Shown: positions 1 to 64,000 of the stretch, piece after piece | Position numbering within the stretch: the first letter of the stretch is position 1 | Layout: the number at the start of each line of letters is the position of its first letter | Assembly: GCF_016808095.1 (NCBI RefSeq) | Contig: NC_068978.1 | Coordinates: forward strand, 21,320,806 to 21,384,805 | From: Vigna angularis | Lineage: Eukaryota > Streptophyta > Magnoliopsida > Fabales > Fabaceae | Reading direction: 5' to 3' | Length of the DNA: 64,000 nt | The notes under the pieces: model-generated | Database searches by the model: none | Seen by the model: only the letters and a program-made list of their open reading frames with translations | Told to the model about the DNA's origin: nothing | Made by a program: the position numbers and the translations under genes

Positions 1-1
1 A

Positions 2-1879
2 GACAAAGCTGATACTCTCAATGACCTTTTAAAAGATCACTATCCCACTGATGTTGACAGACATGCTGAGTTAGATGTTACTGACCAAGAAGAGGTGCAA
101 CAGTTCTCTGATGATGAAGACAACAGTGACGGTACAGGGAACAATCAAGAGAATCAAAGATACAGAAGATCTGACAGACCTAGAAAGACTCCTGAATACT
201 TGAAAGATTATGTTCATCAAGTCAATCAATCCTTATCTGTCAAGAATGGTTTTGAAACCCCATATCCGATTTCTGATCTGTTGTGTTGTGATAATTTTTC
301 AGACAGATATTTAAGGTACACCATGGCTGTCACTGGAAATAAAGAACCCAGATCTTACAGTGAGGCAAAAGGCATGAATGAATGGGTAGAGGCCATGCAG
401 AGAGAAATCAAAGCTCTGCAAGACAATGATACCTGGGCTTTGACTCAACTGCCTCCAGGGAAAACTGCTATTGGATGTAAATGGGTGTATAAAACAAAAT
501 ACAAAGCTGATGGTAGCATTGAGAGGTACAAAGCCTGTTTGGTGGCAAAAGGTTACACACAGCAGGAGGGCATAGACTATCTTGACACTTTTTCCCCTGT
601 GGCTAAACTTACCACGGTTAGGTTACTCATTGCTCTAGCTGTTTCAAACAATTGGTTCCTACACCAACTAGATGTTGACGATGCTTTCCTACACGGAGAT
701 CTTAATGAAGAGGTCTACATGGAACCACCCCCAGGTTTGAATATCTATAATAAAGGACAAGTTTGCAAGTTAACCAAATCTTTATATGGTTTGAAACAAG
801 CCAGTAGGCAATGGTTTGAAAAACTATCCTCTTTTCTAATAACTGCCAACTTTACTCAATCTAAGTCTGATCACTCATTGTTTATTAGAAAGACACCTAC
901 AAGTTTTACTGCTCTACTTGTATATGTGGATGATATTGTGTTAACAGGGAACTCTATGATGGAAATCAATTGCATAAAGGAGCTTCTACACAATATGTTT
1001 CGAATAAAGAATCTTGGAGAACTCAAATACTTCCTAGGATTGGAAGTGGCCAGATCTAAAAGGGGTATCCACCTATGTCAAAGGAAATATGCTTTGGATA
1101 TACTGGAGGAAACAGGAATGTTGGGATGTAAGCCTTCGTCTACTCCTTTCCTAAGCGACACAAGCTCATTATACAAATTGGACAGCTACCTGGATGATCC
1201 AGGTCCTTACAAAAGACTAATAGGGAAGTTGCTATATCTCACAAATACAAGACCCGACTTATGCTTTTCAGTTAATTTACTTAGTCAATTCGTGCAATCA
1301 CCTACTAACTATCATTATCGTGCCATTCAACATATTCTTAGGTATATCAAATCCAAGCCATCTGAGGGGTTATTTTTCGCTGCTGACTCTCCTATGCAAC
1401 TAAAGGCCTTTAGTGACTTTGACTGGGCGACATGTCCCAACACCAGAAGATCCACAACAGGGTTCTGTATCTTCCTTGGATCTTCTCTTATTTCCTAGAA
1501 GTCTAAGAAGCAGAGAACCGTTTCCAGATCCTCTACTGAAGCTGAGTATAGAGCTCTTGCAGCCACTGTATGTGAAATACAGTGGCTCTGTTATCTCCTA
1601 CAGGACCTTCAAATAGAAGAGTCAGGGATTCCAGTCTTGTATTGCGACAACAAGTCTGCAAGGCACATAGCTCATAACTAGAGCTTTCATGAACGGACCA
1701 AGCATATTGAGCTTGACTGTCATGTTGTCCGTGAGAAAGTTCAGGAACATCTTCTAAATCTCCTTCCCGTGCGATCCGACGAGCAGTTGGCCGACATCTT
1801 CACCAAATTCCCACATCGCGTCAGATTCAGGTATATTGTTCCCAAGCTTGGACTGATGACTATACACCGTCCAACTTGA
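2..1879 (+). pseudogene. copia pol fragment: reverse transcriptase and RNase H, two premature stops
   Basis: The reading frame is already open at base 2, so the true start lies upstream. It contains the Ty1/copia RT block beginning at the TW-x-L-V/T-x-LP motif (about 430-480), the catalytic YVDD motif at 923-934, and RNase H motifs including the F-S-D-x-D-W block (about 1414-1428) and E-A-E-Y-R (about 1540-1555). A TAG at 1496-1498 replaces the family tryptophan that follows the SLIS motif. A second TAG lies at 1679-1681. The frame otherwise continues through the HERTKHIE block and the LADIFTK motif to a natural-looking TGA at 1877-1879. The enzyme would copy the element's RNA into DNA in virus-like particles; with two stops this copy should be inactive. 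Confidence 0.93.
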
Positions 1880-1887
1880 GGGGAGAC

Positions 1888-2267
1888 TATTGGGAATCTG
1901 ATAGATTCCTTACTGTCAAAAGACAATATTTTACTGTATTTTACGGTTATAAGGTTTTTTTGGTTGGTTTTACAGAGCTCTATAATAGAGCTTCTCTCTT
2001 TATGTTTTGCGTAAGGAAATACATTTTCATATATGTTCAGACTCTTCATAATAAGAAAAGATAGTGTTTTTCTAACCTTTCTGGTTGTCCTCTTCATCTT
2101 TGCCTTCTTCGCCGTCGCCAACCGCGCCTCTACAGTCGCCGGACAGCCCTGACGTCGCTGCTTCTCCATTGCCTGGGAGAAGCTTCTTGTGGCTCTGTTC
2201 TCTCTCCTCTCATATCTGATTTTCTTTGCCCGCGTGCTTCTTTCACTCGTCACACCCTTATCCAATA
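1888..2267 (+). repeat. 3' LTR of the copia element
   Basis: It directly follows the purine tract, starts TATTGGGAATC and ends CCAATA at 2267. The alternative end at 2326 would give 439 bp. The CT-rich second half (about 2090-2250) opens a 174-codon frame on the minus strand that I regard as chance. Confidence 0.75.
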
Positions 2268-2450
2268 TCGGGCCATCATGGGTTGGGCCGCATGCTCGAG
2301 TGCACAGTGCTGGGCCATTTCCAATATTAAGTTCAAGAGTATAACACTAGTACAAAATGGACTAACAACGTCTAACACTCAACGTCGGATAACCAAACAA
2401 CCAACGTTAAAAATGACCAGTGGCAATATTGTAAATAAAATCACATAATT

Positions 2451-2750
2451 GACGTCGATTGGTTAGAGGAACAGACGTTAATTGCCTTTTTGAAGTCAGT
2501 TGGAGAAAGAACAGACGTCTTCTAGTTTTCAAATTCATAAAAAATTGAGCGCAAAGATATTCTAAGAGACTCGTTAGACGTTGGTTGGTTAGAGGAGCAT
2601 ACGTTAATTACCTTTTGAAGTCTGTTGGAGAAAGAACAAACGTCTTTTAGTTTTCAAATTCATAAAAATTGAGCGTTAAGATATTTTAAGAGACCCGTTA
2701 GACATTGGTTGGTAGGAGGAACATACGTTAATTTGAGCGTGAAAATATTT
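2451..2750. repeat. tandem repeat of about 125 bp inside the CACTA element
   Basis: Two near-complete units begin at 2451 and 2577, and a shortened third begins at 2701. Each starts GACGT or GACAT followed by a TTGGTTGG-like word and contains a GAGAAAGAACA block and a TTTTCAAATTCATAAAAA block. Differences are mainly single bases. Confidence 0.85.
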
Positions 2751-2831
2751 TAAAAGCGAGAGAAAGAACACTTGCTTCACTATTTTTGTGTGCACTTTCT
2801 TCATTGCGGGTCGAAGGTCGCTAGGGAAGCT

Positions 2832-3109
2832 TTCGGCGACCACCAAAGGTAATGTTTCTTCAACTTAACACAAATGTCCGTTATTTGATGACTTAATATG
2901 TATGATTTCCTTTCAATTTAACCGATTAGTTTCATGCATAAACACTATTTGGAGCACCGTTGAGTTCTCTTCGACGACCACCAAAGGTAATGTTTCTTCC
3001 ACTTAACAAAAAAAACCGTTGATTGATGACTTTATGTATGATTTCTTTTTTCATTTTAACCGATTAGTTTCGTGCATAGACACCATTTGGAGCACCGTTG
3101 AGTTCTCTT
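2832..3109. repeat. 139-bp direct duplication inside the CACTA element
   Basis: Two copies start at 2832 and 2971. Both carry the GACCACCAAAGGTAATG-like word and the later ACCGATTAGTTTC and GGAGCACCGTTGAG blocks. This second internal amplification has a different unit from the one at 2451-2750. Confidence 0.85.
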
Positions 3110-3565
3110 TTTTCCCTCTTTGGCGGTGGTTGTCTTCTCCTCACCCTCACAACGACACTTGTCTACTGCATCACCTTCACCGTCAGTTTCATTTTTGAGT
3201 TTTTGTGTATTGATTGTTGCATTTTCATTAGTTATTGCACTTTTTATTGGTTGTTACTACTTCTAAAATTCTGAAAAATTTGGTGGTGTATTCTTGTGTT
3301 GTATATTGCTTTTTCATGGTTTTAGTGGAAGAAAATATTGACGATCTTTTTTTGAAAAAACCCATAAATTAATGTCGAACATAAAACAATATCCGACGTC
3401 AATTTATTTTATGTCTAACATCGGATTGTTCTATGTCTGACGTCAATTAACGTCAAATTTTTTAAATCTAACGTCAATTTAACGTCTCCCAATATGATGT
3501 TAGTCTCAAATTTGACGTGATAAGCCGAAAATCACCGACGTTATATGGTGTTTTTGTAAGTGTAA

Positions 3566-4680
3566 GATTACCAATAAATTAAGTTCTATTTCTAGATACA
3601 AGCATCCAATAGGAGTCAATTTCAAGTACAGATTCTAAAGATACTTCCCAACACCTCAAGAATCACAAATTAAGCATGTTAACAATCCACATCAAGAATT
3701 AAGAATGGAAATTGAATACTAATATGAATTGGAAAACATATATCATTAATAGCATAAAATTACACAAGAGATTCATGTTTTACAACTAATCTCAACAAAT
3801 AAGAATAGTCCCCAATGGTGGAGAACTTAGGGTTCTACAAATTGAAGAAATAGGAAAGTAATGGAAACCAAAGAGAAGATGCAAGCCCTCTCGCAAAGTT
3901 CTTGCAGGTCCTCCATGCTCTAATTGTGCCTCCCCTTCGCCTCGACACCTCCAATCTATAACCCATCTTTCTCTTCAACCTCAAAAGGGGGAAAACCACC
4001 ATGGATGAAGGAGGAAACCCAAGGAGGGTAGGGAGAGCTTCCCAACACTCCGAACAAACTCCAAGAGCCTCTCCTAAGCACCCTAGATGATTCTATTCGT
4101 GTAAGAATGAGGAATGAATGAAAACCCTCACGAAAACATGATTAAATACCCATTTTTGCATATCAGGGCTAACTGACTCGCCCATTAACTTTATTCACGC
4201 CCAACGAAGCCCAAAAATGAGGCTCCCTAACTTGTAATTCGTTAGGCGAGCCAAATTATTTCCAGTGGCTTCAATACTACAACTTTAAGTTGTCATTTAC
4301 ACTCAGCATGTAGCCAACTCGCCAAGTGAAGTCAGCCTAGCACCCAATGGTTATTTTCTAGTCCTTTGGGTGTGGTCCATGGCAGTATAACTCTATAGGT
4401 GAGTATTTTCTTTATGTTTGCAACACTGGGTACGATTACAATGCCCCTAAAATGGGTATTTCTCTAAAAATAATTTTTTCTTGTTCAATTATACTTCCTT
4501 GAGTTTCAACTTATTTTCCTCCACCATACAAGCTTCCTATTCACTTATTTTACAATTATAAACAAGGAGATTAGAGGTAAAACAAATATAACATAACTAA
4601 AATACAAAAGAATGCAAAATACACTAAGCTTGAGGATAAAATAAGATTAAAGCTAGGAAAGAGTTGATTTATTCATGACA
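3566..4680. other. degraded repeat DNA, probably an old LTR retrotransposon remnant
   Basis: No usable ORF. The words ACTCGCC and TCGCCAAG recur around 4165-4340, a style I associate with legume LTRs, and the stretch at 4440-4680 resembles retroelement untranslated DNA. I found no termini or target duplication, so the family is unknown. Confidence 0.35.
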
Positions 4681-4689
4681 AAAGACACA

Positions 4690-5250
4690 CAAAAATTTGT
4701 AAAAATGGATTTTATCATTTACACATGTGTGTCCACGTTAACATGTGGACACCAATGTGACAATGTCATTGTTTGTCACATCAACAAATCTTTAATGTTT
4801 TTGGTCATTAGGACTACATTCATTCATTGATAGAATTTAGGAATAAAAATGATTTATAGTTTGTGACACGGGTGAAATCCAATTTCGCATGAAAGTTAAA
4901 AAACTAAAAAATATATTTAATCTTTCAAAAAAGTATAAACGCTTCACACAAAGAAATGAGGACGAGAATCCTATATTTGATATGTAAAATTAATTTTTGT
5001 CAAACATCATATTCGTCGTATAAAAGTGACGTTAAAGATTTACTGATGTGGCAAACAACATTGTCATGTGTGTGTCAGGAGTTGACGTGGACACACATGT
5101 GGCAACATCGTTTGTCACACAAGAAAATTCTTAATGTCATTTGGAGATAACGGCTACATCGAATCATTTTTAAAGTGGACCAAATTGTGTCAATGTTTGG
5201 AATAAACATAAAATCTAATTTCATGTGATAGTTCAAGGACTAAAAACATC
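4690..5250. repeat. two diverged copies of a dispersed repeat
   Basis: Copies at about 4690-4925 and 5035-5250 share the order: TGTGGACAC word, TTTGTCACA, AAT...TTAATGT, GGNCTACAT, ATTTCATGTGA or TTTCGCATGAAAG, and CTAAAAA. A third, 5'-truncated copy is at 9199-9345. They are probably old non-autonomous elements of unknown class. Confidence 0.6.
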
Positions 5251-6205
5251 CTCTATAAGAAACATCATTAAATGGGTGGCATCCTTCGATTCCTGATTGA
5301 TACCATACGACATGTTACAACCACCGTGAATGTTGTTGTTGTGAGAAGAGGATATAAGTACTTCACCTACATAAAGCTTAGTTTAAAACTTTTAACAAAT
5401 GGTTTTGAAGGCAACTTGTTGACATATTGAAGAGTCTTCTCTCGAGGTTTAAGACCATAGGTATTATCCACATTAAACTTGAGCATGCCAAACATAATCA
5501 AGTCACACACATCTAAAGCTTTAGGTCTTTATGAATAAAGGATACATACATATAGCGTGTTGGTTGACTTGAAGGCTCCTTGCTCAAACAATATGATTCA
5601 AGATTTTTTTGTTGAATAACTTCTTTACCCTTGTCAAGATTGAAGGGTACTTACGATTGTGGTCGATCTACAACGAGCACATAAGAGGTTTAAGAAGACA
5701 TGCAGTGTTGCACTAAGCCAAAAGCAAAACATTTGCTTTTTAGACAATGTTGGGCTTTCTATAGGACTTGTTATCTTTTGAGTCCTTTTTAACATCCTTG
5801 TCTATAGGGTGAAATGTCCTTATAGTCTTCCCATTGTTCATGATCTTTGTAGGGATGGATGGTGTTTTTGTCAAAACCTTAGGTTGTAAGGTGAGGTAAT
5901 TTTTCTTTCTTACTAGTGCTTGTGTAGTGATAATGGGTTGTGTAACGGTGGTTGTTGTATGTTGTTTTATTCATTTTTTCCAATGTATATGCGATTATGT
6001 ATGTGAGGTGTGGTTGTATGAATATTGTGTTGTATGTGTGAACTTTGGTTAAGATTCGTGAATATACTCTTTGGCTCTTTATGAGTGTTGTTTAGGATTC
6101 GTTCAGAGTGTGCTCCTCGAGTGAGTGGTCTTGAGAGGATCTCTCTCTTGGTGGGCAGCTCGATGGAGTGAGGGTTGTTTAAGTGTCAAAGTTAAAGGAC
6201 GAATG
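5251..6205. other. possible internal remnant upstream of a Gypsy-type LTR
   Basis: No intact ORF. On the minus strand about 5700-5950 a short frame can be followed before it breaks, but I do not recognise the protein. Its position directly before the LTR at 6206 suggests retroelement internal DNA; unrelated DNA is equally possible. Confidence 0.3.
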
Positions 6206-7015
6206 TGTAAGACCCAAAAAAAATTAGATATCTAGAAATGTGGTAGTCATGGGAGTCGTTATTTAAAATAAGAAAATATAATTATTATATAAGTGAAGGG
6301 TAGCATAGTTGGGTAGAGCTCCTTATTATATGGATTGGTGGTTATGTGTTTGATTCTTGTCGTGTGCATAATATTTGTTTATTTCTTTTATTATTTCTTT
6401 TTTGTGATAATGTGATATTTATAATAATTGTTGTGCATTGTCGATTAAAGTATGGATAGGTTGTTGTGTTTGTTTAACTATAATTTTAAGTATTTTTCTT
6501 AGGTCTTATCATAGAAAAACATAAGAATAAGATACCTTTGTTGTTAGAAATTTTAATAATTAGGAAAAACATACAAATGTGGTTAACTATTTGAAATAGA
6601 AGATAAAATAGTTTGTTATTTTTATTTAAAGGGCTTATTTTATTTTAAAAGATTTTTTGAAAAGAAATAAGATTTGGTGAAAAATTATTCAATTAGAAAA
6701 ACCATCATTAGTTAGATATTTTAAAAGATATTCTTGGATATTGATATATACTAGACACATGTACAAATTAAAATATATCTTGAGATATTGTTACACATTA
6801 AAAGATATCTTGAGATATTATTAGATATTATTTTTAGGTAATAATAATAAAATAGAATGTATTATTTAGGGACTTATAATAATCAATTAGAACAAAGATA
6901 TTAAGATATAATATATTATTTAGGGACTTATAAGAATTAATTAAGTTAAAGATAATTTTATTTTATAAATATGTAGAAAAACAATCCCAATTAGGTTAGG
7001 TATGCCTCGTGATTA

Positions 7016-7085
<70 letters not shown>

Positions 7086-9198
7086 TTAATCCTATATTAT
7101 CTTTTATCTTTAATTAGTTTATTATTACTCCTTATTAGTATTTTGGGCTTAACCCATATTTCTTCTATTATAAATAAAATATCCTATGTATACTCAACAT
7201 AAGGAAAATTAATCTCATACATAGTTGTTACTATATTAGACACCTCCTATTTATATAGAAACTCTGATCATTAGGAAATAAAAAGAGATAGAAACTTTAA
7301 GGGTGAGAGTGAGAGTTTGATCGAGTGAAGGTTTGTGTGAGGTTAGGAGTGTTGTTGAAGGGTATTGTTTATTCTAAGAAAAAGTCTTAGAAAGAAACCC
7401 AGGTAAGGGAAACTTACATTCTTGATTTTGTTATCTTGTTTTCCTTTCTTGCCATGTTGTTGGGTATGTTGTGCTATTTTGTATGATGTGATGTTGTTTG
7501 GATTTGTTGTCAGGTTGTTGTTGTATGATCTCATGCTATGTGTATGCTTGATCGAACTATTTGTTATGATTGTCGAGCGGTGTGTGTGTGTTTGGTTGAG
7601 CTGTCTATGATGATTGCTGAGTGGTAGATGTTGTTGGTCATATTGTTCTGTTTCGTTGTTTAATTATGTGGTTGGTTGTGTGATGTTTGAACATAATTGA
7701 ATTGTGTGTCGTTGGTTTATTTTGTGTGAGGTTAAAACAAGTTGTTGTGGGGGTCCACTTTGGAAAGGATAGGTGATGTTATCATGTATAAGGTGTATGT
7801 GGTAAAATAAGGGTGTGGTAAGTACTATGTTGACTCATTTATGTATATGGTTGATTTTGTACCCTTTTGATAATTTTGTTGGTGGTTGTTGTTATTGAGA
7901 ATGCCTTTTGTGTATACTTATTTAATCCGGGTAAGCACCTTTCCTTTGGTGAAAGGGCAGAAAGGTTGATCTCTTTGTTTTAAAGAGGCGGTGGAAGAGA
8001 TGAGTCTCTTTGTCCATGAGGAGTGGTAGAAGGGACTAGAGATTCGAGTGCTACCCTTTCCTCTTTCGAGGGAATAGAAAGGGATGAATGTCTCGCCCGT
8101 AGGATTCTGACTCATGATGAGTTTATGGCTGAGGTGAACAGCTTGGAGTAGAGGAGACAAGCCCGAAGTTGTAGTGGAAGACCACTCAAATCGACTTGTT
8201 TTGGTAAATAATAATGTGAGGTGATGTATGGAAGTTGAAATATGTTTATAGTGGTGGTTGATATATGCATGGGTTGCCTTTGCTTGACAGGTGATGCAAA
8301 GCTAATAAAATTGATCCTTATTCTAGTTAAGGGAATGTATGAGGGTTGTTGTATTGATTGTTATAGTCTTTTTGTGCATCGATAATTGTTTGATGTGATA
8401 AAATTGTGATAAAGAGTTAACATTTGTGATATAAATGTTATCTTAGTGATTGATGTTTATTTTGTCAACTCACCCTTCCATGTTGTGGTTGTGATTTCCA
8501 ATTGTGATGATCATTTTTATACGAGAACAGATGATGTTACAGATGAAGTTGGTGCTATGTAGAGTAAGGATACGTGTAGAAAAGTAGTATGAGAATGTTT
8601 GAAATGTATTTAAGAAAGTAAAATAGTTTGTGTTAGATTTGTTTTTAAACATTATAGGCTATAATTGAATTAATTGTTATTTCCACATGATTTTAATTAT
8701 TTTCACGATAATGAAATAATTTTTTTTAATTTTCACTATTTCGTGATGGTATCATAAGTCAATTTTTCTTAACTTAATTACTTGCATATGACATCCTAAA
8801 ATGAGCTGTTATAAAATGTCTATGAGTAGAGAGAACTCTATGAACTATGTTTGAGTGTGCTTGTTTGTGGATGAACTTTAGAAATATATTCCATTGCTTA
8901 TGTTTTAAGTATTGAATGAGTTAATTTTCAAAGCTGAGGTTTTTGCTTGATGATCTTATAGCTTACCTTCTAGATCATCGTATAAGCACTAAAAAGGATG
9001 GACAAGACTAGAGAAAGTTGTCAATATTGAGAAATGTTTAGGATGATCTTTTAGCCTTATGTTTTTTTTTTTCAATAAAGTTTATGGTTGTAAAACAATT
9101 ATTTGCATTGAAATACCAATAAAACAAGAATAAAGTTTATTTTAATTATGTTATTCATGTCAGTATAGATATTAGGAAGTGAAAAATTGGATGTTACA
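6206..9198 (+). repeat. Gypsy-type LTR A (about 3 kb)
   Basis: It starts TGTAAGACCC and ends GGATGTTACA, the TG...CA layout shared with the other Gypsy LTRs here (25527-34395, 34405-36946, 46374-47373). Inside are the GGTAAGGGAAACTTACA block (7400-7416), a GAACAGATGATGTTACAGATG block (about 8525) and a cluster of hairpins (7938-8083). No matching 5-bp flanks were found (GAATG left, CCACA right). It is therefore either a 3' LTR with decayed internal DNA to its left or a rearranged copy. Confidence 0.65.
7025..7082. repeat. (TA)n microsatellite, about 29 units
   Basis: An uninterrupted TA run within LTR A. It creates an artificial IYIY-type frame that is not coding. Confidence 0.98.
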
Positions 9199-9345
9199 CC
9201 ACATCAACAAAATTTTTAACCTCATTTGATCATACGAGGACTACATCCTTCACTAATAAATTTTGGGATAAAAATTATTGAAAATTTAGGACACGAATTA
9301 TAATTTCGCATGAAAGATAAAAAAATATTTAATCTTTTAAAATTA
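9199..9345. repeat. 5'-truncated third copy of the 4690-5250 repeat
   Basis: It begins exactly where LTR A ends and matches the middle and end of the copy at 4690-4925 (CACATCAACAAA, GGACTACAT, TTTCGCATGAAAG). LTR A may have inserted into, or recombined within, a cluster of these repeats. Confidence 0.55.
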
Positions 9346-10440
<1,095 letters not shown>

Positions 10441-10726
10441 TTATAAAGCCAGTGCACTGTTATCCCCGTCAAAATCTGCTCACTCTTGCTCCATTTTGGT
10501 ACAATCATGACGATTGTGCTTTGGTTTGTTGCTTCCTTATGGTGAACAAATTTCGCATTGCTTTCGGTGGTAACGTATTCTGCTACCCTTCTTCCGCTAG
10601 TATAAATTGTGTTTTAAGTGTTGTCTCCACACCTTCGTCTCATCTTTTTCTATCTGATCTCCTCCACGCTGGTCTTTCTTCCATCCAGTGTTGCCTTCGA
10701 CACATTAGTCCGGACTTTTACAGGTT
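10441..10726 (+). other. exon-like island of unknown origin
   Basis: A sharp rise in GC content within AT-rich DNA, an open frame on the plus strand from about 10452, and a TACAG|GTTAGT sequence at about 10720-10728 that could be a 5' splice site, followed by a T-rich stretch. I do not recognise the peptide and see no second exon. It could be a first exon or a captured gene fragment, but chance is not excluded. Confidence 0.25.
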
Positions 10727-11334
10727 AGTGTTTTTTTTTTTTAAGTTTGGTATAATGTTAAAACTTTTATATTTAATATTTAATTTTAATATTAATTCGA
10801 ATATGTGTTTTTTTAATATATTTTACTATATTATTTTATTTTTTGATGGTTATATATTAACATGTTGGTATTGAATTTGGAGGTGTTTCACCGTCAATAA
10901 TTTAAAAGTTGTTTTTTAAAAGTTTTATGTTGTTATATACTGCATCAGGAGAACTTTAGTTTCCATTTAAGAATCAATATAACACTGCTCTAATTTTAAT
11001 TATTCATTAAATTAAAAAATAATAAGGTAGCCGTGATAATATTAAACTTGAATTGTTCATTTGAACAGTTTGAAAAGATTAAATACTTTCTTGTAGTTCA
11101 TAAACTAAGTTTTTTTGTTTACATAATAATGGATAGAAGTTTGATAAATACAAGTTGAATCGTGTATGAAAATGGTGACAGAATGTTTACAATTTACTCA
11201 TGGAACATAATCAAGAGTGCAACCTAAAGACATGCAATAACATAAAAGCCACTCAACTTGCAATGCAAAATCATAGTTAAAAACTAAGGATTAACAACAT
11301 CTTAGTTAATAAAACAAATCACTTTAGGTACACG
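10727..11334. other. AT-rich DNA without a gene
   Basis: No ORF, repeat ends or RNA gene that I can support. Confidence 0.6.
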
Positions 11335-11339
11335 AATAA

Positions 11340-11960
11340 ATAAACAACTTTTTTTATTTTATATTTGGTAGACCAATAACAAGATTCCTAGAATAAGTTT
11401 ATTTAATTGTGCCATATGAATATGAGTCTGCCTCTTATGTCACAATTAAGCATCATTATCTTTAGACAACAAGCGTATAAATATTGTTACACCTTTTTTC
11501 AATTAGTAGAAGTTCATTTATTGAACCATTGTAGATAAAACAGTGGTTAGACTCAAAATAATTTTTTAGCCTTTTATCACAGAATTGACTTATACTAAGA
11601 AGATTATGTTTTAGGTCTTCAATAATCAAAACATTTTCAATTACATATGAGGATGGTGTTTGAATTTTACCGATTACAATAATTTTACCCTTATTGTTGT
11701 CTCCATATGTAACATGTCCGCTTGTCTTGTGAAACAAACTGATGAATCTTATTGGATCACCTGTATGTGTCTAGAGCACCCACTGTCCAGATACCAACTT
11801 GATTTCTTTTCTCCTTATTTTGCAAATGTTTCAATAGTGTTTGATTTTACCATCATGGTTAGGTCGGTTCGCTGTAGATGTTGATCCTTTCACAACTTCC
11901 GAACATCCTTGGGATTTATATCAGTTTTACTTGTATTCAGAAATCCGGTGAACTTTTTTG
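11340..11960 (-). pseudogene. copia aspartic protease and GAG-pre-integrase fragment
   Basis: Moving down the minus strand: a gag-protease linker (about 11960-11830), the retroviral-type protease active-site triplet D-S-G at 11787-11779 in the context WYLDSGCSRH, a small frameshift just after it, then the conserved VTYGDN block and the ENVLIIEDLKHNLLSISQ-like region (11720-11570). It ends in a GAG-pre-integrase motif (11450-11340) where two expected tryptophans are stop codons. The protease would cut the polyprotein and the GAG-pre-integrase zone leads into integrase. Frameshift and stops make this copy inactive. Confidence 0.85.
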
Positions 11961-12132
11961 CCAACAAGTTTGATTCTTTTCCTTCAGATTTCAGAGTGTT
12001 AGTGCTACTTTCTCTTTGTTGAATAGATTTCCGAGATGTTCCTGTCTTAAAGAACTCATAAGAACTGAAATGATAGAACTACACATATCTTTACAGGTAG
12101 CATTCGAGAAACAGAGGCCATTAGGATCAAAA

Positions 12133-12163
12133 TAACCGATTACACAGAAAATCTAATCGATTA
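12133..12163. promoter_or_regulatory. paired palindrome unit in the leader
   Basis: TAACCGATTA and TAATCGATTA start 21 bp apart, about 27 bp downstream of the PBS in element orientation. The equivalent place in the 27062-34303 element carries the same kind of unit (32833-32863). Confidence 0.7.
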
Positions 12164-12189
12164 GTTTTCGAGTAACATTCGAAAAACCA

Positions 12190-12201
12190 GCTCTGGTGCC
12201 A
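12190..12201 (-). other. primer binding site, initiator tRNA-Met type variant
   Basis: The minus strand reads TGGCACCAGAGC, two bases from the standard TGGTATCAGAGC, directly inside the LTR end. The same variant is at 32890-32901. Confidence 0.85.
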
Positions 12202-12203
12202 AT

Positions 12204-13578
12204 TTTAGAAATGTGTAGGCCCTATTTCCCAACCAAGAGGGGGAAGGGTGAATTGGTTGTTATTACAAAAATGTTCTTTTAAAAACCTTGGAAAATCTTT
12301 TGTACTTTCTTGAAACATAAGCAGTTAAAGATTGTAATGCCATAAAGGAGTTTAGGAATAGAAAGATAAACACCAATATTTTTATACTGGTTCGGTCTCA
12401 ATGCCTATATCCAGTCCCTTTCAATCAACCTGAGATTGAAAGCCTCTTCACTATAAAGATTGAGTTATACAACAAGACTTATAGAGACCCTTTCTCAATG
12501 TAATATCCTCTCCAACTCACAATATAATATAGAAGAATACAATACAGAAAGAACAATCATCTTTCTGCAGAACACCGTTTGAGACACCTCTCAAAGAAAC
12601 CAGAACCTCGCATTCTCTTCCTGGCCACCAACAACAGGGAAACCTCAATCCTCAGATTGCAAAAACAACAAACTGATCAGGTTCAGAACACCTTAGAGTG
12701 CGGATGATGATCATCCAAAGAAAGCACACATAAATTCCTTTAAGAATCCTTAAGATCTTCCAAGCTAGCATTTCTTGATTCTTGGAGAATGAGCACACCT
12801 AAAATTTCTTTCTCAACTTACTTTTGTCAGATATTAAAGATCAAATGTTCAAAAGTTATCAATGCAGAACGCTATGCGTTAATATATAGTTTTTCTCAAG
12901 TCTGTCGCATATTAATCGATTACAATACTAATGTAATCGGTTAAGCAATTATCACTGCTATACCATAATTACATTAGAACATATTTACGCAATTAATGTA
13001 ATTGATTGCACAAATATCATAAGTCAAAACAATTCAAAATATAACCGTTATGTTAATTAAGACTTATTATGAAAACAATTTTCAATGAGCACAGAGTTAA
13101 CCGATTAAGAAAACCGTGTAATCGGTTAAGTATAACACTTAAACAAATTTGAAAACATTTTCATTTGACAATGCATCACAACACTCAACAATCAGGTGTT
13201 AGCAAAGGCATGTGTTTTAATCGATTATACATATAATGTAATCTGTTAAAACTTGCAGTTTGCTACAGTTAAAACATTTGCTGATATCTAATGAATCTAA
13301 CTGATTACATAAACATTGTAATTTATTACTTCATACAGATATACATTGCTCAGACAGTTTTATCATATAGACCCATGAATATGCATACCACAGATATAGA
13401 GTAATGTATAAACACAATATGTATGGTACACAAGCAGTTCAAGCACAACCAAACAAATAAACACAATTAAACATTTCAGTTGTTGTGCAAGAAACTATTA
13501 AAATATTTCGGTTGTTGTCATCATAAAAAACACACAAGGTTTTAGGTTTAACTTTCACATAACTCTCCCTATCAATAG
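12204..13578 (-). repeat. LTR of the truncated copia element
   Basis: It aligns end to end with the LTRs at 27062-28432 and 32904-34303. It contains the core promoter word (TTTTATACTGGTTCGG on the plus strand, 12380-12395) and four paired-palindrome units at 12913-12943, 13098-13128, 13218-13248 and 13298-13328, the last one decayed. All lie upstream of the TATA in the transcribed direction. Confidence 0.85.
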
Positions 13579-14423
13579 AAGTCAATTTTAGTTTCTTTTA
13601 GTTTGTAATTTTCTAGAATTAGGATTGTTTTTAGTTTTCTTTTAATTATTTAGTTTTATAGAAATATGGTTAAAAATTAGTTTTTAGATGTATTTTTAGT
13701 GTTTGAAAATAATTAAGAAATCTTTTTCTTTACTTTTTAATTTTGAATTGCTAAATACCCCTTTTGTTTATTGCTGAGTGGCCCTTGGTTAATTGGGCTA
13801 ATGCTTATATGAAAATGATATGTTGATTTGAGCTCATCTGATTTGTGCTGAATCTGTAGAGATTTGCATCAATTTGGGCCATAAGAATTGGATTGGTCTA
13901 CATTGCAATGCTGCTGGGTTGAAGCAATTGGGCCAAAGCTGGACTACCTAGAAGCTACTACATGGAAGCTACTCCACCTGTACTTATCGGGTCGCTGGCT
14001 GGACCTTGGGCTTTAATGAAACGATGCGTTTCAGGAGGCAAAGGCTGCAACTTCCTTGGAGGTCTTTGGTCTCGCATATCATTTGGCAATAAAACACCCT
14101 CGAGTAAGGTTCCAAAGGAGAGAAAAACACCATTTTGTGTTAGGGTTTCACGAGAGAATGAGGCAAAGCTCCAATGACTCAAATGGTTTGCAACCTGACT
14201 CAGAGATTGAAGTTGCCACTTACCCAATGCACGTGACCAAAGTTTGAACCAGCAAGGAAATTAAGATGATCAGAGGGCCCAAAGGAGCGCAAAGTAAATA
14301 AAGAATGAAGGTCGTCCGATTAGAACAAGTAAAGTGTCGAGAGGAAGTTTTCTTACCTTTCCCTTTTCTTTCTAGTTTCTGACCCTATAAAAGGGTATGT
14401 AAACAATTTTTTAGTTTTGGTAG
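13579..14423 (+). other. possible LTR or 5' region of another retroelement
   Basis: A moderately GC-rich segment with a TATA-like CTATAAAAGGG at about 14385, bounded on both sides by copia LTRs. Short frames on both strands overlap one another and show no recognisable domain. I interpret it as LTR-like promoter DNA of an unassigned element. Confidence 0.35.
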
Positions 14424-15610
14424 TGTTAGGAAAGATGTGCTTTGTTTCTCCCACCAAGAGAGAGGTAGGGGGGAGGGAGTGAATTGGTGTTGTATAAAAA
14501 TGATCGCTTTTGAAATCTTTTTCGCAAAACAATAAGTCTTTAAACTTTTCTTGAATCGCAAGTAAAAATGTATGCAATGTAATAATATGCGTATTCGAAT
14601 ACAGACAAAGTATAATCGATTTAATGCAGAGAGATAGGGAGAAGAAAATTCAAACTCTGAGTTTTATACTGGTTCGGCCAATCTGCCTACATCTAGTGTC
14701 CTTCCACTCAACCCGAGATTGGAAGCGAATGTACTATAAAGATATGAGTTTTTACAACAAGGGCTTTACATCGACCACACTGTCAAAATGTAGATCACCT
14801 CTCTAACTCACTAATATAATATAGGCAAATACAAAAAGACTAGCAGCAAGAACAATCCTCTCCTACAGTTACCCCTTTGAGACCCTTCTTAAAGTCAAGA
14901 ACCACGTTCTTCTTCCTGTATACACCATAGGGAAACAACAATAGTCAGCGTTTGCTAAAGCTCCTGATCAAGCAGTAAGCACCTCTGTTGTGTAGAACGA
15001 TCAGACTTTACGAATCAATCAATCTTGCTTCTCAAGAAATCTTCAAGACTTGTACACCACGACAATTCTTGTTTCTTGGAGCGTTTCTCTCTTCTATAAA
15101 ACTTCAAAGCTCAATTTGATTTTGATATGAAAATTGTTAAACTCAATTGTCTTACAAAATTTCAAATCATGCGTTTATATATAGTGTAAGTCAAATCAGA
15201 TGCATTTTAATCGATTATGCTATTAATCTAATCGGTTTCATTTCACAGCTATATCAGATTAACAAAAGTCAAAACCATTAATTGAATGCTCAATTAATGT
15301 AATTGATTTGCAATAAATGCTTGGTAACAATATTTAAAAATATGACCGTTGAGACAGTTATGTCAAGCATTGAAACAATTTTCAAATCTTTAATAGACTT
15401 AATTGAATATATGATCCATGTAATCGATTAAGCTCTAACACTTAGCATATTTTTGAAAACTTTTCTTCTCAAAATCCATCACAACACACTTGAAAAATAT
15501 TTATGCAAACATACGAGTTTTAATCGATTTAACCACTAACGTAATCGATTCAAAACTTGTTGTTTTGCCACAATTTGAAAGTTAAGCTGTCTGATGTCTA
15601 AAAGAAATAC
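14424..15610 (-). repeat. truncated SIRE-like copia LTR
   Basis: It starts TGTTAGGAAAG, matching the TGTTAAAAT start of the 27062 LTR family, and carries the core promoter word (14661-14676). Paired-palindrome units lie at 15208-15238, 15400-15430 and 15521-15551, each with 21-bp spacing. Similarity fades after about 15600. No PBS precedes it, so it is a solo or broken LTR. Confidence 0.8.
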
Positions 15611-15642
15611 AATTTTACAAACGTAGGTTCATAAATGGAAAC

Positions 15643-16480
15643 GTAACAAAGGAAAAACATAATAACAATAAACATAGGAAAAAAATGAAAATAAAACGAC
15701 GAAAAGATCTACGGGATTGTTAAAATGTAGAAGGATTTTTTTGAATGGAGGTTGTAGCGTTTTGAAAGGGTGCAAAATCCAAATCTCTCAACCTTTTTCT
15801 TTGGATTTCTATCACTCTTACAAGCCTTCGCCATGACAAAGAATCAAACCACAAGGAAATTACTCGCTTTTGTGAACTTGAAAGAGATGATAGAAAAACA
15901 AAGAAAAGCATAATAACACTAAACATAGGAAAAAAATGAAAATCTAACCATGAAAAGATCCACAGGATAGTTAAAATATAGAAGGAATTTAGTGAATGGA
16001 GGTTGTAGCGTTTTCAAAGGGTGCGAAATCCAAATGTATCAACCTCTTCTTTGTGTTTCTATCACTCCTTCACCCGCTTTTGAACATGACAAACAATCAA
16101 AACCAAAAAGAAATGACTCGTTTTTGTCACCTTGAAAGAGCATATTCACGTCAATTATTAACAAAATTCGATGTCCGCTATAAAGTCTATTTTTTAAATT
16201 CATAAGTGTTAACATTTTCCTCTAGTTTTCTACCATGCCTTCATCGTTAACAAAGAAATGTCTTCGTTTAGTAGATGAATTGGTAGCAAACCAAAGGAAA
16301 AAGTTAACATGAATTTGGTTACAAAAGCTTTGTAGTTTAGTGAAGGAGGAGTAGAGTTTTGAAAGGATGCCAAATCCAAATCTATCAACCTTTTCCTTTG
16401 GTTTTCTATACTCCTTCAAGCTTTTTTGTGTCCTTGAAGGAGATAACAGAAAACATAAAGAAAAAAATTAACAAATGGAG
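15643..16480. repeat. degenerate tandem repeat, unit about 250 bp
   Basis: The word CATAATAACA...AAACATAGGAAAAAAATG occurs at 15658 and 15909 (period 251). A later block, CCAAAT...TCAACC...TTTCTAT, occurs at about 15778, 16030 and 16374. The first two units are close copies and the third is diverged. Confidence 0.75.
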
Positions 16481-16639
16481 TTCATTGTAGAAATTTTATA
16501 AATGGATGGCTACAGGTTATCTAAGGCTCCGAAACTGTATTTATAGAAAAAAAGAATGATTGTTGGGAAAGGCCTGATATGGGGTAACCCTTGGCTTCAA
16601 TAATAAAAGGCAGTCTTAAGGCGAAGGTCGCTCCTTTTT

Positions 16640-17370
16640 TTCTTTTTCCTTTTTAAATTCCCATAGAACGTCGAACTCTAAGGGGCTTCGACGTGAAAGG
16701 TTTGTGTGCTGTTAGAATTGACTCTATAAATATAATTCTTAACTCTATACAATTGCACAGTTTGATCGTTTTTAATAATTCGTTTTTTATGTTTTCCTAA
16801 AGTTGTTTTATCGGATGGTTTAAAATAAAAAATTAAAAATAAAAGATCTGGCAAATAAAACTTCGAACGCGAAGAAGAATTTGACGTTATGTGATTACGA
16901 CCATCACGTCTAACCCCAACTCGCACAACGTTCTATATTGGCTTAAACGTCGAGCCCATAAAGTTGGTGACGTTCTGTTTGGTTTATAAGAGAAAATAAA
17001 TAAAGAATAAAAAAGGGATTCACTCTTTGGCTTCCTGTTGGCATATAAAACGTCACATATTTGTCATGGTTGACGTCAAATGTGGGTAGGAGTAGTACTG
17101 ACTAGAAGCAAACCACTATTTCAGTATTTTTTTTATTTTGAATTCAACGTCAGATGTTTCTTATGTTGACGTTATGAGACTTTAAGGTCACTATTTTACG
17201 TCAATTTGGGCCTTGTTTGACGTAAATACATGTTAGACGGTGAAATGTTTCAATAAATGACGTGGAGAGATTGAATTTATTTACAAAAATATCACCGATC
17301 ATTTTTAACGTTGGATATTGAGTGGTCGGATGTTGAACGCGTGACTTTATACGCGGCTTTTGCACTAGTG
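16640..17370. mobile_element. CACTA element, 3' end supported, 5' end unclear
   Basis: The right end reads GGCTTTTGCACTAGTG (ending 17370), the reverse complement of a CACTAGTGCAAAA terminus. The subterminal zone is full of AACGTC/GACGTC words as in the element at 2345-3562, and both share a CGAAGGTCGCT word. I could not find a matching left end; it may lie beyond the tandem repeat at 15643-16480. The 3-bp flank on the right is GAT. Confidence 0.6.
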
Positions 17371-18356
17371 GATGCTAAGGAGGAATAAAGTTATGATAAT
17401 TGGGGATTTTTTTCATGCAAATATATGTTATAAAGATTATATGGTAATCATTCGTAGAATATTGGGTTTTTTATGGTTATAATATGCATAATGATGGGTT
17501 TTGGATGATTTAAGTCATGTAATTTATGTATTAGGGTCTGTTCATAAGGGTATGTGAGGCTTGAATGCATGCATGATGTGTGTGTGTGTTTGAACACTTG
17601 GGTTTTGTGCAAGATGTGTTTTGATTCGGCAATAATCGATTATCATTAGTTATAATCAATTTTTTGTGAATTGGTTGAGTTGAGTTTCAGAAATAATCGA
17701 TTATATGCAATGATAATCGATTATCCCATCATGTGTGATGAATTCTGGTGATTTGAGTGGATAGACCAAATGTCTATGTATGAGATGTTAGTGATGACAT
17801 CTAGGTTCAAGGGTCAACGATTGAGGATTGAAGATCAAGGATCGAAATTTAAGTAATTCATTCTGATTAAGTTGTTATGTTAGAGAATTATGAATCTTGT
17901 TGTTATTACTGATGGTATGAGGTGGTTTATGGTTTATATATTCAATGTGTTTATATCTTATTATTCTTATTATTGATCTATCGGTAGCTTACCCCATATG
18001 TGTTTGTGTTTGTGTGTTGTGAATAAAATTATCAACGATGATTGTATAATGTGTTATACGTGAGCAGATGATGTTGTAGATGGTGCTGAGGCATAATAGA
18101 TTCGAGAGATGATGGCGGACAAACTTGAGAGTTTTATTTAAAGTCATTGCGTTTGAATTTTAAGATAATGTATTTGGAGTTATTTATTTCCTTTGTTATT
18201 TCCATTGGATAAGTTTTTTTGGAACTGTTATGTTTTGAACAAATTATGCATGTTAAATGTGGAGGTTTTTGAAAAGACATTTTTGCTCTATGATGAAGAT
18301 TTGAAATTTACTGGTTTTTTAATAACTCGTGACATCCTGGAAATCGGGGCGTTATA
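17371..18356 (+). repeat. Gypsy-type LTR B, 5'-truncated
   Basis: It aligns with LTR C from about 25527 onward (GATGCTAAGG, ATGCAAATATATG, the GTGAGCAGATGATGTTG block at about 18061) and ends GGGGCGTTATA at 18356 where the family has TTACA. It begins directly at the CACTA end. Two palindrome pairs with 20-bp spacing lie at 17633-17662 and 17694-17723. Confidence 0.75.
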
Positions 18357-19414
18357 GTAAGCCATTTGTCTCAATTAATACTCCAAAAACTTGTAGAAGA
18401 CAATTCGCTAAAGGTTTTTGCTTAAGAAAGCAAAATCTTAAAGCGTTTACAACAGATTAGACGATAATATTCTTTCAGTATGTCGCAGTTTGATAAAAGT
18501 GTCAAAGGATGAAGGCATGCTAGAAGGTCTCAAAAAATGTAATAGAAAAACCTATACGGTTTAACCAAGCTAGACAAACTCTCACCATAAAATAATGAGT
18601 TTGGAAAACACATCAAAAGAACAAAATTTGCTCCAAAACACAAAATAAAAGACATTCCACTAAATGCAATCTTAAAAAATAATGAGTATCTACCAAACAA
18701 ACACTAGCTAAAAAAAGGGCCTCTTATAGGCTAAAAGATATTAGCAGAATGTTTCATTTACCAAAAGTCGTGTCAAATGAATAGACTAACCTACTTTTGA
18801 TAAAGTTCTGAAAAAAAAGTCTGCTCTAACAAAAAGGCATCAACCTATGACTGTCATCTACGATAAAAGTCACGAAAAGTCACTTCACAAGGACAAGTTT
18901 CGTCGAACGGCTATATTGTCAAAGGTGTATAAATAGATTATCGAAGAAAAAGAAGAAGAGAATGATAGGAAATTAAGGAACAAAAAATAAAATCATTTCC
19001 TTATGAGAATCAAGATCTCTCTCTGAACTATTAGAGTCAAATCCTCTTACACAAGAGAAAAGAAAAATAGAAGAGTTAAAAAGAAGAATTTCTCTCAAGC
19101 TTCATTGTTATACATACTCACTACTAAAATAAGAGAGGAAGAAAAAGAGAGATAGAGATACAACTGAAAGAAAGAAGAAAACACTCTTAAACTTCATTGA
19201 TGCATAAGCTTACTATTGTAAGAATAGACAACAGAGAAAAATAGTTAGAGAGTTTGAATTGTATTGATATATTCTCTATAAAAGTAATCGTCTAATGACT
19301 TGTAAGAAATCATATTGATTGCACATTCTAATGACTAGGGATACCAATAGTGGTCAATAATACTGCACAATCAGAAGTGGGTGAAACTCAGTCGAGGTCA
19401 TAATAGTAGGTGGT

Positions 19415-20484
19415 TGTCAGGAGTGGCTGCAGCGGAATGGTTAGCGTGGAATAACAAACCAAGAGGGTTTTTAATTCAAACGTGTGCCTTTTAATTTCTA
19501 CTCAATTAAACTTACTTAGCAATTAACAAAGACAAATAAAGAGAGTAAGGTTGAGAGAAATTTGCACAGATGATTTTATCCTGGTTCGGATCTTACCAAT
19601 CCTACGTCCAGTCGCTTATCTCAAAACAAGATAAACAGTTTCACTAACACAAAACAATTACAAACTACAATCACAAAGATACAATTTGTAAGAGTTTAGA
19701 AACCACCTCTCTTGATACCACAAGAGATGAAACTACACCTCCTTTGAGTCTTCACAAAGGATGAACACCTCCTCCGAATACTTCACGAAGGATGAACACC
19801 TCCTTTGAATACTTCACGAAGGATGATTCTCTTCCGAACACCTCCTTAGACACATTAAGGATGAACCGGCTATCTCCTCTGTCACCGTAGCAGCACTTCA
19901 CCAGCTCCACAGACACGAGTTTCACAAGCCGGACAAGAACACACAAGTCTCAAGAATTTCTGAGTATTTGAGCATAAGGGAAGAGTTTCTGTGTCTCTAG
20001 TTGAGAGGAAATGAGAGTCTATTTATAGACTCATCCAAAGACTCTTCCATTTTTCGTTTTCAGCCTTTCACACTGTGTTAATCGATTAGCTACAGTGGTT
20101 AATCGATTAACAACCCAACGGATAGTTCAACGGCTCTAAAAACGGATAGTTTTTCAAACGGTCCCTGTGTTAATCGATTAACAGCCCTTGTTAATCGATT
20201 AACACCCTCTGTTAATCGAATAACACTGCAATGCTGGGCTTCTCCATGGCGCACTGGAACAATCGATTAACACCCTCTGTTAATCGATTAGCACTGCACA
20301 GTTTTGGCTTTTTGGTTTATTTTTACATCACTTTTGAATGCATACATAAAACTACTAATTTTCCTATGTTCAAACAATTATTACAAAAGGTTACAAGTCT
20401 TCAAAGATCATTCTTCATGAGTCTTGTTTGTTCTTGACTTGATTTGGACATCATCAAAACTTCATCTTCATTATTTTGCTAACA
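19415..20484 (-). repeat. 3' LTR of the gag-only copia element (1070 bp)
   Basis: Nearly identical to 22904-23986. Seven TAATCGATTA-type sites lie at 20079, 20100, 20171, 20192, 20213, 20260 and 20281. The core promoter sequence at about 19574-19590 reads CCGAACCAGGATAAAA on the minus strand. Confidence 0.95.
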
Positions 20485-20844
20485 ATCTCCCCTTTTTTGA
20501 TGATGATCAAAACCTTCTTTTTTATTTAAAGCTTTTGGTAATAATCTGTATATAAAACACAACTTAAGGAAGAAACAGTTGTTAGTGTACTTAGAAATAA
20601 GTTTAAGGCTTTAAATATTTCTCCCCCTTTTTGATCATTATTAAAAAGTGATGTATAATTGCTCCCCCTAAATTTATTTAGAAATTATACTCCCCCTCAT
20701 TAAAAGCATGTATGCATAGAAATATTAAGGAAAAACAACATACATTTTATTGAATTTTAATGAGGCAAGCATACAAAGAAGTTAAATATATATCACACAT
20801 ACTACAAAAAGCATAGAAGCATAAAATACCCCTTTAGATATGCC

Positions 20845-21060
20845 TCCAATTTCGTAATGATAATCCTCTAGGTTGTTTCCACATTTTGTTTAGATCTTCA
20901 TCTTGAGGATTGTCATCATTCTTTACTTCATTTGTTGTCTTCTACAAATCTTCATTATTGCCTGCATGTAATTCAAATGACTCAAGAGGTTTTGCCTCAA
21001 GGTCTACAATTTCATCAAAGACAACATGCACACATTTTTCTATTTTTCCGTTTGAAAACT
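20845..21060 (-). pseudogene. relic of copia pol (integrase-RT linker)
   Basis: The minus strand reads a VHVVFDE-type motif (about 21030), which in copia polyproteins marks the end of integrase before RT. An acidic stretch and a TGA/TAG-broken tail follow. Only about 70 codons remain. It suggests the element arose by deleting most of pol from a full-length ancestor. Confidence 0.6.
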
Positions 21061-21252
21061 ATATATGCTTTGTATATTAAAAATTGTTCCATATAAAAAT
21101 TTCTTTAATTCTTCTTTTCAAATATTTAAAATAAAAACAATTTTTTTTAAAAAAAATTTTCTTAAATATTGTTTTAGAGAAATTCTAAATTTTAAACAGT
21201 AGGTACCCAACTATTTTGTATGGGTCCTTTGGGTTAGTTTGAAAATTTGAAA

Positions 21253-22869
21253 TCATTTTACAACCCAAATATATCTACCACTAGGAACACCATAATGCTT
21301 AATTTTACATTTGTTAGATGTATGACCCTTTTTCATACAATAAAAGCATGATACAACATTTGTGTTCCTATAAGTTGTTCCTTTTTCTACCCAAGTTCTA
21401 TGGGTTCTATGATTATGTTTATTTTTAATTCTAGGAACATACTTATTTTTAACAACCTTATTTTCATTATTTTTACTACATTCTCCTGAGGTTGTTTCAT
21501 CTAGTAGTTTCTTATAATTAGCACAAGATGTACATTCATCACTACTAGTAAATTTACCCTTTTCAAGAAATAAAACTCTATTTTTCAAAGTTTTATTTTC
21601 ATCAATAATAGTTTCAAAATTTGTTTTTAAATTTTGATTTTCTTCAAGAGTATTTTCAAAATTCAATTTTAACTCTTTGAAATCCTTTTTCAATTTCTGA
21701 TGGGCTTTATCTAATTTTTCAGATTCTACTATTAAAGCAGCATAAATTTCATGCAATTCATTTTCACTAATTTGACTAGAATTATCAGAATCGCTAGATG
21801 TACTTACTTGGCTTCCAGCGTCGTCATTTACCACTAAACAGATGTTTGCTTCTTCATCTGAGTAGCTTGAATCTGAAATGGTCTCATTGTCGTCTTCCCA
21901 TGCGATGTACGCTCTCTTTTTCTTGAAGAATTTCTTTTCTTCACCTTTCTTTTGATTTGGGCAGTCTGCTTTTAGATGCCCCTTTTCTCCGCAACCATAG
22001 CATCGGTAATTTGAGGAAGATACTGGATTATCTTTCTTTTCGTATCTAAATTTTCCTTTACCTTTAGACTTCATGAACTTGTTGAGCCTTTTTACCATGA
22101 GTCTCAAAATTTCTTCTTCTTCGTCTGAGTCTTCATCTTCCGATTTACCTTTGCTTCTTTCAACCTCAGATTTCAAGGCTAGACTCTTTTTCTTAGTTTT
22201 TGCTTTTGTTGCTTCTTCATCTAGTCTTCCGAGGTCAAGTTCATGTTCCCTCAACTTTCCAAAAAGTGCCGCCATAGTCATGGTGTTGAGATTTTGTGAC
22301 TCAGAAATTGCAGTCACTTTTGGTTGCCAAGACCTGTCTAAAGATTTCAGAATTTTTATATTAAGCTCATCAGTATCGAAAGATTTACCTAGTCCAATGA
22401 GATGATTGACAATGTTGGTGAAGCGTTTTTGAACATCTACTATTGTTTCCCCTTGCTTCATCCTGAACATCTCGTATTCCTGGATTAAGGTATTCTTTCT
22501 AGCTCTCTTAACATCATCTGTACCTTCATGGGTTACTCTTAGTACTTCCCACATTTCTTGTGCAGTTTTACAAACAGAAACCCTGTAAAACTCATCAACA
22601 GTTAAAGCAGATGAAATAATATTACGAGCTTTTACATCATTACCAATTTTTTTCTTATCTTGAGCAGTCCATTGGTCACGGGGCTTTGGTTCCTGCATAT
22701 TGTTAGTTGGAACAAAAGGACCAAATGCAACAGCATCCCAAATATCTATATCAATAGATTCCATAAAAATTTGCATTCTTACCTTCTAGAATGCATAGTT
22801 CTCACTTGTGAATAATGGTGGTCTATTGATAGAAGCACCCTCTGCAAAGGTTTGATGTGATCCTGCCAT
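21253..22869 (-). pseudogene. copia gag (UBN2-type) with one premature stop
   Basis: The family start codon is at 22869. A TAG at 22788-22786 replaces the tryptophan of the E-N-Y-x-F/Y-W motif at codon 28. From the next ATG (22776) the frame is open for 507 residues to 21253. It shows the gag-polypeptide (UBN2/Retrotran_gag_2) fold with QEYEMFRMK and ILKSL-type motifs, a lysine/acidic linker, and a CX2CX4HX4C zinc knuckle at 22002-21961. A coiled-coil-like region and a second CX2CX4HX4C knuckle at 21348-21307 follow. Gag would form the virus-like particle and bind element RNA. Restart at 22776 could give a nearly full protein lacking the first 31 residues. Confidence 0.9.
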
Positions 22870-22889
22870 TTGAATGACTATCAAAGCAA

Positions 22890-22901
22890 GCTCTGATACC
22901 A
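22890..22901 (-). other. primer binding site for initiator tRNA-Met
   Basis: The minus strand reads TGGTATCAGAGC, the standard copia PBS, two bases inside the 5' LTR end. Only about 20 bases separate it from the gag start. Confidence 0.95.
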
Positions 22902-22903
22902 AT

Positions 22904-23986
22904 TGTCAGGAGCGGCTGCAGCGGAATGGTTAGCGTGGAATAACAAACCAAGAGGGTTTTTAATTCAAACGTGTGCCTTTTAATTTCTACTCAATTAAAC
23001 TTACTTAGAAATTAACAAAGACAAATTAAGAGAGTAAGGTTGAGAGAAATTTGCACAGATGATTTTATCCTGGTTCGGATCTTACCAATCCTACGTCCAG
23101 TCGCTTATCTCAAAACAAGATAAACAGTTTCACTAACACAAAACAATTACAAACTACAATCACAAAGATACAATTTGTAAGAGTTTAGAAACCACCTCTC
23201 TTGATACCACAAGAGATGAAACTACACCTCCTTTAAGTCTTCACAAAGGATGAACACCTCCTCCGAATACTTCACGAAGGATGAACACCTCCTTTGAATA
23301 CTTCACGAAGGATGATTCTCTTCCGAACACCTCCTTAGACACACCAAGGATGAACCGGCTATTTCCTCTGTCACCGTAGCAGCACTTCACCAGCTCCACA
23401 GACACGAGTTTCACAAGCCGGACAAGAACACACAAGTCTCAAGAATTTCTGAGTATTTGAGCATAAGGGAAGAGTTTTGTGTCTCTAGTTGAGAGGAAAT
23501 GAGAGTCTATTTATAGACTCATCCAAAGAATCTTCCATTTTTCGTTTTCAGCCTTTCACACTGTGTTAATCGATTAGCTACAGTGGTTAATCGATTAACA
23601 ACCCAACGGATAGTTCAACGGCTCTAAAAACGGCTAGTTTTTCAAACGGTCCCTGTGTTAATCGATTAACAGCCCTTGTTAATCGATTAACGTTAATCGA
23701 TTAACACCCTCTGTTAATCGATTAACACTGCAATGCTGGGCTTCTCCATGGCGCACTGGAACAATCGATTAACACCCTCTGTTAATCGATTAGCACTGCA
23801 CAGTTTTGGCTTTTTGGTTTATTTTTACATCACTTTTGAATGCATACATAAAACTACTAATTTTCCTATGTTCAAACAATTATTACAAAAGGTTACAAGT
23901 CTTCAAAGATCATTCTTCATGAGTCTTGTTTGTTCTTGACTTGATTTGGACATCATCAAAACTTCATCTTCATCATTTTGCTAACA
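22904..23986 (-). repeat. 5' LTR of the gag-only copia element (1083 bp)
   Basis: It has eight TAATCGATTA-type sites (23567, 23588, 23659, 23680, 23694, 23715, 23762, 23783) against seven in the partner LTR. The local change at 23690-23703 accounts for most of the 13-bp length difference. The U3 sites lie upstream of the TATA-like word in the transcribed direction. Confidence 0.95.
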
Positions 23987-26121
23987 GTGGTTACTCGGTT
24001 GACAAGGACGACCAAGAGTGGGTTAAACTCAATTAGGCAGCATATTAGGGGATGCCATGATTGTCTAAGGATACCAAGAAATGTGAAGAATACTACATAA
24101 CCAAGAGTAGGTAAAACTCAGTCGAGGTCATAGTAACAAGTGGTTACTAGATTGATAGGGATAACTAGGAATGGGTTAAACTTAATTAGGCAGTGTATCA
24201 AGGGATACCAACAATGGTGAAGAATACTACATAACCAAGAGTGGATGAAACTCAGTCAAGGTCACAATAGTAGGGGGTTACTAGTATAAGATGCTCGAGT
24301 ATTAGAATCTATGTTGTAACAAATCATTTTATGTAAAAATCGATGTCTCATCACACATGTCAATCCTAGAAAAGCCCTAGGAGAATGAATTAAAGTTAAT
24401 TCTATAAAAGCTTGCAACAGGATATCATTTACAACGTTAAGGACAACCAGCTCATGAGGATAATTTATATCATGATCAGCTTATTAGCCACGAAAAGAGT
24501 TATAAAATCATTATTCAACCCTCCTTCTGGTGTTTTCCCACAACATCATTTATGTTTATCCTTTTGTGTTTTTCATTTATCCTTATAAGGAAAAATGTAG
24601 TAATGAGGAGATAAAGTGGGTTTTGAGACTTGAGTGTTATTGTTGGTAATTAGGTTTAATGTTTAGATGTTGTTTATAATTATAATTAATATTCTAGTTA
24701 TTTATGTTTTGTTAATAAAATGCAACACATGATTGGTATGTTGGTAATTGGGTGATTTAGTGAGTGTGTGATATTATTAAAATGATGTGATGTCTTGTTA
24801 ATGGAAGCATGGTTTAGGATTTAATGGATGTGGGTTCAATTCTAGGGGGAAAGGGAATTAATGGAAACATTTGTTTTATTTGTATTTTTTCTTAAGGGCA
24901 AAATGGTCTTTTACCTTTATTTAATTGGTGAAGAAAATAAATAAGGGGGTGTAGGAAATAAAAGTGTGTAGATCAAATAAAATAAAATAAAAGGATATAT
25001 AGGAGAAGTAAGTTAGAAGGAGAATAGAGATTTAGATAGGTTTGGTTTTTAAAATATATTATTATAAGTGAGGAGTTATTAGAGATAAAGTTGGGTTGTT
25101 TTATTGATACTAAGATATAGAGAGAATGGTGATATTTGGTGTTTTATAAACCATAGAAACTCTAAATCAAAGACAGAAGTAAAAGAGAGAGAGACGTTTG
25201 GGAGAGAAGAGAAATAGCAACAGAAACCCTAGGGCAAAGGGAAGATTGGTGGTGCTTTGGGTTGTAGATAAAGCCCTAGTATTGGCCAAGGTGTGGGGAA
25301 GCTTACCTTTGTTTGTTTATTGTTGTATGTTATATGTCTTTTTGGTTATTTTGGATTGATAATCCTTGTTGATACATGTTTATATGATTATGATTTTGAT
25401 TATATGTTGCTATTGTTGGGCAAGGGTTTGTGTATGCATGGACATAGGGTTTATGTAATATTTGTGTTGGATTTTCCTTATGAATGTATTATGTATATTT
25501 GTTGGGTTATCCCAACGGAGGGTTTGATGCTAAGGGAGAACAAATTTATGATGCTTGGGGGTTTCCATGCAAGTATATGTTGTAAGGGTGTGGTGATAAT
25601 CATATGCATTATAATTGATTTTATTGGAGTGTAACATGTTAATAATTGGATTTGGATGATTCAAGTGATGTATTATATGTGTTTGAGTATGTTTACATGG
25701 GTATGTGATGCTTGAATGCATGTATCACATGTTAAGTATGTTTTCACATGATCTAGGGTTGAGGTATGTGTGTTTTGAATGCTTCAATCATGTCGAGAAT
25801 GTGTATCATTTCAGAAATAATTGATTATCATTAGTAATAATTGATTATTTGTGCATCGATATTGAGTTTGGTTGCGAGAATAATCGATTATCTCATCCTG
25901 CGTGATGTTTCTGGGTAATAATATCTGAGATAATCGGAATGCGTTGGTAATTAAGGAATGAAAGTAATAGGTATGTATAGAGTCTGTTTTGACTTGTGAT
26001 TATGAGTGGAGCATGAGTTGGAACAGGAATGCACAAGAGTATGTATGATTAATGAGCATGAGGCATGAGAGATTAGTCTACTTGTTGTACCTAGTAAATT
26101 CTGGTTCTATCTGCGGATAGG

Positions 26122-26227
26122 TGCTCTCTTTGGCATTGGTTGTTAAAAAGGGGGTGACTCTCTTTAGCATTGGTTGTTGAAAAGAGAGTGTTATTCTCTT
26201 TGGCAAATAGTTGTAGAAAAGAGAAGT
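26122..26227. repeat. three tandem hairpin units in LTR C
   Basis: Units at 26123-26154, 26156-26188 and 26192-26226 each have the form CTCTTT...loop...AAAGAG. The second has a perfect 9-bp stem (ACTCTCTTT with AAAGAGAGT) and the third an 8-bp stem (TTCTCTTT with AAAGAGAA). Loops share a TTTGGCA or TTTAGCA word. Confidence 0.75.
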
Positions 26228-27061
26228 GAGTTCGAGTGTTGAATCTTGTTTTGTGAGGGGAATAGATGTTCTTCCTTGTGTGATAGAGGAACAGGTCTGA
26301 AGTCAGAAGAAGGATGACTCGAATGTGTCTGTATGGGGAAGCTAGAGATGGCATTGTAGAAGCAACTACAATCGGTTGAGATAAGGTACAAGAGTGTGAC
26401 TGAGTCTTGTCATGATGGAGTTCATGGTTTGGTGAGGCTCCTGATGTTGTTCGTGATTGGGACAATCATGATGTTGGTGTATCTATGATGGTAATCATGG
26501 TATTTGAGATGCTCCAGGTGATGTGTTATGTGTTAGCAGTGTTACTATAATAGTTATAGTAAGTAGTTAGCATAGGTGATAATGGGTAGATAGACCAAGG
26601 GCCTAGGTGTGAGATGTTACTGATGACGTTGAGAGTTAGAGATCGACGACCGAGTAATTATTTCTGATTGAATTGTTATACTAGAGGTTTAGGAATCTTA
26701 TTAAAATTACTATTATGTATGGGGTGTTTGATTATTATTGATATAATCATTATGTTTATATCTTGTTATTATGATTATTTTATCGGTAGCTTACCCTATA
26801 CATGTTTGTGTTTATGTGTTTATGTGTTTGTGAATGAAATTATCGACGATGATCGTATAATGTGTTGTAAGTGAGCAGATGATATTGCAGATTTTCCACA
26901 GGCATAACACATTCAAGAGATGGCAGGCAATAGACTTGAGATTTTTATTTAAAGTCATAACGTTTGAATTTTAAAGATAATGTATTTGGAGTTACTTTAT
27001 TTCCTTCGTTATTTCTATTGGATATATGTTTTTGGATATGTCGATTAAATGATAAGGTTTT

Positions 27062-28432
27062 TGTTAAAATAGAATGGTTCAATTTCTCACACCAAGAGGG
27101 GGGGGATTAGTGAAGTATAAAATTTAAAACTTTTAAATATTTTTCTGAAACGTAACTTAGAAGAGTTTCAATGCAGCGGAAATTTAATCGGATGCATATA
27201 AAGTATAATCGATTGAATGTAAAAGAGTAGGGATAAGAAAGATCAAAGCCTGAGATTTTATACTGGTTTGGCCAACCCTACATCCAGTGTCCTTCCAACC
27301 ATAGGAAGCCAATGCACTATAATGATCAAGGTTTTTACAACAAGGTTTTTATAGAAACCTCACGTCAAAAATATAAAACACCTCTCTAACCCTCTAATCA
27401 AAATATAGGCAGTACATAAACATACTAGCAGCAAGAATTCTCTCTCCTGCAGTCCAACCCCTTTGAGGCACACTTAAAGTCAAGAATGCAACACATCCTT
27501 CTTCTTGTAATCACAATAGGGAACTCAACCCAATCTTCAGCAGATTGTAGAACCTGATCTTGCAATAGACACCCAAATGTGTAGATAGATCAGACTTTGA
27601 AAACTCAACAATCTTGCTCTTCAAGAAATAAAAATTAGTTGATCACCATGGTCAAAGTAGTTTCTTGGAGCTTTTTCTCTTTCTGTAAACTTTACATCTT
27701 TATGCAAAAGAATATGAAAATGTTAGAATCACAAAAGTCTTTACAAAAATCAAATTCGCGTCAATATATAGATAAACTCGTATCAGACGCAACATAATCG
27801 ACTTTGCTACTAACACAGTCGAATACATCAATTCCATTATAACAAATAGTAGCAGTCAATGCAATTAATTGAATTCAGAACTAATGCAATCGAATAACAT
27901 TTAATGTTTGGTCAACACATTTAAAAATATAGTCATTGTGACAATTATATCAAGCATTAACAGATTTCAAAGCAGTAACAAACTTAATGGAATACATATC
28001 GCATGCAATCGATTATGAAACAGTGTTATGCAAAGTTTTGAAAACTTTTCTCTTTGAAAAACTCTCACAGCACACTTGAAGTTTGTGCAAAGACACTAGT
28101 TTTAATCGATTCACCCCAGAATGTAATCGATTTCAAACTGTTGTTTTGCCACACAATTAAAGTTCAACATTAGTGCTTGTGGTTTTTCTCATCCAAAAAC
28201 ATGTGTCACGCATTCATTTATAAAATCACATATATAACACAGTGAAATGCAATGAACAACACAGTAGCAACACAATCATGTTCTCATATACGCATATAAC
28301 GTGTAAGCATAGAACATGTAGCACACAATACACATGTGTTATTAATTATGTGTTGTCATCGTCAAAAACTTAGATATTACTGAGATTGTGGGTTCAGCTA
28401 AACCAGTGCTCCCCCTATCAACAATCTCAATA
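27062..28432 (-). repeat. 3' LTR of the gag+ORF2 copia element
   Basis: It aligns with 32904-34303. The outer three bases differ (ATA here, GCA at 34301-34303). Palindrome pairs with 21-bp spacing lie at 27795/27816 (decayed), 27985/28006 and 28103/28124. The core promoter word is at about 27257-27270. Confidence 0.92.
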
Positions 28433-29360
28433 ATCTCCCCCTTTTTTGATAATGCACAACCATGATTAATAATCAACCATGTTGCACAACTGAATACAGA
28501 TTATCAATCAATTACCAGCCAACATAATTATCCCCCTTTGGGCATTAGCAAAAAAGGTAGGCACAATGTTATTAATATACAGATAATCAAGCATACAGAG
28601 ATGCATCAGATAATCATAAAACAAGTAATGATGCTCCCCCTGTCAAAGATATTCACATGAGATTAAGATATTCTCTTCCTTAAATGAAGACATGTGAAAT
28701 ATAGCAATCATATGCAATGCTCCCCCTGTCATTATGCATGTTTCAATCTCAAAGTATAGATGCACAATGTAGTTGTCAGAGCATTTATCAGTATGTAGTA
28801 AAATTGTATCATATCAGATATATACAGCAATATCATAGTAATATTAATTCAATCAAACAACAAATTTCAATCTCTTATTATCTCAGATATTTTATGCAGC
28901 ATATAAGCATAGAGATATAAGAATAACCAATCAACATCAAATAAAACAAGATCTAAAGATATCAGATATTCCATTTTTGGAATCTTCAAACTCCTATTGA
29001 TGTTTAATCAATTTGATCTTAGTCAGAGTCGATTTCTTATTGTAGCATATTTCAGATTATCCAGTTTCATCCAGTCAGCAAGTGATATTCCTGCAAAACC
29101 TTTCCAAGTCTTTCCAGATCAAGCATTTTAGAATCAATGTTATACAGGAATTAATGTGAGAGTATGCAAATGTATGAAAGTAACAGTAATCAATAATTCA
29201 TTTGCATACAAGCATAGTGTAATCGATTTAATAACTCTGATTTCATTAATATCAAACTTGAAATACAATCAGATCAAACCAAAACATAACTGGCACATAC
29301 AACCACCAAAACAAAGCATGACAAAATGCCTAAAACAGGAACTATTGATTGATTAAATTC

Positions 29361-30546
29361 TTAAGTTTTTTTCTTATTTTTCTTCTTCAAATAGGTTCCG
29401 AGAGGCATGTCACTATTACATTCACCAGCGACATCTTCATCCATACTTTCCTCTTCCTGCAATTCTTCTTCAGTGCTTACTTCAGGTGTACTACCTTCCC
29501 CACCTGATTCTTCTTCAGCTGCAATCTATTCATTCAGATTTTCCAAATTTAGATGTTCTTTAATTTCAGCAATATCATCTCTGGTTCTCTGACACATAAT
29601 CTTGAGAGACTTTATTTCTCTCAGTATGGTCCTTTCAAACTCCAACTTAGCCTTGTATGGAATTTAAGATGATCCTTCTACTTCTTCGTCTTCTTCAGTA
29701 GCCTCATTTTTTAATATCCAACCATCTGACGTATACTCCATACCCATTTTATGCAAATTTGACTTATTTATCAAGTTGTTTTTGTTATGTTTCGCTTGAT
29801 TCATCAACGCAGTTCACTCCAAAATGAGTAAGAATCTTAGAGATGAATACACAATACGGTAGTGTTAATGATTCCAGTCTGGTTACTTTCAACATGTTGT
29901 CTAAAATAGCTGCAATCTAGTCTACCTGGATATTTTCTTTGAATGCTTTCAGCAAGTACAGATCTTTCGTGGTGGTCTGTGCATGACTGCTTCCTCTAGG
30001 CATTAATATCCAAGAGATGATAAAAACAGCTAGTCGATCATCCTTCTTCATTCCTCCAGTTTTGTAGTGAGATTAATCACGGACATCCTAAGGATTTCTC
30101 AAACTATCCTGATATACAAAGAACTTATGAAATCCGTCCATGCCCAGATGGCACCTTTCACCTCCTATTTTGAGACCAGCTATATCAGTCCATATTTCAT
30201 TTGTAAGTTTGATGTCCATTCCTTTAACTCTGGAGCATAAGGTCCCTTCACTGATTCTTATATTATAGTAAAACACTTTTACCAGTTCTAGATACCACAG
30301 ATCAGCCATCTCAACAAATTTCTTCAGCCCTTGGCATTTCAGCCAGCCTTGAAATTAAAGACCTTCGTTCCTGAAGAAACTGAGTTTCAAGAATTTATGC
30401 GTAGTTAGTTTCCATATTTTCCATCAATAAAGAAATTTTGATTGAGCTTCATCATCGCTAATCCATCCTTCCAAGGTTGATCCTCTACTCATATTCTTGT
30501 GGCCTAGTGTCTTCACTCTCTTCCTTTGAGATGAACTAGATGTCAT
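29361..30546 (-). pseudogene. second ORF of the copia element, resembling the 'putative plant transposon protein' family
   Basis: From ATG at 30546 a single frame can be followed, with several stop codons and at least one frameshift, to TAA at 29363-29361, about 395 codons. The middle (30309-30088) reads a W/Y-x-x-LV-K-x-FY-x-N block followed by a VKG-x-D-I-x-L block, the pattern of the plant transposon protein family often listed as PF20167. A long acidic stretch (29540-29400) precedes a lysine-rich tail. It lies on the same strand as gag and takes the place pol would occupy. Its function is unknown; the family match is from memory of the pattern, not from a search. Confidence 0.6.
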
Positions 30547-30848
30547 TTGTATGAAAAGAAGAGTATTGATCACTGAATATCACAAAGGAAGGATTCAAAT
30601 GTCAGCTGAGAAGGTAAATAACATGCTTATGTGTTTTAGGGTTTAAATCAAAACAAAATTAAATTTGGAGGGAACACAAAAATCCATTTTCACACCAAAA
30701 ATCGATTTTAATCGAATTTAACAAATTTCAAATTTTCAAATCATAAGAAAGCTCAAAACAGAGATTATTAATCAATTTCATTAAAAACATAGTCGACTTA
30801 ATGTTTGACAAAGTGTTACCAAAAATAGAGAAACACAGTCACAGATTC

Positions 30849-30879
30849 TAATCGACTCAGTTCATAACATAACTGATTA
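30849..30879. promoter_or_regulatory. paired palindrome unit between gag and ORF2
   Basis: TAATCGACTC and TAACTGATTA start 21 bp apart, upstream of ORF2 in the transcribed direction. It is the one interior copy of the LTR-type unit outside a leader. Confidence 0.45.
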
Positions 30880-31065
30880 AAAATCGCATAACAATATTTT
30901 TACAGAAAACAATCAATCAAGCAGCATATAGCAAACATGCATATAAAAATCAATCATACAGATGCTTCTGATGCATGAAAGAGTTTTGAAACAGTTACCA
31001 CAATCAATGACTTAAGAATTTTTTATTTCATCATGGTAGTTCATCCTTGAGTTGAATACTGCTTC

Positions 31066-32830
31066 AGCAGCTACTACTCCTTTCCTGCACAACAATTAAA
31101 AGGTTTTGACACTGGTACCCATTTAAACTTGGTTCCTGTCTTGTTAGTAGCTGGAGGTTGATCCTTGGGAACCCATTTGTATTTTCCCTTTGGAACACCA
31201 ACATTTCTAAAATAGAAGTTTCTAACATTGTGACCAAGTGTGTTGCACTAAAAGCATGCATTAGTAGTAGGTTTACTCAAATCAATAAATTTTTTTGAGT
31301 TTATCCTATTGCTTTTACTTTATAACCAATACCTCTTCTGTTGATAGCTCTTCTAGATGTTCTTAACACATCATCAAGATTTTCTTTGCCTTGAGTAAAT
31401 TTGGCTAACATGCTAGTTAAGTAATCAATTTTCTCAATGTGTACAGGACAATTACCACATTCTTTCTCAATAATTTTTATTTCGGTCTTTCTGTCTTTGC
31501 AGATTTCAAAGCTTCTTCAAGATCTTTTTCAAGCTTTTCATTATCCTGTACTAGATTATCAATTCTTTATTCATAGTCTCTTCTCTCAAAGGATAATCGA
31601 TTCACCTTATATTGAAGTCGCATGGCTTCTGCATATATCTCCTGAAATACATCCAATAGCATGTAGTACTTGACTTCTATTGGTTCATTCTCAAATTCAT
31701 GATCACTGTCATCATCAGATTGTGCAGAGCCTGTCATGAAGCATAAATTTGAATCCTCTTCAATACTACAATCATCATTACTTGAAGAGTCTCCATCACT
31801 GTTTTCCCAAGCAATATAAGCTTTCCTTTGCTTCCTATTCTTGTCCTGAGGATACTTGGTGAATTCTTTCTGCTTGATCTTCAAGTCTGGATAGTCAGAC
31901 TTGACATGACCATCCTTTCCACATTCATAACATTGTACAACGTTGCTTCTTGAGCTATTCTTTCCTCCTCTTGAAAAGTCTGCATTGGTAGTTGCAAAAT
32001 TTTTATTTTTCATGAATCTGTTAAATTTTCTCACCATCATATTCATGATTTCTTTTTCTAGTACATCTACATCTGATTCATCTTCAGGTTCAAGATTCTT
32101 TGTAGCTTCTTGCTTGTGGCCTTTAGAGCAATTGATTTCTTCTCTTCAATTTATTCTTCCTCTTTTAGCCTTCCAAGCTCCAATTCATGTTCTTTGAGTT
32201 TTCCAAATAACGTGGCCATGTTCATGCTAGTCAAGTCTCTTGATTCAGATATTGCAGTGACTTTAGGCTGTCAGCTTCTGTTGAGGCTTTTCAGGATCTT
32301 TATGTTGATTTCTTCTTTATCAAACATTTTCCCGAGAGCCATTAGGTGATTGACTATGTGTGTGAACCGTTTATGTACATCATATATAGTCTCTCCCGCT
32401 TTCATTCTGAACAACTCATACTCTTGTATGAGAGAATTCTTTCTGGCCCTTTTCACTTCATTCGTTCCTTCATGTGTCACTTCAAGAACCTCTCACATTT
32501 CTTTAGCAGTTTTACATTGGGAAATCCCGAAAAATTCATCCATGGTTAGTGTAGAAACATTAACATTTCTAGCCTTAACATCATATTGAGCTCTTCGGTT
32601 CTCAACTTGAGTCCACTCTGAAAATTTTTTCAAAACAACTTTTCCATTTAAAACATGAGTGGGCTCATATGGACCGTTTAGAGTTGCATCTCAAACTCCT
32701 TTATCCACCGATTCAAGAAAAATTTACATCCTTATTTTCCAAAAAGCATAATTTTCTCCAGCAAATAGTGGTGGTCTATTTGTCGAAGCACCTTCACCAA
32801 AGTCCTGAGAATTGAAAGCTATTTTCCAGG
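31066..32830 (-). pseudogene. copia gag, decayed
   Basis: It is related to the gag at 21253-22869. The UBN2-type region runs from about 32800 to 32150 and is broken by at least four stops, three of which are TGA at positions where the relative has tryptophan (for example in the EMWEVL and RSWQP motifs). The first zinc knuckle (31932-31891) keeps C, C and H, but its last cysteine has become tyrosine. A second knuckle-like motif lies near 31255-31215, followed by repeated K-W-V-P words and an end at about 31073. The particle protein should not be made from this copy. Confidence 0.85.
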
Positions 32831-32832
32831 AT

Positions 32833-32863
32833 CAATCGATTGAACAAAAATAGTAATCGACTA
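32833..32863. promoter_or_regulatory. paired palindrome unit in the leader
   Basis: CAATCGATTG and TAATCGACTA start 21 bp apart, about 27 bases downstream of the PBS in element orientation, as at 12133-12163. Confidence 0.65.
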
Positions 32864-32889
32864 GTTTTTCAAATATTTTATGAAAACCA

Positions 32890-32901
32890 GCTCTGGTGCC
32901 A
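32890..32901 (-). other. primer binding site, initiator tRNA-Met type variant
   Basis: The minus strand reads TGGCACCAGAGC next to the 5' LTR end at 32904, the same variant as 12190-12201. Confidence 0.88.
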
Positions 32902-32903
32902 AT

Positions 32904-34303
32904 TGTTAAAATAGAATGGCTCAATTTCTCACACCAAGAAGGGGGATAAATTGGTGAAGTATAAAATTTAAAACTTTCAAAATATTTTTCACCAAAAGAG
33001 ATGTCTTTATACTTTTCTTGAAACGCAAGTTAAAAGATTTTCAATGTAGCGGAAATTTAATCGAATGCGTATAAAGTATAATCGATTGAATGTAAAAGAG
33101 TAGGGATAAGAAAGATCAAACGCTAGGTTTTTATACTGGTTCGGCCAACCCTACATCTAGTGTCCTTCCAACCACAGGAAGCCAATGTACTATAATGATC
33201 AAGTTTTACAACAAGGTTTTTATAGAGACCTCACGTCAAAAATATAAAACACCTCTCTAACCTTCTAATCAAAATATAGGCAGTACATAAACAGACTAGT
33301 AGCAAGAATCCCCTCTCCTGCAGTCCAACCCCTTTGAGGCACCCTTAAAGTCAAGAACGAAGCATGTCCTTCTTCCTGTAATCACAATAGGGAACTCAAC
33401 CCAATCTTCATCAAATTGTAGAACCTGACCTTGTAGTAGACACCCAAATGTGCAGATAGATCAGACTTTGAAAACTCAGCAATCTTGCTCTTCAAGAAAT
33501 CATAATTAGTTGATCACCACGGTCAAACTAGTTTCTTGGAGCTTTTTCTCTTTTTTTAAACTTTACACTTTTTTGCAAAAGAATATGAAAATGTTAGAAT
33601 CACAAAAGTTGTTACAGAAATCAAATTCGTGTCAATATATAGATAAAATCGTATCAGACGCAACAAAATCGACTTTGCTACTAATGCAGTCGAATACGCC
33701 AATTCAGTTATAACAGATAGTAGTAGTCAAAGCAATTAATTGAATTCACAATTAATGCAGCCGAATAACATTTAATGTTTGGTCAACACATTTAAAAATA
33801 TAGTCGTTGTGACAGTTATATCAAGCATTAACAGATTTCAAAACAGTAACAAACTTAATCGAATATATATCGCATGCAATCGATTATGCAACACTGTTAT
33901 GAAAAGTTTTGAAAACTTTTCTCTTTGAAAAAGTCTCACAGCACACTTGAATTTTGTGCAAAGACACTAGTTTTAATCGATTCACCCCATAATGTAATCG
34001 ATTTCAAAGTGTTGTTTTGCCACACAATTAAAGTTCAACATTAGTGCTTGTGGTTTTTCTCATCCAAAAACATGTGTCATGCATTCATGTATAAAATCAC
34101 ATATATAACACAGTGAAATGCAATGAACAACACAACAACAATACAATCATGTTCTCATATATGCATATAACATGTAAGCATAGAACATGTAACACACAAT
34201 ACACATGTGTTATTAATTATGTGTTGTCATCATAAGAAACTTATATATTACTAAGATTGTGTGTTCAGCTAAACGAGTGCTCCCCCTATCAATAATCTCA
34301 GCA
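32904..34303 (-). repeat. 5' LTR of the gag+ORF2 copia element
   Basis: It begins TGTTAAAAT and ends CTCAGCA on the plus strand. Palindrome pairs with 21-bp spacing lie at 33666/33687 (decayed), 33856/33877 and 33974/33995. The core promoter word (CCGAACCAGTATAAAA on the minus strand) is at 33128-33142. Confidence 0.92.
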
Positions 34304-34404
34304 GTTTTTAAAAATACGTTTACGGGCTATAATAAAGTTTTGAAATATATTCGGGTTTTGTAAACTCGTGACATCAAAGACTTTGGGGCATTACAATCCT
34401 CATG

Positions 34405-36946
34405 TGTCAGAACCAGTAAAATCCATGCACGTATCGCTTAGTGGAATTCACGTGTCAAGAGGGAGGCTCGACACTCAGATGATGAACGCCAGATGTCAAG
34501 CGAAGAGGATCAGAATGTCAGTTAGTGGAAAACAGGTGTCGACTGAAGAGGGGACGTTTGTTCTGACGCGCGGAGCAAAACTTGAATTTTTAGAAAAATC
34601 TACCCCACTCTCTGCATGCACCCCTTTCCAGATTTCTGAAAAATCACATTCTCTCCTCCTTCTCTCTACGTCTTCTTCATCTTCTCTCTGAGAAAACACT
34701 CATCTTTCTCTTCTCCGATCCTCATTCAGAGACCGTAGGAGCACTCCCGGCGTCTCAAGCTTCACTTTGAACCGAACAAATCTGAGTTCTGAAACTGGTA
34801 AGTTTCTTTATGCCTAGCCGTTAGTTTTTGTGATACATGCAAACCCAGTTCCGGTGGCATGCTGTTATCCTGTCTGAGTCTCTGTTGGTTTATTGGATGT
34901 TTAAATTAGTTTAAAGAGGAGTGGAACGTAAGGGTAGAAGGGAACTCAGTCAGACGATAAGTATTTTACCTTAGTACGTTCGTTCACTTTCAGAGGTAAG
35001 GGAAGCTTATTTAATTTAATTTGATTTGTTTGTTGTTGAACTGTCTGAATGTTCGTTTAGTTGATTTGATGATTTTGATGCATGATGGTTGAAATGATTG
35101 TATGGAATGAACGTTCGTTTATTGGATGAGATGAAATGAAATATGAATGGATTAGGTTATAATGTATGAAATATATGAAACTTATATGATATGTGATGTA
35201 TGAGATATGAAAATTGATTATGATAGGAATTTTATAAAGTTCTGAAGTTATAACTTAAGAAAAATGAGTTCGATTGTAAAAGATTATGTATATGAGATTT
35301 CACTATGATAAAGTACGTTCGTCACTGAATGGTCATTGACCGTTCGGTTTTCCTAGTAAACCTAGTTGAAACGGGATTCTTTCATTTGGAGAGAATCCTA
35401 GTATAGGACGAGTGCCTTCGTGTGGTAATACTATGCTTGAGCGTTCGGCCAAGCATAGTGGGGCCTGAATCTAATGTGATAAACCTAATATATGTATATG
35501 TACTTGTATATTCTCTTTGTTCGTAAACACCACTTCAATAGTAACTTAATATAATTATCAACCCTTTTATTTTAAGTTTATTAGTGCTCGGTCTTACACC
35601 TAGCACTCGTAAGGAGTAGTGCTCGGTCTTATACCAAGCGCTCGTACTCGTTGTTGGTATAATCAATCTTGATAAAATAGCGTTCATCCAAATGTTTAGT
35701 AACATATTCTTACCATGTTCGGTCACTGACTGGCAATCGTTTTCTGTATATGAATGATTCTAAATATGGTTATCTAATATTCTAACGCGTCTACATTCAT
35801 TGGATCCGGCCTAGAGTCCCCGTACTTGAATTATTGTTTGAGTATGGGTTTGAATTCATGGGAGCCAGTTCATTTAACTGGTTCACTATGTAAATAACGT
35901 TCGTCATATATGGTATATTATTGTACTCGAAATATTCTTATATCTAAAAGAAATTCTCTTGGTATTATTCCATTCTGGAACGAGAGATTTTATCGGTCTC
36001 GTTTCTATCGTTCGTCCTCGTTATGAAGAGGGCGGAACGTTCGGTAATTTATGTATTTAGGGAGGATGAGGAAAATGACACCCAAGTAAAAGGTTATAAA
36101 GAATGAAGAGTATATGAGATGAATGTAAGATTTTGGATTTGAACGAGCGTTCCGGGGAGGAACGACTTTTGGATGAATATTGGAATTTGTAAAGTATGAT
36201 TGTGGAAATGCTTGGCTGGCGGTTCATCCTGATGTTCCGTGAGTACTCGTCCTCACGTAGAGAAGGGTAGATCATGTGTGGGAACGGCAGGAGGTCCTAG
36301 TCCTTAGGGGTACTTTGGACGGAACAGACTAACCTCGGGTGGCAGCTGATGAGAATTCCAGTTACTACATCACCCGGGTGCACGAACGTCGTAGCTACAC
36401 AGAATTCATACAGTCCGGACGGTCAGTCTAGTAGTAGGCATTGTTTGTATAAGTATGTTGAAATGTACTTGATGTGTTTGAATTGATAAACGTATGTTAT
36501 TTTCTTGAATTAAATTACATAAGCTTACCCTGTGTTTTCCTGTCGTGTCTGGTTTTGTACGTCCGTCCTTGTCATTGCAATGATCATCCGTGTGGATGTG
36601 AGCAGAAGGAGACGAGCGGTTGGAAGATGCGTTGGAAGAAGAAAATTTGGTAGAAGTGGAAGTGAAGAACGAGCAGTAGGAACGTTCGGCTAGTAGATGA
36701 TTAGTGTTATCGTGAGGTGATCGTTCGGTCACCCCCTCTTTTGTTTTTATCTGACCGTTCGGTATTTTTCTCTTGTAAACCGTTCGGTCAGGTTTGCTTA
36801 TCTAGTATGGTTTAACTTTGTAATCCTTTTTGTAAGGCCGTTCGGTCATGAGCGTACGCTCGACTCTAGTGTAAGACTGATTGTGGATTATTATTAATGT
36901 GAGTATTCTAATATATAGTTTATTGCTGTATTTTTGAGATGTTACA
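34405..36946 (+). mobile_element. Gypsy-type solo LTR D (2542 bp)
   Basis: It begins TGTCAGAACC and ends GAGATGTTACA, flanked by the perfect 5-bp duplication TCATG (34400-34404, 36947-36951). No internal region remains, so it is a solo LTR left by LTR-LTR recombination. It holds the family's GAGGTAAGGGAAGCTTA block (about 34995), AAGCTTACCCTG (36521) and GTGAGCAGAAG (36598). It carries about ten CGTTCGGTC-like words and a 7-bp hairpin at 35374-35398. Confidence 0.92.
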
Positions 36947-36951
36947 TCATG

Positions 36952-37214
36952 TAATTTACAAAATGCATTTGTTTGTGGAAGGTCATTGGCTTGGGAAGCT
37001 AACAACGCATGGCATAAACTGGATTTGAGGCTAGAGGTGAAACAACTCATGTAAAACATGGTTAGGATATCTAGATATGCGATTGGAAATTGTTTCAAAA
37101 TCATAGAGTTATTCATGTAGAGATTGAATTTGGAACAACTTCCACAAAGCGGTGATCAGGTCGTTAAACTTTGAGGGATCAAAGTGGAATTCAAATGCTC
37201 TATGGAAGGACTAT
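36952..37214. other. unassigned DNA between solo LTRs
   Basis: No ORF of interest. It continues on the far side of the copia solo LTR at 38315. Confidence 0.5.
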
Positions 37215-38304
37215 CATGTGTTAGTAAAATCATGAAGTATAGAAGTTTTCATGATGTCAAAATCAGCTCTCAAGTGCTCACTTTGTAAGAAGACCTTTAT
37301 GAAGACTTGTTTTATATCTTAAAGCTTTTGTAATTAGTAGTTTTATGTATAGGGCCTTATATGTTGTTGATTCCATGTAATTTAAACCTTAAAATTCATT
37401 TTGGAGTCAAAAAGCTTTGCAATAATCGATTAGCTACTTAAGATAATCGATTATCATAGAGAGGTTTTTAAAGTTTGCTAAAAAATCAATTTTGGCTCTA
37501 GCATAATCGATTACCAGAGTATGATATTCGATTATGCATAATCGATTATGACTTACCATAATCAATTATCATAGCTAGCCATTGGAGTTTTTGAGCATGC
37601 TTTTTGCCATTGTGTATTCATTAAATGCATAATCGATTACCATAAGTGGATAATCGATTATCACGCGAGAAAAAGCTGACAACGGATTTTTGGAGGAGTC
37701 CTTGAATGAGGTCTTTATAAAAATGTTTTAGACTCTCATTCTAACACACATGTGTTTTCTTAAACTGTGAAAAGTGTGATCTAGGGTTTTTGTAACTCTT
37801 GTGCTTTGGCTTTGAAAACTTGGTGTTTGCAAAAGCGATAACTTTCGCTAGGAGTGTGATTAAGTGTTGCTACTATTGTTGAGTCAAGCCTGTCATCCTT
37901 TATGAAGATTCAAAAGAAGTGTTCATCCTTTGTGAAGCATTTGGAGGAGGTTTTCATCCCTTGTGACCTTCAGGGGAAGTAAGTTTCATCTCTTGTGGTA
38001 ACAAGAAAATGTTTTCTAAACCCTTAAACTTGTCTTTTTTAGTGAATTTAATAGTTTAATTGTTTTGTAATAGTGGATAGTTAATCTCTTTGGGATTAGC
38101 AACTAGACGTAAGATCTTTGTGATTAGAACCAGTATAAAATTAGTTGTGCAACTTTATCTCTTCCCTTACTCTTTATTATTGTTTTAATTACTCGCTAAG
38201 TTAAAATTGAGAGAAAATTAGTAAAGGCACTCATTTGCAATATAAAACCAATTCACCCCTCTTGGTTTATTGTTCATGCTAAAGATTTCGCTACATTGCT
38301 ATGT
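37215..38304 (+). mobile_element. SIRE-like copia solo LTR (about 1.09 kb)
   Basis: The sequence from TGTTAGTAAAATC (37219) aligns along its whole length with the reverse complement of the LTRs at 19415-20484 and 22904-23986, including AAGACTTG, the CATCC...TGTGAAG repeats, GAACCAGTATAAAA (38127-38140) and the CCTCTTGGTTT end. It is flanked by a 10-bp direct repeat GAAGGACTAT (37205-37214, 38305-38314), longer than the usual 5 bp. Eight palindromic sites lie at 37423, 37444, 37504, 37525, 37539, 37559, 37630 and 37651. Confidence 0.85.
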
Positions 38305-38314
38305 GAAGGACTAT

Positions 38315-40000
38315 ACTTGAACATCCATTGATGCCAAGCAAGAGTTGGTCCCTCTAGATAAAGTTATATGTTCTGAGTGCATTGCTTGGTAAAAAAAACC
38401 TAGGTGACTTAAAAAATCCACCCCAGGGCATTCAATATATCAAAGTTGGAGGTCAAAAGATAAGGGTTTTATGGGAGGTGGGGTGTTGGTAATAAGTGTG
38501 ATAGTTTGTATTTTTCAACGTGGGTTGTGTATTGGGCTAGGCCATGAAGTGTGTTAAAGAAATTTTAATGGGAAAGGATGAGTTTTTCGAGTTGGTGTTC
38601 TATGTTGAGAAGAGTTATATAGTCATTTACCATGGAAGGGGATAAAAATGAGCTTAATGAAAGCACCAATGTTAGGATGAGAGAAGAAAATTATTTAGAA
38701 GGAAAACCCTAAAGGAGTAATATTCTTAATTTGATTTCATCCCATCAACACAAATTTTATATGTTCCTTACATGCATGATACAAGGAAAGCAACATAAAA
38801 GATGATTCTCAATCATTATTAGTTCATGCAAAAAAAAAAGAAAAAAAAAATGAGCTTATAAGTACTTTCTTCTGAGATAGTGGCTAGGAGAAACACATTT
38901 GTCCCATAAGTTCCCAAAACTCTACGTAATCTCAAATTGTTAGGAAAAAGTAATCGAGAATTTGGGAATGGATTGATAGTACATGGGTACATTTAGCATA
39001 GAGGAGAGATACATTTGTCCGGGAAAAATACCAAGAAAAAACAATGTAATCAACTCATAATTGGTCAACCTTTCAAGGGAGACAGTAAGGACACATGGGT
39101 TTGGAAAAAAGATTAGTAAGGTGTTTTTTCGGTTAGCTCAGCATATAGAATTCTACAAGACAATCTATGCAGGGAAAGTAACACTCTCTTCAAATAATAT
39201 TGGAGTGTCAAGAATCTATCTAAGACTAGTAACTTTTCTTGTCAGTGTTAGTAAGTAGAGATGACTTATAGGGGCAAAATATAACAAGTTTGGGATTGTG
39301 CTGGAAATTCATCTTTTTCTGAAAAAACAATTGGTTTGTTGGCTTGTATAGTTATGAAATAATTAGGGAATGTAGACTTGTGGCGTTGCTTGAACAATAG
39401 ACAAGATTAAGTACATGAGTTATTGAATATGAAATTGGAAACCATAGTGGAAAGGTTGGTTTGTCTACTATATGTAGGGGAAGGTACTAAGAAGGAGCAG
39501 ACATTGAGCAAGAGTGAAGCTTTTAAGTGGTGTGTAAGTCCAAGATTGATCATGTTAATATGGGGGCACTACATATTACGAAACTCATCAAGTTGTTGTT
39601 GTTCAAGATTGCTTATTGGTATTTCGATTCAAGCAATATACTCTCTCCTTGTCACCCTTTATTTTTCTAATTGGCATATATTGTTAGTTTTTGTATTAGT
39701 GGTGAGTTATGTTTAGTTTTAAAAGGTTTAGACACTATTTAGTATAATGGTACTATAATATGTGTATCTTAAGTTGGATATTACCTTGAAATATTTTTGT
39801 AAAAATGTTAAAGCATCCCTTGTGTTCTATTTTAATATTTTTTTTATTTTTCACGTATAAAAGATTTATAATGGGTGTGCTATTTGAAATAATTGTATTA
39901 TTGATACTCAATACAATATGTCCGAAGTGGTGGAAGACAAGAGAAATTAATAAAATCAATATGTTAAAATTAATTGAATGTATGAGTGAAATGTTTTTAG
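38315..40000. other. unassigned DNA, no supported gene
   Basis: Several frames of 65-97 codons exist but show no domain or splice context. The segment up to about 38700 may be decayed retroelement DNA. Confidence 0.45.
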
Positions 40001-41770
40001 TTACCAAAATCATCTATGTAAAAAACGACAAATACTAATTACCTACTCACAAAATACAAACTACTTTTACCAAATAAAAAAACTTTTTTTAACAAAATAA
40101 TCTCTAATTAAAGGGGAAATGATTATGAATAAAGGAGTTAATATATAAATACCATCAAATTAATCTTTAAAAGACCAGAACAATCCTTTATATTGGTTAA
40201 TGAGTTCTTGGAATTGGGTTAATTAGGTTATAAATTACTTTCATATTGTACAGAATTCATTGTTTTAAATATCATTTAACCAATCTTTACGCCTTGCGTC
40301 TGTTCAACTCATTGTTTTAAACGTTTAGTGCTATTAGTGTTATTTGACTTAAATATTTTACTCAATAACCATGGCAAGTAATAAATATTTAACAGAGATG
40401 GTGACAAATTCATAGTGCCAATGTTCTGTCACAAACGCGTATGTTTGAACGTTGAATCCCAAGTCATGGGTTACTAAAGTAGTGTAATTTCATGTAGCTG
40501 GGAACCAACCTCATCAAGAACTACGTATAGTTGCAGACACAAAAAGAGCAAAAAAGTTATGTTGGGAACAACTTCGTAGCACCATCATTCATGAACAACT
40601 TGTTGAGTGCAATCCTAGTAATTATGTCCAAGGTTGCAGTTTCGTGTCTTTTGTGTCGGTGCCACATGTCCCTGAAGATCGATCATGTTCGTGTATTGTT
40701 ACTATATGTCAATATAAAACATAGTCACAAGCAAAATAGAAAAACACATTTTCTCTAGCTAGAACATTATCTCAATGAGTAGAGGCAAAACCAAAAGGAA
40801 CCATGTAATTGATTTTAAGAAATAGATTTCAAATGTAATTCAATTTTATAAAATTATTTAATTTTTAGGGGACGTAGTAATTTGAACACATTTTGTCATG
40901 TTGAGATGTATATGGAGTGAGATTGATAAGATAATAATGTTAATATAGAATAAATCTTGTTAGAATAGATTTATGATAACTATAATATTATTTTAAAAAA
41001 TAAACTTTAAACTTAATTATACTTTGAAGAAAAAATAAATTTTAAGTTTAACTTAATCATTTAAAATTGATTTGTAAAATAAAATTTGCATTCACTTATA
41101 TATCATAGATTTATTTATTTTAAGTGATATGAAATATCCACAAGAGTGCTCTTTTATTTTATCTCAAAGAATTATGTCCATAAATTGTTCTCCAATATAA
41201 AATATTGATTTGTTTTTTTATGAATATTTAGTACAATATATCAACTAATAGTATAATGTTTCAAATAAAATTTTCAACTTGACCAATGTGTCATGGATCA
41301 GTCCTAGTTCACCCTTAAAAAAGTCTCGTGTTTTAGAAAGTCTCTCAACGAGGCTAAAAAAAGCTTAAATCCCAAATTTCTTTCTCGGTTAGAGTAAGAA
41401 TTAAAGTGGGTTTGACCCTCCTAGGAGAGTTTAATTAACTCTTAAAAATAATATACACATGAAATTATACAGTTTATTAGATAGTCTAACGTTTTGTGAT
41501 TTTATTATATTTAAATCAATATTTTTATATCATACTTATTGTTATGTTATTAAATAAAATATATAGTATATAGTTTAATACAGTTATTGAGTATAATTTA
41601 TTTATTAATTTTATCAATTTTTTAAAGAAGGAAATATATAGTATTTAATAAAGCAATACGTGGTACATTGTAATAAATTTTCAAATATAAGATAAGAGAT
41701 ATGTAGTTTAGTAAAAATATGAGAATATTAAATTAATTTTTAAAATTCACATAATGTTTTTTTTTATAAT

Positions 41771-41810
<40 letters not shown>

Positions 41811-42000
41811 CAAGTAATCAAATTTGTTGAAAACCTCTTACAAATAGTTAGTTTAATTAAAATATTTATATAAATTAAAAACAATTATATTTATGACTAT
41901 TAGAAGTAAATTACATTTTTTTATTCAAAATAAATATTTTTTCTAAAAAAGATCTATAGGTTATATATTTGGTTTTGTAAACTTTTTGTATAGTATGAAA
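40001..42000. other. AT-rich intergenic DNA
   Basis: I see no gene, RNA or transposon ends. It contains a (TA)n tract at 41773-41810. Confidence 0.55.
41773..41810. repeat. (TA)n microsatellite
   Basis: An uninterrupted TA run of about 19 units. Confidence 0.97.
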
Positions 42001-42600
42001 TATGGACCGAACGATTATTGAATAAGGCCGACCGGTCTATCCGCCATTGGTCAACCTAGTCAAATGATTTGGATCATAATTGGGCTTACCGCGCTAATAA
42101 GCTACTTCAAATGGTAATTGGGTCAGCGTTTAAGTTGTTGCTGGGTCAATAGTCCAGTGGATGAAAAAATAATTAAAGATATCTGGTTAAAGATATTTGA
42201 TAAAGCAGATCAAAAATATTTGGCTGAAGATATTGATAAAGCTGTTTATGGGTAACTAATCGGATCTTCAAGGTTGTTTTTATTTGATCTATGAAACACT
42301 TATAAATACATTGACAAGGCCAAAAGCGAGCTAAGTTCCACTTAGCTTTATTAATTCTCCACTACTCTCAAATACTCAATATTGATAATCATTCACTAAA
42401 TATTCAACCAAGAGCCGAGACTCTACAAATCACATGCCTAACTTGAGCGTTGGAGTATCTTTTGCAGGTACCTTTCTCCTGGAGCACGAAGGCAACCGAT
42501 CGGCCATGACTGCCTAGACTGAAACAGGTACGTCTCTCGGTCCCACAAAATATCTACCGAAACACTTTTTTATTCCGTAAATTTTTCTGAACTTATTCAA
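42000..42600 (+). other. probable LTR remnant of an unassigned retroelement
   Basis: A GC-richer block with a TATA-like ACTTATAAATACATTG (about 42298), a short leader-like stretch, and ACTTGAGCGTTGGAGTATC followed by TTTGCAGGTACC at about 42440-42475, wording I associate with the R-U5 part of legume LTRs. Paired ends were not found. Confidence 0.4.
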
Positions 42601-44443
42601 TATAGATCAGAACCAAATAATGTGAGAAGTCAAATTCACTAGTTTAAAAATTTGTACTAACAATTTAGTTTTCTTTACGCGAAGACCATACCAATAAAGA
42701 CTATATTACTTTTAATAATACATATTTATTATATTTTCTGGCAAAGTAGAGACAAAAGAAAGGACACAGAATATACTTCACCTGGTTTGATGCTCAGTAA
42801 CATATCGACTTTAATTTGTGGCTTTCAATGAACAAAATAGGTTTTCAAGGGACTCTTTGGTATGACTTTATAAACAAGATTATAAAGTCATTGATGGTCA
42901 TCATTTGTATTAAAAGGGGGGGAAATAGTTGCTTTTTTGAAACTGGTATGTGAATCTTGCTGCTTGCTTCCTTCATAGGTTCTGCACTTTTTCTATTAAT
43001 TATTTTACTTATAAAAAGTAAATCTACTAATTTTCTGAGTATCATATAGACTAGGAATAAAATCAATTTATAATACATAAGTGGAGTGGAGTGTAAAAAT
43101 ATTAGAATCATAATTGGAATCTATCTTAACGAGATCTATGTGAGTATTTTGTTTTACTCTGGATTGAATTAGGTTTAAAAACTACTTTGTAATACCAGTT
43201 TTATAATTAATAATTTTAGTATTTTGTTGGTGATATAATAGAAAAGAAAAAGTAAATCCCATCACGATTTATTTTCCCTCACATTTATTTAATCTCTAAA
43301 AATACTGTTTTTTTTTTCACATTGAAGTCCAATTACTTATTCTAACACAACCAACTTGCAAATGATTGTTTTCACTTTTCTTTTTATTAGCATATTGTAT
43401 TTACTGTAAAGTAATTTTATATTTAATTAACACGAGACTTCTAACAAAAATAAACATTTATCATAAATATAATAATAAAATAATTAGATATTAATTATTT
43501 AGTGTAAGTAAATAAAGAAATATATGGTAATAATGTATATTTTAAACTAAAACCACAAAATAAAATGTAAATTTCAAATAGTGAATATCTAATATTAATA
43601 AAATAATAAATAAAAATAATATTTAGTACAAAAAAATCATAAAAAATAAAAAATAAAATATTAATGCTAATGGTAGATCCAAAGGAATGGACCCATTCTT
43701 TGACCTACACGCATTAGGAATTATGTGGCAGCACAACCCAATGGTCATCTAAGTAAATCTTGGCACATATGATTAATGATTAACATATAGCTACCTTTTC
43801 ATCATTTATATGATTAATGTGATTGCCTTCACATGTAATAAGTAAATAACTAGTTAAATAATATAATCTTATTGATTATGATATATATCATTAAACTAAT
43901 TGTATAGTGATATTTGGGTTATTTGTTGTATAAAAAATGGTTCCTAATATGTGTTGTTTTGTAAGAGAGAATTTATGTTCCAAGGAATAATTTGCACAGC
44001 ACATTGTTTTATGTGAAACCGGGTTCTCGAAGCAATATTTCAAATCAATTGGTTCCGATTAAGAAAGTACTGTTCAAAAATTCAAGAAAGAACACGTAAT
44101 TTGACTTTATACTGTTACTACTACAAGAGGAAACTTTGTAAAATTCTCACGACAGGAATTTGACGTTTGAAAATTTTCTCATTCAAACTTCAACTTTTCT
44201 AATGAAAGAAATGTTCAACTTTTGAGATTCAGAAGAGAAGAAACAGAAAAAGTACAAATCCATGCCCTATTTTATATATTTTTTTTGTAATTTTGAATAA
44301 AAAAAATTAGAATTGTATATATGTGCAAACATGGAAACTACAATTGTTTGAATTGAAAATAAAAATTATATTCATACACATGAACTTTCTTCGTTTCTTT
44401 TCATCTTTGTTTTTGTTCTTATCTCTTTCTTTTCTTTTTCTCA
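42601..44443. other. AT-rich intergenic DNA
   Basis: No supported feature. The minus-strand frame at 42845-43111 has no recognisable domain. Confidence 0.55.
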
Positions 44444-44561
44444 TGATATATTAGAAAGTGGGCATTCTATTCTTCTCTTCCACCCGCAATCGGGCCGCTA
44501 TCGGACCACCCAATTTCTACTATCACGCACGAGATGTCTATACCTCGGCGTGAAGGGGGTG

Positions 44562-44681
44562 TGTTGGAAGTCCCACATCGACTAGAGATAAGGCCAAATG
44601 ATAATATATAATTGAGGTGCAAACCTCACCTTACAAGCCGGTTTTGTGGGGATGAGTTAGGCATAAACTCACTTTCTAATA
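44562..44681 (+). repeat. TRIM LTR, first copy
   Basis: 120 bp, TGTTGG...TTCTAATA, followed at once by the PBS. Confidence 0.92.
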
Positions 44682-44694
44682 TGGTATCAGAGCC
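44682..44694 (+). other. TRIM primer binding site (initiator tRNA-Met)
   Basis: TGGTATCAGAGCC directly after the LTR end. Confidence 0.93.
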
Positions 44695-44828
44695 ATGGTT
44701 AGAGCCTATCCTAGCGAGTTCTAAGTGGGCATTCTATTCTTCTCTTCCACCCGCAATCGGGCCGTTATCGGACCACCCAATTTCTACTATCACGCACGAG
44801 ATGTCTATACCTCGGCGTGAAGGGGGTG

Positions 44829-44948
44829 TGTTGGAAGTCCCACATCGACTAGAGATAAGGCCAAATGATAATATATAATTGAGGTGCAAACCTCACCTTA
44901 CAAGCCGGTTTTGTGGGGATGAGTTAGGCATAAACTCACTTTCTAATA
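44829..44948 (+). repeat. TRIM LTR, second copy
   Basis: By eye identical over 120 bp to 44562-44681 and preceded by the purine tract GAAGGGGGTG. Confidence 0.92.
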
Positions 44949-44953
44949 TGATA

Positions 44954-46368
44954 GATATAATACTCTCTTTTTTTCTTTTCTTTTTTCATCTTATTTCCAC
45001 TTTCGTAATGAATAGAAAACTTTTGCTGAAAACTAGTTATATTTTATAAGTCATTTGTAGAAAAATTCACTAGAGTCAATAACAACATAAGATATAAGTA
45101 TAATTATTTATGAGATTAACATTACGTCAACCTAAAATATTAAGACAATAAATCTAAAGTTTTCTGCATGTAATTATGGATAAATTATCTTGCAAATTTT
45201 GTACATGTACTTCTTGTCTCGTGTTTTTGTTCTCTTATAGATATATATTGCTGATTAGGAAAAAAAAACTTAGTCTTATTAAATAATATATTAGAAAAAC
45301 TGACTGAGAAAATGCTTTTGCGACAAAAATCAAAATTAAAGAGTTTTAGATGATGCTTGCATATACAAACTGTAATTAGGAAAATGTTCATCGGTACATA
45401 AAAATCTGAATTTATGTTCAATCACAGTGATGATGATACATGACTGAATCGTTTGTTGACTCTTGTGATAATTTTTTTCAATGAATGACCCTTTTTTGTA
45501 ATTATTCATCATCCATTATTTTCATTACTCAATCATGTTTCTTTTCATTAAAATAAAGTATGTAAACATATATTTACATCACTTTTTTCGGCCTCATGTA
45601 GATTCAATCAATGATTTGGTCACGCAATTAATATATTTGATCATTTATTAAATTTAATTAGTCACCAACTCGTATGTCACAGGAAGTACAGGGAATTCAG
45701 CAATCTAAGTTAGAGTCTAAAATATTAATGCTAAATCAGCTTTTGCTTTTTATTTTTTTCCTGAACCTAAGAGCTTAACTTAGGAAAAATAAATGAAAAT
45801 AATTCGTAATATATATGGTGAGATCCATATACACAAGTTTGTTGATGCACAACCAAAAGGTGCATGCTAATATGAACCAATGTGAAAGTTCGTTTCGTTA
45901 ATTAATAACACGTTGAACATATCGTATACGCAAGGAACACTCAAACATTTGTTGATTAAGAAATAAGTAATCAACTTAATTATAATTCTCTTTATCCATC
46001 TTTAAATTCAAAAGAATTATACGTAGAATAAACAAGCACAAGCCTAATTATTAACGATAGTTAGTCAAATACAGCATGATGTGATTCAGTATTTCTCAAT
46101 TGATACATTTTTTTTTCCTTTTCTTTTTCCGAACTAAATAATATATTTGAGTCACTTTCACTAATTTTCATTTTCAAACTGTATGAAGTTTGCATACACC
46201 ACACAGCGGATCCTTCTACTAAATTAATGCTTATAGTTATGTAATGGATTAACCATGATTATGATATAATATATACAGCTATTTTATCATCCTTTTCATT
46301 CCTTTAGTTCATATTGCATAACAATTTTAACTTACATTTCTATATTTGAGTGATTGAAATTATACAGG
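44954..46368. other. AT-rich intergenic DNA
   Basis: Nothing recognisable. The minus frame at 45185-45421 has no domain. Confidence 0.55.
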
Positions 46369-46373
46369 GAAAA

Positions 46374-47373
46374 TGTAAAACCCTCAAAATGACACCTGGA
46401 AGAGAGGGACAGATGTCTCAATTAAAAAAGTTTGAGCATTTTATAGGATTTTTTCAAAGCACAGCTCATCCCATTTTCTCATAATCCGCATCTCTCTAAA
46501 AATTCAAACCTCTTCTTTTCTCCTCATTCTCTCTAAAAAATCTTCATCTCATTTCATCTTTTCAATCATCTGACCACACTCAATCATCCTTGGTATCAAG
46601 AACCTCAATTTTCACCTATCAACGTATCGTTTAGAACGGGTAAGTCTCAATCTCTGGGTTCTTGTAGGATTCTGAAATTTGTCTGACACATGCAAGTCAC
46701 ATTTCTGGTTACATGTGTTCATCAACTTCTTCTGATTCCTAATCACTTTTCTGGTATTTTGGGTTGGTCTGTTACCGAAAATCAGTGAACTGTAGGTTCT
46801 TGAGAATTCTGGTGTTAGGAGCAAATTTCTGAAGTGATAGAGTTGTTCGGTCCGGTTAAGAGGTAAGGGAAGCTAGATAATTTAATTACTTGGTTTTGAT
46901 GTATGAAGATGTTGTTTGATAAATATGCATGTGTATGAAATTGATTGGGATAAAGCTGTATGAATGTAAAATTGGATGAATTGGGTGTTCGATATTGTTG
47001 GTGTGGATTAATTGATGCTGTGTTTATGATGATTGTATATATGTATGATTATGGAACAATGGTAGAGTGAAATTGGTGGGGTTTGGTGTCGATCTTAATT
47101 ATGTAGCTATTTTGCAGAATTATGTAATTGCTGAAGGTCTTTAATTAACCGTTCAACTTTTATCTGGTGTTTGGTCTTAACTGAGTTCTGCTATTGTGGA
47201 TTCTCAGTTAATGACCGTTCGGTTTAGTATTGATTTTCAATGAATTGTAGCATTCGGTCTAGACATAGCTTTTGTTTATAAACAACGTTCGGTCTGTCAT
47301 ACGCTATAACTGTTATTGACCGCTCGGTCTTGAACTGTCTTGGTAGTGCTCGGTCAGATGCCAAGATGTTACA
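46374..47373 (+). mobile_element. Gypsy-type solo LTR E, shortened (1000 bp)
   Basis: It begins TGTAAAACCC and ends AAGATGTTACA, flanked by the 5-bp duplication GAAAA (46369-46373, 47374-47378). The first part matches LTR D in plan (CT-rich leader, GAACGGGTAAG, AAGAGGTAAGGGAAGCTAG at about 46858) and holds six CGTTCGGTC-like words. The distal 1.5 kb seen in D is missing apart from the last bases. Confidence 0.88.
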
Positions 47374-47378
47374 GAAAA

Positions 47379-49240
47379 TATTATGATAATATTAGTTGAA
47401 TTGAGAATTTGTGAACTAGTAATTTTTTTTTCTAAATAACTAATAATGGATTAATATCAGAAATTTGAATTATATGTCAACACTTATGTACACCAGCTAA
47501 TTTCTATATCTGGAAAAACATACATCGAAATTTTGATAATATATAAATTTGTGTACAAAACTAAATCTCAGTCAGCCACACCTGTCAACATTATTTATGC
47601 ATTAATTACTTCAATTATGTGAATGAGTATATATCTATTCTATATATATATATATATAATAGAGAGAGAGAAAAATATCGTAGATATATACTTGAATTTT
47701 ATTAATTCTTTCATTTATTCAGAAATAAATCACAAAGCTTTCCATTCTTTTTCTTTTTTTTCAAATAAGATTTTTATCTTAGTTATCTATATATGTCTCC
47801 GTTTCTTCTTATCTTAACTATTTTTTTCCCAAAGGAAAAGAAAAAAGAAAAGAAGTCGATTAGCATGCGTGTTCATAACATTGATTATTAGTAAACATGG
47901 TAACATATGCAGCACAAATTTATCTAAGAAAAGTCATGAGTTCATACCTAAGGTTGATATAACTTTTCTCCAGCTTCAATTACACCTAGCTAGCTTTCTC
48001 ACGTACACATGTCATAGTCACTAACCCTTGAAGAACTCTCGTGTGCATGCAAAACCATATCAGCTAGCTGTCAAAATATCCTAATGTGGATGCAAAATGG
48101 CAAATTCAGCTCTCAAATTTATCCTTATAACCAAGAGATTTATTATATTGTACTTTCGAAAATTCAGGTTTACCCTATTGTTTTCCTTTGTACGTAAAAG
48201 TATTTCAACAAAGATACTTTCAAGAAATAAATTATAGATTTTTTATATAATATTCAACTTTTTCATCTTTATTACTCACACTATTATATTTCTTTATTAT
48301 TCTCCACCTCAACCTCTAAACCTTTAAGAGTGAGGAGTCTTTCAAAGAAAAATCATTGAAAAAACAGAAAACTAATAAACATGAGTTGATAAAAGGAATT
48401 AACAACAAAGATCATTAAACTTGAAGTGAATACACTTAAAATTAGATGACAGTTAACTTAACCCTACTTCTGCTTGTGTCCAAAGTAAGTATGTTGGTAC
48501 ATGTAAGAAAGAATAGCAACATATATATAAAAAAACTTGTAGTCCTTTCTTTTTCAAATGTACCAAAAGTGAAACTAAGGGCACTTTGTGTGAAGTGAAG
48601 CATTTCAACAAATGATCCATTAACCATAAAGGATATAACTGTGGGTGTAAATGTATGGAATAGCCATTATGGCGAGCATTATATTGCGGACAATGATATT
48701 GTGCCAGTTTTCAATTGTTTGTTTGTTAGGTAAATGAGAATTTGAACCATATAGTGCTCACTATAGTTTATACAGCCATCTACACCTACTACCAGATCGA
48801 GAGGCTCTTTGAAACATTGTTATATTTCTTGCGGGGACACACACTCACACACCAGATATTGGTCTTTTCTCAATCATAACACAGCTAGTGCCTAGTTGTA
48901 TGACCAAAACCCATAATTACCATTGCCCAATCCCAGAGAAAAGCATTATATATTTTGCAATGGAGGGAAGAGAGAGTTAAGAAAATCACAAGAATACCAT
49001 AAAGTTAATTTTTTTTTCTAAGAATTTTTACTAAGAACAAATCTCTATATATCATCAAGCTTGATTCATGGAAGAGAAAATACACTATTTGCCTACTTGG
49101 CTTCCTAACTACTAAACTACATCTCTTGCCTTTTTCTTGGTGTCCACTATATTTGTATTTTCTTGTGAACAATCCAACACTAACCTCTTCAAATGTGTGG
49201 AGATCATGGAACTGAATAAAGTCTTGAAATCTTCATCTTC
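47379..49240. other. intergenic DNA downstream of the trihelix gene
   Basis: AT-rich, with a short TA run then GA run at 47638-47670. The last few hundred bases probably hold the gene's 3' UTR and polyadenylation region, but I cannot place a site. Confidence 0.5.
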
Positions 49241-49241
49241 A

Positions 49242-50595
49242 TCACATTTCTTGCCTCTCTAGTTTGTTTAGCAAAGCTGTGATTAGAGCATCCCTTTTCT
49301 CAGCCCTAGCTTCTTCTCTGATCCTCCTTTGTTCCTCTCTTTCTCTCCATCTTTCTTCCATCATTATCCTCTCATTCTCCAACACTTCCATGGCTTGCCT
49401 CCACTCCATCTCCTTCAACCTCCTCTCATTTTCCCTTGCTTCAAATGCTTCCATCCATTGTGCTTCTATCTGCATCTGCTGCCTCATGAACTCCTCCAAA
49501 ATCTCCTTCAAACTGCTACCACCACCACCCCCACTAGCTATCTTTGCTTTTTTCTTCTTTCTTCCCCCACCAGCTTCTGCACTCTCTTCATTGCCATCTT
49601 CTTCCTCGTCCGATGAGAGCTGCGTCCCCTTGTTCTTCTTCGACCCACCCTCAGCTTCAGCCCACAGCATTCTCTGCATCCTTGCCGTGAAAATCGCACT
49701 GAATTCATTGTAAAATGGGAATTGCTGCTTCGTCGCTTCTTGCTCCATTGTTTCAAACCCCTTCACGTCTCAAAAACAAAAATACCATTTAGTTTATGTA
49801 AAAAGAAACCCATGGATAAACCTTACAACAACTAACACCAGTTACAACTTATTCAAACAACCTTAACAACTATTTTATTAAATCTGTTAAGCTCGTGTTC
49901 TTTTTTAATTAATTCCCATCTATATCACGAGAGAAAAAAATGTTAATTTAATATATTTCTTGTGACATCCAGAAAACTATAAACATTTTACTACAGTTAT
50001 TTTCTTTTGAGTCAACAGTTAAATGAGTTTAAACTCACCAAGATGAGGGGGGAGAGTATCTGAATAACAACACCAAAATCTTCAAATTTTCAAAAATACC
50101 ATGAAGTTTTAGGAGATTTCTTTCTTCTTCATATGCATGAGTTTCTGTAGAAACTGAAGCTGATATATGTATATATATGTATATATAAATATAGGCAAGA
50201 TTTAACTATTTAGACTCTAGTCAATTTGTGTAAAACATGGATTTTATGTTTTCTTGTATGAGTTTGATGCAGAGAGAGAGAGATAGATGAATGAAGAAAT
50301 ATACCTTGTAGCGAGTAACGAGGTTTTTCCACTTGCACTTGCACTGCTCTGCACTTCTATGGTAACCCTTTTCCTTCATTCTCGTTGAGATCACTTCCCA
50401 CAACTGCTTGTTCCTCTTAGTCTCCATGAAAGTCTGATCCAGCTCTGCACGAATCACGAGAAACTCCTTAGTCTCTTGGATACTCCATTGGGGAAACCTA
50501 TCAGTCGCATCAACGTTGGCACTCGTATTCTGAGGCTGAAGCCTTTGTTGCTGTTGTTGTTGCCCATGGTGGCGATGGAGATGATGACCCTCCAT
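49242..50595 (-). CDS. GT-3B: trihelix transcription factor, GT-3 clade (two exons)
   Basis: Exon 1 is 50595-50305 (97 codons, phase 0) and exon 2 is 49760-49242, joined over a 544-bp intron with GT at 50304 and AG ending at 49761. The product has 269 residues. Residues 33-97 form the trihelix (Myb/SANT-like) DNA-binding domain with W37, W66 and W89. F111-M128 is the conserved fourth helix, RKKKKAK (164-170) a likely nuclear signal, and 181-265 a long glutamate/arginine-rich coiled coil. A short polyglutamine run spans 12-17. The order and wording match Arabidopsis GT-3a/GT-3b, which bind GT elements in light- and stress-responsive promoters. I chose AAG|GGG as acceptor because it restores the RYK-G junction conserved in the family; the AG a few bases earlier would lead into a stop. 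Orthology to GT-3b rather than GT-3a is a guess. Confidence 0.93.
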
Positions 50596-50770
50596 TCAAA
50601 TCGAAGAAAAGTTCGTGACTTGATCGAATCCCAGTTATATACTAGAAAGAATTGAAGAAGCAATCGTTGTTACCCCTCTGATCACACAGAAAAAAGATGG
50701 ATTTTTCTTCGGGAAGAGAGAGAGAGATAGAGAGAGAAAAGAAGAGAAAAGAAAGGGTTATATATGGGGT
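50596..50770 (-). promoter_or_regulatory. 5' UTR and core promoter of the trihelix gene
   Basis: The minus strand has TATATAA at 50764-50758 followed by a CT-rich tract (50750-50713), a common plant pyrimidine patch. The expected transcript start would be near 50725-50730, giving a 5' UTR of about 130 bases. Confidence 0.65.
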
Positions 50771-52250
50771 GGTGGGAACACGAGACGAGACAGTTGTGTT
50801 GTAAATCGCGTTAAGAGGAAAAAGAGAGATTTGCTTTGCTCGACAAGGTTTTTTTTTTGTAGTTCTGTTACGGTTTAATTAGTTCACATAATTTCATAAC
50901 ACAGTTATTAAATATTAATCAACGTGATATGCTGTTTATTTTGAACAAGTAAAAAAGTTTGGCAACATTACTTAATCTGTTTGTTTAAGGACAGTCAAAC
51001 TCTGAAAATCTCGTATTTGAGAAAGGAGAAAAAAAAGAAAAGGATTGCAACAGTCATGGTTATTTTTTTTGTGTTCCTACTTCAGATAATAAAACAGAAA
51101 ACATATGCAGTTTAATATTCCTTTCGGAAAATATACAAAGTACAAAAACAAAACAATGTGTCGTAGTGCAAATAAGGCTCCTACTAACATGTCTGAAAAA
51201 GGAAGTAAATTAATATTTTCTTAAAAGTTGCAAAAATTTTATAAATAATCTAAACTACCATATATAAACTAATATAATCACACCCGTTTAGATGTATTTC
51301 CAGTTTTATTATATAGAATTTTAAACACATCCTCTTTCAATTATGGTGATGAATTGATAATGATGAAAATCCAAAGTGACCCTCTCGTGGGACATGTTTG
51401 GATATAAAATAATGTTTATCCACTTTCATATTTGGACGAGCAAGCTTGGATTATTTTTAATATTAAAAAATTTGGTTTCCCACTTTTCGTAATATATATA
51501 TAGAAATATTTGAAAGATAAAATATTTATATATATTTTTGTGTCTGTGAGACAGAGTTTTGAATGATGGGAGGATCACAGTTGCTAAACGGAGTGTGATC
51601 TGTCTACGCGGAAACGTTGATTTGTGTGTGTGATGGACTAATTTGTTTGGGCTTCGTTCCCATTGCGTCTACGTATCGTCACGCTGACCAGTGGAGCCAC
51701 ATTTATTCTGTATGACCATGACCACATTACTTTCGTGCTAAGCTATTCTTTCTTTTTGTTTGAGTTTCTTTCTCCTTCCTCATCTAGTAGTTTATCTCAT
51801 ATAATATAATAGTCTCACGTTTTTAGCAGTAGTGGTTAAAAGAAATTTAAATATGTTTTTTTTTTAATATTTTGAAACTTTTTTTTAGAATAACATTGCA
51901 ATGAAATTTCAACTTTTATTACACAAAATATTTCTAATACAATAATTATTTTCAACAATAAATGGACGAATTTCTTCATAAAAATTTATAAAAAAAAATA
52001 AAACTATAATTTTTATAAACTAAATTATTATTTTTATAAACTAAATAGTTTATACATAAGTTATATTAAGACTATTGAGATATTATGGCTATTTATTATT
52101 GTTGATAGTAATTTATTTTACTATCATTAGTAGTTAATTATGAGTATTTTTAGTGACTCTAATCTTATCTTAATTTGTGTAACAGTTTCATGTAAGATGT
52201 ATTTATATTGGTGGTTTGATCAATAACGAGACATATTATGGTATAAGATT
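50771..52250. other. upstream intergenic region of the trihelix gene
   Basis: AT-rich with one GC-richer island at about 51540-51730 containing several CG dinucleotides and ACGT cores. It could be a distal promoter element or an unrelated fragment. No ORF. Confidence 0.45.
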
Positions 52251-52254
52251 TATG

Positions 52255-52560
52255 GATTAGAGTGTATTACTTGCTTTTTAGGTGTATTATTTCACTCATT
52301 ATCATGTGATTATCATAAACACTCACTAATGTCCAGTCTCACATTTAATATGCATATGTTTTGACATGATTTACCATTGTCAAGTTTCACACTTATTTTT
52401 TGGGTGTATTTTTCACACGTTATCGAGCTATTACCAGACCATTCAACAGTGTCTAGTCTCACACTTTATATGTACATGTCTCGACATGAGAGTATGTGTT
52501 GGAAGTGGGCTAAAAATAAAGCCAATTTACAGTATATTTTGAATCTTGAATAAAACCTAA
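52255..52560 (+). repeat. old TRIM-like remnant with internal duplication
   Basis: Two units of about 115-120 bp share GTGTATT, TTTCAC, TTATC, CACACT or CACATTTA, and a GACATGA word (about 52277-52385 and 52395-52490). The second runs into GTATGTGTTGGAAGTGGGC at about 52494, aligning with the PPT-LTR junction of the TRIM at 44555-44575. The copy is strongly diverged. Confidence 0.55.
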
Positions 52561-52699
52561 AATAGAAAAAAGAAATAAGGATTAATCTTTAGCCATTATC
52601 ACAGTCACGAGAATACTTTAAGGTGTTTTTTAGTTTCAAACCCTCACTCTATAAACTTTGATGGTATAATATATTATAGAGGTAGATTTGATGAATCAA

Positions 52700-53880
52700 A
52701 GCACAAAGCACATGTGAAATTTATAGAGCTTTGTACACACAAAATAACTAACATAATAAATTATTGCAAATTTTATGAGATTATTATTAAGACAAGATCA
52801 TCTAGCAACCCTTGTTTGAAGTTAAACAATAGTATCTAATGAAATAGTGTATAATGAAATGGAACCATTAAACATTATACATGTTTAAACATCCTAAACG
52901 CATAATGTTACTCTAGAAAACAAACTTCAAATAAATTTTAACAACGTTTAACGTTGAAATACATGTACAAATAATACTTTCTTGTCTAATATGTTGTTTT
53001 TTCTTTATCTGTACAAATCATAAAGGACAAAGTTTTATTCAAAAGTTCTACATTGATTCAGAAGAACGTTAAGGGATAGGAAGACATTCTGGGAATGTTT
53101 CCTTAATGCTTTATGTCTAAGGTATTTGTACAAGTAAGACAGTTGCCTCTGGAAAAGCAACATAACATATGACCTTGTACCAAAAGGCTAGACCTAAATG
53201 AAAGTCAATGCTTTGAGTAACAAATTCTTTTCGAAGAAGCCTATATAAAGAGGATCGCATGATAAGACAATAAAAATCAAGAATTATTATTGCTCTTACG
53301 TTGTCAAAACACTTTTTCACTTGTATCGTCTAACACTTTCTTTGAATGAAAAATCTTTGTTACAAGTTTTAAAATATTCTTTGTATTGCAAATATATCAT
53401 CTCTACGAGAATTATTATCTGTACTAGTTTTTCATAAAAACACTTTGTTGTTTTTGTAGAATCAAAAGTGATTTAAAATACTTGTTTGTTGAACTTAGTA
53501 AAGTTAAATGATATAGTCAGTTAGATTATTTGTATACTTGGAGTGGTGATACTCGTCTAGTCAGTTGGACTAGTGTAAAATCATGAGTGGTTAAACTCTT
53601 TGTAATCGTTTTAAAGATTAATGGAACCCCTTTAAGAGAGCTTAAGGAAAAATTAAATGTAACTCAGTTTGGAGTGAACTAGTATAAAAACAAGTTTTCT
53701 TTATTGTTATCGTTTTAAAAGCTTTCTAAATGTTTCTTAAAATTATTAAGTGCTCAACATTATCTATAGACAATCTAAACCCTAAAAATAGCATTTAACA
53801 CTTTATTGCAAAAAAGTTTTAAACTTTATTCAAAACCCTCATTTCTAGAGTTTACATGTGTTTCAATTACTATATTAAAA
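52700..53880 (+). repeat. SIRE-like copia LTR F2
   Basis: It shares with 62649-63630, in the same orientation, CTATATAAA (about 53241), a GTGATTTAAAATACTTG-like block, CCCCTTTAAGAG, GTAACTCAGTTTGGAGTGA followed by CTAGTATAAAAA (53679-53690), and the ending ATTCAAAACCCTC. No PBS follows, so it is a solo or broken LTR. The 5' border is approximate. Confidence 0.65.
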
Positions 53881-53989
53881 TTCAGGCAACAATTCTAAAA
53901 GTTGATTTACTAAATTGACCATATTTATGGAAATAATTGATTTAACATGAGCATCTCATATTATCCCATATTCAGGAAATGGCCAATGT

Positions 53990-56742
53990 TCTTTCACTTG
54001 ATCCATTTATCTCATTATAAATCAATACAAGATATAAGGATCATGGTGACAAGACTTCAAAAATTGAGTATTATCTCCCATGTACCATAATGTATCAAAG
54101 CTTTTCATCATACAATCTTAACTAAATGATCCTTAAAATTCTTTAACAACATGCCTTTAGTCAAAGAATCAACAATCATCAACTCAGTGCTAACATGTTC
54201 AATCATCACTTAACACGATCACTTAGCCATAAATACTACAACAGAGTTTTCATTATATTACTTTAATGGCCTAGCAACTGAATCCATAATTACAATCTCA
54301 AATATAAAACTCTTCAACCATGCACCATGTGAGGTAACCTCAAAACAAGAGACAAACTCGGCCTCTATAGTGGAAGTCGTAGTCAAGGTCGACTTTTTGT
54401 TGCTCAAAGTTTAGCTCCACTGATTTACATAAAAATATAACCTAATGTTGATTTTCTGGTATTAATGCAACCAACAAAGTCTGAGTTGGAGTAGCCTGCC
54501 ACCTCCAAAACTATTAGGTCATCTATATGAATATATGAGCATGAAATCCTTTATTCTTTGAAGATATCTCATTACCTTCTTTGTAGTTTTCTAGTGGTGA
54601 ACACTTGGGTTACTCTGATATTTTACAAAAACTTCAATTTTTAATGAAATGCCAGGTCTGGTGTAAATCTAAGCATACTTTGAAGCATATGGAACATTCT
54701 TCATTTGTTCCCGTTCAAGATCATTTTTGGGCATTGACCCAACTCAAGCTTATGACTCTTCACAATAGGAGTTATGCTTGGTGAACACTTTTTCATATCA
54801 AACCTCTTATAGGACTCTTGAGATAAGCCCAAAATACCTTAAGATCTTTCTCCATGGATCTTAATGCCTATGACATAAGATTTTTCACTCATATCTTTCA
54901 AATTAAAGTTCTCTAAAAGAAACTATCTCACCTCATATAACACTCCCTTGTGACTAGTTGCAAGAAAAATGTCATCCACAACTAAAATAAGAAAAAAATC
55001 CCGCTCCTACTAACCTTCTGGTATATACATTGTTCCATTATGTTTTCTTCAAAATCAAATGAAGAATTAACTTCATCAAATTTTAAATACTATTGATGTG
55101 AAGCTTGTTTCAACCATGGATGGGTTTACTAAACTTATAAATTAAGTGGTCACCATCACTAAAGGAAAATATTTCAGGTTGTTTCATGTAAACCTCTTCC
55201 TTTAAATCACCATTAAGAAAAGTCGTTTTCACATCCATTTGGTATAACTAAAACAAAATGAGTTACTAATGTCATGATTATTTGTAAATAATCCTTTCGA
55301 GACAATGGACAAACCTTGTAATTGGTTCCTTCCCTTTGAGTGAACCCTTTAACGAGAACTCATGGCTTGTAAAAATGTTTCAGGATCATCTTCGACTCCA
55401 ATATTATATCCTGATTCTTGTAAATGCACTTCATAATTACTAGAAATTATAGATGTTTTTTTATTCTTGTAGATCTTTTTAATGTTGCTTTACTACCTTC
55501 ATGAGAAACTTGTTGTTCAACTAGTTATTGAATAACTTGATCTATCTCCAACAATTTGTGGAATTTGAATAATTAGTTGTCCAATTCACTCTTGAATTAA
55601 AGGAGTCTGAATGAAAACTAGGCTATCATTTGATTTAAAAGGTTGAACTTCATTGTGATTATTTTGAATTAAATTACTTCCACTAATAAAGTAATTTACA
55701 AGAAATTTCACATTCCTTGATTCCACAATTCTAGTGCTATGTGATGGACAATAAAAAACTATAACCTTTAAACTTTTCAGCATATCCATTGAAATATCGA
55801 CTAATAGTTTTAGGGTCTAGCTCTTTCTCTTTTAGGTTATAAATTCCTACTTCAAACAGGCATCCTCAATCACTATATGTTGTAAACTAGGCTTCCAACC
55901 CTTGAATAACTCAAAAGGTGTTCTTAATAAAACAGTCTTGGTTGGAACTCAGTTCACTATATATACAGTTGTTTTAAGTGCTTCAATCCACAAGAATTTA
56001 GGAAGCTTTGCATTACTCTTCATGTTTCTCACGATATCCATTAAAGTTTAATTTCTTCTTTCTACCACACCATTATGATCCGGAGAACTAGACATAGTGT
56101 ATTGTGCATCAATCTCATGTCCTTGAAGAAATTTCGCAAATGAACCAGGTGTTTGTCCACTCATAGTGTATTTACCATAGTACTATCCACCTCCATCTTA
56201 TCTCAATCTTAATTTGGTTTCCTCATTGTAACTCTACTTCAACCTAAAAAATTTAAAGACATCTAAAGCTTCATCCTTAGAATGGAGTAAGAAAAGATAC
56301 ATATATTGAGTGATTCACCTATAAAGGTGATGAAATATCTCAAATTACTTACATAAAAATATTTGTATGAATTATTTCTATTAGATTTGAACTCCTTTTA
56401 GCCCTTTTGTTTGGTTTGTATAATAGATTGTTTATCAATAGTCTTTATCAAATCTCTCACATTGTCATGTTGATCAACAGAACCTTGAATTCCAGCAAAA
56501 ATGTTAGTCTTTATGAACATTACAAAGAGACAATTTCACATTTCCCACTTCTCATGAAGATCAATAGCATATGGAGTGTTGGCCTTAGTAATTATAAATG
56601 GTTTTGGCTTTCTAATAGTATAATCAATGTCCATCCAACCCAAATGAAAAATAACTCTCTCCTTCCAAAATTTATTATTATCCTCTTGTAATTTGGGAAT
56701 ACCACAACTAATGTAAAAAGTATTCACAAATTGCAAATTCAT
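53990..56742 (-). pseudogene. decayed copia gag-pol with a large internal deletion
   Basis: On the minus strand, 56742-56400 reads the start of a copia gag (F-W-K-E-R, HLGWMDIDY-type motifs, then G-S-V-D-Q-H). About 150 bp later, 56200-55850 reads the integrase end (H-N-G-V-V-E-R-R-N, FELFKGWKPS). Next come the FYCPSH motif (about 55760), RT with a decayed V-x-D-D motif (about 54970), and RNase H with E-A-E-F (about 54360). The gag C-terminus, protease and integrase core are deleted. Many stops and shifts show it is old. I could not assign LTRs to it; the F2 LTR beside it has the opposite orientation. Confidence 0.85.
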
Positions 56743-56759
56743 TATAATAATTTAAGGCT

Positions 56760-58290
56760 ATAACAAACATCATGTTTTACTAATGTCTTAATAAATTAAT
56801 CTAGTGACATAAAACTTTTTTGTGGACTAATGCCTTACACAATTAGACTCATATAACTAAATGATAAAACTATTAAACTACGTTCTTTTTCTTAATTTTT
56901 GTTGAAAATTTAAAAAATATAATCCAATATTTCATTCTAATTAATCATATTGATATATGCAAATTCTTCTGGATAAAATTTGATGATATCACATCACATA
57001 TAATTAATTATAATTAATGTTTATTATGTGATTATAAAAATCAATAAGTGATGTTATTTTTAATTCATTATAATTATATCCACCATTTAAGTTAAATTTA
57101 AGTTTTTAATTAAATAAGTTAAATTTGACCATCAACTTCTTTTACAAGCGAAATTGAATAGTCGAAAACTTAATTCGGATGTTATAATGATGATGTATGT
57201 AAACAAAAAAGTATATGTCAAAAACATGTGATTGGAGACACGTATTAATATGAAGGCATGTCTGAAGGAAAACAGCTATGATCTTATTGAGTTAAAATGA
57301 TCAAATTGTAATTTAAAAATGCTATAAAAATATTATTTTTAATAAATTGTAATTCTTTTTAACCAATAATAAAAATTGGTGTTGAAGACAGTACAATTAC
57401 TATACTAAATAAAAGTATTTGATTTTTGTTTTGGGAAAGTATCTTGTGAGAAAGACTCCTCATTGAAAGGCATTATGAGAAATTTGTGACCACAGTGGGT
57501 CCACATGGAAACCATGTTTAATTATTAACCAACATAATCGTAGGTGACAAACATAATAGTCGGCAATGTAAACTAAAAAATAAAAAGTACTCACCTTTTT
57601 CGTTTTGTTATTATTAAAAGGTTTAACAGGTATTTGATCTCCATATCACAAAAGTTTATTTAATATGATTTTTAATTTTTTAATTTTATTTAGATAAGTT
57701 AATATAATGTTTTGTTGAGTGAGTATAAGTATGATATGGAAAGTTTAGTGGTTTCATATTATTGTTATAGATAATTTAAATATTTTTAAATTTTTTACAA
57801 ATTTTATAAGACTAAATTATTATGAACTTTTAAATTTTAAATTAGATAATATTTCAAATATCGTAGTTAATTTTAATAATATTGTTTGACTGAATTGACC
57901 TTTGAACATTTTCACTATCTTTAATAACAAAAATTGGATTCTTAACACAAAACTCTCGTTGTTCAAGAAAATTGAAATCTCATTTTCTTAATCCTTTATA
58001 AATAAATGAATTCTCATTATCCTAAAATCTTGACGAAAGAAGATTGTTTCAATACATATATAATATTCGTATTCTTCTTTTAACCTTTGAAAACTTGAGA
58101 ATGAAACTTCAAACTTCAAAATAAACCATATACTTTAAATATGACCATTAACCTAACAGTATTATCTTTAACTAACTTAAAATCAAAACAAATTGATAAT
58201 ATTACATGACATTAAAAATATTCAATAACTTTTTTATTTTTAAATTCATCTTATATAACCCTCTCAAGACCATCAACATAAATATAACCA
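56760..58290. other. AT-rich intergenic DNA
   Basis: I see no gene or transposon ends. Confidence 0.55.
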
Positions 58291-58296
58291 AAATAG

Positions 58297-58490
58297 TGTT
58301 GGTTAAAAACAAAGTTCCACATCGAATAAAATAAGAGATGAATAAGAATTTATTTACACATAACATATTTCCATTGTTAAGAGGTCTTTTGGAATGCTAT
58401 CAAAAGCAAATCCATAAAAACTTACCCAAAACAGACAATATCTTATCACTGTGAAAATATTTATATGTATGTGTGTTGTCCCTCCCAACA
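58297..58490. mobile_element. short solo LTR (194 bp)
   Basis: It starts TGTTGGTTAAAAAC, contains TTCCACATCGAATAAAATAAG (TRIM/short-LTR style), and ends CCCTCCCAACA. The TGTTGG/CCAACA ends are mirror images and the flanks are the perfect 5-bp duplication AATAG (58292-58296, 58491-58495). Confidence 0.85.
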
Positions 58491-59317
58491 AATAGCTATA
58501 TTTCTATAAAAATAACTGCATCAAACTTTTTTATATAAATTAAAATATAAAAAATTGAATTAAATAAATCTCAAAAAAATGAAAAGAAAAATCTATTAAC
58601 CTTATGAAAAAGAAGACTTATTTATGTCTGAAACAATCAGAAATTTTTTAGAATTATTTGTTGTGTGACACATTAAGAAAATAAGGAATAAAAGCTGCAA
58701 AAGTTTATTTGATGCGTGTTGTTTCTGTTACTTAGGTGACGTGAGAGAGTGAGAGAGAGAAAAAGAGTTTGTAGTGTTGTTGTTGAAGTTGGATCTGCCA
58801 GATTTATCAAACATTGCATTACACTTTCATGGATTTATGGAACCTGGCAAATGCACGAGTTTCGAAATGCAGCAGAAGAAGAGTTATAGTTTCTTTTTCT
58901 TTTTCAGTACGCCAACAACAATCAATGATTCAGTAATCCTTTTATATATTATATTCTTTTATATTCTCATATAATGTGAATCTATAATATAATATAACTT
59001 TTCTTTGTTTTATTATTATAATGATTCTCTTAAGTTTTTCTCATATTATTTTCAATTTTCAATTTATTTATTTATTTTTTAATTAATTTCATACCGTTTT
59101 CTCATATAATTTATATTGTAATAGTTTTTCAAATTCAAAATATGTTGTTATTTTAAAATAATCAAATGTCAATACAAAATAAAAAATATATTTTATCAAT
59201 CAAAATTAAAATAAAATTTAAGTAATAAATATAATATGTGATTACACTATTGTCAATGCATGCGTGACTCAATAAAGTCAGGACATATATAATAATAATT
59301 TATTATAGTATATTGAC

Positions 59318-59349
<32 letters not shown>

Positions 59350-59868
59350 GTATGTTATGTATTTTCAATATGAGAAAATGCTATATTAGAACTTATATAA
59401 AATGTGTATTGAATCAGATCCTAAGTTATTTTACTTTACTAATATCTAAATTATATAGAAAAATATATTAAATAGTAAAAGTTGATCAATGTATCTAAAG
59501 TTTAAATATACAAAATGAAAAAACAAATTTCTATATTAAAAAAATATATATAATAAGTAGAAGGAATTTATGTTGTCAGAAGATATAATTTTAAGAAAGA
59601 GTTCATATAACATTGTAAGAATTTTTAGTTTAATTTAATGCACAAGTCTTTCAAAAATAAAATTAAATATATGTGATGATTTATAATTAATATTTTGTGT
59701 GAATCTATGTAATGTAAAGTGATTAAATTGCATAATATTTTACAAACTACTAATTTACTTTATTTTGTTTTTATCATTTTCAACTACAATAATCATCATA
59801 CATAAAAAATAGATGATATTTCATATAAAAGTGTTCAATAGAGTTAAACGGAATATAAATAATATTTT

Positions 59869-59871
<3 letters not shown>

Positions 59872-59912
<41 letters not shown>
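59872..59912. repeat. (TA)n microsatellite
   Basis: A TA run of about 20 units continuing into GTGTGTGTG. Confidence 0.96.
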
Positions 59913-59914
<2 letters not shown>

Positions 59915-61272
59915 TGTGTGTGTTTTCAAAATAAATAATATAATATAATAAAATAAATAATATATAAAACATTACAATCACATCTAAACAAGTATTTCCG
60001 GGAAGAATAAGACAGAAATGTAAAATAAAATTGTAAACACCTTTAGAAAAGAAAAGAAAATTAATTAAAATGAATTTGTTCATAAATTACAATTATGAAA
60101 AAGTTTGCCTAAAAACTCTAGAAAAAAATTTTATACAAAGAATAAAAAATCAATTAAATTGTTTTATAAGTTAAACTTAAATTAAATACAAGTTAGAAAA
60201 ACTGTAAAAGGAAAATTTATAAATTATTTTATACATAGTTTATTGTAATTTCTAAACTAGTTTGTTTAGTGTGTTTTTTTTGTTTTTACATTTCTTTCTT
60301 AGAATATCTATCTTGTAGAAAAGTTTATCCAACCAGACAAAAAAATTTATTTTAAAAAAATCTTTTTATATAATTTTTAAATTGTTATTTAACTTTTAAT
60401 GTATAAAAAAATATTTTTATTTTTTTTATTTTAAAAGTATTTATCTAAAAGTTTATAAAGATGTGTGGGTGCTGAAAGAGACAAAGAATGGCCAATGACC
60501 AGGACCTGTTCAGTGTAGACATATATGGTCGCCAAAATCTTTGAAATTGGATTTTGACGCTGCAATTTCGATGTCTGTCGTAGTTTCCGTCGTTCTAGTT
60601 TTACTATCACCATTCCCACTTTCATTTCTTTTTATCCATACTTCTAAGAAATGGTTTATGCTATGAGATTATCTCCATAAAATAACTAATAAATCATTCC
60701 CAATGCAAAACATTAAAATAAGAGTTCGGTGAATTTTCATTTTTATATATTTAGTTGATGTGAAATTTAAATTTATATTTCCTCTTCAAACTTAAATTTC
60801 TTGGCTTTAATACATTATTTTTCTAGTAAATTTATTTTTAACTATCTCAATCATAATCCTTCTACTATTGTTTTTTATATCTAGACATACTTAAGAAATC
60901 GCTTAAATTAAAAAAAAATTGCACTATAATATTAATAATTAAATCGAGCATTTTTCATAAAAAAGAAGCTCTATTTCCATCTGTGTGGATATATAATCAC
61001 AATTATTACCAAAAACAGATGAAATATTTTCCAGTGGGAAATCAGATTCACTCTAAAAAAATTATAAAACTGCCAAATCATGGCCTTAATTAGAACTTTT
61101 GTTTTCACTCTAATTTCTAATTCCTATTTTCATATCTGTTTTAAATTTTGTCTTTTCATAACCTACACTATCATTCTCGTTTTTTACCACCCATTTGATT
61201 TATAATATACACAAATTTTAGTTTATATAGTTTTTTGGTTGTATGGCTTGTCTCCTAATTAAAATTGTGCAA

Positions 61273-61273
61273 A

Positions 61274-61310
<37 letters not shown>
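61273..61310. repeat. (TTA)n trinucleotide microsatellite
   Basis: About 12 perfect ATT/TTA units. Confidence 0.97.
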
Positions 61311-61399
61311 AAATAAAAATAAATAAAAATTATAATATCTATTGTTAAGATACAATCATTTAAGCAAACACCGTTTTAAAGTTTAATATAATATTTTAA

Positions 61400-63630
61400 A
61401 CGAAATAATGCTTAATTCTCTCGAAAAATATGTTAGAAGCTTAAATGTTATCTTTTAATATACATATAAGATTTAAAACATCTAATAGCCAAGATTGTTT
61501 AACATATGTTTGATAAGCGCTAAATGATATAAAATTCATCTAAACACAAAAACGTATAATAAAAGAAAGTTAGACTGTCTAGGATATAATATTGCTAACA
61601 CAATAAAAAATTTTAAAATTACCGATAAAAGTTTATCGACAGAAATAATCCGTCAATAATTGAAATTTATTGATAGATTTTACTGACGAATTTTTGAAAT
61701 TTTAATTGATGAACATTTTTGTTAGTAATATATATTTCACTTATTGATGAAAAATCCGTTGATAAATTCGTCGGTAATACATATTTCCTTTACTTATAGA
61801 AAAATCTGTTGGTAATACATATTTCATTTACTGACGCATTTTTCTGTTGGTAATACATATTTCTTCGCGAACCACTCACTATTTCATTCTCATGCGAGCA
61901 AAATGGTTTAAAGCCCCCTTTCCTCTTCTCTCTCTTCTTCCTCTTCTTGTTCTTCTTCTTTCTCTTCCCCTTCTTTTTATGCCATGAGTAGGCCATTACA
62001 AGAAATCACCAAAAGTGTCCAATCGTACAAACCACTCACAATCGTCAACCACCACCTCCAAGAGTAGTAGAAGCCACCATAAGAAACCTGGAACAACCAT
62101 CAACATATCTCCTTCGCAAGATCAAGCCCAACCCAAACCACGATCTCACGTCTTCTCCAAACATTTCTCCATCCTCACAACATCGTGAATCGCACCTCCG
62201 AGAGCCTTCATAGAAACCTACAGTGAACAAAGAGCCTCTGACGAGCATCCTTGATTTGCGAACGGAGAAAACTCTAACGGTGAGATGTGGTAGGACTTGA
62301 TGTTCCCTCCAAGGTACTTGCTATGTTAAATTTTTTTATTACGCACTAACAAGTAGATGAAAAAGCCCTAAAAGATAAATCTGAAAAAACCCTAAAAGAT
62401 AAATTTAAAACAACCTTAAAAGAGGAAGAAGGAGAAAGAAAGAAGATGAATTAGATCGCAATATTTATCGATAGATTTTTTCTTAGATAATTACCGACAT
62501 ATTCTTTTGTAATTACCAATGAATTTTTCCTTTAGTTATTACGAACGGAAATAAAATTTTGTTGTCGAAAAAATGTCACTATTGACATTTTTTTTACGTT
62601 TTTGATGGATTTTATCTGCTGGTATTACCTGTTTTTCTTGTAGTGTAAACGCTATATCCTAAACTTTTTGAAAGTTACTCTAAACAAAAAAGCACTAAAC
62701 TCATTCCTAAACACTTAGGTCGTCTAGTGTTTTACTGCAAATATGTTCAAATACTCTTTTGTCTGTTGTGTTGCGCTCTCTTTTTTGTGTGCAGATTATC
62801 AACTTTATCAAAATGTCTGCTCATAATCATAATAATATTAAGAGATAGAAAGATATTCAAGGAATGTCTCTTACATGCTTTATATGCCTGCTCTTTTCGT
62901 ACGCTCAACACAATTGCTCTACTAGGACGTAACATACCTTCGGATTCTACCTTAAAGGCTACATCTCTAGAAGAGTGTCAAAGCTTTAAGTAACAAATCT
63001 TTTTTAAAGAAGTCTATATAAATAAGTTTGCATGAAGAGAAGTGAAGAACTTTTGCTATAAAAAATATTCATACGCTCTCTATTCTCTTTCTAAGCTCTT
63101 ATGACTTTTCTTGAAAAAATTCTTCTTAAGAGTTTTAAGAAGTTTTTTTGTAATATTCTATATTCTCTCTAAAAGTGTCATCTTCTCTCTTGTAAGATTT
63201 CAAAAATATATTTGTTGTGTAGATTCAGAAGTGAATTCAAACACTTGTAAAGTTTAATTCACTATAGTTAAACGTTGTAGACAATTGGTCTAGTGTTGAT
63301 ATCAGGAGTGATAAGACTCATTTAACCAGATTTGTTAGTTTGTAAACCAAAAGTGGTAAAATTCGTTTTTTGTGAAACCCCTTAAAAGGTTTTTAAGGGA
63401 CGTAACTCAGTTTGAGTGAGTTAGTATAAAATCAAAGTATGTTTTTCTGTCTTTGTGTTTAAATAAGTTTTTCATTCAATTTTTTCTTTAAACCTAAGTG
63501 TTTAACTAGTGTTGTAGACCGTCTAATCCCTGTAAAATAATATTAAACATTATTTACGAAAAAATTTTAAAACACTATTCAACCTCTCTTCTTCTAGTGT
63601 TTTTCGAGTGTTTCATTTCTTTTAATATAT
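61400..63630 (+). repeat. SIRE-like copia LTR F3, split by a CACTA element
   Basis: The part at 62649-63630 aligns with F2 (CTATATAAAT at about 63014, GTAACTCAGTTTGAGTGAG then TTAGTATAAAATC at 63421-63433, and the ATTCAACCTCTCTTC end at 63574). The part left of 61598 (TAGACTGTCTAGGATATAATATTGC) reads as its upstream continuation. Outer borders are approximate. Confidence 0.6.
61599..62645. mobile_element. non-autonomous CACTA element
   Basis: The right end is CTTGTAGTG (reverse complement CACTACAAG) at 62645. The left end is a decayed CACAATAAAAAA at 61599. A 3-bp duplication TAA flanks it (61596-61598, 62646-62648). Subterminal zones repeat words such as TTGGTAATACATATTTC and ACGAATTTTT, typical CACTA subterminal arrays. 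The only sizeable frame (minus strand 61790-61996) is a translated CT-rich run. No transposase. Confidence 0.82.
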
Positions 63631-64000
63631 TTAATAGTCTTAATTGTCAAAGTTAAAAATAATTTAAATATATATTTTTAAATTTTTTGATATATTTTTA
63701 AGAATAAAACTGTAATGAAGTTTTAAATTTCAGAATAGATACTTGAATGTGGTTATTGACCTAAATAATGTCATCTTGATGAAAACAAAGTGAGAACATT
63801 GATATTATTTAGTGTGAACTGACCTTGGGAGAAATATTTGAATGTGAGAAATTGTATTTGAGAATAATGGAAACCCAAAATCTCAGGATATGGATAACTA
63901 CAAAGATATAATTGTGGTAGAAACAGTTTTTATAATTTATCCTTAATTTACGAAATTATATAATTAAAAATATATTAGTTACTATTTGAAAAATTTGACC
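63631..64000. other. AT-rich DNA to the window edge
   Basis: No feature supported. Confidence 0.5.

What the first reader, a model, noticed from the sequence alone, without database searches (positions are those of the whole stretch)
12133..37660. Paired TAATCGATTA palindromes at a fixed 21-bp spacing across many LTRs
Seen: copies of the 10-bp palindrome TAATCGATTA, some with one to three changes, come in pairs whose start-to-start distance is 21 bp in the copia LTRs (examples 12913/12934, 13098/13119, 13218/13239, 15208/15229, 15521/15542, 20079/20100, 20171/20192/20213, 28103/28124, 33974/33995, 37423/37444, 37630/37651). I count about 30 intervals of 20 or 21 bp and only two other close intervals, both 14 bp. 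The 11 bases between sites vary greatly, so spacing and half-sites are conserved but not the filler. Inference: a protein that contacts two sites on the same helix face. TAATNNATTA resembles a homeodomain dimer site. The pairs sit in U3, several hundred bases upstream of the LTR TATA box. I do not know a published description of this module.
Basis: seen in the sequence. Interest (0 to 1): 0.87.

Follow-up and report, generated by a model that had tools for sequence, protein, structure and literature searches.

The report
Paired palindromic promoter boxes in Sireviruses
Jumping genes in this bean-family genome carry thousands of copies of a short mirror-image DNA box that mostly comes in twos, 20 or 21 bases apart and often just in front of the element's own promoter, which suggests that one still unknown DNA-binding protein grips both boxes at once.

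Summary
The window holds 27 exact TAATCGATTA (0.2 expected), and 31 site pairs 20 or 21 bp apart. In the 448-Mb genome, exact pairs spaced 10-40 bp number 13,351 (reversed-pattern control 13); 5,673 are at 20 and 4,985 at 21. In 25 fetched loci, 106 of 129 close intervals are 20 or 21; none is 15-19 or 22-26.

The box is known in kind: it is the palindromic "repeated motif" (RM) of Sireviruses (PMC2829016); tobacco Tnd-1 has ACAATCGATTGT. Window element D has the published Sirevirus junction. In 17 of 48 clusters the array ends 45-55 bp before a TATA box.

New here is the pairing. Homologous LTRs D2 and E keep sites (81/90) while filler is near random (19/54; rest 556/895). One related LTR has all four pairs at 20 bp where D has 21. 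The same pair also occurs in an inverted-end element and a foldback repeat.

Most likely each pair is a two-turn composite site for two dimers, or a tetramer, of an unidentified, probably host, DNA-binding protein. No binding was tested; hairpin/small-RNA roles remain a rival.

The parts
19414..20484 (-). 3' LTR of element D (Sirevirus type); holds sites at 20079, 20100, 20171, 20192, 20213, 20260, 20281
20021..20027 (-). TATA match, 51 bp from the array of the D 3' LTR
20079..20109 (.). site pair, 21 bp
20171..20222 (.). site triple, 21+21 bp; 14 bp shorter than the matching four-site cluster of the 5' LTR
20260..20290 (.). site pair, 21 bp
21256..22785 (-). gag ORF of element D (Retrotran_gag_2, zinc knuckle)
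22890..22901 (-). primer-binding-site region of D; with the preceding bases it reads CA-ATTGG-TATCAGAGC, the published Sirevirus junction
22903..23986 (-). 5' LTR of element D
23509..23515 (-). TATA match, 51 bp from the array of the D 5' LTR
23567..23597 (.). site pair, 21 bp, both exact
23659..23724 (.). two site pairs of 21 bp, 14 bp between the inner sites (four exact sites)
23762..23792 (.). site pair, 21 bp
37219..38298 (+). LTR E, related to D (74% over 415 bp of its 3' part)
37423..37453 (.). site pair, 21 bp, both exact
37504..37568 (.). two site pairs, 21 and 20 bp, 14 bp between the inner sites
37630..37660 (.). site pair, 21 bp, both exact
37716..37722 (+). TATA match, 55 bp from the array of E
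27061..28429 (-). 3' LTR of element B
32903..34300 (-). 5' LTR of element B
32890..32901 (-). primer-binding-site region of B (CA-ATTGG-CACCAGAGC, two differences from the Sirevirus junction)
32833..32863 (.). degenerate site pair, 21 bp, in the leader just after the primer-binding site of B
33058..33088 (.). degenerate pair, 21 bp, R/U5 side of the B 5' LTR (matches 27185-27215 in the 3' LTR and 14592-14622 in B1)
33856..33886 (.). site pair, 21 bp (matches 27985-28015)
33974..34004 (.). site pair, 21 bp (matches 28103-28133)
27985..28133 (.). two site pairs, 21 bp, of the B 3' LTR
12190..12201 (-). primer-binding-site-like sequence at the end of LTR A
12133..12163 (.). site pair, 21 bp, in the leader after the primer-binding site of A
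12882..12888 (-). TATA match of LTR A, 24 bp from the nearest site
12913..12943 (.). site pair, 21 bp
13098..13248 (.). two site pairs, 21 bp (13098/13119, 13218/13239)
14592..14622 (.). degenerate pair, 21 bp, R/U5 side of LTR B1
15208..15551 (.). three site pairs, 21 bp (15208/15229, 15400/15421, 15521/15542) of LTR B1
17633..17723 (.). two pairs of 20 bp in an unclassified repeat (C1)
25818..25847 (.). pair of 20 bp in the related repeat C2

Best explanation
The palindromes are the Sirevirus 'repeated motif' boxes of this host's Sireviruses, and their working unit is the pair. Each palindrome (10 bp, effectively about 12) binds one dimer of a DNA-binding protein, and two dimers, or one tetramer, sit two helical turns apart on one face of the DNA. 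Several such pairs form a promoter-proximal array upstream of the TATA box that controls transcription of the element; a second array after pol may serve an internal promoter for the ORF that follows. Inferred: that a protein binds, that it does so as a dimer of dimers, that the effect is on transcription, and that the protein comes from the host.
For: Genome-wide 10,658 of 13,351 exact pairs at 10-40 bp are at 20 or 21 bp. Of 129 close intervals in 25 loci, 106 are 20 or 21 and none 15-19 or 22-26, while gaps between pairs vary. D2 vs E: sites 81/90, filler 19/54, rest 556/895. In 14 array comparisons, 30 of 32 aligned pairs keep the same spacing and the other 2 differ by one base; sites exceed both filler and rest in 13 of 14. 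Same four slots: D 21/21/21/21, L036 20/20/20/20, L037 20 in its 3 intact slots, E 21/21/20/21, with unrelated fillers. CpGs in sites kept 7 of 8 vs 3 of 23 outside for D vs E. TATA match 45-55 bp from the array edge in 17 of 48 clusters. Arrays between pol and a following ORF in L017 and L027. The published RM has the same placement.
Against: No binding, expression or footprint data. In the older A/B LTRs sites are only modestly better conserved than filler or rest (A vs B2: 58/89, 29/52, 573/1034; B1 vs B3: 68/90, 34/47, 682/998). 31 of 48 clusters have no TATA match at 45-55 bp, among them single pairs and pairs in leader, R/U5, post-pol and non-LTR places. In the 21-bp fillers dyad symmetry reaches the second filler base (19 of 28 against 9.5), and arrays fold strongly as RNA (z -8.8 and -6.5), which a hairpin role would also explain. 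Most loci were picked because they hold exact pairs, which favours conservation.
Confidence: 0.6

Rival explanations
1. Hairpin or small-RNA function: the two palindromes of a pair, and neighbouring pairs, fold into stem-loops in the transcript that feed small-RNA production or act in the element's RNA, as proposed for maize Sirevirus palindromes.
For: Arrays of D and E fold far better than shuffled sequence (z -8.84 and -6.49, 0 of 200 shuffles each). Passages of PMC5311732 and PMC10760457 report small-RNA hotspots over palindrome-rich maize Sirevirus LTRs, citing Bousios 2016, which is not held. In L028 the pair sits at the tip of a long inverted repeat. Dyad symmetry reaches the second filler base in 21-bp pairs (19 of 28 against 9.5).
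Against: Beyond one or two bases no pairing is kept: in 31 distinct 20-bp fillers only the first position is above chance (27 against 19.4); outer arms of 60 bp match at 10-31 positions in 36 of 37 pair classes. Loop length has no evident reason to be exactly 10 or 11 in unrelated families. The window variant test did not favour between-site complementarity (169 against 169.0), but it did not favour within-site symmetry either (171 against 168.8).
Confidence: 0.17
2. Copying artefact: pairs spread by local duplication and gene conversion of a 31-bp block, and the spacing is a relic without function.
For: Within D some fillers are identical or nearly so (acaccctctgt twice). D1 and D2 differ by one 14-bp repeat unit. 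Many genome copies are simply copies of high-copy elements.
Against: Fillers differ widely between families (28 distinct among 50 listed places at 21 bp; 31 distinct among those listed at 20 bp). In L036 all four pairs have 20 bp with four different fillers where D has 21. Sites persist while filler turns over between D and E.
Confidence: 0.13
3. The pair is bound by a protein, but for silencing, chromatin or transposition rather than promoter activation, for example a host factor that marks elements or an element protein that needs the sites.
For: Pairs also lie in leaders, R/U5, after pol, and about 190 bp inside both ends of the inverted-end element of L010. Each site holds one CpG.
Against: The repeated position shortly before the TATA box points to transcription. 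Scans of gag, pol and post-pol ORFs of L017 and L027 showed gag, zinc-knuckle, integrase and reverse-transcriptase domains but no significant sequence-specific DNA-binding family (a weak leucine-zipper match in gag, E 0.006, is below its cut-off).
Confidence: 0.1

Closest known systems
Sirevirus repeated-motif (RM) boxes (PMC2829016; abstract, passages and sections 6, 9, 12, 19 seen)
   Same: Palindromic box in many copies in the LTR, upstream of the TATA box, with further copies between pol and the following gene; tobacco Tnd-1 box ACAATCGATTGT shares the AATCGATT core.
   Different: Twelve of its 13 boxes have a CGG-CCG core, absent here. A fixed 20/21-bp pairing is not mentioned in the parts read; its figures and supplements were not seen.
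[quoted passage not shown]
   Same: Clustered palindromes in the LTR regulatory region with strong predicted folding; the maize palindrome was also reported in Helitrons, as the pair here occurs in non-LTR repeats.
   Different: Different box (CACCGGAC...GTCCGGTG); small-RNA role proposed; pair spacing unknown to me.
Homeodomain dimer sites (HD-Zip, paired-class) and pairs of MADS CArG boxes (recalled, not searched)
   Same: TAAT..ATTA palindrome for a dimer; two 10-bp dimer sites on one helix face for a tetramer.
   Different: HD-Zip sites have a one-base centre, here two. I recall variable spacing for CArG pairs; here 20 or 21 bp dominate. No binding evidence.

Membership tests
Sirevirus | 5' LTR/internal junction CA-ATTGG-TATCAGAGC | tested here: met
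   Element D matches all 16 letters; B has two differences. Junction or PBS-like matches also in L012, L013, L017, L020, L025, L026, L027, L029 and L037.
Sirevirus | Several polypurine tracts AGGGGGAG in the linker, the last 10 bp before the 3' LTR | tested here: met
   Three tracts each in L017, L025, L026, the last next to the 3' LTR. In window element D the tract next to the LTR has four G, with one AAGGGGGAGA further away at 20620.
Sirevirus | Copia gag and pol, pol in the Sirevirus clade | tested here: inconclusive
   Copia-type gag, integrase and RVT_2 found in L017 and L027; no phylogeny with reference lineages was made.
Sirevirus | env-like gene after pol (in part of the genus) | tested here: inconclusive
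   ORFs of 297 aa (L017) and 247 aa (L027) follow pol; their only Pfam match is Transposase_32, below its cut-off.
Sirevirus RM box | Palindromic box, at least eight copies per element, clustered in the upper half of the LTR upstream of a TATA box | tested here: met
   D 5' LTR and E have 8 sites each, L017 10 in the LTR; TATA match 50-55 bp downstream in these. A/B LTRs have fewer and decayed sites.
Sirevirus RM box | Additional copies between pol and the env-like gene | tested here: met
   L017 4397-4462 (4 sites) and L027 8201-8539 (9 sites).
Sirevirus RM box | CGG-CCG core | tested here: not met
   Core is AATCGATT, as in Tnd-1, which the paper names as its one exception.
Homeodomain binding site | Bound by a homeodomain protein | not testable with these tools
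   No binding data; resemblance recalled only.

The most novel reading that the evidence does not exclude
The 20/21-bp double palindrome is a composite address read by one host dimer-of-dimers DNA-binding protein, and unrelated kinds of transposable elements of this genome (Sireviruses, an inverted-end element, a foldback repeat) have each acquired it, so that thousands of elements answer to the same unknown regulator.
Probability: 0.33. Interest if true: 0.82.

Novelty: new variant of a known kind. Interest (0 to 1): 0.6.

Why it matters
Sirevirus RM boxes were described in 2010 without a binding factor. A near-exclusive two-turn spacing in more than ten thousand exact copies in one genome turns that open question into a sharp prediction: the protein must prefer pairs 20-21 bp apart. 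One pull-down with spacing variants could name a regulator of an abundant retrotransposon group, and perhaps of other repeats that carry the same pair.

Tried and rejected
Viral contigs as a source of relatives: 5 stretches for the pair pattern, not examined as plant DNA; no confirmed relative for gag or pol; 3 stretches for the maize motif, not examined; 0 for the Tnd-1 pair. Rfam over 12000-38400: 0 matches at gathering scores. A within-site versus between-site symmetry test on 21 variant pairs of the window separated nothing. Repeats C1/C2 stayed unclassified. The idea that all pairs are copies of one 31-bp block with its filler was rejected. Counts at 19 and 22 bp and the total of single sites did not complete. 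Bousios 2016 (PMC4728375) is not held.
Full report
What was checked. TAATCGATTA occurs 27 times exactly in the 64-kb window against 0.2 in simulations, and 58 times with up to one mismatch against 3.6. At up to two mismatches 27 pairs are 21 bp apart and 4 are 20 bp apart. Randomising site positions within each cluster gives 0.6 pairs at 21 bp against 12 observed for AATCGATT; apart from TA repeats, no other palindromic 8-mer has more than one pair at any single distance of 9-60 bp.

Genome scale. The window's own genome (448 Mb, 33 contigs) holds 4,985 exact pairs at 21 bp, 5,673 at 20 bp and 13,351 at all spacings from 10 to 40 bp; the reversed pattern gives 0, 0 and 13. The tool calls such counts lower bounds. 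Of the first 50 places listed, 27 are at 20 bp, 15 at 21, 4 at 29, and one each at 12, 14, 28 and 36. Counts at 19 and 22 bp were asked for and not answered. In 25 fetched loci (170,624 bases, 234 sites with up to one mismatch) the intervals of 40 bp or less are 61 at 21, 45 at 20, 11 at 14, 3 at 12, 1 at 27, 3 at 28 and 5 at 29. These loci were chosen because exact pairs are listed there, so they say which spacings occur near pairs, not how dense pairs are.

What carries the pairs. Element D (19414-23986, minus strand) has two LTRs of about 1.1 kb, a copia-type gag with a zinc knuckle, and the junction CA-ATTGG-TATCAGAGC, the published Sirevirus junction. Element B (27061-34300, minus) and LTRs A and B1 are more decayed and related to one another; E at 37.2-38.3 kb (plus) is related to D. 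The gag of L027 is 97% identical to a Vigna angularis protein, so the host is probably adzuki bean or a near relative; this was not tested further. L017 and L027 hold longer copies with copia gag and pol; their Pol proteins are 82% identical. L017, L025 and L026 have three AGGGGGAG-type tracts each. These are Sirevirus hallmarks as read in PMC2829016. No Pol phylogeny was made.

Prior art. PMC2829016 (abstract, passages and sections 6, 9, 12 and 19 seen) describes in 13 of its 21 Sireviruses a palindromic repeated motif in the upper half of the LTR, shortly before a TATA box, with further copies upstream of the env-like gene. All but one have a CGG-CCG core; the exception, tobacco Tnd-1, has ACAATCGATTGT in 8 copies, with the core seen here. 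The boxes of this window are therefore RM boxes of the Tnd-1 type. The parts read do not mention a fixed spacing, and eight paper searches brought up no description of one; figures and supplements were not seen, and most subscription papers are not held.

Anatomy. Counting only sites that have a partner at 20 or 21 bp, 47 of 48 clusters in the window and in L010-L029 have an even number (2 to 10); the exception, the D 3' LTR, has 7. In 17 of 48 clusters a TATA match lies 45-55 bp from the array edge. In 8 more there is a match at 24, 25, 72, 85, 87 or 105 bp, of which the two at 85 bp (element B) are on the wrong strand; in 23 there is none within 120 bp, and these include all single pairs of L010, L020, L024 and L028, the linker clusters of L012, L013 and L017, and one array cut off by the end of its locus (L018). 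In L017 four sites (21-14-21) lie between the end of pol and an ORF of 297 aa; in L027 nine sites lie between pol and an ORF of 247 aa. In the window, pairs also occur on the R/U5 side of the B-type LTRs and just after the primer-binding sites of A and B.

Constraint. D2 and E share four pairs in the same order. Sites are 81/90 identical, the rest of the LTR 556/895, the filler 19/54 (Fisher tests 1e-11 for site vs filler and 1e-4 for filler vs rest). With stricter site calls on the array region alone the figures are 77/80, 226/435 and 15/43. Site columns are defined by the motif, which favours them. CpGs are kept in 7 of 8 places in sites and 3 of 23 outside for D vs E; over all eleven LTR comparisons the figures are 75 of 78 and 190 of 288, but these are not independent and most loci were picked for intact pairs. 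In the 14 array comparisons, sites exceed both filler and rest in 13 and tie with filler in one; filler is below rest in 9 and above it in 5, so the very low filler identity of D vs E is not general. Of 32 pairs aligned at both sites, 30 keep the same spacing and 2 differ by one base. In the A/B LTRs sites are only modestly better conserved (A vs B1 56/70 against filler 19/36 and rest 583/966; A vs B2 58/89, 29/52, 573/1034).

Spacing toggles in concert. L036 and L037 are D-family LTRs (76-84% identical to window D), fetched because 20-bp pairs were listed there. In the same slots D has 21/21/21/21, L036 20/20/20/20, L037 20 in its three intact slots and E 21/21/20/21, with unrelated fillers, while gaps between pairs differ (47, 48 or 60; 12 or 14; 63, 71 or 93). 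Four separate one-base shifts in one array without a shared filler are hard to explain by copying and fit selection for a spacing.

Symmetry. In 37 distinct pair classes the base next to each site is also symmetric (outer flanks complementary in 33 of 37 against 15.2 by shuffling, inner in 23 of 37 against 12.8), so the site is effectively about 12 bp. At the second base the excess is weak in that set, clear in 28 distinct 21-bp fillers (19 against 9.5) and absent in 31 distinct 20-bp fillers (11 against 11.8). Outer arms over 60 bp match at 10-31 positions in 36 of 37 classes and at 43 in one L020 class. This argues against a longer hairpin as the selected feature in LTRs, although the arrays fold well as RNA.

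Other carriers. L020, L024 and L028 are related tandem repeats; in L028 the pair sits at the tip of a long inverted repeat. L010 holds an element of about 1.7 kb with inverted ends of about 690 bp and one pair some 190 bp from each end. None of these four loci matched the window LTRs. Their classification rests on inverted-repeat structure only, and a decayed link to LTR elements is not excluded.

Reading. The simplest account is a composite site for two dimers, or a tetramer, on one face of the helix, used mainly as a promoter-proximal element. No protein is identified, and no binding, expression or small-RNA data were available. Homeodomain (TAAT) and GARP/Myb (GATT) factors are candidates by motif resemblance, recalled and not searched.

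Noticed in passing
20171-20222 vs 23659-23724: The two LTRs of element D differ by one 14-bp unit: the 5' LTR has four sites (21-14-21), the 3' LTR three. E has the four-site form, so the 3' LTR probably lost a unit.
   Followed up: partly
44456-44953: Near-identical 267-bp tandem repeat (99%, 1.9 copies) with a Sirevirus-like primer-binding sequence TGGTATCAGAGC on the plus strand at 44682.
   Followed up: no
2-1495: Copia-type reverse transcriptase ORF (RVT_2) cut by the window start, plus strand.
   Followed up: no
2832-3109: 138-bp tandem repeat with one TAACCGATTA per unit (2919, 3057).
   Followed up: no
17371-18223 and 25526-27036: Two diverged copies of an unclassified repeat (C) carry 20-bp site pairs; element B abuts the second copy at 27061.
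   Followed up: partly
L028:2828-4746, L020, L024: Tandem/foldback repeat with long inverted arms and the 21-bp site pair at the tip.
   Followed up: partly
L010:2336-4042: Element with about 690-bp inverted ends, repeated GAAGTCGTG-like words and one site pair per end, near a glycosyltransferase family 8 ORF.
   Followed up: partly
L017:3060-3950, L027:9081-9821: ORFs after pol with sub-threshold matches to Transposase_32, in the place of a Sirevirus env-like gene.
   Followed up: no
50224-50595: ORF with a Myb/SANT-like DNA-binding domain (PF13837), minus strand.
   Followed up: no
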